Below, in pieces: positions 1 to 64,000 of a stretch of 64,000 nt of DNA. The notes beneath the pieces were generated by a model that saw only the letters and a program-made list of their open reading frames with translations, ran no database searches and had not been told where the DNA came from. This stretch comes from Antedon mediterranea (Eukaryota > Echinodermata > Crinoidea > Comatulida > Antedonidae), in assembly GCF_964355755.1 (NCBI RefSeq), contig NC_092677.1:1493001-1557000 (forward strand), given 5' to 3'. The stretch's first letter is position 1. The number at the start of each line of letters is the position of its first letter. A program made the translations under genes and the position numbers.

Positions 1-403
1 AAATATTGTCAAATAATAACAACAATTAAGAGATATGTTTCAAATACAATCTATAATCAAAGTGTAAATTCATTCGTTAAACAACAAAATGCCGTGACAT
101 GAGATGCAAAAGAGAAATCAATAGCCTATATAATTAACAGTTGACGGCCGTTTAATTAGTATATTAGTACCGTAGCCTATAGGCCTAGTAATGGACCCCA
201 TCGTCACCAACAACGGCACCAAAATGCCATTTTCTTGTTCAAAGAATCATCGTTACTTTTGATGCAGGACACATCAAGTTTGTGCCAATTTCACAATAGC
301 AATTGTTTGAGAAATTAAAGTTTAGACCAAAGATACTTTAGCGTTATGAAGTGGCGCCACTCTACGTGGCGCGTTATACGATCTTTGGTTTTAGACTGGG
401 TGT
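1..403. other. Upstream flank, no gene seen
   Basis: AT-rich non-coding sequence with several TAGGCCT motifs. No open frame or splice-bounded exon resembling the Ig cluster is visible. A short palindrome GTGGCGCCAC lies near 351. Confidence 0.5.
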
Positions 404-412
404 TGCCGGGGA

Positions 413-1336
413 GCGATTTTTTTTTTCGTACATAAGTTGGGGACCCCCTCATGAAACGTCACAAAATAAATATGAATAATTCATCAGTTCAATTTTTGTT
501 GTTCGGTGTGCACCCAAGCGTATAGCAACAAGAAGTGATTACACAAGTGCGGTACGATTCTAGGCCTATCTCCGCTGTTGTTGCGGCGTGCGATTTCATA
601 GAAGAATAGCAGCGTTTTGTGTGGATTGTCGAAATAATCAGCCTTTAGTTTATGGTGTTTTTAATATAATTTATTACTAAAGAATTACGTGTTAACATTA
701 TAGTTTCTATTAATACTATTAGGCCTAATTATTAGTCTCTAAACCCATGTCTATTCTAGTGTAGTAGCTGTGTGGATGTGTGTGACGTGTGTGTGTTAGG
801 TATGACACAATCCGAGTAATAAGTCAGCAAAATTAAACAATAAACATTACACAAAAATAAATGTTTTATTCTCGTGGGTCTAATCTAATCTTCTCATCTC
901 ATGTGTTCATATACGCGCATTTTTAAAGTTCCTTTGAGTACATGTATATTGTTTGATAATAAAATAGCAGAATTAAAAAAATACAGTAAACAAATTATAC
1001 ACATTCTATATTCTTGTGGGTCTAAGCTTTCTTTGGGCTATGTCCAATGAATTACTACTTAGTTTAATGTCTTGCCTAGCTGTCGATTAGCTTCGACTCG
1101 ACACATTTTGCATAGTGGTGGTGTGTGTGAAGAAGAGTGCGCGAAGGCAATCGCGTGAATTGACTTAGAATACTAGGCCTACTGTGTAGAAAGTATTGTA
1201 TCGCAGTTGTGTAATCACTTCTTGTTGCTATACGCTTGGGTGCACACGGAACAACAAATTTAACTGATGAATTATTCATGTTTATTTTGTGACGTTTCAT
1301 GAGGGGTCCCCAACTTATGTACGAAAAAAAAATCGC
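413..1336. mobile_element. MULE-like MITE with long inverted termini and 9-bp target duplication
   Basis: The two ends are inverted copies of about 130 bp, starting GCGATTTTTTTTT at 413 and ending with its complement at 1336. The 9-bp direct repeat TGCCGGGGA lies immediately outside both ends (404-412 and 1337-1345), as expected for a target-site duplication. A 9-bp duplication with long inverted termini is typical of Mutator-like elements. No transposase frame is present, so the element is non-autonomous. It sits about 170 bp upstream of the IgR1 start codon. A weak open frame at 1076-1300 on the minus strand lies mostly in the right terminus and is not a gene. Confidence 0.8.
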
Positions 1337-1345
1337 TGCCGGGGA

Positions 1346-1512
1346 TAGAGCGAGATAGCTTAGTGAACGATGAGGGCGTGTGTAATTAATTCAATCCAGA
1401 GTCATCAGATTCAATAAACTCGTATTAGGTCTACTTTCAAAATCTCACAAAACAAGGAAGGACAATTCGATTTATATTCTGTATTCACTATACTAGTAAT
1501 TCTGTCTTTGTG
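1346..1512 (+). promoter_or_regulatory. 5' flank of IgR1, shared with IgR4
   Basis: This block is clearly similar to 18400-18561 upstream of IgR4. It includes a shared run ending in CTATACTAGTAATTCTGTCT just before the ATG. Conservation outside coding sequence suggests a shared promoter or 5' UTR, or simply recent duplication. No TATA box or start site can be assigned with confidence. Confidence 0.45.
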
Positions 1513-4375
1513 ATGATGACTACTTGTTGTTTGCTGCTATTTGTTCTTGTATTTGGTAAGTACCAGGCTTTAATGTTTTGTGGTCAAACTAAGAAAACAT
1601 TTAATTTTGTATTTTTGGTAAACACATTTTCCGCATTGTTTGAAATACAAATAATTATACAGTCATGCGTTTTATGTTATTTCCGGATTATAGATGGTGG
1701 TTCAACTTTATTTTATTTATTTTATTTTATTTCATCAAAACCAACAGCAACGAAAGTTGCCACTTAGGCCTAAAGATATGAAACAGAAAACAGATACAAC
1801 TGTAGTAAAAATGAGCCTATTGAGCACAATTATTGAAAAAAAGAATGCAATGAGTCATAAATGAAGAATAACTATTGAAAAAAATATCAACATTTACATT
1901 TGACTCACTTAAATAGTTGTAAGCCTACAAAGAAGGCAAGCGTGTCTGAAACCCCCTTTTCGAGACATTTACTCTATTAAACGGAACATAAAAAGTGGAC
2001 TTAACTCTGAAATGAGAACAACAGTCGCAACTAAAAAAACAATTGACACTCTTATAAAGAAACATTAAATCAGACACACTTATTCCAAATTTAAGAGGTT
2101 CAAGACAATTAACAACATCAAAACGATTACAAAGAAACCTAACAAACTTATTTTTAACACGTTGAAGCCTTGTGGCATGAATATCAGAGTAAATTTAAAT
2201 TTTCAACAATCATAAAAATAAACTATCAAGTGAAAGTTGTTCCGGTTATCTGTGTTACGTTTCTGTGTGTCCATTTTTGGTCATGACTGGACCACATGGT
2301 TCAGTTGTGTTTGTGTACGACCCGGAAACTACGAGAAAATGCATTTAATAGAATTTATTATTTTTTTTTATTATCATAATTCTGATTTAAATACTTTGAA
2401 GCATAATGTCATATTCACAGACAAATTTAGTTTCAGATACAAGTGCCCAAACACAAGTGACAGTCATTGCTGGTACAGCAAAAGTAGATGACGATGCAAC
2501 AATGACGTGTACTTATACACTTCTACAAGGAGATTCATTGCTACAACTGGCTTGGGCAAAAGCTGATGACAGTGGACAAGCAGTAGGAAGTGCTCTTGTC
2601 ACTACAGGACAACCAACCAATGATCGTTACAGTTTATCTAATAATAATCTTATAATAACTGATGTTGTAAGAGAAGATACAGACAACTATCGTTGTGCTG
2701 TTAGCACCATTGGTGGAAATAGTGCTGAAAACTTTGCTAATCTCACGGTCTATTGTGAGTATGTAGCTAATTATGAATGAGTGTTCAAAGTTTTTGAAAT
2801 GAAAAATATTAAAACTTCAACCCAGCAATAAAATAAGACGTTAATACATTTGCATTTAACTTACATTTTACAATTGTTGTGAAAATGTTGCAATGCATAC
2901 GCAAAATAGGCCTCCTGATTTGTTCGTTATGTAGTCATGAATGAACATGTTTGCATTACCAGATCTTGAAGAACCAGTTCTGAATCCAACAAAGTTGTCT
3001 GTCCACGCAACTGAAACTGTGACATTTACATGTTCTAACCTTATTGGTGTACCAACACCAATTACCGTCACGTGGATCAAAGATGACGTCACACTTGATG
3101 TGTCTGATACGATAAAGTATCCGTCTTCTGATACAACATTGACGATTAATGACGTTGATGTATCAGACGAGAGCGTCTATCAGTGTAGAACAGAGAATGC
3201 TGCTTATAGTGGAACAGATGGAAAACTTAGTAATACTGCCACACTGTCAATAGGTTGGTTGAAATACACATTTTGATAAATAATATATTTTATTGGCATC
3301 ATAGTCGGCCTATAAGTATTTTCTGCATGTCATAATTATAAATGGAATATTCATATTACAGTATATTATGTCATGTGGTAACAAAAATAAAGCACAGGTA
3401 CACAGCGAAAACTGTAAGTTTCAGTTTATTTTAGTTATAAAAGCCATCTTTATAATATGAACGCATGGCGTGTTTTACTAAATATTGCTTGTTTGTTTTA
3501 TATATTTCTTTAGCATTGACGACAACTTCTTTTATATCCGGTAAGTCAACTACACGTAGGTTTTGTTTGCATTGTATTTATTGTACATTTCCGGGTCTTT
3601 CCATTTTCGTAAAGCAAATAAAGGATAGAAATGGAAAGGAATATCCCCGCTTCATCCCCAGGATCTGCATGAGTGATTAAAGGGAAAATAATGATGACCT
3701 TTGTATATTTGAATTGTCAACATTATAAACATGTTTAAAACAAATGGTAACACTAATCCTTCTGTATTATTTGTTCAGTTTTAAGTACAGAAGCTCCAAA
3801 GAGTGAGAATGATTGTAATTCAACAGGTCTTGTTGTTGGAATGACGTTTGTTGGTGTGCTCATTGGATTCATTCTCTGTTTGCTTGTGGGGTTTATCCTG
3901 AACAAAATAAGGAAGTCACATGCACAGGTAAAGTATAATTCAGAAAGTAGAACCAAAAGCAAAAGTTTAGACTTAAAAATAATGACCAAAGGTTTAATGA
4001 AGTACCACATACTTAAGTAATAGAAACTATTTTAACATTAAATATGATGTTTTATTTTGAAGGTACCTACATCGAAAAACGCCACCCAATCAGGGGTAAG
4101 GATGTTACTTCAACTTTAAGTATTCCATTTCACTCGTCGTCGTCATCACCATCATTATTATTACTATTGCCACCAATATATCAATAAAGGTTTACACGAT
4201 TTTCATTCTTCTTTTTGCATGCACTAAACTTTTGTATTTTTTTTAGCAGCAAGAGTATATGACTTATACTGGAGAAACAGATAAAGATACAAACCACACA
4301 TACCAAGATTTACAGAAGAAAGACGATAATCAAGCTGTATATGTAAATGTTAAAGCAAAAAAGGACAAAAAATAA
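1513..4375 (+). CDS. IgR1: V/I-set Ig transmembrane receptor with ITAM-like tail (intact)
   Basis: Seven exons: 1513-1555, 2437-2754, 2963-3253, 3514-3540, 3779-3927, 4063-4095, 4247-4375. All introns are GT-AG with phases 1,1,1,1,0,0, giving 329 residues. Residues 1-14 are a hydrophobic leader (MMTTCCLLLFVLVF). Residues 15-120 form a class-A V-type Ig with Cys (MTCTY), Trp (LAWAK) and the F-strand DTDNYRC. Residues 121-217 form an I-set Ig (FTC, TWIKDD, YQC). Then come a Thr/Ser stem, a conserved juxtamembrane Cys and N-glycosylation sequon (DCNST), a TM helix near 243-267, a basic stop-transfer, and a tail with Y291, Y294, YQDL (306) and YVNV (319). The start is the second of two in-frame Met/GTG candidates, the first being GTG at 1510. 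Likely a plasma-membrane recognition receptor; the ligand is unknown. The family assignment is secure, the function is inferred. Confidence 0.88.
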
Positions 4376-4540
4376 TATACATGTTTAAAATAAAATGAAA
4401 GAAATACATCAGTATTACTATTCTTATTATTAATGGAATATCATTGGTTTGAAACTACAATCACATACATCTTGTTGATTTTATTATAGAAATAAAGAGA
4501 AATCATAACCTGTAGAAAGTGTTTTCTTTCTCTTGATTTA
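4376..4540 (+). other. IgR1 3' UTR: polyA signal and conserved hairpin
   Basis: AATAAA at 4491-4496 is followed by an inverted repeat around GAAAGTGTTTTCTTTC (near 4515-4532). The same arrangement follows the tail exon of IgR2, 3, 4, 5, 6, 9 and 11, so it is a family 3' end. It is not a histone-type stem-loop. Confidence 0.55.
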
Positions 4541-5249
4541 ACTCTTTAACGCGTACAAATTTAATAACAAGAAATGTGAATGCTGATATTTGTATTATCA
4601 TTAACTAAACAAAATATACAAAAGCACTTATAGTGAAATAATATATACCAATATTATATAGCAACATGTGATATAAAGATGAAAACCACAGACTTACTTG
4701 AAAAATGTAAAAAAAAGATATATGTAACTAACAACGATACATTTATTAAAATGTTATTTTCTATTTTTGATTTTTTTGAATTAAAACTTGTTTGTATTAG
4801 ACCGACTTTGATTCGTTACTTTGATTTTAATGTTTGAATGCATTAGTACATTGACATATAATGACATACTAGAATAGACTAGACAATCAATTCTTTTAAC
4901 ACGCGTGTAATTGTATTATTGTTATATAGCATTCTTTAATTTAATTCGCCTCGAGATGTGCTTTTGTTGCTTGCTGCCATATTTTTTCAAAGAGTTTAGT
5001 AATGATCAAATTGATTTTTAAACGTACAAACTAAATTCTAGGGACAAATTGGACGGAGGTTTTAAAGTTATGTGCGATTCAGGTTCATTTCTTTTTTAGG
5101 GAAGACATTAAGAAATACCTATAATAATAATAAATAGTAGTTTGAACTACTTACTGTATAAATACAATTTTTAAAAGGCTAGGTGTTTTATGATTTTATT
5201 TTAAATAATTGATACCATTAAAAAAGAATAATTGTATCATCTTGATTTA
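4541..5249. other. Family intergenic block
   Basis: Non-coding DNA that recurs between gene copies (for example near 9060-9430, 21900-22380 and 43200-43670). It includes the phrase TTGCTTGCTGCCATATTTT. It marks the duplicated unit; no gene is seen. Confidence 0.5.
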
Positions 5250-5561
5250 GACGGAAGTACATTCATTCATTCTTTCTTGGAGATCCAAGAAACATTTATT
5301 ATATATGGCCTTTGGCCCAAATAATATACAATGTAATACAATATTAAATAAATATCAGTTGTAGAAGTACAGTGGACTATAATTATGAAGGAAGTAAAAC
5401 TAATATATCACAAGTATGAATGGCAATCCAGAATCAAACGACAGGAAAAATCAATACTTCAGTATACAATACAGTACAGTGTGGTAGAGTGCAAGACAAT
5501 AATAGTGAAATAGTCACCACCTAATAAAGCGGAACAGATTTCTATATTTTACAGATTTTTA
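5250..5561 (+). promoter_or_regulatory. Conserved 5' block upstream of relic leader exon
   Basis: This is the family 5' block (GACGGAAGTACA, ATTATGAAGGAAGTAAA, ATATCACAAG, GAGTGTGGTAGAGTGC and CACCACCTAATAAAGCGG in order). It is also found at 15595, 22400, 26390, 31745, 43675 and 55590, each directly before a leader of the MEAK type. It is interrupted here by a 102-bp insertion (separate entry). Confidence 0.5.
5262..5363. mobile_element. Short insertion with 8-bp target duplication
   Basis: The exact direct repeat GAAGTACA lies at 5254-5261 and 5364-5371. Paralogous 5' blocks (for example 22420-22440) carry a single GAAGTACA and no insert, giving an empty site. The insert includes the palindrome TTTCTTGGAGATCCAAGAAA and an AT-rich end, and could be a retroelement tail. 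Confidence 0.65.
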
Positions 5562-5862
5562 ATGGAGGTGAAAAATAAAAATGCGATGATTGTAAGTACA
5601 AATATTTAAAATATTTTTTCACAAAATGACGCAATCATAAATCGTTAATTGTTATTTTGTTTAATTTAGTTTCAGATACAAGTGGATGCTGCTAAAATTT
5701 GTAAATGTAAGAATGATGTGCACTCCCACATTTTGTACAGGAAAATCGTTGCTTCAACTTGTTTTGTCAAAAGTTGATGGCAGTGGTCAACAAGAAGCTA
5801 GCTAGGCCTTCTTGCAGTACAGAAACTTACAGAGCAAAGATCGTTAAAAAAAATATGCCCTG
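5562..5862 (+). pseudogene. Relic leader and class-A V exons
   Basis: A leader-like exon (5562-5591, MEVKNKNAMI then GTAAGT) has lost the hydrophobic half seen in IgR3, leaving phase 0 instead of 1. The V exon after the acceptor at 5675 keeps only the B-to-C' portion (GKSLLQLVLSKVDGSGQQ) and then runs into GCTAGCTAGGCC, with the invariant Trp replaced. A close copy of this relic exists at 44813-45003. It cannot encode an Ig domain. Confidence 0.7.
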
Positions 5863-5961
5863 CTCTTTTAATCATGAACAGAAGAGGGCGGTGTTTAGCC
5901 TTACTACAAATAATATACTCGTGAAGTTGCATTTTCTTCTTGTAAATAGATTGCTGTGAAG

Positions 5962-6578
5962 ATGAAGAGTGTTTCCTTCTTGTTATTGTTTCTTCTATAT
6001 TTACGACGTAAGTAAAATTCACTAAACTAAACCTGTAATTAAGCATTCTCTAAGAGTTAATCAACTTCTTTGATGATTTGAACAGTTATTAACTAAATAT
6101 ATTTTGCTTGTAAATATATCTATTTATAATAGGTTTATGGAACGCCAGGATGGAGATACATAGTATGTCCGTCCTAGCGTGTCATATAGGTTCAAACGCT
6201 AGATATAGTTTAGCTAAATACTGCATGAGGCCTGTAACATCGTGACATACTTATGCTGCTCTACTGTCGCTGTGCTACTAATTGTGCAAATAGTTATATA
6301 TACATATAGGGCTAGTGTTGCCCGAAAGCTCTGCTAACTTTACTGGCTATTTTACTTTATCGTTTTGATTTAGCCTTTTCGCTTTTTTTTGTATCTTTAT
6401 TGAGATCCAGCCACTGACACTCACAGCATTTTCATTTTTTCAGTAATTTGCCTTTTGATTTATATATAATTATATATATAAATTTTAAAATATATATTTT
6501 TAAAATATATATTCGCTCTTGATTTCAATTGAGCACTTTTGCTGCCTCAACGCATCTATATAAATATAATTATCAATA

Positions 6579-6618
<40 letters not shown>

Positions 6619-8723
6619 GTCAGAAATGACCAAAAAACCTCTCTTGACATCAACACAATGTTTAATAAATGGTAGTAGACATACAACAGCACATGTTTAT
6701 AGCAAGCTATCTTTAAAAATGAGTAACAAGCTTTATCTTTTATAACACCAAATCAATGTAGGCCTACCCTAAATTCGAAAAACATGCAATAAAAGTGCAC
6801 AATATGCAGTATTTATAATAATTACTGTATGGTGTTTTTTTTTAGTTTAGGTACACATGCACAATCAACGTCTGTGACAGTGGGTGGTGATACAGTTAAA
6901 GTTGGTGAGGATGCGACGATGACGTGTAATTATACACTTGTATCGGGGGATGTCTTGAATCAACTTGTTTGGTTCAGAGCAGAGGATGATGGTAATACAG
7001 TAGGAAAAAACTCTCTAGTCTCTTTAGTTGAAACAAGCAATGGTCGTTACAGCTTATCTAATGACAAGGATCTTATGATAAGTACTGTTGAAGTAAATGA
7101 TGCAGGCAACTATCTGTGTAGAATTGTAACACAAAATGTTCAAACTGCTGACGACTATGATGAACTTATAGTTCAATGTGAGTTTGTCATTCCTTTGTTG
7201 TTCTTTTTCTAGTGAAAGTTAAATACATAAACTCTGTTTAAACAATCTTTAAATTCCATTAGATAATTATGATTTAAAATTATCAAAATAAAAATAAAGC
7301 GGTGTTTATGGCATTAAATGTAATAGTCAAATTGTCTTTCCACTGCAGATCTTGACACACCAGTTGTGACTCCAGCCCAATTGTCTGCCAAGATGGATGA
7401 AACAGCAGAGTTTTCTACTGTACCTGTTGGATTCCCAACACCAATTACCATCACATGGATCAAAGATGACGTCATACTTGATGTGTCTGACATGAAAAAA
7501 TATCCAAATTCCGATGCAACATTAACGATTAATAATGTAAATGAAACGGATGCAGGAGTTTATAAGTGTAGAGTAGAGAATGCTGCTTACATGGGAGAAG
7601 AAGGAAAACTTAGTAATACTGTTAAACTCATCACAGTAGCAGGTTGGTACGGTTGGAATCAAATAGTTTTAATTGATACAATGAATACATATAAAGACAT
7701 TCTATTCTTTCGGATCGTGTTTTCTCTACCACCAAAAAATTGTTCTTTGTTTCTACACTGATATGAATAACAACGGTGAGCTAACACAACAAAAACGGAA
7801 CCCTTTAGTTGTTTGTTTTTTGTTATTATTATGCAGGTGTTTTATAATATGTACGCATGATAAGTTTCGATAATAATGCTTTTTTATTTATTTAGAATTT
7901 ACGACTACTTCTATATCCAGTAAGTCAACTATAAGTACGTTGCATTGCATTATATTATACATTTCCGGGTTTGAACAAAAAGAATAAAAATAAATGAATG
8001 AAAATAAATAAAATCCGGGTTTGGTTCCCAAATAGACAAGCATGAAAATGTGACAAATCGATATGAGCATCGGTGTGTCTTAAAAGCAACGACGACAATT
8101 AGTAAAAGAAACTACGGTTAATTTCATACAATTATGAAAACACTGACACTGATAATTGTTCAGTTTTAAGTACAGAAGGTCCAAAGAGTGAAGGCGTGTG
8201 TAATTCAACTGGTCTTGTTGTTGGAATGACGTTTGTTGGTGTGTTCATTGGATTCATTCTCTGTTTGCTTGTGGGTTTTATTATCATCAGGAAATCAAAT
8301 CCAAAGGTAAAGTATAATTCTGAACGTAGGAATAAAATGACCAAAGCTTTAATGAAATACCGCACACTTATGTAATAAAAAATATTTTAACATTAAATAT
8401 GATATTTTATTTTAAAGGTACCGACATCGAAAAACACCAACCAATCAGGGGTAAGGATGTTACTTCAACTTTAATTATTCAATTTCACTCGTCGTCGTCA
8501 CTATTGTCACCAATATATCAATAAAGTTTACACGATATTTATTCTTCTTTTTGCATGCACTAAACGTTTGTATTCTTTTTAGCAGCAAGAGTATATGACT
8601 TATGTTGAGGAGACAGATAAAGAAACAAACCATACATACCAAGATTTACAGAAGAAAGACGATAATCAAGCTGTATATGTAAATGTTAAAGCAAAAAAAG
8701 ACAAAAATAATATACATGTTTAA
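5962..8723 (+). CDS. IgR2: class-B V / Cys-less I-set Ig receptor (intact)
   Basis: Exons 5962-6007, 6851-7177, 7349-7642, 7896-7919, 8164-8306, 8418-8450, 8583-8723; phases 1,1,1,1,0,0; 335 residues. The leader is MKSVSFLLLFLLYLR. The class-B V domain has MTCNY, LVWFR and DAGNYLC. The I-set domain has FST where other copies have FTC, so the B-strand cysteine is missing while the F-strand Cys (YKC) remains. The stem reads EFTTTSIS. The TM segment is typical, with a juxtamembrane Cys (VCNST). The tail keeps YQDL and YVNV. A one-base deletion in the terminal A-run (DKN instead of DKK-stop) shifts the stop and adds NNIHV. The first intron (6008-6850) holds AT repeats. Splice sites and frame are clean, so I call it functional. 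Confidence 0.85.
6456..6616. repeat. AT-rich simple repeats in IgR2 intron 1
   Basis: TA-dinucleotide runs (about 6582-6615) and palindromic TATATATTTTTAAAATATAT segments. A small open frame at 6539-6745 only traverses this repeat. Confidence 0.8.
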
Positions 8724-9436
8724 AATAAAAATAAAATAAATATATTATAATTATTATTATTAATGGAATATCATTGGTTTGAAACTACAATCACATACCT
8801 CTGGTTGATTTTGTTATAAAAATATAGAGAAATCAAAACATTGAGAAAGTGTTTTCTTTCTCTTGATTTAACTCTTTAACGCGTACAAATTGAAAACAAA
8901 GAAATGTGAATGCTGCAATTTGTATCATCATTAACACAAAAACCCTATATGTACCTATAGTGACATAATCTACCACTGGTATATAGCAACATGTGATATG
9001 TAAAGATGAAAACCATAGGCATACTTGAAAAATGTAAAAACAACGATACATTTATTAAAATTGTATTTCTTGTTGATTTGTTGGAATTAAACCTTGCTTG
9101 TATTAGACCTACTTTGATTCGTTACTTTGAAATGTATTAGTACATTGACATAATAAATGGCTATACCAGGAAAATAAATTAGACAATCAATGCTTTTAAC
9201 ACCAATACGCGTGTAATTTATATTATCATAGCGTTATTTCATTCAATTTGCCTTCGAGATGTGCATTTGGTTGCTTGCTGCCATATTTTTTCAAAGAGTT
9301 GAGTAATGTTCAAATTTAAAACGGAAAAATTAAATTATAGGGACAAAATGGACCGAGGTTTTAAAATTGGTCAGTTCATTTCCTTTTTAAGAAAGACCAT
9401 CAAGAAAGTTTGCACTGTTTGAACGCATTGTATAAA
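8724..9436. other. IgR2 3' flank
   Basis: Family 3' UTR with a hairpin near 8840-8870, followed by the shared intergenic block. The sequence ends at GTATAAA, the left flank of the Helitron insertion. No gene is seen. Confidence 0.5.
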
Positions 9437-12400
9437 CTAGATGGTACGCTCGCTTCGCTCGCGTACCATCTAGGTCGTGCCCACAGATGGTTCTCGAATA
9501 TAGGCCTACAGTAATTTCAGCGTAACAAAACTGGCGATTTCAAATGTACGTACCGCAGGACTATAATACATTGTCGTTTACAGAAACGAATAAATAGACA
9601 CGATGATTTATGTAGTCAACTAAAATTAGCACCCTGGGAATTACTTCCGAAGGAGAAACTTTTCACAAAATGAGTCCAAATTTTTGATTTGGACTCATTT
9701 AAAGAAACCCAATTTGTGTTTTGTATGTAACATTAGGGTTGAGGGATGGGAAAGCGGATAGGTACAAAGAGGAACAATTTTTAAATATATTCTTTATCCA
9801 CTCAGTAACGAAATAATTTGTTCATGTTTTATAAGCCTATACATAATATACCTCTAAATACAGTAAAACATTTGCGATTTAATACTTTGTTAAAACTGTC
9901 ACTGTCATAATCGATTGAAATATTAAAGTACATGTCACGATACACCACTACGACGTTTATATTTTTGGTAATTATTAATTAATACAAACGTTGAGAAGGA
10001 ACTGTCAGTATAAAGTGTATTTGTATATAATAATGTGTTTATATATCTAACAGTAGAGCCTATCCACAATGTCAGTAATACAGTTTATTATTATCTAACA
10101 GGACGAACATTCACAGTAAGAAATGTTCGATTCAAATGAGTTTCAAAAATAGTTATTTACAGTATTGTCAAAGTATTGCAAGTTTATTCTCAAAGGGCCC
10201 ATATATTTACCTACCGTATGTGTTAAACCAAGGGCTCATAAATTTACCTACAGTACTTGTGTTAAACCAAACTCTGGCAGACTGAGAGATTGGGATGTTC
10301 CATTCATCGCAAATCAATACATTTGTATAATCGTATATTAAATCTATCAAAATAGTATTTTTTTAAAAAAATCGGCCTTTCTTCAACATTATGATGATGT
10401 ACTCTAGCTGTTCAACCGGTTTTCAGCTATTAAAAACAATTATCGTAGGAGGAGATAGGAAAATGCGAAGCCTCCTCGCATTTTTGTGGCGGGTATTTTT
10501 CAAGATGGACATCCATTAGACAGTGTATACCACGATCGGAAAACACCCCTATTTGGGGCAAAAAAGAGGAACAATTTTTAAATATATTCTTTATCCACTC
10601 AGTAACGAAATATTTTGTTCATATTTTATAAGCCTATACATAATATACCTCTAAATACAGTAAAACATTTGCGATGTAATACTTTGTTAAAACTGTCACT
10701 GTCATAATCGATTGAAATATTAAAGTACATGTCACGATACACCACTACGACGTTTTTATTTTTGGTAATTATTAATTAATACAAACGTTGAGAAGGAACT
10801 GTCAGTATAAAGTGTATTTGTATATAATAATGTGTTTATATATCTAACAGTAGAGCCTATCCACAATGTCAGTAATACAGTTTATTATTATCTAACAGGA
10901 CGAACATTCACAGTAAGAAATGTTCGATTCAAATGAGTTCCAAAAATAGTTATTACAGTATTGTCAAAGTATTGCAAGTTTATTCTCAAAGGGCCCATAT
11001 ATTTACCTACCGTATGTGTTAAACCAAGGGCTCATAAATTTACCTACAGTACTTGTGTTAAACCAAACTCTGGCAGACTGAGAGATTGGGATGTTCCATT
11101 CATCGCAAATCAATACATTTGTATAATCGTATATTAAATCTATCAAAATAGTATTTTTTAAAGAAAATCGGCCTTTCTTCAACATTATGATGATGTACTC
11201 TAGCTGTTCAACCGGTTTTCAGCTATTAAAAACAATTATCGTAGGAGGAGATAGGAAAATGCGAAGCCTCCTCGCATTTTTGTGGCGGGTATTTTTCAAG
11301 ATGGACATCCATTAGACAGTGTATACCACGATCGGAAAACACCCCTATTTGGGGCAAAAAAGAGGAACATTTTTTAAATATATTCTTTATCCACTCAGTA
11401 ACGAAATATTTTGTTCATATTTTATAAGCCTATACATAATATACCTCTAAATACAGTAAAACATTTGCGATGTAATACTTTGTTAAAACTGTCACTGTCA
11501 TAATCGATTGAAATATTAAAGTACATGTCACGATACACCACTACGACGTTTTTATTTTTGGTAATTATTAATTAATACAAACGTTGAGAAGGAACTGTCA
11601 GTATAAAGTGTATTTGTATATAATAATGTGTTTATATATCTAACAGTAGAGCCTATCCACAATGTCAGTAATACAGTTTATTATTATCTAACAGGACGAA
11701 CATTCACAGTAAGAAATGTTCGATTCAAATGAGTTCCAAAAATAGTTATTTACAGTATTGTCAAAGTATTGCAAGTTTATTCTCAAAGGGCCCATATATT
11801 TACCTACCGTATGTGTTAAACCAAGGGCTCATAAATTTACCTACAGTACTTGTGTTAAACCAAACTCTGGCAGACTGAGAGATTGGGATGTTCCATTCAT
11901 CGCAAATCAATACATTTGTATAATCGTATATTAAATCTATCAAAATAGTATTTTTTAAAGAAAATCGGCCTGTCTTCAACATTGTGATGGTGTACTCTAG
12001 CTGTTCAACCGGTTTTCAGCTATTAAAAACAATTATCGTAGGAGGAGATAGGAAAATGCGAAGCCTCCTCGCATTTTTGTGGCTGGTATTTTTCAAGATG
12101 GACATCCATTAGACAGTGTATACCACGATCGGAAAACACCCTTATTTTGGGCAAAAAAGAGGAACAATTTTTAAATATATTCTTTATCCACTCTGTAACG
12201 AAATAATTTGTTCATGTTTTATAAGCCTATACATAATATACCTCTAAATACAGTAAAACATTTGCGATTTAATACTTTGTTAAAACTGTCACTGTCATAA
12301 TCGATTGAAATAAAGTACATGTCACGATACACCACTACGACGTTTATATTTTTGGTAATTATTAATTAATACAAACGTTGAGAAGGAACTGTCAGTATAA

Positions 12401-15400
12401 AGTGTATTTGTATATAATAATGTGTTTATATATCTAACAGTAGAGCCTATCCACAATGTCAGTAATACAGTTTATTATTATCTAACAGGACGAACATTCA
12501 CAGTAAGAAATGTTCGATTCAAATGAGTTCCAAAAATAGTTATTTACAGTATTGTCAAAGTATTGCAAGTTTATTCTCAAAGGGCCCATATATTTACCTA
12601 CCGTATGTGTTAAACCAAGGGCTCATAAATTTACCTACAGTACTTGTGTTAAACCAAACTCTGGCAGACTGAGAGATTGGGATGTTCCATTCATCGCAAA
12701 TCAATACATTTGTATAATCGTATATTAAATCTATCAAAATAGTATTTTTTAAAGAAAATCGGCCTGTCTTCAACATTGTGATGGTGTACTCTAGCTGTTC
12801 AACCGGTTTTCAGCTATTAAAAACAATTATCGTAGGAGGAGATAGGAAAATGCGAAGCCTCCTCGCATTTTTGTGGCGGGTATTTTTCAAGATGGACATC
12901 CATTAGACAGTGTATACCACGATCGGAAAACACCCTTATTTGGGGCAAAAAAGAGGAACAATTTTTAAATATATTCTTTATCCACTCAGTAACGAAATAT
13001 TTTGTTCATATTTTATAAGCCTATACATAATATACCTCTAAATACAGTAAAACATTTGCGATTTAATACTTTGTTAAAACTGTCACTGTCATAATCGATT
13101 GAAATATTAAAGTACATGTCACGATACACCACTACGACGTTTATATTTTTGGTAATTATTAATTAATACAAACGTTGAGAAGGAACTGTCAGTATAAAGT
13201 GTATTTGTATATAATAATGTGTTTATATATCTAACAGTAGAGCCTATCCACAATGTCAGTAATACAGTTTATTATTATCTAACAGGACGAACATTCACAG
13301 TAAGAAATGTTCGATTCAAATGAGTTCCAAAAATAGTTATTTACAGTATTGTCAAAGTATTGCAAGTTTATTCTCAAAGGGCCCATATATTTACCTACCG
13401 TATGTGTTAAACCAAGGGCTCATAAATTTACCTACAGTACTTGTGTTAAACCAAACTCTGGCAGACTGAGAGATTGGGATGTTCCATTCATCGCAAATCA
13501 ATACATTTGTATAATCGTATATTAAATCTATCAAAATAGTATTTTTTAAAGAAAATCGGCCTGTCTTCAACATTGTGATGGTGTACTCTAGCTGTTCAAC
13601 CGGTTTTCAGCTATTAAAAACAATTATCGTAGGAGGAGATAGGAAAATGCGAAGCCTCCTCGCATTTTTGTGGCGGGTATTTTTCAAGATGGACATCCAT
13701 TAGACAGTGTATACCACGATCGGAAAACACCCTTATTTTGGGCAAAAAAGAGGAACAATTTTTAAATATATTCTTTATCCACTCAGTAACGAAATAATTT
13801 GTTCATGTTTTATAAGCCTATACATAATATACCTCTAAATACAGTAAAACATTTGCGATTTAATACTTTGTTAAAACTGTCACTGTCATAATCGATTGAA
13901 ATATTAAAGTACATGTCACGATATACCACTACGACGTTTATATTTTTGGTAATTATTAATTAATACAAACGTTGAGAAGGAACTGTCAGTATAAAGTGTA
14001 TTTGTATATAATAATGTGTTTATATATCTAACAGTAGAGCCTATCCACAATGTCAGTAATACAGTTTATTATTATCTAACAGGACGAACATTCACAGTAA
14101 GAAATGTTCGATTCAAATGAGTTCCAAAAATAGTTATTTACAGTATTGTCAAAGTATTGCAAGTTTATTCTCAAAGGGCCCATATATTTACCTACCGTAT
14201 GTGTTAAACCAAGGGCTCATAAATTTACCTACAGTACTTGTGTTAAACCAAACTCTGGCAGACTGAGAGATTGGGATGTTCCATTCATCGCAAATCAATA
14301 CATTTGTATAATCGTATATTAAATCTATCAAAATAGTATTTTTTAAAGAAAATCGGCCTGTCTTCAACATTGTGATGGTGTACTCTAGCTGTTCAACCGG
14401 TTTTCAGCTATTAAAAACAATTATCGTAGGAGGAGATAGGAAAATGCGAAGCCTCCTCGCATTTTTGTGGCGGGTATTTTTCAAGATGGACATCCATTAG
14501 ACAGTGTATACCACGATCGGAAAACACCCTTATTTGGGGCAAAAAAGAGGAACAATTTTTAAATATATTCTTTATCCACTCAGTAACGAAATATTTTGTT
14601 CATATTTTATAAGCCTATACATAATATACCTCTAAATACAGTAAAACATTTGCGATTTAATACTTTGTTAAAACTGTCACTGTCATAATCGATTGAAATA
14701 TTAAAGTACATGTCACGATACACCACTACGACGTTTATATTTTTGGTAATTATTAATTAATACAAACGTTGAGAAGGAACTGTCAGTATAAAGTGTATTT
14801 GTATATAATAATGTGTTTATATATCTAACAGTAGAGCCTATCCACAATGTCAGTAATACAGTTTATTATTATCTAACAGGACGAACATTCACAGTAAGAA
14901 ATGTTCGATTCAAATGAGTTCCAAAAATAGTTATTTACAGTATTGTCAAAGTATTGCAAGTTTATTCTCAAAGGGCCCATATATTTACCTACCGTATGTG
15001 TTTAACCAAGGGCTCATAAATTTACCTACAGTACTTGTGTTAAACCAAACTCTGGCAGACTGAGAGATTGGGATGTTCCATTCATCGCAAATCAATACAT
15101 TTGTTTAATCGTATATTAAATCTATCAAAATAGTATTTTTTAAAGAAAATCGGCCTGTCTTCAACATTATGATGGTGTACTCTAGCTGTTCAACCGGTTT
15201 TCAGCTATTAAAAACAATTATCGTAGGAGGAGATAGGAAAATGCGAAGCCTCCTCGCATTTTTGTGGCGGGTATTTTTCAAGATGGACATCCATTAGACA
15301 GTGTATACCACGATCGGAAAACACCCCTATTTGGGGCAAATCGTTGAACCTAAATTCGTTTTAATCGTCAATAACTAATTATCTAACTTAATTTAATTAG

Positions 15401-15531
15401 TAAACAGGGTTACATCAGGTGGTTAAAATCAGTACCGAAAGTACGAACCAACTTTACATACCATCGAGTGAAAATTCTAGAAGTAAGGCGCGATTTACCG
15501 AATTTTGCCCTTACGTAAATTTATATATAGA
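9437..15531 (-). mobile_element. Non-autonomous Helitron, 6.1 kb
   Basis: Read on the minus strand it starts TCTATATATAAATTTACG (from 15531) and ends in a perfect 13-bp-arm hairpin (9437-9473) closing in CTAG. These are canonical Helitron 5'-TC and 3' hairpin-CTRR termini. It lies between A and T with no target duplication. The paralogous empty site GTATAAATAAGGCCTAAAA near 26331-26350 joins the exact flanks found here at 9430-9436 and 15532 onward. A second stem (GAGTCCAAAT inverted, about 9670-9700) lies inside the 3' part. No Rep/helicase frame is present. Most of the element is a tandem array (separate entry). Confidence 0.9.
9769..15343. repeat. Seven tandem copies of a ~797-bp unit inside the Helitron
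   Basis: Unit starts at the phrase GAGGAACA...TTTAAATATA: 9769, 10567, 11362, 12159, 12953, 13750 and 14547. Spacings are 794-798 bp. Units are nearly identical over their whole length, and each contains a hairpin around AAATGCGA...TCGCATTTT. A 60-residue open frame repeats on the minus strand in five units, but this follows from the identity of the units and shows no known domain. The other Helitrons in this window carry single, diverged units. Confidence 0.92.
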
Positions 15532-15594
15532 TAAGGCCTAAAACCCTGTGTTTAAATAATGGTTACTAATTGAAAAGATTAATTTGATCATCTT

Positions 15595-15793
15595 AATTTG
15601 GACGGAAGTATATTCACTATAATTATGAAGGAAGTAAATACAATATATCACAAGTGTGAATGGCAATCATAACAAAGACAGGAACAATCAATATTTCAGT
15701 ATACAATGTTAGAGTGTGGCAGAGTGCGAGACAATAGTGAAATAGTCACCACCTAATAAAGTGGAAAAGATTTCTATATTCTATAGAATTGTA
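15595..15793 (+). promoter_or_regulatory. Conserved 5' block of IgR3
   Basis: Family 5' block (GGACGGAAGTA, ATTATGAAGGAAGTAAA, CACCACCTAATAAAG) ending 50 bp before the MEAKSS leader. Confidence 0.5.
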
Positions 15794-17874
15794 ATGGAGG
15801 CGAAAAGTTCAAATGCGATGATTTTCCTGATTATTCAAATTTGTGGATGTAAGTACAAATATTGAAAATATTTCTTCCCTTTTTTCACAAAAAGACGCAA
15901 TCGTAAATTGCAGTATTTATAATAATTACTGTACAGTTACTTTATAGTTTTAGGTACACATGCACAAACAACGTTTGTGACAGTGGGTGCTGATACAGTT
16001 AAAGTTGGTGAGGATGCGACGATGACGTGTAGTTGTACACTTCAAGCGGGAGATGTCTTGAATCAACTTGTTTGGTTCAGAGCAGAGGATGTACTCAAGA
16101 GTTAGGAAACCCTCTGGTATCTTTAGTTGAAACAAGCAATGGTCGTTACAGCTTATCTAATGACAAGGATCTTATGATAAGAACTGTTGAAGTATTGATG
16201 CAGGCAACTATCTGTGTAGAATTGTAACACAAAATGTTCAAACTGCTGACGACTATGATCAACTTATAGTTCAATGTGAGTATAGGCTAATTCATTGTCA
16301 GTGAAGCAATAATCGGTATGGTATAGTACTGTCTTTAGCAGCTTTCGTTCGTTTTTTAATATCATAGTTATACACATAGAGTCTCTAACAATTACTTTTA
16401 AACACTAGGCCTAATGTAAACATGATAAAAATCCTGTGTTGTGCTTGTATAGTAAGATTATTCTTTTGTTTTTCTAAATGTTTCAGAACCTTTTTTTTAA
16501 GCCAGAAGAAGGATTATCCATCATTATAAATGACACAGCAACATTTACATGTACTTTACGTGATGGTATTCCAACACCGATTACCATAACATGTATCAAA
16601 GATGACGTCATACTTGATGTGTCTAATACAGACAAGTATCCGTCTTCTAATGCAGTATTAACGATTAATAAAGTTGCTAAAACAGACGAGGGAGTTTATC
16701 AGTGTAGAGCTGAGAATGCTGCTTACAGTGGAATATACAGGAAACTTAGTAATACTGCCACACTGTCAATAGGTTGGTGGGAATAAACATTTTGATAAAT
16801 AATATATTTTATTTGCATCATAGTATAAATATTTTCTGCATGTCATAATTATAAATGGAATATTCATATTACAGTATATTATGTCATGCGGTAACAAAAA
16901 TAAAGCAGATCTACAGCAAAATCTGAAAGTTTGAGTTTATTTTAGTAATAAAAGGCCTTTTGTAATATGAACGCATGACGTGTTTTATTAATATTGCAAT
17001 TTTCTATTTCTTTAGCATTAACGACAACTTCTTTTATATCCAGTAAGTCAACTACACGTAGATTTTGCTTGCTTGCATGCATTGTATTGTAAATTTCCGG
17101 GATTTTGCTTTTGCGAAAAGAAAAAAGGGATAGCAACGGGAAGGGATATCCCCCGCCCCATCCCCATGCTCTGCATGGGTGCTTAAAAGGAAAAATAATG
17201 ATGACCTTTGTATATTTGTCAACACTACATTATTTTAAACATGTTTAAAACACATGGTAACACTGATCCTTCTGTATTATTTTGTTTAAATTTTTTTTAA
17301 ATACAGAAGTTCCAAAAAAAGAGAATGATTGTAATTCAACTGGTCATGTTGTTGGAATGACGTTTGTTGGTGTGCTCATTGGATTCATTATAATTATGTT
17401 TGATTGTGGTTTTTATCCTCAGCAAAATAAAGAAGTCACATGCACAGGTAAAGTATAATTCAGAAAGTAGAACCAAAAGCAAAAGTGCTGACTTGAAATG
17501 ACCAAAGGTTTAATGAAATACCGCACACTTAAGTAATGGAAACTATTTAAACATGAAATTTGATTTTAAAGGTAGGCCTACCTACATCAAAAAATACCAA
17601 CCAATCAGGGGTAAGGATGTTACTTCAACTCTAATTATTCAATTTCACTCATCATAATTATTATTATTACTATTGTCACCAATATATCAATAAAGGTTTA
17701 CACGATAATTCTTTTTTTGCATGCACTAAACTGTTGTATTATTTTTAGCAGCAGGCGTATATGACTTATACTGAAGAGACAGATAAAGAAACAAACCACA
17801 CATACCAAGATTTACAGAAGAAAGACGATAATCAAGCTGTATATGTAAATGAAGCAAAAAAAGACAAAAAATAA
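15794..17874 (+). pseudogene. IgR3: class-B V receptor, pseudogene
   Basis: Exon remains: leader 15794-15848 (MEAKSSNAMIFLIIQICG, intact, phase 1), V 15954-16275, I-set 16487-16772, stem 17016-17042, TM about 17307-17447, linker 17572-17610, tail 17749-17874. Compared with IgR2 and IgR5 the V exon lacks 4 bases after residue AED and 1 base after EV (322 instead of 327 nt), giving an early TAG. The I-set Trp is Cys (TITCIKDD). The usual TTCAG acceptor of the TM exon is lost and its frame is shifted inside the helix. The linker has two extra codons, and the tail reads YVNE instead of YVNV. Multiple independent lesions argue against mere sequencing error. Confidence 0.8.
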
Positions 17875-18399
17875 TATACATGTTTAAAATAAAAATAAAA
17901 TAAATATATTATAATTATTAATGGAATATCATTACTATGGTTTGAAACTACAATCACATACATCTTGATGATTATATTATAGAAATAAAGAGAAATCATA
18001 ACCTTGAAAAAGTGTTTTCTTTCTCTTGATTTAACTCTTAACGCGTACAAATTAATAACAAGGAAATGTGATGCTGCAATTTGTTTTGCATTAACTAAAC
18101 AAAATATACAGAAGTACCTAGCCCCAGAATTTATCATACGGTAAATAGGAATATGTGATGTAAAGATGAAAACCATACACATATACTTGAAACATGAAAA
18201 AAAGATAACTAACACGACTTTATTCAAAATTTTATTTCTTGTCTGCTGGCAATAAAACGTGCTTGTATTAGACCAATTTATTCGTTACTTTGAATGTAAT
18301 GTTTGACTGCATTATTGCATTGATAATGACCATTATACCAGCATAAGAAAGAAAATAAACTATACAATTATTCTTTATTAAGAATAAGTCTTTTTGAGG
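17875..18399. other. IgR3 3' flank
   Basis: Family 3' UTR and intergenic sequence with AATAAAG and the GAAAAAGTGTTTTCTTTCTC hairpin. A minus-strand open frame at 17832-18227 is low-complexity and has no recognisable domain. Confidence 0.5.
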
Positions 18400-18561
18400 A
18401 GTAGTGATCGTTTAGACGGGAGAGCTTAACAACAGTGAACGTTGAGGGCGTATGTAATTGAATCAACTCGTATTAGGCCTACTTTCATAATCTCACAGAA
18501 CAAGGAAGGACAATTTCGATTTATATTCGATATTCGCTATACTAGTAATTCTGTCTTTGTG
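18400..18561 (+). promoter_or_regulatory. 5' flank of IgR4, shared with IgR1
   Basis: Similar to 1346-1512. The two copies use the MMT-type leader and share this upstream block, distinct from the block used by MEAK-type leaders. Confidence 0.45.
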
Positions 18562-21541
18562 ATGATGACTTTTTGTTTGCTGCTATTTGTTCTTGTATTT
18601 GGTAAGTACCAGGCTTTAATGTTTTGTGGGTGCTACTATAAGTTAAGTCTTTGTCTATGTAGAGCATCTTGTGTATATGTTTGTCTTATATGTTCTAGTG
18701 CAGTATATGGAGAGCCATCTCGATAGTGCTTTGCACTCATGGCAATCCTCAGGGTGCTGCACCGCTGTGTTGTCATGTATTGTTGTGCCTGAAAATTGAA
18801 TAAAATAAAAATAAAAAATAAAATTAACATTTGATTTTCAATTTTTTTTATAAAACCATATACATGTAGGCCTATAGTACATTTCCGTCATTGTTTGAGA
18901 TACAAATAATCATCATGCATGTTATTTTCGAATTTATAGAGGTCGTTCTAACTTAGGTTAACAATTATAAAAGTAAACTATTAATTACAAAATCTTAAAA
19001 TTTGCCGGACCACTGGTTTGGTTTGTGTGAGAGCCCAGAACAGAAAACACAATAGAAAGAATGCATTCACTAGAATGTTGATTTTTTTAGTATCTTTCTG
19101 ATTTTAATACTTTGCAGCATAATGTTATCAATTAATCAAATTTATTCACCTCCCTTAGGAGAAACATATAAAAACTGTACAGCAAAATAAAACACATTAA
19201 AATAAAGATTCACACGAATCAATAGATTAAAATGGTTTTAACAAGTTAAATAAAGTGTCAAAATCATTGTGAAATAGGGCAGACTTGTTATATTTCAAAA
19301 TCAAGTTAAGTAAATTTATTTAGTTTCAGATGCAAGTGCACAAACACAAGTGACAGTGAATGCTGCTACAGCAAAAGTTGATGAAGCTGCAACAATGATG
19401 TGTACTTATACACTTGTACCAAACGATTCATTGCTGCAATTGGGTTGGACAAACGCAGATGACAGTGGTCAAGCAGTAGGAATTGCTCTTGTGATTTCTA
19501 CAGGAAAAACAAGCAATGGTCGATACAGTTTGTCCAATGATAATCTTATAATAACTGATGTTGAAAGAGGTGACGCAGGCAACTATCGTTGTGTTGTTGG
19601 CACCACTGGTGGGAATGGTGCTGAAAACTTTGCTAATCTCACAGTCTATTGTGAGTATATGTTTTGTAGCTAAAATGATTTTTTTTATATTTATTTAAAT
19701 ATGTTTATTTTAGGTACTGTACATTACATGTCAGTTAGTACAGTAATTTTAATTTCATCTTTGAATCATAAGTTTCACAATCAGAAAAAAAATGAAACCA
19801 ATAATTTGGATAAAAAGTAAAAAAGTATCATCATCTATTGTGATATTCAATGCATTTAAATTTTTCTGTTTCAGTGGTATGATGGTAATTAACTTTCCAA
19901 TTTATGTGTTTGCTTTTTAGAGTATAATGTATATAATTTACAAATTTAATCTAAACAATGTATATGATATTTAAAGAGAAAGGCAATTATAATGCAGGGA
20001 TGTTATTTACATCAGAACCAAATGAATATTCAATATCCTATGTGTTATATTGTTTGAGTACTACTAAACATTAGCAATTACTGTATTAGAATTGGTACAG
20101 TAGGCATGTCAATTGTGTAATTCTAAACAAATGATAATCCAAGAACTGTACAGTATAATTTTGCCATTTCAGATCTTGAAGTACCAGATTTAAAACCAGT
20201 AGAATTGCATGCCACATTAAATGAAACAGCGATATTTACATGTACTGAACTTGAAGGTTTACCAACACCAATTACTATCACATGGATCAAAGATGGCAAT
20301 CCACTTGGTGTTTCTAATACAGACAAGTATCCAACTTCTGATGCAACATTAACGATTAATGACGTTGATGAGAGAGATGAGGGAGCTTATCAGTGTAGAG
20401 CAGAGAATGCTGCTTACATGGGAGAGGAGGGAAAACTTAGTAATACTGCCACACTGTCAATAGGTTTGTGGGAATAAACATTTTAATAAATAATATATTT
20501 TATTAGCATCATTGTATAAGTATTTTCTGCATGTCAAATTATAAATGAAATATTCATATTACAGTATATTATGTCATGTGGTAACAAAAATAAAGCACAG
20601 CGAAAACAGCGATAACTGAAAGTTTTAGTTTATTAAAGTCATTTTTATAAAATGAACGCATGACGTGTCGGATTATTGCTTGTTTATTTTCTATTTCTTT
20701 AGCATTGGCGACAACTTCTTTTATATCCAGTAAGTCAACTACACGTAGGTTTTGTTTGTTTGCACTGCATTGTAAATTTCCGGGATTTTGAATTTGCGAA
20801 AAAAAAGGATAGCAATTAAAAGGGATATCCCGGCCCCATCCCCATGATCTGTATCATGCCTTAAAAGGGAAAATAATGTCAACACTACATTGTTGTAAAC
20901 ATGTTTAAAACACGGCATGGTAACACGATCCTTCTGTATTATTTGTTCAGTTTTAAGTACAGAAGTTCCAAAGAGAGAGAATGATTGTAATTCAACTGGT
21001 CTTGTTGTTGGAATGACGTTTGTTGGTGTGCTCATTGGATTCATTCTCTGTTTGATTGTGATTTTTATCATCAGCAAAATAAGGAAATCACATGCACAGG
21101 TAAAGTATAATTCAGAACGTAGAACCAAAAGCAAAAGTGTAGACTTAATGACCAAAGGTTTAATGAAATACCGCACACTTAAGTAATAGAAACTATTTTA
21201 ACATTAAATATGAGGTTTTATTTTGAAGGTACCGACATCGAAAAACACCAACCAATCAGGGGTAAGGATGTTACTTCAACTTTAAGTATTCAATTTCACT
21301 CGTCGTCGTCATCACCATCATTATTATCACTATTGCCACCAATATATCAATAAAGGTTTACACGATTTTCATTCTTTTTTTTTGCATGCACTAAACTTTT
21401 GTATTTTTTTAGCTGCAGGCGTATATGACTTATACTGGAGAGACAGATAAAGAAACAAACCACACATACCAAGATTTACAGAAGAAAGAAGATAATCAAG
21501 CTGTATATGTAAATGTTAAAGCAAAAAAGGACAAAAAATAA
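18562..21541 (+). CDS. IgR4: class-A V / I-set Ig receptor (intact)
   Basis: Exons 18562-18601, 19330-19650, 20173-20463, 20703-20729, 20951-21099, 21229-21261, 21413-21541; phases 1,1,1,1,0,0; 329 residues. The leader is MMTFCLLLFVLVF. The class-A V domain (MMCTY, LGWTN, DAGNYRC) is followed by an I-set domain with the normal Cys pair (FTC, YQC) and the variant WIKDGNPLG. The TM exon reads NDCNSTGLVVGMTFVGVLIG. The tail keeps YMTY, YQDL and YVNV. The tail acceptor here is AGCTGCAG|GCG, differing from the AGCAGCAG of most copies. The first intron contains a LINE-like tail insertion. It is the closest sibling of IgR1 in leader, promoter and V class. Confidence 0.88.
18630..18830 (+). mobile_element. 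Non-LTR retrotransposon 3' tail in IgR4 intron 1
   Basis: A block absent from the matching position of IgR1 intron 1 (after AATGTTTTGTGG). It ends in ATTGAATAAAATAAAAATAAAA, typical of a LINE 3' end. No coding part is retained. Confidence 0.45.
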
Positions 21542-22399
21542 TATACATGTTTAAAATAAAATGAAAGAAATACATCACTATTATTATTCTTATTATTAAT
21601 GGAATATCATTGGTTTGAAACTACAATCACATACATCTTGTTGATTTTATTATAGAAATAAAGAGAAATCATAACCAAGAGAAAGTGTTTTCTTTCTCTT
21701 GATTTAACTCTTTAACGCGTACAAATTAAGAACAAAGAAATGTGAATGCTGCAATTTGTATTATCATTAACAAAACAAAAACCTATATGTACCTAAAGTG
21801 ACATAATCTACAAGGGGTATATAGCAACATGTGATATGTAAAGATAAAAACCACAGACATACTTGAAACATTTAAAAACAGATATGTAACTAACAATGAT
21901 ACATTTATTAAACATTGTATTTCTTGTTTTGATTTTTCTGAATTAAAACTTGCTTGTATTAGACCGAATTTGATTCGTTACTTTGATTTTAATGTTTGAA
22001 TGCATTAGTACATTGACATATAATGACATACTAGAATAGACTAGACAATCAATTCTTTTAACACGCTTGTAATTGTATTATTGTTATATAGCATTCTTTA
22101 ATTTAATTCGCCTCAGCTCGAGATGTGCTTTGGTTGCTTGCTGCCATATTTTTTCAAAGAGTTTAGTAATGATCAAATTGATTTTTAAACGTACAAACTA
22201 AATTCTAGGGACAAATTGGACGGAGGTTTTACAGTTATGTGCGATTCAGGTTCATTTCTTTTTTAGGAAAGACATTAAGAAATACCTATAAAAATAATAA
22301 GTAGTAGTTTGAACTACTTACTGTATAAATACAATTTTTAAAAGGCTAGGTGTTTTATGATTTTATTTTAAATAATTGATACTATTAAAAAAGAATAAT
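21542..22399. other. IgR4 3' flank
   Basis: Family 3' UTR (AATAAA at 21657-21662, followed by the hairpin) and intergenic block, very close to 4376-5250. No gene is seen. Confidence 0.5.
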
Positions 22400-22652
22400 T
22401 GTATCATCTTGATTTGGACGGAAGTACAGTGCACTATAATTATGAAGGAAGTAAAACTAATATATCACAAGTATGAATGGCAATCCAGAATCATAACAAT
22501 GACAGGAACAATCAATACTTCAGTATACAATACCGTAGAGTATGGTAGAGTGCAAGACAATAATAGTGAAATAGTCACCACCTAATAAAGCGGAACAGAT
22601 TTCCATATTTTACAGATTTGTCATGGAGGCGAAAAGTAAAAATGCGATGATT
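22400..22652 (+). pseudogene. Conserved 5' block with relic leader exon
   Basis: The family 5' block leads to a truncated leader (22623-22652, MEAKSKNAMI then GTAAGT, phase 0), the same truncation as at 5562. No V exon follows; an unrelated block takes its place. IgR5 uses a second leader 330 bp downstream. Confidence 0.55.
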
Positions 22653-22716
22653 GTAAGTACAAATATTTAAAATATTTTTTCACACAATGACGCAATCGTA
22701 AATCGTTAGTAGCTAT

Positions 22717-22935
22717 TTTTAAAAATGAAAAAAGGGAAATCTAACCATGCCAAAAAAAAACCAAACCGCAGTAAGGGGATACGCCTTCGTCGCTAACCAG
22801 GGATCGGTCTAATTGAACCCCGGTCAGTAACAGTTGTGTCTAGGTCATCCCGGACTCAGGCGCCTCCTGCCCTACAAAAATAGATCTAAAAGAATCTAGG
22901 TGGCATGGAAAAGGAGAAAAAAAGTAGATTAAAAT
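22717..22935. other. Unidentified GC-richer insert replacing a relic V exon
   Basis: Flanks match 5640-5670 and 5900-5960, but the decayed V exon found there is replaced by a sequence with GGGATACGCCTTCGTCGC and TTGAACCCCGGTCAGT. It is richer in GC than its surroundings. A retroelement or other insert is likely; I do not recognise it. Confidence 0.4.
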
Positions 22936-22982
22936 ATACTAGTAAAGTTGCATTTCCTTCTTGTAACTAGATTGCTGTAAAG

Positions 22983-25582
22983 ATGAAGAGTGTTTCCTTC
23001 TTGTTATTGTTTATTCTATATTTACGACGTAAGTACAATTCACCAAACTAACCCTATAATTAAGTATTCTCTAAGAGTTAATCAACTTCTTTGTTGATTT
23101 GAACAGTTATTAACTAAATATATTTTGCTTGTAAATTAAATATATCTCTATTTATGGTAGGTTTATGGCACACCAGGATGGACATACATAGTTATGTCCG
23201 TCCTAGCGTGCCATATAGGTTCAAACGCTAGATATAGGTTAGCTAAATACTGCATGAGGCCTGTGACATCATGACATACTCATGTTGCTTTACTGTCGCT
23301 GTGCTACTAATTGTGCAAATAGTTATATATACATATATATATATATATACATTTTCAGTATTTTTTGTTTGTATTGTTTGCATTTCCTATAATTTTGTTT
23401 CCAGAAATGACTAAAAAACCTTTCTTGACATCAACACAATGTTTAATAAATGGTAGTAGACATACAGCACATGTTTATAGCAAGCTATCTTTAAAAATGA
23501 GTAACAAGCTTTATCTTTTATAACACCAAATCAACGTAGGCCTACCCTAAACTCCAAAAACTTGCAATAAAAGTGCACAATATGCAGTATCTATAATAAT
23601 TACTGTACAGTTATTGTTTAGTTTTAGGTACACATGCACAAACTACGTCTGTGACAGCGGGTGGTGATGCAGTTAAAGTTGGTGAGGTTGCGACGATGAC
23701 GTGTAGTTACACACTTCCAAATGGAGAAGTATTGGATCGACTGGTTTGGTTCAGAGCTGATGCTGATGGTACTCCAGTATTAGGCGACCCTCTCGTGTCT
23801 ATAGTTGAAACAAGCAATGGTCGTTACAGCTTATCTAATGACAAGGATCTTATGATAAGAACTGTTGAAGTAAATGATGCAGGCAACTATCTGTGTAGAA
23901 TTGTAACACAAAATGTTCAAACTGCTGAAGACTATGATGAACTTATAGTTCAATGTGAGTTTGTCATTCCTTTGTTGTTCTTTTTCTAGTGAAAGTTAAA
24001 TACATAAACTCTGTTGGACAATCTTCAAATTACAATAAATAATTATAATCTAAAATTATCAAAATGTAAATAAAGCTGACGTTTTTATGGTATTACATTT
24101 AATAGTCAAAGTTTCTTTCCACTGCAGATCTTGATACACCCGTTGTGACTCCAGCCCAATTGTCTGTCAATATTGGTGAAACAGCACTGTTTTCTACTGT
24201 ACATGTTGGATTCCCAACACCAATTACCATCACATGGATCAAAGATGGCAAAGAACTTGATGTTTCTGATATAGAAAAGTATCCGTCTTCGGATGCAACA
24301 TTAACGATTAAGAATGTAAATGAGATAGATGCAGGGAGTTATAAGTGTATAGCAGAGAATGCTGTTTACATGGGAGAAGAAGGAAAACGTAGTAATACTG
24401 CCACACTGTCAATAGGTTGGTTGAAAAATAAACTTTTTAACTGTTGATACAAACATATCATATTTTTGAATATTTTCTGTAAGGACCAAACTGCCTGTCA
24501 TAATTAATTGGTTAATATTGCTATTATGTTATGTGGTAATAAAAATGAAGCACAGCTACACAACAAAAACTGCTTGAAGTTGGGGAAAATGTTTGGAAGA
24601 AAGAAAGGGAAATGTTTTAATACTGAACTTTTGCAAACGATAAGGTTTCTTATTTAGTTTTTTTTTTTAGTTATAGCAGGCTTTATGTGATATGACGTGT
24701 TTTAATAATATTACAATATTTCTCTATTTCTTTAGCACTGACGACAACTTCTTTTATATCCAGTAAGTCAACTACATGAAGGTTCTGTTTGTTTGCATTG
24801 TATTTTAAATTTCCGGGATTTTGCATTTGCGAAAAGAAAAAAAAAAGATAGAAATGGAAAGGATATCCCCCGCTCCACCCCAGGATCTGTATGAGTGCTT
24901 AAAAGGAAAATAAGTATGACCTTTGTATATTTGTCAACACTATATTATTGTAAAAAATTAAATTAAAACACATTGTAACACTATATCCTTCTGTATTATT
25001 TGTTCAGTTTTAAGTACAGAAGTTCCAAAGAAAGAGAATGATTGTAATTCAACTGGTCTTGTTGTTGGAATGGCGTTTGTTGGTGTGCTTATTGGATTCA
25101 TTATCTGTTTGCTTGTGGGTTTTATCATCAGCAAAATAAGGAAGTCACATGTACAGGTAAAGTATAATTCAGAAAGTAGAACCAGAAGCAAAAGTTTAGA
25201 CTTAAAAATAATGACCAAAGGTTTAATATACCGCATACTTAAGTAATGGAAACTATTTTAACATTAAATATGATATTTTATTTTAAAGGTACCTACATCG
25301 AAAAACACCAACCAATCAGGGGTAAGGATGTTACTTTAATTTAATTATTCAATTTCACTCGTCGTCCTCACTATTGTCACCAATATATCAATAAAGGTTT
25401 ACACGATTTTCATTCTTCTTTTTGCATGCACTAAACTGTTGTATTTTGTTTAGCAGCAGGAGTATATGACTTATACTGGAGAGACAGATAAAGAAACCAA
25501 CCACACATACCAAGATTTACAGAAGAAAGACGATAATCAAGCTGTATATGTAAATGTTAAAGCAAAAAAGGACAACAAATAA
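22983..25582 (+). CDS. IgR5: class-B V / Cys-less I-set Ig receptor (intact)
   Basis: Exons 22983-23028, 23628-23954, 24128-24415, 24736-24762, 25008-25156, 25289-25321, 25454-25582; phases 1,1,1,1,0,0; 332 residues. The leader is MKSVSFLLLFILYLR. The class-B V domain has MTCSY, LVWFR and DAGNYLC, with the C'-D region differing from IgR2 (DADGTPVLGDP). The I-set domain again reads FST instead of FTC, with YKC kept, so the canonical disulfide cannot form. The TM exon and tail are standard (KENDCNSTG, YMTY, YQDL, YVNV). It is the closest sibling of IgR2. Frame and splice sites are clean. Confidence 0.87.
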
Positions 25583-26389
25583 TATACATGTTTAAAATAA
25601 AAATAAAATAAATATATTATTATAATTAATAGAATCATTGCAATGCTTTGAAACTACAATCACATACCTCTTGTTAATTTTATTATAGAAATAAAGAGAA
25701 ATTAACTTTGAGAAAGTGTTTTCTCTATCTTAATTTAAAATTTAATAACAAAGAAATGTGAATGCTGCAATGTGTATCATCATTAACTAAACAAAGTGTA
25801 CACAAGTACGTATAGTGACATCTACACCAATGGTATAATATAGCAAAATGTGAAGTAAATATCAAATTTGTAATGTAATGTAAAGATGAAAACCATAAAC
25901 ATATAACTTGCAAAATATGAAAATAAGATATGTAACTAACAACGATACATTTATTAAAATAGAATTTCTTGTTTTTAGTTGTTGGAATTAAAACTTGCTT
26001 GTACTAGACCAACTTTGATGATCCGTTAATGTTTGAATGCATTAGTACATTGATATAGAAATAAAAATAAACTATACAATCAATGATTTTAACACCAATA
26101 CACGTAGCGTTATTTAAATTTAATTCGCCTTCTAGATGTGTATTGGTTGAGTGCTACCATATATTTACAGAAAATTGAGTAATGTTCAAATTGATTTTGA
26201 AACGGAAAAATTAAACTCTATGGACAAATTGGACCGGGCCTTAAAGTTGGGTGCGATGCTGGTTCATTTCTGTTTTTAAAGAAAACATTTAAGAAATACC
26301 ACAGTTTGAGTTTGCGCGGTTGAACGCACTGTATAAATAAGGCCTAAAACCATGTGTTTAAATAATTGTTATTAATTAAAAAGATAAAG
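25583..26389. other. IgR5 3' flank; contains a Helitron empty site
   Basis: Family 3' UTR and intergenic block. Around 26331-26350 it contains GTATAAATAAGGCC, the uninterrupted version of the site occupied by the Helitron at 9437-15531. No gene is seen. Confidence 0.6.
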
Positions 26390-26608
26390 TACCATCTTGA
26401 TTTGGAAGGAAATACAGTGCACTATTGTGAAGGAAGTAAAACTAATATATCACAAGTGTGAATGGCAATCTAGAATCATAACAATGACAGGAACAATCAA
26501 TAATTCAGTATACAATACAGTAGAGTGTGGAAGAGTGCGAGACAATAAAAGTGAAATAGTCATCACCTAATAAAGCGGAAAAGACATATTCGATGCGATG
26601 GAGGCAAG
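26390..26608 (+). promoter_or_regulatory. Conserved 5' block of IgR6
   Basis: Family 5' block, ending at a leader whose first ATG frame is broken. Confidence 0.45.
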
Positions 26609-27261
26609 ATGTACAAGTGCGATAGTCTTCTAATTGTTAAACTTTGTGGTTGTAAGTACAAATATTAAAAATATCTTCTTTTTTTTTCACAAAATGACGC
26701 AATCGTAAATCGTTATTTGTTTAATTTAGTTTCAGATACAAGTGCACAAACACCAGTGCCAATGGATGCTGCTAAAGCCAAAGAGTTTGAAAATGTAACG
26801 ATGGTGTGCACTTATACATTTCTGAAAGGAGATTTATTGTTGCAACTGGCTTGGTCAAAAACTGATGACAATGGTCAACAAAATAGGACCTGCTCTTGTG
26901 GTTTCTACAGGACTAACAACCAATGGTCGATACAGTTTGTCCAATAATAATCTTATAATAACTGATGTTGAACGAGGTGATACAGGCAACTATCGTTGTG
27001 CTTTTAGCACTAATCTTGGAAATTCTGGTGAAAACTTTGCAGCACTCACAGTCAATTGTGAGTATAATTATATACTGTGCAGAATTTGTATTTAAAACAA
27101 TAAATCTCTTAATTAAAGTAATCTTTTAACCTAAAATGTTGATTTCCGACTTTTAAAGTTACTTTAGAATTTAGTTCAGTAATTAATTAGTAATAATAAT
27201 AATAACAGTACAGTAATTTTGAATTCAAATGAACATCAGCTAGTTTAAGCGGATGCTAGTC

Positions 27262-27452
27262 AAGTCGCCCCATCGCAAAGTCGCCCCTTACAAAGTCGCC
27301 CCTTACACAGTCGCCCCATCGCAAAGTCGCCCCAAAACAAAGTCGCCCCGACACAGTCGCCCCATCGCAAAGTCGCCCCAACGCAAAGTCGCCCCATCGC
27401 AAAGTCGCCCTAACACAAAGTCGCCCCATCGCAAAGTCGCCCCAAAACGTTA
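27262..27452. repeat. Minisatellite, ~16-bp unit (AAGTCGCCCCATCGC)
   Basis: About a dozen direct units of AAGTCGCCCC plus a variable 4-6 base spacer. Overlapping open frames on both strands are artefacts of the repeat. The unit has no unique spacers, so it is not CRISPR-like. Confidence 0.9.
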
Positions 27453-29125
27453 AAAGTGCGTAAAATGTCGCAATGATACACAAAATAACACGGAACGTGT
27501 AGGCATAAAAGGGGAAGCCCCGCCATGTAGTCTCAGGTCACACGATCATCCCCCATCATCATGAGGGAGGAAGCCCCCAACTAATCACTCCGCGCGCGGT
27601 CGCACTAACGTGCTAGCTCACCACCAGAGGGAAACCCCCGTAATTACTCCGCCGTTGTCGCACTACACAACGCACCATCTGAAGATGGGGAAACCCCGCC
27701 GGAGTTTTACGATATCAGTCGCGTTCGAAATCGGTCGAGTTTAATTTTGGTCGCGATAAAATGATGTTATACGATCTAGATTATTTTTACTTTGGTCGAT
27801 AAATATTTATTATTATTAGGCCTATATATTATATTAATAATTGATTTTTGTTTCTATTTTACAGGTCTATGATGAGAAAGATGTGTGCCTTCAAAAATGA
27901 CAATTTGTAAACATAGTTTAAGATTATAGTATTATTCAGCATAATGTCATTTAACAGTACATAATTATTTAAATGTGAAATATTTTATAGGGAACGTAGG
28001 CTACGTCTGTGACTTTTATTTTATATGCAACAAATTACGTAAAACAATTTATTTATAAACATTCAGTTTACTAATAGTATTACAATGAACATTGATTATA
28101 AGCCTGGAAAGGCAATCCCATCATTATATCCATTATAAAATTGCATCATCACCACTATATGTCGTAAATGATGACGTGCGTGTGTGTATGTATTCGTCGT
28201 ACGTCCGTGTACGTACTATTCCGTGCATCTTCACTGTCTTGTTTAATTTATTTAATAAAATAATATATTTAATTAAATAAACACCCGATATGAGGATATT
28301 TATTAGGCATGAGATAATTAGAATGTTCTATAACCAAAAGGGTTGAAAAGAATTTCTTCAGTAAAATGATCATTTTGCTGTTGAATAAAAAGCGACTCGC
28401 AATCTGAAACATTCTCTGAAACCAATCGGAGCAAGCTGCGCCTTCTGGTATCTGTTTCCTCACAGTGCTACGACGTCTTTCTGCTGCCCGTCGGGGATTC
28501 CCCTTTTTAAAAAACACGCACACGATACGATGGTTTTCCATGGTCAAAATGTAGCGTACGATCATATCGGCGATGAAATCCTTTTTTTTTATTTCTTCAT
28601 TTTGAAAAGTCATAATAAAATTAAATAACAATAGACACATAACTTGTCAATAAATGCAAAGTGATCAATAAGTAGCCTATAACACTATTGTCTTACAACT
28701 ACTGTAAATCTATACGAAGGCCTATTACACATTTATACACTTATTATATTATCATAAAAAATGAGCTGGTAGGTTGAAGAAAGATTCGTAATTGTGGCTC
28801 TGGTAACTAATTTTAAAATCATATTAAATTAACATTTTCGAAACTATAAATCAGGGATAATCTTTTTAGAACTTTCAAACAAGGGACTGTTTTTTTAATG
28901 ATTTCTAAAAAGCACATCACTTCATTAAAACCTGTAAAATAAAAATAAAAAATACAAATTATGTATATAATAGGATAAACATTATAATGTAGGCCTAGGC
29001 CTATACGACATTTAGCGCGACCAAAGTAACAACGCAATCGATATCAAACGCAACCGATATGATTAAAACAGCGTACTACTAGTAATAGCGGCGGCGCTTC
29101 ATAGTCATACCGAAATAAAACCGTG

Positions 29126-29322
29126 GGCGACTTTGCGATAGGGCGACTTTGCGTTGGGGCGACTTTGCGATGGGTCGACTTTGCGATGGGGCGACTTTGT
29201 AATGGGGCGACTTTGCGATGGGGCGACTGTGCCGGGGCGACTTTGTTTTGGGGCGACTTTGCGATGGGGCGACTTTGTATTGGGCGACTTTGTATGGGGC
29301 GACTTTGCGATGGGGCGACTTG
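29126..29322. repeat. Inverted partner minisatellite (GGGGCGACTTTGCGAT)
   Basis: The same unit as at 27262-27452 in the opposite orientation, forming the right arm of the element. Confidence 0.9.
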
Positions 29323-30969
29323 ACTGGATCCCGTTTAAGCATATACAGGTCAAATAGCAATGTAAGTTAACAACAGTGAAAACTGATGAGACAAATTTTC
29401 CTATGCATTAATGACGTCTTAGCCAATTTTAGACGACGGCTGTATATATGGTAAGCGCATATCGGAAGTATTATATCGCAATTGTCCTGATATCATATAG
29501 TATGTTCATCCCTAATACATTGTCAAACTATGGTTACCGGTAAATTCTTAATACGCAGATCTTGAAACACCCGTTGTGACTCCAACCAAATTGTCTGCAA
29601 AGATGGATGATACAGCAGAGTTTTCTACTGAACCTGTTGGATTCCCAACACCGATTACCATCACATGGATCAAAGATGACGTCACACTTGATATTTCTGA
29701 CATGCAAAAGTGTCCGCCTTCTGATGCAACATTGAAGATTAATAATGTAAATGAAACGGATGCAGGAGTGTATAAGTGTAGTGCAGAGAATGGTGCTTAT
29801 AGTGGAGAAGAAGGAAAACTTAGTAATACTGCCACACTGTCGATAGGTTGGTTGGAAAATAAACATTTTAAATGTTGATACAAAAATATTATATTTTATT
29901 GATATTTTCTGTAAGGACTAAATTGCCTGTCATAATTAATTGGTCCTATTATGCTATGTAGTAATGAATCTAAAGCACTGCAGCTACACAACAAAAACTG
30001 GAAGTTGGGGGAAATGTTTGGGAAAAAGAAGGGAAATGTTTTAATACTGAACTTTTACATTGGTGCGATACGATAAGGTTTCTTATTTTTTTTTTTTAAT
30101 TATAAAAGGCTTTTTGTGATATGACGTGTTTTACTAATATTGCTTGTTTCTCTATTCTTTTAGCATTAACGACAACATCTTTTATATTCAGTAAGTCAAC
30201 TACACGTAGGTTCTGTTTGTTTGCATTGTATTGTAAATTTCCAGGTTTTTGCTTTTGCGAAAAGAAAAAATGATAGAAATGGAAAGGGATATCCCCCTCC
30301 ATCCCCATGATCTGTATCACTGCTTAAAAGGGACAATAATGATGTCCTTTGTATATTCAACATTACATTATTGTAAACATGTTTAAAACACATGGAAACA
30401 CTAATCCTTCTGTTTTATTTGTTCAGTTTTAAGTAAAGAAGAAGTTCCAAAGAGAGAGAATGATTGTAATTCAACTGGTCTTGTTGTTGGAATGACGTTT
30501 GTTGGTGTGCTCATTGGATTCATTATATGTTTGATTGTGGTTTTTATCATCAGCAAAATAAGTAAGTCACATGCACAGGTAAAGTATAATTCAGACAGTA
30601 GAACCAAAATAAAAAGTGTAGCCTTAAAATGACAAATAGTTTAATGAAATACCGCAACTTAAGTAATGGAAACTATTTTAACATTAAATATGATGTTTTA
30701 TTTTGAAGGTACCTACATCGAAAAAAACCAACCAATCAGGAGTGTGGATGTTACATCAACATTCATCATTTATTATTATTACTATTGTTACCAATATATC
30801 AATAAAGGTTTACACGATTTTCATTCTTCTTTATTTTTTTTTTAGCAGCAGGCGTATGTGACTTATACTGGTGAGACATATAAAGAAACAAACCACAGAA
30901 GATTTACAGAAGAAAGATGATAATCAAGCTGTGTATGTAAATGTTAAAGCTAAAAAGGACAACAAATAA

Positions 30970-31744
30970 AATACATGTTTAAAATGAAAGTAAATAAATA
31001 TATTATTATTATTAATATTAAAGGAATATCATTGGTTTTAAACTACAATTACATACCTCTTGTTGATTTTATTATAAAAATAAAGAGAAATCAAAACATT
31101 GAGAAAGTGTTTTCTTTCTCTTGATCTCTATAACGCGTACAAATTAAAAACAAAGAAATTTGAATGCTGTGATTTGTATCATCATTAACTAAACAAAATA
31201 TACACAAGTACTTATAGTGACATTGTATATGCCAATGTGATGTAACAACATTTGATGTAAAGATGAAAACCATAGACATACTTGAAAAATGTAAAAACAA
31301 CGATAAATTTATTAGAATTGTATTTCTTGTTTTGATTTGTTGGAATTAAAACTTGCTTGTATTAGACCAACTTTGATTTGTTACTTTAAATTCAATGTTT
31401 GAATGCATTACTAGTACATTGACATATAATTATTCCAGCATTGAAGGAAAATAAACTTGACAATCAATAATTTTAACACCAATTTTAATTTAATTTGCCT
31501 TCAAGATGTTGCTTGCTGCCATGGTTTTTCAAAGAGTTGAATAATGTTCAAATTGATCTTTAAACGGAAACAAATTAATTCTAGGGACAAATTGGACCGG
31601 GTTTGGGTGCAATTGAGGTTCATTTCTGTTTTTAAGGAAGACATTTTAGAAATACCAGTTTGAGTTTGAACTGTTTGAACGTACTGTATAAATAAGGCCT
31701 AACACCATGTCTTTAAATAACGGTAACTAATTGAAAAGATTAAT
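30970..31744. other. IgR6 3' flank
   Basis: Family 3' UTR with AATAAAG and the hairpin, then intergenic block with another GTATAAATAAGGCC empty site near 31686. No gene is seen. Confidence 0.5.
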
Positions 31745-31968
31745 TTGATCATCTTGATTTGGACGCAAGTACATTACACTATAATTATGAAGGAAGTAAA
31801 AATAATATAATACAACAATGAACGGCAATTCATCTCAATCATAACAACGACAGGAACAACAACAACAACAGTATACAATACCGTAGAGTGCGAGACAATA
31901 AAAGTGTAGTCACCACCTAATAAAGCGGAAAAGATTTCCATATTCTATAGAACTGCAACGAAAGCAAA
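31745..31968 (+). promoter_or_regulatory. Conserved 5' block of IgR7
   Basis: Family 5' block. The ATG of the MEAK-type leader is ACG here. Confidence 0.4.
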
Positions 31969-33772
31969 ATGTACAAGTGCGATAGTGCTGTTGTTGTTGT
32001 AAGTACAAATATTTAAAAAAGATTCACAAAAGGACGCAATCGTAAATCCCTATTTTTTCGGATTTTTTATTTTAGTTGCAGATAGAAGTGGTCAAACACC
32101 AGTGACAGTGAATGCTGCAACAGCCAATGTAACAATGATGTGTACTCCTACATTTCTGACAGGAGATTCATTGCTTACTGGCTTAGTCGACAGGTGATGA
32201 TAGTGGTCAACAAGAATTAAGAAGTCCTCTTGTGATTTCTAAAACCAACCAATGGTCGATACAGCTTGTCCAATAATAGTCTGATAATAATTAATGTTGA
32301 AAGAGATAATAATAACTATCGTTGCGCTGTTAATACTAATTTAGGAAATGATGGTGAAACCTTTGCAGCACTCACTGCCAATTGTGAGTAGTAGATGATG
32401 CATTTTATACAGAATTTACACTTATTGACTTTCAAAGTGAGATGATGCTTAAAAATATAAAATATAAAATCAAATGCCAATTAATTATCTGGTTGGGGTG
32501 CACTGTGAGTAAAAAATACAAATTAAGTTCAGGACAAAGTACAAAAAGAGCGAATGTGGCTGTCATAAAATATCATAAAAATACAGCTAGTTATGTGTCA
32601 TACATTTACGGATATATATTACATTTAGGTCTAATATTTGAAAAATATTTTAAAATTGGTAAATGTAAACTTTCCATACACAGATCTTGATGAACCAGTT
32701 TTTAACCTAATGTCTGTCAACGATGAAACCGCAACATTTAAATGTACTGAACCTGATGGATTGCCAACATCAATTACCACCACATGGATCAAAGATGACG
32801 TCAGACTTGAGATACTGTCGGTCGTCGTATTCGAGCAAGGGTGCTTAACTAACGGCTTTGTTGACTGTGTATGATTTTACGCTTTAGATAGCGAAAATTT
32901 GATTATATTCGTCGTCTCCTAACCGTCGTGTTTCGTAAAGTCCAAATTAACAATTAATGACGTTGATGATGCAGATTAAGGAGTTTATCAGTGTAGAGCA
33001 GATAATGCTACTTACAGTGGAACAGATGTGAAACTTAATACTGCTACACTGTCAATAAGTTGGTAGGAAAATAAACTTTCTATAACCAATTACCTGTCGT
33101 AATATGGTCCTTTATGGTTAATATTCCTATTATGCTATGTAGTAATGAATTTACACAACGAAAACAGGAAGTTGGGGAAAATGTTTGGGAAAAAGAAAGG
33201 AAAATGAATTCTAAACTTTTGCATTGGTGGGAAACGATAAGGTTTTTTATTTAGTTTGTTTTAGTAATATAAATAGCTTTTGTAATGAACGCATGACGTG
33301 TTTTACTAATATTGCTTGTTCTTTTCTATTTTTTTATCATTGACGACAACATCTTGTAAGCCCACATGATCTGCATGTGTGCTTAAAAAGTAAAATATGA
33401 CCTTTGTATGTTTGTCAACATTATACATTATTGTAAAACACATGAAAACACTGATCCTTATCTATTAACGAGTGCGGGCGTATATGCATTCAACTGGTCT
33501 TGTTGGAATGACGTTTGTTGGTGTGCTCATTGGATTCATTATTTGTTTCCTGTGGGTTTTATTATCAGCAAAAGTAACAATAAATAAAAAACAAAGAAGT
33601 CAAAGGTAAAGTATATTCTGATTCATAAAGTAGAATTACACAAAAATAGTAAAATGCTCAAAGGTTACATGAACTACGGTACACTGCACAAGTAATGAAA
33701 TGTATTTACATTAAGTTCTTGTTGATGTTTTATTTTAAAGGTATCTACATCAACAAACAGCAACAAATTAGG
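31969..33772 (+). pseudogene. IgR7: class-A V receptor, decayed and 3' truncated
   Basis: The leader has lost its ATG; a downstream ATG (31969) gives MYKCDSAVVV in the wrong phase. V remains at 32082-32393 with several indels (the Trp region reads ACTGGCTTAGTCG). I-set remains at 32684-33058 are split by a foreign insert at about 32812-32943 and contain an in-frame TAA. The stem acceptor is TAT instead of TAG (about 33338). The TM exon (about 33477-33606) lacks its 5' part and is frameshifted. The linker exon is 33740-33772. The tail exon is absent, because a Helitron end begins at 33820. Confidence 0.82.
32812..32943. mobile_element. ~130-bp insert inside IgR7 I-set exon
   Basis: Unrelated sequence (starting near CTGTCGGTCGTCG and ending near CGTCGTGTTTCGTAAAG) interrupts the exon between strands C' and D. 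Element type not recognised. Confidence 0.45.
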
Positions 33773-33819
33773 GGTAAGGATACCATACAACTTTCAATAC
33801 TAATTTTCACTCTTCATTA

Positions 33820-34241
33820 TCTATATATAAATTATTTTATGTAAGGGAAAAATTCGGTAAATCGCCCGTACTTCTAGAATTTCTACTCGATGGTATATAA
33901 AGTTGGTTCGTACTTTCGGTACTGATTTTAGCCACCTGATTTAACCCTGCTTACAAATTAAATTGAGTTAGATAATTAGTTATTGACAATTAAAAAGAAT
34001 TTAGGTTCAACGATTTGCCCCAAATAGGGGTGTTTTCCGTGGTATACATTGTGTTATGGATGTCCATCTTGAAAAATACCCGCACACAATAATACTATCT
34101 CCTTCTACGATAATTGATCAGCTCGAGTACAGCATCATAATGTTGAAGAAAGGTCGACCTTTTTAAAAAAATACTATTTGGATATATTTAATATAATTAT
34201 ACGTTTATACAAATGTATTGATTTGCGATGAATGGAACATT
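33820..34241 (+). mobile_element. Helitron 5' end, truncated
   Basis: Starts A|TCTATATATAAATT in the intron after the linker exon and continues through the GGGGTGTTTTCC and hairpin regions. It breaks off at GATGAATGGAACATT, where class-C promoter sequence begins. The same breakpoint occurs near 48038. Confidence 0.8.
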
Positions 34242-34598
34242 TCAATCTGTTTGAAGCTTCAAATTCCTCGGCAAATAGAGGGCGCATTATTTCGTAAGAA
34301 GACAGTACTTTACAAATATTGAAAATATGCTTGTTCACAAAAAGTCATCTAAACATTGGGCCTCCGTACAGCATCATGGAGGAAGTAAACACAAATGTAA
34401 ATCAATTGGCATTCAGATCCATCAGTGTCCTGAGAGACAAGAGTGAAAGTATCATTTTGGATTTTCAGATTTTTAGGCGTGACCAGCATGTCCTTCTTAA
34501 TAAATAATAATAATAAATAACATTTATAAAGCGCAAGAGACAAAGGTTTCAAAGCGCTGTGTTTTCCAAGATCAGTGCAAGCGTTCTTAACAGAAGTA

Positions 34599-34647
34599 AT
34601 GGTGATATGTGAATGTGCACTAATTTTTCTGATTTTCCAAAGCGACT
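34599..34647 (+). CDS. Orphan class-C leader exon (candidate first exon of IgR8)
   Basis: ATG through a GTAAGT donor, encoding MVICECALIFLIFQSD in phase 1. It is almost identical to the leaders of IgR9 (40887) and IgR11 (48294), including about 200 bp upstream. Its own class-C V exon is missing; a LINE fragment follows. It is phase-compatible with the next V exon at 37051 (IgR8), which lacks a leader of its own. Confidence 0.55.
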
Positions 34648-34740
34648 GTAAGTAGAAACTTAAATGTCATGCATGTTATTAGTATGGTCCTACTATTATT
34701 TTAACATAGACTATAAGACTGAAATGGCTATGGACGGTGA

Positions 34741-35225
34741 CTGAATCTATCCAGCCTAGCATGTGCCCGCACACTCCGAAATCATGGAGTTTATGAAGAA
34801 GCTTAGAGTGGCTGACGCGATCAAACGCCTTTTTCCAGTCCAGAAAAATAGCATCAATAAGAGGATTGGCAATATCAAGGGTTTTAGCCCATTCATGGTA
34901 TAAAGAAGTAGCTTGAGTAACACATGAGTGGCCTGGATAAAATCCATGTTGAACAGGGCTAATAAAACCATTACGCTGCAAGTGTTGGAGGAGATAATCT
35001 GCCACAAAGCGCTCAAGTACTTTACCCACGACTGAACAAAGTGAAATAGGTCTATAATTCGATATTTCGTTTCTGTTACCAGATTTGAATATCGGAACGA
35101 CATTGGCTAGCTTCCAATCCAAAGGAACTCTACCCTGATCAAGAGATAATTTAAAGATCCTACACAGGATAGGAGAAATGATCGGGGCAGCCAAGCTGAT
35201 CCATTTGTTGTGATCGGTGAACGTG
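34741..35225 (-). pseudogene. Non-LTR retrotransposon reverse transcriptase fragment
   Basis: A 171-codon minus-strand frame (34679-35194) whose LINE part starts at 34741. It contains reverse-transcriptase landmarks: VPLDWKLANVVPIFKSG, NYRPISLCSVVGKVLER, and FLDWKKAFDRVSH (the usual FLDFxKAFDxV block A). The FADD catalytic block, endonuclease and 3' end are absent. It represents a dead 5'- and 3'-truncated LINE piece inserted after the orphan leader exon. The clade cannot be fixed from this portion. Confidence 0.85.
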
Positions 35226-35301
35226 CAAAAAAATCATACCTTTTGTTGTTACACTATAACAGTATTATTATTATTAATATAATTATATTAATTAATTTAA
35301 A

Positions 35302-35680
35302 ATGTCATCGAAGCGTGCGCATTGGCGATAAAGTAAAATACCTTATTTCATTGTGGGGAAGCCCTGAGTTCAGAGATCGGTTGGAAGTGAAAAACTGGCG
35401 TAAAAGCACCGGCAACAAAATGTCTGTGTTCAACGAGATGGCGGACACGAGAAGATGGGCCATCCTCATAAAGAAGGATTTAATATCCCAAACAAAATTG
35501 AAGGGGTCGTCGTATAAAGCGGCGAAAGACCGAGTAAATAAATCTGGAGCCGGTGCAAGTACGGGATTTGAACATTTTTCTGCCATATGATATTTTAGGT
35601 CATAGACCAAATATAAACCCAAACCCCAAAATGATCGGCTGGTTGGTATGCCCGACAACCAATCGATAATGCCGAGCACA
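35302..35680 (+). pseudogene. Myb/SANT-like domain fragment (Harbinger-type), frameshifted
   Basis: The reading MSSKRAHW, then (after a one-base shift) KVKYLISLW, KMSVFNEMADTRRW, SSYKAAKDRVNKSGAG, and (after another shift near 35588) DILGHRPN follows the order of Myb/SANT-like DNA-binding domains of the trihelix and Harbinger-associated kind. The DILGHRP end is diagnostic in my experience of the family. Two frame breaks make it non-functional. Probably transposon-derived. Confidence 0.55.
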
Positions 35681-35904
35681 AGTGTTCGGTCTAGGCCTGT
35701 AACTCCTAAACCAACCACTAATACTTTTAATAACAACGAAGGTAGGTCTATGCGTGCGTTAGAGTTTGGTCAATCGCCAGCGAGTGACATCATATCCGTT
35801 TGTAACGCAACTTCGTTGCAGTGAATCTGAACACTTTGCTCTTACGATGCTCATTAAAATATGACCGTGGCTGTGATACGAAAGCATAATTCCGTAGGTC
35901 TGAA

Positions 35905-36701
35905 CATGAGTTTGGTTTAACACAAGTAGGTAAATTTGTGAGCTCTTGGTTTAACACATACGGTAGGTAAATATATGGGCCCTTTGAGAATAAACTTGCA
36001 ATACTTTGACAATACTGTAAATACCTATTAACTAGTTTTGGTCCTCATTTGAATCGAACATTTCTTACTTTGAATGTTCGTACTGTTAGATGTAATATAA
36101 AAATATATACAAATAAACTTTATTACTGAGATTGTGGTTATGCTCTACTTCTGTTAGATATATAAACACATTATTATATACAAATAAACTTTATACTGAC
36201 AGTTCCTTCTCAACGTTTGTATTAATTAATAATTACCAATAATATAAACGTCGTAGTGGTGTATCGTGACATGTACTTTAATATTTCAATCGATTATGAC
36301 AGTGACAGTTTTAACAAAGTATTAAATCGCAAATGTTTTACTGTATTTAGAGGTATATTATTTATAGGCCTATAAAACATGAACAAAATATTTCGTTACT
36401 GAGTGGATAAAGAATATATTTAAAAATTGTTCCTCTTTGTACCTATCCGCTTTCCCGTCCCTCAACCCTAATGTTACATACAAAACACAAATTGGGTTTC
36501 TTTAAGTGAGTCCAAATTTGGACTCATTTTGTTTCTCCTTCGGAAGTAATTCCCAGGGTGCTAATTTTAGTTGACTACATAAATCATCGTGTCTATTTAT
36601 TCGTTTCTGTAAACGACAATGTATTGTAGTCCTGTGGTACGTACATTTGAAATCGCCAGTTTTGTTACGCTGAAATTACTGTGTATTCGAGAACCATCTA
36701 G
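35905..36701 (+). mobile_element. Helitron 3' portion ending in IgR8 intron 1
   Basis: Matches the later half of the Helitron unit, resuming at GAGTTTGGTTTAACAC. It ends GAACCATCTAG|T. The terminal hairpin has been deleted between two CCATCT repeats, leaving CTAG intact. Its right flank (from 36702) is intron-1 sequence of the IgR1/IgR4 type, whereas the 5' Helitron end at 33820 lies in an intron-6 sequence. The two ends therefore belong to different insertions joined by rearrangement. Confidence 0.75.
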
Positions 36702-37050
36702 TATACATAAGTAGGCCTACATTTCCGTCATTATTTGAAATACAAATAATACAATCATGCGTTTAATGTTATTTCCGTATTATAGAGGTGGTTCAAACTT
36801 AAGTCGACAATTAAATAAAAAACTAATAATTTAAAATTAAATTCCCGTTGTCTGTGTTTGCGCGGGTGTGTCGATTTGTTATCCTGCCGGACCACATAGT
36901 TTGGTTTGTGAAACCAGAACAGAAAACGATAATAGAGAGAATGCACATTCACTAGAATTGTATTTTGTTTTTTTCGTCTTTCTGATTTTAACACTTTGCA
37001 GCACAATGTTATATTTCAAAAGCAAGTAACGTAGCGTATTGTAGTTTCAG

Positions 37051-39477
37051 ATACAAGTGCCCAAACACAAGTGTCAGTGGATGCTGGTACAGCGAGAGAG
37101 TTTGACAATGTAACAATGGTGTGTACTCCATCATTTCTGTCAGGAGATTCATTGGTTCAACTGGCTTGGACAAAAGCTGATGAGAATGGTAAACAAGAAG
37201 GAAGTGCTCTTGTTATTTCTCCAGGATTAACATCCAATGGTCGTTACAGTTTGTCCAATAATAATCTTATAATAACTGATGTTGAACGAGGTGATGCAAG
37301 CAACTACCGTTGTGCTGTTAGCACCAATCTTGCAAATCCTGGTGAAAACTTTGCAGAACTCGCAGTCAATTGTGAGTACAGTATAGTAGAATTTTATGAA
37401 TATGCAATTATTTCTTCAAATACAATAAATAAGTGTGAGGATGATACTGTATTTTAGACATTATAATTTGTTTATGTTTAATGTAAGAACATTTGGACAT
37501 ACAAGCTACAGTAATTGTTTTGTGTTAACTTATTTTAAACAAGTAGTGTATTTTGTTATTGATTTCATTTGTCAGTTAATTGTGAGTATAAAGTAAATTA
37601 TGATGAATATTTGTAATTTGCACATTTCTTCAAATTATAATAAATTTTTATCAGAATTTCAAAGCGAGATGATGATGCTTAGAAATATACTTATACAGTA
37701 CTGTATTAAAAGCTTAGACTTATCAATGTTGTTGAAAAAAATAATTATTTGAAAATGTTTTGTCTTGAATGTTTAGACATACAATATTGTACTTGTCGAT
37801 AAATAGTATTGTGTAGCAATTGAAACAATTAATCACAAATTATTATCAAATTTATCATAAAAATAAAGTTGTGTTTGTGGTAATACATGAGTATTTTAAA
37901 AATTGTTATGTAAGTTTTCCATGAACAGATATTGACAACCCAGGTTTGAAGCTAATGTCTAACGATGATGAAGCAGCAACATTTGAATGTACTAAACCTG
38001 ACGGATTCCCAACACCAATTAGCATCACATGGATCAAAGATGACGTCACACTTGATGTGTCTGATACACAAAAGTATCCGTCTTCTGATGCAACATTAAC
38101 AATTAATGACGTTGATGAAACAGATGAGGGAGTTTATCAGTGTAGAGCAGAGAATGCTGCTTACAGTGGAACAGAAAGAAAACTTAGTAACACTGTTACC
38201 CTCATCACATTAGGTTGGTACGATTGGAATCAAATAGTTTCATAACTGTTAATTGATACAATGAATACATACTATATATAAACAGACATTTCATTCTTTT
38301 GGATCGTGTTTTCTCTACCACAAATAATTTTTCTTTTGTTTCTACACTGATATGGATAGCACTGGTGAGCTAACACAACAAAAATGGAACGCTTTAGTTG
38401 TTTGTTTTTTCTTATTATTATGCAGGTGTTTTGATATGAACGCTTGATACGTTTCGATAATAATGCTTTTTTATTTATTTAGAATTTACGAGTATTTCTA
38501 TATCCAGTAAAGCCTGGTTTCCATAAAATCGCTACACCGTGTCGCCGACTGCTGTCGCCGACAGAGCGTAGCGATTCTATGGAAACGCTATAATTTATCG
38601 GGGATCTAGTACGCGAGCGCTAAATATTCTTTGGTACACGCGTATACGACTCATCGCCGACAAAATCGGCAAAGTTGAACATGGTTGAACTTTGCCGATT
38701 TGTCAGCGATGAATTGGGGAGACCTCCCCGATGCGCGTCGGTGACATTTGCGCGTGTAGCGATTTCAATGGAAACGGTGTAGCGATTTTATGGAAACCAG
38801 GCTTTAGTCAACTATAAGTACGTTGATTTTTATTATAAAATTGTAAATTTCCGGGTTTCAACGAAAAGAATAAAAATAAATGAATGAAAATAAATACAAT
38901 CCGGGTTTGGTTCCAAAATAGACAAGCATGAAAATGGGACAAATCGATATGAGCATCGGTGTGTCTTAAAAGCAACAACGACAATTAGTATAAATCAGAA
39001 AAAAAAAAAGAAACTACGGTATATACAAAGGTTCCCTGGATCTGTACTGCTTACGCTCTGCATATGTATCACTTACACTTTAATATTATAAAAGGGTTAA
39101 TTTCATACAATTATGAAAACACTGACACAGTACTGATAATTGTTCAGTTTTAAGTACAGAAGTTCCAAAGAGTGAGGGCGTGTGTAATTCAACTGATTTT
39201 GTTGTTGGAATGACGTTTGTTGGTGTGCTCATTGGATTCATTCTCTGTTTGCTTGTGGGTTTTATCATCAGCAAAATAAGGAAGTCACATGAACAGGTAA
39301 AGTATAATTCTGAAAGCAAAAGTGTAGACTTAAATAGACCAAAGTGTGAATGAAATACCGCATACTTAAGTAATAGAAACTATTTTAACATTAAATATGA
39401 TGGTTTATTTTGAAGGTACCTACATCGAAAAACACCAACCAATCAGGGGTAAGGATGCTATACGTCACTTTCACTCG

Positions 39478-39511
<34 letters not shown>

Positions 39512-39713
39512 TTATTATTACTATTGTCACCAATATATCAATAAAGGTTTTACACGTTTTTCATTCTTTTTTATTTATTTTTAGCAGCAGGAGTATATGA
39601 CTTATACTGGAGAGACAGATAAAGAAACCAACCACACATACCAAGATTTACAGAAGAAAGACGATAATCAAGCTGTATATGTAAATGTTAAAGCAAAGAG
39701 GGACAACAAATAA
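37051..39713 (+). CDS. IgR8: class-A V / I-set Ig receptor, exons 2-7 intact
   Basis: Exons 37051-37371, 37929-38213, 38483-38506, 39148-39296, 39416-39448, 39585-39713; phases 1,1,1,0,0. The V domain has MVCTP, LAWTK and DASNYRC. The I-set domain has the Cys pair FEC and YQC plus TWIKDD. The stem is EFTSISIS, the TM exon reads EGVCNSTDFVVG, and the tail keeps YMTY, YQDL and YVNV. No MMT-type leader is found upstream because a Helitron occupies intron 1. The nearest phase-1 leader is the orphan exon at 34599-34647; joining it gives 329 residues. The stem donor is GTAAAG, created by a MITE inserted 3 bases into the intron. All exons are open, so the gene may be expressed, but its first exon is an inference. 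Confidence 0.75.
38510..38804. mobile_element. Palindromic TA-flanked MITE at IgR8 splice donor
   Basis: Perfect 30-bp inverted termini starting AAGCCTGGTTTCCATAAAA, flanked by TA on both sides (38508-38509 and 38805-38806). A second long inverted repeat lies at the centre (around GCAAAGTTGAAC / GTTGAACTTTGC). TA duplication and perfect TIRs indicate a Tc1/mariner-type MITE. IgR2 has the empty site CCAGTAAGTCAACTATAAG. Insertion changes the stem donor from GTAAGT to GTAAAG. Confidence 0.85.
39478..39511. repeat. (ATC)n microsatellite in IgR8 intron 6
   Basis: Eleven or so ATC units. Shorter TCGTCGTCATCACC versions occupy the same place in other copies. Confidence 0.9.
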
Positions 39714-40886
39714 TGCATCTTTAATTGTTAATGAAAAATCATAGTTTGTAAATTGTTGATTTTAATAATATAACTCAATCATTTATGGGTAAAACTGATC
39801 AATTAATTAATTAATTTAAAATAACAAGAAAAAGTGTTAATTCTGCAATTAGTTATAAAAAACCATACACTTTACTTAGTGCCATTGCCTACCAATGGTA
39901 TATAGCAATGTGTGATGTAAAGATGAAAACCATAGTGTAAATAACAAGATACATTAATTATGCGAATTCTATGTCTTGGTCATTTTTTTCGTACTGGAAT
40001 TAAAATTTGCTTGTAGTTGAATCGTTGAATAGAAAAATAAGGATTTCATACACCAATATGCGTTTAAGTTCATATTATTAGAGGAGTGTTCTTTAATTTA
40101 ATTTCTTGATTCGATTGCTTTGTTTGGTTGCTCGTTGCCATTTTTCATAACTGCATTCGTTCAAAATTATTTTGAAACGAATTTCATCGTCTTTCGTTCA
40201 AATGTAGCCTAATGACGCCTGACGCCCTCTACCTCACTCTATGTAGCTTTCATTTTCTTACAAAAGTGCTACACACTCTTTAGTCTTCACGCTCATTAGA
40301 CATTACAAGCAAGTATCGTTACAGGTTGGTTTATTTTTGTTAATATACTTAATACATAACTTGTCAAACTACTTTTTATTATTTAGCAAATTAATTGTCA
40401 CTAATAAAAACGGTAAGGTACTCAATCGATATTTGACATGGACGATACTGTATGGAGGAAGTAGACATAATATCAAAGTATGAATCCACACTCATAACAA
40501 TAACAGGAACAATCATTATTTCAATATACATTATATACAATAGTGGAATAGTTTTGCTGTATAGGCCAACTGCGTCGTATTTAAGATTCCTGCTTTAGAT
40601 TTGTGGAGATGAAGACGGATATGTCAATATGAAATGTGATTTTTTTTTCAACTTTGTGTTTGTAAAAAGACAGTTCTTTAGAAATATAGGAAATATTTTT
40701 ATTCACAAAAAATTAATCTAAACATTGGGCCACCATACATTATGGAGGAAATAAACAAAACATTTAATTCAATTCGCATTCTGACAATACAAGCGATCAG
40801 TGTCCTGTATAGTATATACTGAGAGACAAGAGTGAATGTATCATTTGGGATTTTCAGATTGTTTAGGCATGATCTTAACAGAAGTA
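39714..40886. other. IgR8 3' flank and class-C 5' flank
   Basis: The 3' part is diverged from the family 3' UTR. From about 40680 the sequence matches 34300-34598 and 48110-48293, the class-C upstream block, including CATCAGTGTCCTGT-like and GAGAGACAAGAGTG phrases. No other gene is seen. Confidence 0.5.
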
Positions 40887-42831
40887 ATGGCGATATGTGA
40901 GTGTGCACTCATTTTTCTGATTTTCCAAAGCGACTGTAAGTAGAAACTTAGAATATAATTGGCGTAATCAATTGTCATGCATGTTTATTAGTAGGACCCT
41001 ACTATGGTTTCAAGACTGAAATGGCTATGGAGTTTGACGGCGTAGTAACCAATTTTTATTGTATTGTATTGTTTGTATTAATTGATTTGTTTTATACAAA
41101 TACATGAATACTCATTCATTTTGTGTATATAGTTATAAATGGTCAAACTCATGTTGTCAATGTGCAAGATGCTACTGTTAAATTAGGTGAAGATGCTATT
41201 ATCACCTGTGATTACACACTCACTGGTTCAAGAACCTTTCTTTCTGCTCAATGGTACAATAGCAATTCAGACGAAAACCTTCTTGTTAATACTGCAGTGT
41301 CACATTCTAATGGTAGATATACAGTTGATACCACACAAACTGGTACAGCTACTCTCACCATTGCAACCTCAGTGTTGTCTGATGATGGATACTTTAGGTG
41401 TAGAATTGTTGATTCAACTACTGTTTCTTGGGAAAACAACGGAAATCTTACTGTTCAATGTAAGTATGTAATAAATCCACGAATGGTATACTGTAGATTT
41501 AAGTCATTTAAAAATAGGCAATCATCATTTTAATATAAAGACAATTGATTTTGTCAATACAGATCTGGAAACCCCCATTTTGAAGTCGGACACATTATCT
41601 GTCATGATAAATGACACCGCGACATTTACATGTACTCAACTTATCGGTGAACCAAAATCAATTACTGTCAGATGGACAAAGAATGATGCTACGCTAGATA
41701 TTTCTGATACAGACAAATATCCGTCTTCTAATTCAACATTAATAATTAATAAAGTAGATGAAATGGACGACGGAAGTTATCGGTGTGTAGCAGGGAATGC
41801 TGCTTACAGTGGAGATGAAGGAAAACCGAGTAATCCTCTTATACTCTCAGTAGGTTGGTTGCAATAACGCTGTTATAACTAATGATACAATAATATCATT
41901 ATTTTATTGATATCATAGGTATATTATATGGAACCAAATTAAGAGTCAATCATAATTATACAGAATATTCCAACAATATGTATTATGCGGTAACAGTTAC
42001 ACAGTTTAGTTGTAATAGGCCTTTTTACAATATAGCACAAATAATATTTAAAACCAATAGTTGCACTGACTATGTTTAAATAACATAATCATATACTTTC
42101 TATTTCCTTAGCATTGAGAACAACTTCTTCTACATCCAGTAGGTCAACTACACGTACGTTTCATTTGTTTGCATTGCACTAATAGTTTTCCATTTTTAGG
42201 CCCTATAATTTTGTGAATAAAAAATATGACCTTTGTATATTTGTTATGTCACAATCACTTGGTAACTCTGATTCTCCTGAATCTTGCGTACACAGAAGTT
42301 CCAAAGAGTGGTGAGGGCGTGTGTAATTCAACTGGTCTTGTTGTTGGAATGACGTTTGTTGGTGTGCTCATTGGATTCATTATCTGTTTGATTGTGGTTT
42401 TTATTATCAGAAAAATAGAGAAGTCAAAATCGCAGGTGAATTATAATTCAGAAAGTAGAAAAAAATAGTCGAAGGTTTAGTGAAATACCGTCACAATTAA
42501 TGGAAAATGTATTCAATTTACTTTTTGATGTTTTATTTTAAAGGCACCGACATCAACAAATGACAACCAATCAGGGGTAAGGATGCTATACTTCAACCTT
42601 AATTATTCGCTTTCACTTTGATCATTATCATCATTGTAACCAAAACACAATAAAGGTTTGCATGATTGTAATTCATCTTACTTTACTGTTGTATTTTTTT
42701 AGCAGCAGGCGTATATGACTTACACTGGAGAGACAGATAAAGAGGATAACCACACATACCAAGATTTACAGAAGAAAGACGATAATCAAGCTGTATATGT
42801 AAATGTTAAAGCAAAAAAAGACAAAAAATAA
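40887..42831 (+). CDS. IgR9: class-C V / RWTK-type I-set Ig receptor (intact)
   Basis: Exons 40887-40935, 41133-41459, 41563-41853, 42112-42138, 42296-42435, 42544-42576, 42703-42831; phases 1,1,1,1,0,0; 331 residues. The leader is MAICECALIFLIFQSD. The class-C V domain starts INGQTHVVNVQDATVKLGED and has ITCDY, AQWYN and DDGYFRC. The I-set domain reads TVRWTKNDATLD with FTC and YRC. The TM exon lacks the first five codons seen in other copies and begins at EVPKSGEGVCNSTG. The linker is APTSTNDNQSG. The tail has KEDNHTYQDL and YVNV. This is the most compact gene here (1.9 kb). Splice signals are clean. Confidence 0.88.
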
Positions 42832-43674
42832 TATACGTTTAAAATATAAAATAAAAGAAATACATTATTATTATTATTCTTATTATTAATGGAATATCAT
42901 TGGTTTAAAACTACAATCACATACATCTTGTTGTTTTGTTATAGAATACCGTATAGAATAAAGAGAAATCATAACATTGATAAAGTGTTTTCTTTCTCTT
43001 GATTTAACTATTTAACGCGTACAAATTAATAACAGGAAATGTGAATACTGCAATTAGTATCATCATTAACTAAACAAAATATACACAAGTACTTTTAGTG
43101 ACATAATATATACCAATATATAGCAACATGTGATATAGATGAAAACCACAGACATACTTGAAAAATGTAAAAAAAGATATGTAACTAACAACGATACATT
43201 TATTAAAATGTTATTTTCTATTTTTGATTTTTTTTGAATTAAAACTTGCTTGTATTAGACCGAATTTGATTCGTTACTTTGATTTTAATGTTTGAATGCA
43301 TTAGTACATTGACATATAATGACATACTAGAATAGACTAGACTATATAAATTCTTTTAACTCGCGTGTAATTGTATTATTGTTATATAGCATTCTTTAAT
43401 TTAATTCGCCTCGAGATGTGCTTTTGTTGCTTGCTGCCATATTTTTTCAAAGAGTTTAGTAATGATCAAATTGATTTTGAAACGTACAAACTAAATTCTA
43501 GGGACAAATTGGATGGAGGTTTTAAAGTTATGTGCGATTGAAGTTCATTTTCTTTTTTAGGGAAGACATTAAGAAATACCTATAAATATAATAAATAGTA
43601 GTTTGAACTATTTACTGTATTAATACAATTTATTTTAAATAATTGATACTATTAAAAAAGATTAATTGTATCAT
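42832..43674. other. IgR9 3' flank
   Basis: Family 3' UTR (hairpin near 42985-43003) and intergenic block, very close to 4376-5250 after IgR1. No gene is seen. Confidence 0.5.
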
Positions 43675-43889
43675 CTTGATTTGGACGGAAGTACAGTACA
43701 CTATAATTATGAAGGAAGTAAAACTAATATATCACAAGTGTGAATGACAATCCAGAATCATAACAACGACAGGAACAATCAATACTTCAGTATACAATAC
43801 AGTACAGTGTGGTAGAGTGCGAGACAATAATAGTGAAATAGTCACCACCTAATAAAGCGGAAAAGATTTCCATATTTTACAGATTTGTA
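43675..43889 (+). promoter_or_regulatory. Conserved 5' block of relic IgR10
   Basis: Family 5' block with all landmark phrases, followed by a broken MEVKCKN leader. Confidence 0.45.
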
Positions 43890-45003
43890 ATGGAGGTGAA
43901 ATGTAAAAATTAATGCGATGATTGTAAGTACACATTTTAAAAATGTTTTTAGTCGCGTGGAAGCGACTCTATAGTTCACTAAGTCGGTCGGTCGGTCTGT
44001 CTGTCTGTCTGTCTGTCTGTCGGTCTGTCTGTCGGTCTGTCTGTCTGTCTGTCGGTCCGGTATCACTATGCGTTTTGTCGCTTTATGACCTTATCTTGAT
44101 ATCAGTTTAATCTAGCTAAGTCAATTTTTTACAGAATATTCCTTATGGCCAGGAATCGATGTGGTTATGTTTTCACGGTGCGCAATAAAAAATTACGCGG
44201 TCTACGCACGATTTAACGAAATCACGTTTGTAATCATATCTTAACAACCATGAATCACAATTAAATAAAATTTGGTACTCATAAATTTCAGGGCATAAAT
44301 CATCATATGGCAATACAATTACGTGCGTAGCGCATGTAACGCATGCGTACGCGCGCTTAAAATTTTCAAAATTTATTTTCGATGAAATAAGAGTACGTTT
44401 CAGGCAATTTTAAGCGTTTACAAAATTGCCATGAGTGCGCAGATTTTTGCGCGCGCAGTGCGCGTTAAATGTTATTGCGCACACTTTTTGCCCGATTTCT
44501 GTTTTCTTGACTTAATTTTCAACTCGAAATTACGTTATACGAGCACGTCAAATGTGACAGGCTACGCACGTGTAAATTAAAAAAATATAAATGTTTTTAA
44601 ACATTTCAACATTTTTAAACATGTTCAGTAATTTCGGTCAGTATAGTTCACTATGTCGGTCGGTCCGTCTGTCTGTCTGTCTGTTAGTCTGTTTGTCTGT
44701 CGGTCCGGTATCACTATGCATTGTAGCACGCGACTTAATGGCTGTTGGCCTTGTTTCACAAAATGACGCAATCGTAAATCGTTAATAGCTATTTTGTTTA
44801 ATTTATTTTCAGATACAAGTGGAAAGTTTGACAATGTAACAATGATGTGCACTCCTACATTTGTTACAGGAGATTCGTTGCTTCAACTGGTTTTGTCAAA
44901 AGTTAATGTCAGTGGTCAACAAGAAGCTAGCTAGCTAGGCCTTCTTGCAGTACAGAAGTACAGAGCAAAGATCGTTAAAAACAAGGCCAACAGCCATTAA
45001 GTC
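43890..45003 (+). pseudogene. IgR10: leader and partial V exon relic
   Basis: The leader at 43890 hits TAA after seven codons. After an 800-bp transposon, a V relic starts at the acceptor ending at 44812 (ATACAAGTGG), keeps MMCTPTFVTGDSLLQLV, loses the Trp and ends in GCTAGCTAGCTAGGCC. The same relic is at 5676-5862. A 12-base piece of the transposon end (CAAGGCCAACAG) follows at 44992. No I-set, TM or tail exons follow. Confidence 0.7.
43951..44753 (-). mobile_element. Helentron-like element with (GTCT)n arrays, copy 1
   Basis: Ends AGTCGCGTGGAAGCGACT (a hairpin) and GGCTGTTGGCCTTG, with AGTCGCGTG inverted near the other end. Two direct ~110-bp blocks of GTCTGTCTGTCGG repeats sit inside each end. 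Compared with empty sites in paralogous introns (for example 5600-5630) it is inserted within a run of T, with no clear duplication. That fits T^T insertion as described for Helentrons, but the class is an inference. The RQTD-repeat frames on both strands are simple-repeat artefacts. Confidence 0.65.
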
Positions 45004-45520
45004 TGCAAAAAAAAAAAATCTCTGTAATAATGTACTTTAATTACTGTAATAATCTAGGTATAGATTATGTTGACCGGGCCAGTGAGAGGGCGTTCGACTG
45101 TACTACCATAAGTCCTCTAAGTGTATACAACTTACTTCTTGTCTACAAAGTGTATAGTAGTATGCTAATAGTACTATTATTAGATTAGGTAGTTGGGAGT
45201 AGTTTGGAGAGATACATCTAGTACTGTATATGGAACTATCTGTGTTAGCCGCCTTTGTATTTTTAGATATAATACCAATAGGTACTATGTATTGGGATGC
45301 AATTCAACAGTTATGAATAAAAAAGTCCTATGTACTCTGTATGTTGGAGGAAATAAGCATAAGAGAAAATAAAGCCTTGACCACAGGGTGTAAGTCACTA
45401 TTTTGAATCAGTAGTATGACTTCTTACGAAATAATTTTAAAATTATCATTGTATGATCGAAAAGAAATATTATAATATCTAACTTTCTCCTTTATATAAA
45501 TATATTATTTTATCCAAGGG

Positions 45521-45712
45521 GTTGCTAACACAAGTGTTCACATGTCTTGTTATGTATTGCACCTTTGTCCTGTCTTTATGTTGTCTGTAATGTCACTGCA
45601 CTAACGGGTGACAGGCAAACGAGCTTCGCTCTTACGGTTATCCATCCATATAAGTTGTTCATCTCTTATGTTCAGAAATTGAAATGGTAAATAAACTGAA
45701 ACTGAAACTGTG
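45521..45712 (+). mobile_element. Non-LTR retrotransposon 3' tail
   Basis: Ends AAATAAACTGAAACTGAAACTG-like, a terminal short tandem repeat after AATAAA. This is a common LINE 3' end form. No coding remains. Confidence 0.45.
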
Positions 45713-46159
45713 CTTATGTGGTCCAGGTTGACGAGCCAGGAATGATGGTAGTGCCAGTATACCGTTTAGTTTAGCCTCAAGGCAATACCATGAAGCTGGA
45801 GTAGCTTAGAGAAATACAGTAGAGATTTATGAGACTTGGTGTGTGATGATTCAGTATGATAAATTTGTGCTGTGAAAGACAAAATTGTAGAATTATGAAG
45901 AAAATATTGTAAAATATAACAAGGAAATTATACTATAGTATAATTAAGGGGTAACCGTATAATATATAATTATTAATAATAAATGCAATGGCAATTACTT
46001 ATATCATGTATACATTACAATATTACAAATAAATTCATATATTATTTTATTATAAGGAAATCTGTTTTAGAATGAGAAAAAGCCATCCCAACCCAGATTT
46101 GAACCCAGCTATCAATAAGCTATAAAACAAAATAAACCATATTGTAGCCGGACTGGGTA

Positions 46160-46630
46160 GCGTATACTTACTTGAGGCCTAGGCCTAGTACGATTAGCTA
46201 GAAGGATACAGGTCAACCCGTACCCATGCCAACTCGCTCGTACCCAAATTTTGGTTTACTTATCCAAAATGTTTGCTTACTCGTACCCATCATGGGCTGA
46301 CTGCCTAGTAGTAGTAGTAGTAGCCTAGCCTAAGGCAGCAGGCCCGGCCCTAGCCTACTACAACTTAAGTCTAGGCCTAGCCTAGTACTAGTAGGCCTAG
46401 CTAGGCCTAGTAGTTAACATCATACATACGCTCTAGAGCTTAGTAGTAGTAGCTACCTAGTACTCTACTAGCTAGGCCTAGGTAGTAGCAGTAGTAGTTA
46501 TTGTAGTAGTATTATTGTATTGTACTATAGTATTAGTTGTTGTAGCTGTCCGGTGGTCCTTGGTCACTTGTCTAACTAGCTACGTCTAGGCTAGATCCCC
46601 TAGTAGGCCTAGGCCTAGTACGTAGTAAAG
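46160..46630. repeat. TAGGCCTAG / TAG-rich stretch
   Basis: Dense, irregular runs of AGGCCTAGGCCTAG and GTAGTAGTAG. The same octamer is scattered over the entire window, but here it is concentrated. Confidence 0.7.
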
Positions 46631-46789
46631 ATAATTAGTTATTCTTCAACAGTCACACAATTCAGATTCTGCCGCTGATTGCTATAGTGAACAGGGGGAG
46701 GGAGAGAAAGAGTTAGAAGAACTGAAATAAGTCGTGACGTATAAAAAACATCATACAAAATAATAATATAACTAACGAATCCGTATAAT

Positions 46790-47080
46790 ATAATAATGTT
46801 GTATGTTATAAAGTAAGGTAAATGCGTTTAATATAATACAATTATATTATAATATAATGTATTTTATTAATAATATAATAGTAAATGTTCATAATAATAA
46901 TGCCAAAACCGAATAATATAATACAAATAGTCAATAATTTGTTACATTTTTCACATAATATATTAGAAATAGATATAATATAATGCTAAAACTAAGTAAT
47001 ATAATGCAAAACGTATATTTCATTACAATACAATATATAATATAATAAAACATGATATAATAATATAATATTTTGAATAC
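46790..47080. repeat. AT-rich ATAATATAAT-type low-complexity stretch
   Basis: Irregular repeats of AATATAATA with rare C or G. Confidence 0.8.
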
Positions 47081-47120
47081 TTCAGACAGCTGAGGCTTGC
47101 CATAAATCTGGGGTGGGTGC

Positions 47121-48432
47121 CCACATGATCTGCATCATAAATGCTTAAAAAGTAAAATATGACCTTTGTATGTTTGTCAACATTATACATTATTGTAAAA
47201 CACATGAAAACACTGATCCTTATCTATTAACGAGTGCGGGCGTATATGCATTCAACTGGTCTTGTTGGAATGACGTTTGTTGGTGTGCTCATTGGATTCA
47301 TTATTTGTTTCCTGTGGGTTTTATTATCAGCAAAAGTAACAATAAATAAAAAAAAAAGAAGTCAAAGGTAAAGTATATTCTGATTCATAAAGTAGAATTA
47401 CACAAAAATAGTAAAATGCTCAAAGGTTCAATGAACTACGGTACACTGCACAAGTAATGAAATGTGTTAACATTAAGTTCTTGTTTATGTTTTATTTTAA
47501 AAGGTATCTACATCAAAAAACAACAACAAAATAGGGGTAAGGATACCATACAACTTTCAATACTAATTTTCACTCGTCATTATCTATATATAAAATTACG
47601 TAAGGAAAAAATTTGGTAAATCGCGCCTTACTTCTAGAATTTCTACTCGATGGTATATAAAGTTGGTTCGTACGTTCGGTACTGATTGTAACCACCTGAT
47701 GTAACCCTGTTTACAAATTAAATTGAGTTAGATAATTAGTTATTGACAATTAAAAAGAATTTAGGTTCAACGATTTGCCCCAAATAGGGGTGTTTTCCGA
47801 GTGTAGTATACATTGTCTAATGGATGTCCATCTTGAAAAATACCCGCACACAATAATACTATCTCCTTCTACGATAATTGTGTTTAACAACAACAAAAAC
47901 CGTTTGAACAGCTCGAGTACAGCATCATAATGTTGAAGAAAGGCCGACTTTCTTTTTAAAAAAAAATACTATTTTTATATATTTAATATATATGTTTATA
48001 CAAATGTATTGATTTTCGATGAATGGAACATTCCAATTTGTTGAAGCTTCAAATTCCTCGGTAAATAGAGGGCGCATTATTTCGTAAGAAGACACTTTAC
48101 AAATAATGGGAAATGTGCTTGTTCACAAAAAAAGTAATATACAGTATCATGGAGGAAGTAAAAAAAAATGTAAATCAATTTGCATTCAGAACCATCAGTG
48201 TCCTGTATATACTATTGAGAGACAAGAGTGGAAGTATCATTTTGGATTTTCAGATTGTTAGGCGTGACCAGCATGTCCTTCTTAACAGAAGTAATGTCGA
48301 TATGTGAGTGTGCACTAATTTTCCTGATTTTCCAAAGCGACTGTAAGTAGAAACTTAATTGTCATGGATGTATAGGGTCCTACTATTATTTCAACATAGA
48401 CTATAAGACTAGACTGGCTATGGACGGTGACG
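47121..48432 (+). repeat. Segmental duplication, copy 2 (with decayed TM and linker exons)
   Basis: Copy of 33361-34740. It carries the same decayed TM exon (about 47240-47366; 5' part missing, CCTGTGGG frame break), linker exon at about 47503-47536, Helitron 5' end at 47583-48038 and the class-C leader region. Here the leader is followed by intact IgR11 exons. Confidence 0.85.
47583..48038 (+). mobile_element. Helitron 5' end, truncated (copy 2)
   Basis: Starts A|TCTATATATAAAATTACG and breaks off near GAATGGAACATTCC at the same place as 34241. It was therefore present before the segmental duplication. Confidence 0.8.
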
Positions 48433-51400
48433 GCGTAACCAATTTTTATTGTATTGTTTGTATTAATTGATTTGTTTCATTAAATACATTGCCACTCATT
48501 CATTTTTGTGTATTTAGTTATAAATGGTCAAAATCCTGTTGTCAGTGTACAAGATACCACTGTTAAATTAGGTGAAGATGCTATTATCTCCTGTAGTTAC
48601 ACACTCAGTGGTACTAGTACTATACAGGCTGTTCAATGGTTCAATAGTAATTCAGATGGAGATGAGTTAGACATCCTTGTTAATACTGCAGATACAAATC
48701 CAAATGGTAGATATGCAGCTGATACCTCACAACCTGGAGTTACTACTCTTACCATTGCAAACACAGTGTTGTCTGATGATGGATACTATCTATGTAGAAT
48801 TGTTGATTCATCTCTTATCCCTGGTAATCAACATGGAAATCTTACTGTTCAGTGTAAGTATTAAAATGTGTCTCAATAACTATATTTTAAATATACTTTA
48901 AATAATGCTGTATAACACTACTACTAACACTAACAAGATAAGTATCTACTATATATTTTGAAAGAAAGACCATTTATTACAGATCTAGAAAACCCTGTTT
49001 TGGAATCCAACACATTATCTGTCATGATAAATGGCACCGCAACATTCACGTGTACTAAACTTATCGGCAAACCAACACCAATTACTGTCAGATGGACAAA
49101 AGAGAATGTTCCACTTGATGGTTCTGATGCAGACAAATATTCATATTCTGATGCAACATTAAATATTAATAAAGTTGATGAAATGGATGAAGGAAGTTAT
49201 CGTTGTGTAGCAGAGAATGCTGCTTACAGTGGAGATGAAGGAAAAGAAAGTAATCCTCTCAAACTTTCAGTGGGTTGTAAGTAAAATTTATTTATGTAGC
49301 TTTAACATGGATATATTATTATTATTCTGATACAGAAAAATATCCATCTTCTGATGCAACATTAATTATTAATAAAGTGAATGAAATGGATGAAGGGAGT
49401 TACCAGTGTGTAGCAGAGAATGCTGCTTATAGTGGAGATGAAGGAAAACGTACTAGTAATCCTCTCACTATCAGTTGGTTGGTTGCAATAACGTTTTTAT
49501 AACTAACGATACAATAATATCATATTTTATTGAGAGCATAGGTATATTTTATTGAACCAAACAGTCTATCATAATTAGACGGAATATTCCAACAATTATG
49601 TATTACTAGATGGTACGCTCGCTTCGCTCGCGTACCATCTAGGTCGTGCCCACAGATGGTTCTCGAATACATAATAATTTCAGCGTTAAAAAACTGGCGA
49701 TTTCAAATGTACGTAGGCTACCGCAGGACAATAATACATGTCGTTTACAGGAACGAATAAATAGACACTGTGATTTATGTACTCAACTAAAATTAGCACC
49801 CTGGGAATTACTTCCGAAAGAGAAACTTGTCACAAAATAAGACCAATTGTTTAAGTAAAATTTAAACAAACTTAAAGATGTATTGTCCCTTTGACTAATT
49901 CCAAAAAAATAAAAAATAATAGATTTCGAAAAAAGGTGGGTCATTTTGAAGTATCATAATAATTATTAACTATCACCAAAAATTTTTCGAAAAAAAAAAA
50001 ATTTAACTGAAATACAGACGGTTTTTTGTTTAAAAAATTACTTTGACTTCCAGTCAAAGTTTTCAATCAAAACATATCCCATAATGAAACGCGCCTGTTT
50101 GGCTACTCTGTATGCATAATCATAAAACTTCCTCATGATCTGTGTGAAAATACCTTCTTAACCGTGACAAGTTGTAAACAATCCTAATTTAGCATATGCA
50201 TAATGCGTACTCATGGTTTGAAATCTTTGTTTACTTTCGCTCATGACGATTTTCCAGATGAAATGTAATCAAACTAATTTACCTGTTAATTACGTAAACT
50301 TGTTGTTTTTGGCTCAAATTTTCGACTTAAAGTGAATAACTTTAATATTAATTTGATATGGCCACTTTAAATTTAGAATATTTTGACCTTCATTTTTTTG
50401 TGTTTCAAGGGACAATACATCTTTAATTTGTGTTTTGTATGTAACATTAGGGTTGAGGGATGGGGAAGAGGATGGGTGCAAAGAGGAACAATGTTAAAAT
50501 ATATTCTTTATCCATTTAGTAACGAAATATTAATTGCTTTCATGTTTTACAAATAATATACCACTAAACACAGTAAAACATTGCGATGTAATACTTTGTT
50601 GAAACTATCACCGTCCTAGTCGATTGAAATAGTACAGCACATGTAACGATACATCACTACGACGTGTATATGTTTATAATATAATGTAAAACAATTTGTG
50701 AAAACCACCTCTATTCGGGGAAAATCATAAATTCGATTTAATCGTCAATAAATATTAAATTATCTAACTCAACTTAATTAGTAGGCCTAATGGTTTTCAA
50801 TTGTTTCTTGAGCCAATTCATACTTAAGTTGGTTCCTACCCTACCCACCAAAGTTGTTCTGCGTTTAGGGCATGTGATGTACCGTAGGCCTATTCTTAGT
50901 ACAGGCTATATGTGACATTTATCCTATGTAACCTTGAAAAAATTCTAATAAAAGGTCTTTTGGTATTTTCTTGTAGCTTTAGGTGTGAATAAATACCAAA
51001 ACATTTTTGCAGCGTTCTAGTTGCTGCTCCTGGGTTTAAAAAGACAAATGTGGTGTCTACATCTATGGTTTAGTGGTCTCTACTGGTTTTACAACGCTAC
51101 TCATGCCAGTGAGGGAAAGGTGATGATGTGGGTGGTTTAACTGCAATAATAAAGATTTGTACATAATATACGGCGAGTGAAAACGCTAGCCCATTATCCG
51201 TTTAAAAAAAAATTATATCCAACATCTGCAGCACAGATTGAAAACAAAAATGGATCGAATTTCGAGTATACAGTACTGTACTTGCCTTTACGACGCCTGA
51301 GGGAATAGACACTTGTGAAACAGAGATTGGAATGTTCCATTCATCGCAAATCAATAATTTTTTAAAGAAAATCGGCCTGTCTTCAACATTATGATGCTGT

Positions 51401-54400
51401 ACTCTAGCTGTTCAACCAGTTTTCAGCTATCTATATATAAATTTACGTAAGGGCAAAATTCGATAAGTCTCGGTTAATTTATAGAATTTTTACTCGATGG
51501 TATATAAAGTTGGTTCATACTTTCGGTACTGATTTTAACCATCTGACATAACCCTGTTTACTAATTAAACTGAGTTAGGTAATTAGTTATTGACGAATAA
51601 AACGAATTTAGGTTCAACGATTTGCCCCAAATAGGGGTGTTTTCCGATCGTGGTATACACTGTCTAATGGATGTCCATCTTGAAAAATACCAGCCACAAA
51701 AATGCGAGGAGGCTTCGCATTTTCCTACCTCCTCCTACGATAATTGTTTTTAATAGCTGAAAACTGGTTGAACAGCTAGAGTACAGCATCATAATGTTGA
51801 AGAAAGGCCGATTTTCTTAAAAAAAATACTATTTTGATAGATTTAATATACGATTATACAAATGTATTGATTTGCGATGAATGGAACATCCCAGAGTTTG
51901 GTTTAACACAAGTAGGTAAATTTATGAGCCCTTGGTTTAACACATACGGTAGGTAAATATATGGGCCCTTTGAGAATAAACTTGCAATACTTTGACAATA
52001 CTGTAAATACTTATTAACTATTTTTGGTCGTCATTTGAATCGAACATTTCTTACTGTGAATGTTCATACTGTTAGATGTAATATAACAAGGCCAACAGCC
52101 ATTAAGTCGCGTGCTACAATGCATAGTGATACCGGACCGACAGACAGACCGACAGACCGACAGACAGACCGACCGACCGACATAGTGAACTATACTGACC
52201 GAAATTACTGAACATGTTTAAAAATGTTGAAATGTTTAAAAACATTAATTTTTTTTTAATTTACACGTGCGTAGCCTGTCACTTTCGACGTGCTCGTATA
52301 ACGTAATTTCGAGTTGAAAAGTAAGTCAAGAAAACAGAAATCGGGCAAAAAGTGTGCGCAATAACATTAACGCGCAGTGCGCGCGCAAAAATATGCGCAC
52401 TCATGGCAATTTTGTAAACGCTTAAAATTGCCTGAAATGTACTCTTATTTCATCGAAAATAAATTTTGAAAATGTTAAGCGCGCTTGCGCATGCGTTACA
52501 TGCGCTACGCACGTAATTGTATTGCCATATGATGATTTATGCCCTGAAATTTATGAGTACCAAATTTGATTTAATTGTGATTCATTGTTGTGAAGATATG
52601 ATTACAAACGTGATTTCGTTAAATCGTGCGTAGACCGCGTAATTTTTTATTGCGCACCGTGAAAACATAACCACATTGATTCCTGGCCATAAGGAATATA
52701 CTGTGAAAAATTGACCTAGCTAGATTAAACTGATATCAAGATAAGGTCAGAAAGCGATAAAACGCATAGTGATACCGGACCGACAGACAGACAGACAGAC
52801 AGACCGACAGACAGACCGACAGACAGACAGACAGACCGACCGACCGACATAGTGAACTATAGAGTCGCTTCCACGCGACTAAAAATATATACAAATAAAC
52901 TTTATTACTGAGATTGTGGTTAGGCTCTACTGATATATAAACACATTATTATATACAAATAAACTTTATACTGACCGTTCCTTCTCAACGTTTGTATTAA
53001 TTAATAATTACCAATAATATAAACGTCATAGTGGTGTATCATGACATGTACTTTGATATTTCAATCGATTATGACAGTGACAGTTTTAACAAAGTATTAA
53101 ATCGCAAATGTTTTACTTTATTTAGAGGTATATTATTTATAGGCCTATAAAACATATTTCGTTACTGAGTGGATAAAGAATATATTTAAAAATTGTTCCT
53201 CTTTGTACCTATCCGCTTTCCCATCCCTCAACCCTAATGTTACATACAAAACACAAATTGGGTTTCTTTAAATTAGTCCAAATAAAAAATTTGGACTCAT
53301 TTTGTGATAAGTTTCTCCTTCGGAAGTAATTCCCAGGGTGCTAATTTTAGTTGACTACATAAATCATCGTGTCTATTTATTCGTTTCTGTAAACGACAAT
53401 GTATTATAGTCCTGCGGTACGTACATTTGAAATCGCCAGTTTTGTTACGCTGAAATTACTGTGTATTCGAGAACCATCTGTGGGCACGACCTAGATGGTA
53501 CGCGAGCGAAGCGAGCGTACCATCTAGTTAAAAACAATTATCGTAGGAGGAGATAGGAAAATGCGAAGCCTCCTCGCATTTTTGTGGCGGGTATTTTTCA
53601 AGATGGACATCCATTAGACAGTGTATACCACGGTCGGAAAACACCCCTATTTGGGGGCAAATCGTTGAACCTAAATTCGTTTTAATCGTCAATAACTAAT
53701 TATCTAACTTAATTTAATTAGTAAACAGGGTTACATCAGGTGGTTAAAATCAGTACCGAAAGTACGAACCAACTTTATATACCATCGAGTAAAAATTCTA
53801 GAAGTAAGGCGCGAATTACCGAATTTTGCCCTTACGTAAATTTATATATAGATGCGGTAATGGACATAAAGCACAACTACACAGTTTAATTATAAAAGGC
53901 CTTTTTATAATATAGAACAAGACAATATATAAAACCAATAGATGCACTGACTATGTTTAAATAACATAATCATAAGTACTTTCTATTTCTTTAGCATTGA
54001 AAACACCTTCTTCTACATCCAGTAGGTCAACTACACGTACGTTTTGTTTGTTTGCATTGCACTAATTGTTTCCTATTTTTAGGTCATATAAGTTTGCGAA
54101 TAAAAAATATGACTATTGTATATTTGTTATGTCACAATCACATGGTAACTCTGATCCTCTTGATTTGTAAATCGTTCGTAAACAGAAGTTCCAAATAGTA
54201 AGGATGTATGTACTTCAACTGGTCTTGTTGTTGGAATGACGTTTGTTGGTGTCCTCATTGGATTCATTATCTGTTTGATTGTGGTTTTCATCATTAGCAA
54301 AATAAGGAAGATAAAATCACAGGTAAAGTATAATTCAGAAGGTAGAAAAAAAATAGTAAAATAGTCGAAGGTTTAGTGAAATACCATCACACGTAATGGC

Positions 54401-54733
54401 AAACGTATTATCATTCAATTTACTTGTTGAAGTTTTATTTCAAAGGCACCGACATCAAATAATGACAACCAATCAGGGGTAAGGAGACTAAACTTCAACC
54501 TTAATTATTCGCTTTCACTTTGATCATTACCATCATTGTTACCAATACACAATAAAGGTTTGCATGATTGTAATTCATCTTACTTTACTGTTGTATTTTT
54601 TTAGCAGCAGGCGTATATGACTTACACTGGAGAGACAGATAAAGAAACAAATCACACATACCAAGATCTACAGAAGAAAGACGATAATCAAGCTGTGTAT
54701 GTGAATGTTAAAGCAAAAAAGGACAACAAATAA
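48294..54733 (+). CDS. IgR11: class-C V / RWTK-type I-set Ig receptor (intact, transposon in intron 3)
   Basis: Exons 48294-48342, 48518-48853, 48983-49276 (or 49273 with a weaker donor), 53995-54021, 54186-54322, 54446-54478, 54605-54733; phases 1,1,1,1,0,0; about 334 residues. The leader is MSICECALIFLIFQSD. The class-C V domain has ISCSY, VQWFN and DDGYYLC. The I-set domain reads TVRWTKENVPLD with FTC and YRC. The stem is ALKTPSSTS, the TM exon starts EVPNSKDVCTSTG (Cys kept, sequon NST changed to TST), and the tail has YMTY, YQDL and YVNV. Intron 3 is 4.7 kb because of nested Helitrons, yet all exons remain open. A possible optional exon lies at 49336-49473. Closest sibling: IgR9. Confidence 0.83.
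49336..49473 (+). pseudogene. Extra half I-set exon in IgR11 intron 3
   Basis: A second copy of the D-to-G part of the I-set exon (EKYPSSDATLIINKV ... SYQCVAENAAYSGDEG). It is open, 138 nt, with an AG (TGATACAG) before and a GTTGGT after, both in phase 1. It lacks strands A-C and could only encode half a domain. It may be a duplication scar or a cassette exon. Confidence 0.45.
49876..50422. mobile_element. TTAA-flanked MITE inside the outer Helitron
   Basis: Inverted termini AGATGTATTGTCCCTT, with TTAA directly outside both ends (49872-49875 and 50423-50426). TTAA targeting suggests a piggyBac-type non-autonomous element. No transposase frame. Confidence 0.65.
51430..53527 (+). mobile_element. 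Nested Helitron, plus orientation
   Basis: Starts A|TCTATATATAAATTTACG and ends with the complete hairpin and CTAG|T. It sits in TTTCAGCTA^TTAAAAAC, whose uninterrupted form occurs in every unit of the 9.8-15.3 kb array. It holds one repeat unit, interrupted by a GACA-rich element. Confidence 0.88.
52087..52880 (+). mobile_element. Helentron-like element with (GACA)n arrays, copy 2
   Basis: Starts CAAGGCCAACAGCCATTAAG and ends CGCTTCCACGCGACT, the reverse of the copy at 43951. The empty site GATGTAATATAAAAATATA is present in the related Helitron near 36100. Insertion is within an A run without clear duplication. Confidence 0.7.
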
Positions 54734-55589
54734 TATACATGTTTAAAATAAAAATAAAATAAATATATTATTATTATTATTAATGGAATATCATTGGTTT
54801 GAAACTACAATCACGAACATCTTATTGATTTTGTTATAGAAATAAAGAGAAATCATAACCTGTAGAAAGTGTTTTCTTTCTCTTGATTTAACTCTTTAAC
54901 GCGTACCGTACAAATTTAATAAAAAGGAAATTTGAATGCTGCAATTTGTATCATCAATAACTAAACAAAATATACACAAGTACTTATAGTGTCTTATATT
55001 GTCTTTACCAATGGTATGCATAGGCCTATAACAACATTTGATGTAAAGATAAAAACCATAGGCATACTTGAAAAATTTAAAAACAACGATACATTTATTA
55101 AAATGTTAATTTCTTTTTTTCTTTTGTTTTTTAAAATTAAAACTTGCTTGTATTAGACCAACTTTGATTGGTTACTTAGAAATGTTTGAATGCATTAGTA
55201 ATTTGACATATAATGACTATACCAGCATAAGAAGGAAAATAAACTAGACTATCAATGATTTTAACACCAACACACGTGTAATTGCATTATTGTTATATAT
55301 CGTTCTTTAATTTAATTCGCCTCGAGACGTGCTTTGGTTGCTTACTGCCATATTTTTTCAAAGAGTTGAGTTATGATCAAATTGATCTCGAAACGGACAA
55401 ATTAAATTCTAGGGATAAATTGGATGGGGGTATAAAGTTGGGTGCGATTGAGGTCCACTTCTGTATTAAGGAAGACATTTTAAAAATACAACAGTTTGAG
55501 TTTGCACTGTCTGAACGCACTGTATAAATAAGGCCTAGCATCAAGTGTTTAATTAATGGTTACTAATTAAAAAGATTAATTTGATCATC
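54734..55589. other. IgR11 3' flank
   Basis: Family 3' UTR with AATAAAG and hairpin (about 54840-54885), then intergenic block with a GTATAAATAAGGCC empty site near 55525. No gene is seen. Confidence 0.5.
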
Positions 55590-55807
55590 TTGATTTGGAC
55601 GGAAGTACATTACACTATAATTATGAAGGAAGTAAACACAATATATCACAAGCCTAACAAAAGCAGTCTACACTAAAAAAAATAACAGGAACAATCAATA
55701 TTTAAAAGTATACAATACAGTAGAGTGTGGTAGAGTGCGAGGCAATCAAACAGTTATCTGCACATCGAAGCGGGGTTTAAATATTTCAATCATTTTACAG
55801 ATTTGTA
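55590..55807 (+). promoter_or_regulatory. Conserved 5' block of IgR12
   Basis: Family 5' block with the same phrase order as IgR3 and IgR6, although the gene downstream has a class-C V domain. Confidence 0.45.
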
Positions 55808-58800
55808 ATGGAGGAGAAATGTAAAGGTGCGATAGTTCTTCTGATTGTTCAACTTTGTGGTTGTAAGTATGAATATTGAAAATACCTGCAATGATGAATG
55901 ATGTAACCAATCCTAGATAAAAATGTATATTTTTGTAATCATGTTTGAATCGAAGTTGTTGCATTTAAAATGTAGCCTGGCAATTTCGGTTTTTTATTTG
56001 TTTTATAAATGCTTTTAAGTTTGCAATCTTTTTCGTTCATAATTATTTTTTAATAATCAACGTGAACAAATACTAGTTTGGATACAACTAGATTATTTAA
56101 ACACATTTGTTTTTATTTTCTTATTTGTTAAAGTTACAAATGGTCAAACTGAGCCTGTAGTCAATGTGCAAAATGCTACTGTTAAATTAGGTGAAGATTC
56201 TGTTATCACATGTGAATACACACTCATTGATTCAAGAACACTTCAGGCTGCTCAATGGTACAATAGCACATCAACAGGAGATAGGTTAAACCTTCTTGTT
56301 AATAGTGCTGAAACGAATCCAAATGGTAGATATGCAGTTGATACCACACAAACTGGTGTAGCCACTTTCACCATTGCAAACACAGTGCTGTCTGATGAGG
56401 GATATTATCTATGTAGAATTATTGATTCACCTGCTATTGAAACTGGTGAAGATTATGGAAAACTGACTGTTCAATGTTAGTACGAATTGTTATATCATTT
56501 AACAAGACCTATTCACAATTTAAAATAATCTTAATTATTATAATATTTACTTTAAGGTTTTAGGTTAGTCCAAAAAGCTTTGCAATATACCTTATCGTTT
56601 ATTTATTTATAGAACTTGTTTTGTATCTCCATTGAGATCCAGCCGGTGATACCCATTTTTTAGTAGTTTGCCTTTTGATTTATGTTTAAATTTAATATTT
56701 TCACATACCTGTTAATGTTCGCCAGTGGCTAACGAATAATAATCAATCAATTTAAATAGTATGCATAAGCAAGAAAATAAATAGATTTGAAAAAAGGCTA
56801 ACCAGTGAAGAGAGAAATTACTATTCTTTCCTGGGCTTTCAAACAAAAGCATTAATTAGGCTAATCAAAGAGAAGTTATCCCTATTGAGGGTACATTGTT
56901 TTCAATTAATATACTGATTGTTGATCAGGTTTCATAAAACCAAACACTTTTCATACAAAATGGAAGACCATTAAAAGTACAGTACCGTACAATAAGAAGA
57001 TAAAACAAGGTCCTGTATGATAAAAGTAACCTTTTTTGTTCTTTTGCCTTTACAGATCTTGAAAACCCAGTTCTGATTCCAACAGGATTGTCCGTTAACA
57101 CAACTGAAACTGTGACATTTACGTGCTCTGATCTTATTGGTATACTGACACCGATTACCATCACATGGATCAAAGATGACGTCATACTTGATTTGTCTGA
57201 TACACAAAAGTATCCAACTTCTGATGCAACATTAACGATTAATGACGTTGATGAAACAGATGAGGGAGTTTATCGCTGTAGAGCAGAGAATGCTGCTTAC
57301 AGTGGAACAGATGGAAAACTTAGTAATACTGCCAGACTGTCAATAGGTTGGTGGGAATACATTTGTTATAACTTGTTGATACAAATAAAATCGTATTTTA
57401 TTGGGATCATTCATAGTATACAGTAGGTATTTTTTTGTAGGACCAAAGAGCAGGTCATAATTATGAATGGAATATTCAAGTTCAATGTTATGTGGTAATG
57501 ACAATACACAACGAAAACTGAATGTTTTTAGTTAACTTTAATTATAACAAGGCCATAAATACATATCTGCAGTCGCGTGCTCAAATTTGAATTAGTGTTT
57601 GCCAACATTTAATGTTTACTGACCAACTGACCGACATAGTGAGCTATAGAAGAGTCGCATTGCACGCGACTAAAAAGCGTTTTTATAATATGAACGTTTG
57701 ACGTGTTTTACTAATATTGCTTGTTTCTCTATTCTTTTAGCATCAACGACAACTTCTTTTATATCCGGTAAGTCAACTACACGTAGGTTCTCTATGCTTG
57801 CATTGTATTTATTGTAAATTTCCGGATTTGTGCATTTTCGTTAAGCATATAAATGATATAAATGGGAGGGAATATCCCCCGCCTCACCACCATGATCTGT
57901 ATCACGCATTAAAAGGGACAATAATAATAAAATAATGACCTTTGTATATTTTTGTCAACACTACGTTATTGTAAACATGTTTATTGTTTTGTTTATTGGT
58001 ATATATATAAGTTGTTACAAAGATTCTAACTGGGTAATTACAATTACATTAAAATGCATATCCTTGGTGATGAATGAATTGAAGTTTGACCGAATTATTT
58101 CCATGCAAAAGACATATTCTAAGTGCAATTTCGGTGGTTTATGCTTTGTTTGATTATTATTGCCTAATTATTTTTATAATCTAAATAAACGTGAACATAT
58201 AATAATTTAATGGATAAAACATGACTAGCTGCTGGAGGGAATGAGCTCGTCAGACAGACCGGGACCACAGCATAGACAAGAAAGAAAGGAACAACTGGCT
58301 CCAGTTGGGAGAGGCCTTTGCCCAGCAGTACGACGATATGTGCTGAGGAAAGAAAGAAATATTAGCTGTACCATTCAGTTGGATGATGGGGTTTTGCTTA
58401 ATATTGTTAGTTTTATTTGTTTTTATTTTCTTTCAGCTACAAACGGTCAAACCTCTCCAGTAGTCAATATACAAGATGCTACTCTTAAATTAGGTGAGGA
58501 TGCTGTTATTAACTGTGATTACACACTCAGTGATACAAGAACTCTACAGGCTGCCCAATGGTATACTAGCACATCAACAGGAGATCAGTTAAACCCTATT
58601 GTTGATAGTGCTGGAACAAATCCAAATGGTAGATATACAGTTGATACCTCACAAACTGGTGTAGCTACTCTCACCATTGTAAACACAGTGTTGTCTGATG
58701 ATGGATACTATCTATGTAGAATTATTGATTCACCTGCTGCTGAAACTGGTGAAGATTATGGAAAAGTTACTGTTCAATGTAAGTATCGAAAATTGATAAG

Positions 58801-61295
58801 AAATATGAGAAAAACAAAATCCCATGCAAGATCATTAATTTATTTTGCCTTTACAAACTAGTTCTGAATTAAATAGAATTCTCTGTTAGTACAACAAAAA
58901 CGGAAACTTAGTAATACATCCACACTGTCGGTAGCTTGGTTGGAATAAACTGTTTATGCAATAATATCATTATTTATAGTTTATCCTGTAATGGAAATAA
59001 AGCACAGGTACACAGTGAAAACTGGAAATTTCAGTTTCAGGTATACTTATAATAATGAATGTTTTATTATCATTGCAATTGTTTATTTTCTATTTCTGTA
59101 GCATTATCGACAACTCCTTCTATATCCAGTAAGTCAACAACATGTAGGTTTTATTTGCTATTTGCATTTTTATTTACGGGTTTATGTTTTTTATGTCCGG
59201 GTTTTTGCATTTGTGTTAACCATATAAAGGATAGAAATGGGAAGGGATATCATCTGCCCCATCCCCATGATCTGTATCACGCCTTAAAAGGGACAATAAT
59301 GATGACCTTTGTATATTTTTGTCAACACTACGTTATTGTAAACATGTTTATTGTTTTGTTTATTGTTATACATATATAAATTGTACAAAGATTCTAACTG
59401 GGTAATTACAATTACATCAAAATGCATATCCTTGGTTATGAATGAATTGAAGTTTGACCGAATTGTTTCCATGCAAAAGACATATTCTAAGTGCAATTTC
59501 GGTGGTTTATGCTTTGTTTGATTATTATTGCCTAATTATTTTTATAATCTAAATAAACGTGAACATATAATAATTTAATGGATAAAACATGACTAGCAGC
59601 TGGAGGGAATGAGCTCGTCAGACAGACCGGGACCACAGCATAGACAAGAAAGAAAGGAACAACTGGCACCAGTTGGGAGAGGCCTTTGCCCAGCAGTACG
59701 ACGATATGTGCTGAGGAAAGAAAGAAATATTAGCTGGACCATTCAGTTGGATGATGGGGTTTTGCTTAATATTGTTAGTTTTATTTGTTTTTATTTTCTT
59801 TTAGTTACACACGGTCAAACCTCTCCAGTAGTCAATATACAAGATGCTACTCTTAAATTAGGTGAGGATGCTGTTATTAACTGTGATTACACACTCAGTG
59901 ATACAAGAACTCTACAGGCTGCTCAATGGTACAATAGCACATCAACAGGAGATGAGTTAAACCAACTTGTTAATAGTGCTGGCACAAATCCAAATGGTAG
60001 ATATACAGTTTATACCACACAAACTGGTGTGGTTACTCTCACCATTGTAAACACAGTGTTAGAAGATGATGGATACTATCTATGTAGAATTATTGATTCA
60101 CCTGCTGCTGAAACTGGTGAAGATTATGGAAAAGTTACTGTTCAACGTAAGTATCGAAAATTGATAAGAAGTATGAGAAAAATAAAATCCCATGCAAGAT
60201 CATTAATTTATTTTGCCTTTACAAACTAGTTCTGAATCAAATAGAATTCTCTGTTAGAACAACAACAACAAAAACGGAAACTTAGTAATACGTCCATACT
60301 GTCGGTGGTAGGTTGGTTGGAATAAACTATTTATGCAATAATATCATTGTTTATAGTGTATCTTGTAATGGAAATAAAGCACAGGTACACAGTGAAAACT
60401 GGAGGTTTCAGTTTTAGTTATAACAGGTATATTTATAATAATGAATGTTTTATATCATTGCAATTGTGTTTTTTCTATTTCTGTAGCATTAACGACAACT
60501 TCTTCTATATCCAGTAAGTCAACAACATGTAGGTTTTGTTTTTTATTTACGTAAATTTCAGGGTTTTTTTTCATTTGTGTTAAGCATAAGGATAGAAATG
60601 GGAGGGGATATCCCAAGCCCCATGATCTGTATCAGGCCTTAAAAGGGACAATAATGATGACCTTTGTTTATTTTTGTCAACAGTGCATTATTGTAAACAT
60701 GTTTAAAACACATGGTAACACTAATCCTTCTGTATTTTTCAGTTTTAAATACAGAAGTTCCAAAGAGTGAGAGCGTATGCAATTCAACACGTCTTGTTGT
60801 TGGAATGACGTTTGTTGGTGTGCTCATTGGATTCATTATCTGTTTGATTGTGGGTTTTATTATCAGCAATATAAGGAAGTCAAAGTCAAAGGTGAAGTAT
60901 AATTTAGAAAGTTGACCCAACAGCAAGAGTATAGGAATAAAATGACCAAATGAAATACCGCCTACTTTTGGTAATGGAAACGTATTTTAACATTTAATAT
61001 GATGTTTTATTTTAAAGGCACCTACATCGAAAAACGCCAACCAATCAGGGGTAAGGATGCTATACTTTAATTATTCACTTTATTCATCATCATCATCATT
61101 ATTATTTTTACTATTGTCACCAATATATTATCAATAAAGGTTTACACTCTTTTCATTCTTCTTTTTTCATGCAATAAACTCTATATTATTTTTGTACAGG
61201 CGTATATGACTTATACTGGGGAGACAGATAGCCACGCATATCAAGATTTACAGAAGAAAGACGATAATCAAGCTGTATATGTAAATGTTGAATAA
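55808..61295 (+). CDS. IgR12: expanded four-Ig receptor, V-I-V-V-TM (intact)
   Basis: Predicted exons 55808-55862, 56134-56475, 57056-57346, 57741-57767, 58437-58778, 59102-59128, 59805-60146, 60487-60513, 60743-60891, 61018-61050, 61200-61295. All are open and the phases agree (1 through the stems, then 0,0), giving 576 residues. The leader is MEEKCKGAIVLLIVQLCG. Three class-C V domains (ITCEY, INCDY, INCDY; AQWYN or AQWYT; YYLC) flank one I-set domain with TWIKDD. Each repeated module is stem plus V; dead 3' scraps of I-set exons remain at about 58895-58935 and 60270-60315 without donors. Only one TM and one tail exon exist, so the modules belong to a single gene. The tail is shortened (TDSHAYQDL, YVNVE) but keeps both motifs. 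Some modules could be skipped by splicing. Confidence 0.78.
57548..57671 (+). mobile_element. Internally deleted Helentron-like element, copy 3
   Basis: Starts CAAGGCC and ends GCACGCGACT, the same ends as the copies at 43951 and 52087, but only 124 bp long. Located in IgR12 intron 3. Confidence 0.65.
58240..58350 (+). pseudogene. LINE ORF2 C-terminal scrap (module 1)
   Basis: A frame reading ARQTDRDHSIDKKERNNW then LQLGEAFAQQYDDMC-stop resembles the extreme C-terminus of non-LTR polyproteins (W..LGEAFAQQ). It lies in the intron before the second V exon. An open frame from 58241 that joins this scrap to the V exon is accidental. Confidence 0.4.
59608..59718 (+). pseudogene. LINE ORF2 C-terminal scrap (module 2)
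   Basis: Second copy of the scrap at 58240, carried by the tandem duplication. Confidence 0.4.
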
Positions 61296-61318
61296 AAAAG
61301 GACAACAAATATATAATA

Positions 61319-61918
61319 TAACTAGAGGGTACTCCGAGAGTACAAACCTCCGCCTACTGTAAAATTCCCCTACATAAAATGTCCCCGGAAAATATATGTA
61401 TATATATTTTTTCATTTTTTTTATTAGTTCTAAATGTAAATAGGCTAACTGCACACTACAAAGTTGTGGATGAGAGTTGGTGTAATGGTTATGTATCCAG
61501 CCTCTCACAGTTTAGATCGCTGGTTCAAGTCCCGCTGAGGTTTTTCTTTTTTTTATTATTTTTTTATTTTTTTTTTTTTGTGGACCTTGATCTTTGACCC
61601 TGACCCTTCAAAATTTAACCACAATTATATGATGAGTCATTGATCATTGTGGCTAAGTTTGGTGAGAATCGGATAAAAAATGTGGTCTCTAGGTAGTAAA
61701 ATTTTTTTTTTTTTAGTTGTGACCTTGACCTATAATCTTTTCTCCTCAAATTCGAACTCGTCTGAGTTTTGAGGCATAGATCATTGTGTCTAAATTTGGT
61801 GAGAATCGGCTAAAAACTGTGGCCTCCAGGCTGTTCACAGACACACACACACCCATACACCCCAACACCCACACACATACAAGGGTGAAAACATAACCTC
61901 CTTGGCGGAGGTAATAAT
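61319..61918 (+). mobile_element. SINE-like element with tRNA-Glu-derived head
   Basis: The head at about 61478-61540 has an A-box-like TGGTGTAATGGTTA, an anticodon-loop-like CTCTCAC (CTC, Glu) and a perfect B box GGTTCAAGTCC. Two related ~115-bp modules follow (each with TTTGGTGAGAATCGG), then a CA-rich stretch and the end CCTTGGCGGAGGTAATAAT. ACCTCCGCC near 61347 is inverted relative to GGCGGAGGT near the end. The acceptor stem does not pair, so this is not a working tRNA gene. Confidence 0.55.
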
Positions 61919-62039
61919 TAAATTTAATTAAGCAAATCATATAAATACCGTTTGTCCTTCCTGTCGTCCTTGTCGTGTTTGTATTGTCGTACATGTCTGT
62001 CCCTGTCTGTCAGTAGCTAACCTTCACCTTATGCTTATT

Positions 62040-62222
62040 ATTATTATTTTTAACTGTTTTATTCTTTCTGGTGGATCCAGGCTTAAAGCCCCTTGGGGTT
62101 TAAATGGTATTCTCCAGGCATAATTCAACTATTATTTACTTAATTTCCAACCATTTGTATCTATTATATTTTTGTATGTGTTTGCATTATGTGAATAAAT
62201 TTGAACTTGAACTTGATTGAAA
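62040..62222 (+). mobile_element. Non-LTR retrotransposon 3' tail
   Basis: Ends GTGAATAAATTTGAACTTGAACTTGA, a short terminal tandem repeat after AATAAA. It contains the short palindrome AGCCCCTTGGGGTTT. No coding part. Confidence 0.4.
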
Positions 62223-63017
62223 CAAGTTGGAAGGGTAGTTTTGTGATTTTGGGGAGCGGTGGTTGTCGAATTGGTCGAAGGGAATTGGGATGTTATGTCT
62301 ACATTTAGATACCTTAGGAATTAGTTTAGCTGGTACTATCAATATGTACTGGCCCATACTGGTCAAAAATTAGGGTTAACATAAACAGTTCCAAAACAAC
62401 GCGGTCACAGTCGGTAAAAATGACAATTTTAGTTGAGACGTGTTCGTGTTAGCTTACCAGAGGGCGCTCTTAATTCCTAATCCAGATCAAGGAATTTAAC
62501 AGTCCTTTGTCAGACTCCAGTGTGGATCATACAGGGCGTTAATACTATTTTTGCTTATTGAGTACTCCGCCGTTATAAATAATGATCGGTTGCTTGCTGC
62601 CATTCTTTCTTTCACAATTTAGTAAGTATACTGAACCATCATATTATATTCACTAGCAGGCCTACATACTATTGAAAACAGTAGGTGCAGAATCAATTAA
62701 ATGTAAGGAGAATGGGACTACTCGTGTGAAATGTGCGGGGTACGATTGAGAGTAGGATTTATTTAAATCTTTGTAAGTTTCTCTTATCGAGTATGTTTGT
62801 TAATTATTACATAATTGCACTTAAGCCTCAGCGTACAAAATCAAAACTATCTCAAAAGTTACTTCTGACATAAGATTGAGATATTTAATGCACGAATCAC
62901 TTATAGCCAGCTATTCCATTTTGGTATTTTCTGAACAGTGACATAAACGTTTTAAAAAAATTACTTTCTTCAGTATATCCCTAATATCTATCTATACAAA
63001 AAAATTAGTACTTTCAG
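62223..63017. other. 5' flank of IgR13, leader not found
   Basis: It includes CGGTTGCTTGCTGCCATTC (family intergenic phrase) near 62587, but no leader exon of any of the four classes. GTAAGT donors are present near 62772, with stops upstream in frame. Confidence 0.4.
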
Positions 63018-64000
63018 ATACAATTGCAGAAACACCAGTGACAGTGGATACTGCAACAGCCAATGAGTTTAACAATGTAACAATGATGTGCACTCCATCA
63101 TTTCTGCAAGGAGATTCATTGGTTCAACTAATTTGGACAAAAGCTGATGAGAATGGTAATCAAGTAGGAACTGCTCTTGTCACTTCTACAGGACTAGCAA
63201 CCAATGGTCGGTTCATTTTATCCAATAATAATCTTATAATAACTGATGTTGAAAGAGGTGATGCAGACAACTATCGTTGTGCTATTAGCACCAGTTTAGG
63301 AAATCCTGGTGAAGACTTTGCAGAACTCACAGTCAATTGTGAGTAACATTTTGATGAATTTTCAAAATTTGCATTTATTTTTTCTTACAGTTAGTGGAGC
63401 ACTGTGGTGTGTAAAAAGTACTAGGAAGGTAAATCAGACTCGTTTTTGCGGGAGAAGTGGCGTACCCCCTACAAACATACACACTTAGTGGAGTCTGGCC
63501 CAAACGCTAAAAAATGGAGATGGGCACCACGGCCGTTAGCATTAGCTTTGGTTTCGACTTTATTTTTACCTTTTTTACCCTTTCTTACAGTAATACAGTA
63601 AATCTTTTAATAATAATGTTTCTGCACATGTAAATTGCCTGAGTTTTAGCAGAAACATTTTTTCAAACATTTTGAAATTTGCATTGTTGATATTGAAAAT
63701 AAGATAAAAAAATAACAATAATAAAATAATTAAAAACAAGATGTTTTCTGCAAAAAATAAATGATTATCTAATATTTTATGAAAATAGTTACTGAACATG
63801 TAAGGTAATTGCATTTCATAATTAGATATACTTTAACATTGTTAAATATAAATTTTCCATACATAGATCTTGACAAACCAGCTGTAAGTCCAACAAAGTT
63901 GTCTGTCAATATAGATGAAACTGTGCCATTTACATGTTCTCCACTCAATGGTTTGCCAACACCAATTACAATCAGATGGATCAAAGATGGCGAAGAATGT
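63018..64000 (+). CDS. IgR13: class-A V / I-set Ig receptor, partial (window end)
   Basis: V exon 63018-63338 (phase 1-1, 321 nt) with MMCTP, LIWTK and DADNYRC. I-set exon starts at 63867 and is open to the window end (PFTCSPLNGLPTPITIRWIKD). The IR in ITIRWIKD combines features of the RWTK and TWIKDD classes. No leader exon was found upstream, so the start is unknown, and the stem, TM and tail exons lie outside the window. Both exons are undamaged. Confidence 0.75.

Follow-up and report, generated by a model that had tools for sequence, protein, structure and literature searches.

What kind of family is a tandem array of immunoglobulin-superfamily (IgSF) genes that share a single tyrosine-bearing tail, and what would it do for the animal carrying it? 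We addressed this in a 64,000-nucleotide stretch of chromosome C8 (the window) and in the surrounding genome. The array most likely belongs to a germline-encoded, fast-turnover type I receptor family of an ambulacrarian that serves immune recognition. The host assignment comes from a Hox cluster at C2:7.83–8.21 Mb with 12 ordered homeodomains, classified by eye, in which Hox9/10 and three Hox11/13 genes (Hox11/13a–c) identify the genome as ambulacrarian. The animal itself is probably a crinoid, an assignment based on about 11 large contigs alongside a crinoid chromosome number of n=11; a search for COX1 yielded no match.

By searching the window with each exon of the first gene (tblastn), we found 13–14 same-strand units between positions 1513 and 64000 (Table 1). 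Units follow the order leader, V, I-set, (stem), transmembrane (TM), linker, and tail. Spliced translation of copies A, B, D, and E gave exon phases 1-1-1-1-0-0 with canonical splice sites, in agreement with the original prediction of a same-strand tandem IgSF array with one exon plan and fixed phases. Complete copies encode ~330 aa, and V and I are their only domain exons before the TM. Chance open reading frames were ruled out as the source of the array by the matches among paralogous copies, whose E-values reach 1e-49. A local assembly artefact was also ruled out, as the window copies diverge from one another by about 7–30%.

The predicted tally of copies held up only in part. Rather than seven intact copies, four are demonstrably complete and three more are probably so, but neither a leader nor a stem was recognised in copy H, and the TM acceptor of copies I and J was not identified. 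The remaining copies had been counted as four broken, one partial, and one nearly intact; we instead find three broken copies (C, F, and G), a K group in which three V heads share one TM-tail end, and copy L, which exits the window and has a frameshifted TM exon beyond it, the next tails lying at C8:1558168 and 1559464. Copy B has lost the first Ig cysteine of its I exon, and no stem exon was recognised in it. Copy F carries a 2-kb insert with inverted arms between V and I, and the tail of the K group stops early while retaining both tyrosine motifs.

Table 1. Features of the receptor array, in window positions (all on the + strand); coordinates prefixed C8 in the text are chromosome positions.
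Feature	V class	State	Position	Strand	Exons and parts	Basis
Copy A	V1	complete	1513..4375	+	leader 1513-1555, V 2431-2754, I 2963-3253, stem 3514-3540, TM 3779-3927, linker 4063-4095, tail 4247-4375	spliced translation 331 residues, all AG/GT sites, no stops
Exon relic between A and B	V1		5713..5802	+	V	tblastn 53% identity, 30 aa
Copy B	V2	complete	5962..8723	+	leader 5962-6007, V 6851-7177, I 7349-7642, TM 8164-8306, linker 8418-8450, tail 8583-8723	spliced translation 327 residues, no stops
Copy C	V2	broken: V and TM frameshifts	15953..17871	+		split tblastn matches
Copy D	V1	complete	18562..21541	+	leader 18562-18601, V 19324-19650, I 20173-20463, stem 20703-20729, TM 20951-21099, linker 21229-21261, tail 21413-21541	spliced translation 331 residues, no stops
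Copy E	V2	complete	22983..25582	+	leader 22983-23028, V 23628-23954, I 24128-24415, stem 24736-24762, TM 25008-25156, linker 25289-25321, tail 25454-25582	spliced translation 332 residues, no stops
Copy F	V1	broken: frameshifts in V and tail	26732..30966	+		split tblastn matches
Copy G	V1	broken, without tail	32078..33776	+		tblastn
Orphan leader exon	V3 type		34599..34647	+	MVICECALIFLIFQSD then GTAAGT	resembles I and J leaders
Copy H	V1		37045..39713	+	V, I, TM, linker, tail intact	spliced frame open, found exons with canonical sites
Copy I	V3		40887..42831	+	leader 40887-40935, V 41133-41459, I 41563-41853, stem about 42112-42138, TM to 42435, linker 42544-42576, tail 42703-42831	open frame
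Relics			44830..47539	+	V1 piece 44830-44931, TM piece 47249-47314, linker 47504-47539	tblastn
Copy J	V3		48294..54733	+	leader 48294-48342, V 48518-48853, I 48983-49276, second partial I 49296-49475, TM to 54322, linker 54446-54478, tail 54605-54733	tblastn
K, K', K''	V3		56133..61301	+	V heads at 56133, 58439, 59804; one intact I 57055-57345; stems; one TM 60742-60897, linker, tail	
Copy L	V1		63014..64000	+	V 63014-63340, I from 63866, continues past window end	

The array had been proposed as the locus itself. It is real, but the window holds only the right-hand part of a larger cluster at C8:1.116–1.577 Mb (0.46 Mb), with about 59 tail exons, all on one strand (54 close, E < 1e-10; about 5 damaged). 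Diverged relatives lie at C8:0.62–1.09 and 1.21–1.63 Mb. Another chromosome has two copies of the same TM-tail module, of which the one read sits behind FN3-type domains.

The predicted proteins have the anatomy of IgSF type I receptors, with a signal peptide, V-set (Pfam 42.5 bits, cut-off 26) and I-set (68.4 bits) domains bearing the canonical cysteines and tryptophan, and a TM segment. C26, W41, and C88 are invariant among V domains. These fall into three classes (V1, V2, and V3) with 25–44% protein identity between classes and a leader of their own in each. A structure model of the V domain (pLDDT 94.4) was nearest in fold to CD155, CRIg, PD-1, TIGIT, TCR V, and amphioxus VCBP3 (Z 12–13; rmsd 1.7–2.6 over 92–104 aligned residues). 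The model of the I-set exon (pLDDT 57.5) was not relied on.

At the other end of the protein, one tail common to all three V classes carries the ITAM-like pair YQDL-x9-YVNV. The pattern YxxL-x6-12-Yxx[LIV] is present in 32 of 34 tails, and diverged copies on C8 and C6 retain it. A cysteine next to the membrane is conserved, and the TM helix contains GxxxG repeats. The strict ITAM (YxxL/I-x6-12-YxxL/I) occurs in only 2 of 34 tails and the ITIM ([SIVLT]xYxx[ILV]) in 0 of 34; both counts weigh against an immune reading, as does an overall V dN/dS below 1. In line with the original prediction, the literature searched yielded no named family with this tail, and it offered nothing relevant to the claim, made in print, that echinoderms have Ig kappa genes.

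Among known systems, the family resembles the vertebrate paired Ig receptors (KIR, LILR, NITR, CEACAM, and FcR-like), whose IgSF clusters also evolve by birth and death and combine diverse ectodomains with conserved signalling ends. In those receptors, activating members with a charged TM residue stand next to inhibitory ones with an ITIM. Unlike them, our family has no charged residue in the TM core of any of 33 TM exons, and its uniform tail shows no activating versus inhibitory split among 34 tail exons. It shares a V-set fold with VCBP of amphioxus, another invertebrate deuterostome (VCBP3 domain 1, Z 12.5). However, VCBPs are secreted and carry a chitin-binding domain, whereas the complete models here have a single V, an I, a TM, and a signalling tail. 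The Ig domains of Hydractinia Alr, from another phylum, are described as unusual; here the V-set cysteines and tryptophan are canonical, and one ITAM-like tail, with a putative function, serves three V classes. As described, Alr comprises 41 clustered germline IgSF type I genes whose products join V-set and I-set domains to a tail with tyrosine motifs (PMC11999971, PMC12065747), an organisation that our family shares. The fester co-receptors (FcoR) of Botryllus schlosseri have 53 loci encoding proteins of 520–610 aa (V-type Ig, sushi, two C2 Ig, and TM), with paired FF partners and canonical ITIM/hemITAM tails that vary between genes (PMC12065747). Both families form a large cluster with an N-terminal V-type Ig, a TM, a tyrosine tail, and a second set on another chromosome, but the complete window copies lack the FcoR architecture, being about 330 aa long and V-I only, without sushi and with one tail type. 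Sea urchins, of the same or a close phylum, are likewise reported to have V-type Ig transmembrane genes (V-C1 and others); the comparison is by description, and the review mentions no large cluster that matches our family in exon plan or tail (PMC3308324).

These parallels raise the possibility that the cluster is the animal's histocompatibility (allorecognition) locus, with V domains binding allelic self ligands, possibly other V domains, and the tail deciding coelomocyte fusion or rejection. Echinoderms reject allografts, and allogeneic coelomocyte reactions have been seen (PMC9763293). IgSF genes with ITIM/hemITAM tails are candidate allorecognition receptors in Botryllus and Hydractinia (PMC12065747), where FcoR and Alr are clustered, a parallel that also favours the immune reading in general, and the nectin/TIGIT-type adhesion receptors among the folds nearest the modelled V domain may point the same way. 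Still, a crinoid, if this is one, is solitary and natural tissue fusion is scarce, and the close tails are uniform rather than divided into an inhibitory and an activating form. We consider this reading unlikely, and an immune role more likely than allorecognition specifically. The original prediction of a birth-and-death IgSF cluster of allorecognition or innate type stands for the cluster, which lies in an echinoderm/hemichordate relative by its Hox genes, and for its constrained signalling end, but less so for allorecognition.

It could also be that the family is real but its size inflated, the ~134-kb-offset blocks being a second haplotype assembled into one scaffold with the first, and much of what remains being decaying pseudogene. 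Segments of the cluster 133–135 kb apart match at 94–99%, some near-identical block copies could be unmerged haplotypes, and several copies are broken. However, some blocks occur in at least three copies (e.g., near 1.276, 1.389, and 1.522 Mb), and two haplotypes therefore cannot explain all of them. The divergence of the window copies and the purifying selection on the tail (below) also speak against this explanation, which we regard as quite improbable. A probe for the 134-kb block (L058) matched a dispersed repeat.

Divergence was distributed as predicted, greatest in the Ig exons and least in the TM and tail: mean nucleotide identity was 0.78 for I, 0.86 within V1, and 0.83 within V3, compared to 0.89 for TM and 0.92 for tail. 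Selection tests, based on 4–34 exons per class from outside the middle of the cluster (1.29–1.49 Mb), gave a dN/dS of 0.34 for the tail vs. 0.7–0.9 for V. The tail is under purifying selection, and dN/dS is not near 1 in every part. Within V, CDR-like loops had a dN/dS of 1.06 vs. 0.65 in the framework (Fisher p 0.026; FG loop 1.49) in a comparison defined after windowed values had been viewed; the difference is suggestive, although site-level selection was weak. The tail carried no V-class signal (p 0.54; p 0.19) and the 3' flank likewise ignored V class, whereas the intron directly before the tail kept it (p 0.0025). Tails have therefore been exchanged between V classes. That the genes instead serve adhesion or recognition outside immunity (for example in neurons, in gametes, or in the sorting of tissues), having expanded as other cell-adhesion IgSF have, is very unlikely: tandem arrays can occur in adhesion families too, and PDB sequence searches returned only generic IgSF matches dominated by neural adhesion proteins (Robo, Dscam, and contactin), but such fast gene turnover, so many broken copies, the exchange of tails, and tandem YxxL/YxxV motifs in the tail are atypical of neuronal adhesion genes.

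How an immune receptor of this kind would work, and in which cell type, we infer from its anatomy. Varied ligands would be bound by the outermost domain, a canonical V-set that belongs to one of three divergent classes and is carried on the I-set, and the juxtamembrane cysteine and GxxxG repeats would probably hold the receptor in dimers. Upon ligand engagement, Src-type kinases may phosphorylate the tail, and the phosphorylated YQDL-x9-YVNV could then recruit SH2 proteins, either a tandem-SH2 kinase resembling Syk or, on YVNV, adaptors of the Grb2 type. Diversity would lie between genes and stem from tandem duplication, block duplication, gene loss, and the swapping of tails together with the 3' end across V classes.

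This looks like an immune recognition system absent from the literature searched. A bolder version, to which we give little confidence, is that these genes underlie self/non-self recognition in echinoderms as a germline system: recombination between genes would join three V repertoires to a common ITAM-like tail, and the TM-tail module would have been transferred to FN3-type ectodomains on another chromosome as well. Echinoderms reject allografts, but the literature searched gave no paper naming the genes responsible, and the cluster supplies mapped genes for work on expression, polymorphism, and segregation. A hydroid and a sea squirt are known to have large clusters of germline IgSF genes with tyrosine tails, and an ambulacrarian one would be an independent case between those and vertebrates. 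With its tail uncoupled from V class, the family retains a conserved signal end while its binding heads turn over.

Using tblastn with each exon of the first gene, we recovered 13-14 receptor units in the window, all on the + strand. This count agrees fairly well with the original prediction of 13 copies, but only four of them could be demonstrated to be complete: spliced copies A, B, D, and E (lettered left to right) give open proteins of 327-332 residues, with every junction AG/GT, phase 1 at the ends of the leader, V, I, and stem exons, and phase 0 at the ends of the TM and linker exons. Copies C, F, and G are broken, H has no recognisable leader, the TM acceptor was not identified in I and J, K has three V heads ahead of one tail, and the frameshifted TM of L lies outside the window.

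Searching the genome with the tail exon gave 54 matches at E < 1e-10, all in + orientation within the 1.116-1.577 Mb interval of contig C8, and ~5 further tail matches in this cluster were short or frameshifted. A TM-exon search agreed on the cluster's extent. Diverged tails (48-59% identical) lay at 0.62-1.09, 1.21, 1.36, 1.59, and 1.63 Mb of C8 and at 1.005 and 1.030 Mb of C6. We read three of the diverged loci on C8 (L073, L074, and L075) and one on C6 (L071). In L074 and L075, V and I are accompanied by a third domain that lacks cysteines and matches PKD/Ig weakly, followed by TM and tail (NQTYQDLQHKEEESAYVNV), while L073 has an exon resembling that third domain, then TM and tail. In L071, FN3-type exons, two confirmed by Pfam, stand in line ahead of a related TM and tail (TYQELQIKDDTHQVYVNV). 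Judging from sequence, the exons of these loci are probably joined into single genes. Because FN3-type and V/I ectodomains both precede related TM-tail exons, this module would serve different ectodomains. Elsewhere in the genome, a second, intronless IgSF expansion consists of single-exon receptors (L010, L011, L014, and contigs C2, C3, C7, and C11), many of them in local groups. Each is ~640 aa long and combines three Ig-like domains and a TM with a long tail rich in tyrosine.

Features of the window and related sites
Feature	Location	Strand	Details
797-base unit	window 9766-15340		present seven times head to tail at 98-99% identity, after copy B and before copy C
Insert in copy F	window 27245-29338		separates the V exon from the I exon; its inverted arms are 198 bases long and 91% complementary
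V2-type I-set exons	window 7349-7642, 24128-24415, 29558-29845		first Ig cysteine missing
Open frame	window 34679-35233	-	likeness to LINE-type reverse transcriptase fragment
L071	G000:C6:1005153-1010000	-	
Lone weak TM and tail matches	C8:8156327-8157626	-	6.6 Mb away from cluster
Regular V-set exon array	C8:5122566-5140872	-	period ~1.05-1.13 kb; may be a single gene with multiple V exons

The assembly comprises 354.4 Mb in 18 contigs, with the window at C8:1493001-1557000. Because all matches fell on contigs C1-C11, ~11 chromosomes hold nearly the whole assembly. The crinoid chromosome number is n=11, so the count here suggests that the animal is a crinoid. Most echinoderms have 2n = 36-46 (PMC3308324). 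An ordered cluster at C2:7.83-8.21 Mb contains 12 Hox homeodomains, assigned from sequence by eye as Hox1-8, one Hox9/10, and three Hox11/13 types. Such a set is typical of echinoderms and hemichordates.

Blocks ~134 kb apart match at 94-99%, so part of the family total may be unmerged haplotypes. A third copy exists in places, however, and two alleles cannot explain those blocks. The window array is unaffected by this caveat because its copies differ by ~7-30%. The 797-base array reflects recent amplification, at this site, of a mobile or repeat unit that is also dispersed over the genome (~2,750 first-look candidates). The copy F insert, its arms made of 16-base minisatellite units, is like a terminal-inverted-repeat element.

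The three V classes share 25-44% pairwise identity, have class-specific leaders (V1 MMTTCCLLLFVLVF, V2 MKSVSFLLLFLLYLR, V3 M[AS]ICECALIFLIFQSD), and are intermixed along the array. Clustering follows V class for I and TM exons but not for the tail (within 0.076, between 0.075, p 0.54). The intron directly before the tail retains class signal (0.166 vs 0.262, p 0.0025), and beside it neither the tail (p 0.19) nor the 60 bases past the stop (p 0.59) showed any. In one V3 gene, at C8:1178835, the I exon differs by ~10% from its V1 counterparts. These patterns are most simply explained by repeated exchange between genes, with breakpoints near the tail exon. Tails differ by ~6% vs 17-26% in their flanks, indicating that the tail is held by selection.

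Mean dN/dS (NG86) was 0.86 for V1, 0.69 for V2, 0.74 for V3, 0.66 for I, 0.83 for TM, and 0.34 for the tail. Parsimony counts on per-exon trees gave 1.06 for loops BC, C'C'', and FG vs 0.65 for the framework (Fisher p 0.026) and 1.49 for FG alone (p 0.028), an excess that is suggestive only, as the test was picked after viewing sliding windows, p is uncorrected, and recombination is ignored. Loop boundaries came from the V exon structure model (pLDDT 94.4). Its closest folds were CD155, CRIg, PD-1, TCR V, TIGIT, and amphioxus VCBP3 (Z 12.3-13.2, rmsd 1.7-2.6, 92-104 aligned), tied within 1 Z unit. The model thus shows a standard V-set fold; it does not by itself indicate a function.

Among 34 close tails, YxDL occurs in 33, YVNV in 32, YxxL-x6-12-Yxx[LIV] in 32, strict ITAM in 2, and ITIM in none. 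By analogy with known immunoreceptor pathways, the tail would be phosphorylated and bound by SH2 proteins. No charged residue was found in the TM core of 33/33 TM exons, nearly all keep GxxxG spacing, and the juxtamembrane cysteine is constant, consistent with putative self-sufficient, possibly disulfide-linked receptors.

The cluster genes belong among IgSF V/I type I receptors. They are not Botryllus FcoR, lacking sushi and C2 domains, nor vertebrate paired receptors, lacking a charged TM and ITIM, nor VCBPs. The cluster would work like the clustered germline IgSF recognition receptors of Hydractinia (Alr, 41 genes) and Botryllus (FcoR, 53 loci) (PMC11999971, PMC12065747). V-type transmembrane receptors are on record in sea urchin (PMC3308324), but no cluster like this one was found in searchable literature. 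Since echinoderms show allorecognition (PMC9763293), the locus is a testable candidate. Still, because the animal is probably solitary, pathogen or altered-self recognition is more likely its main role.
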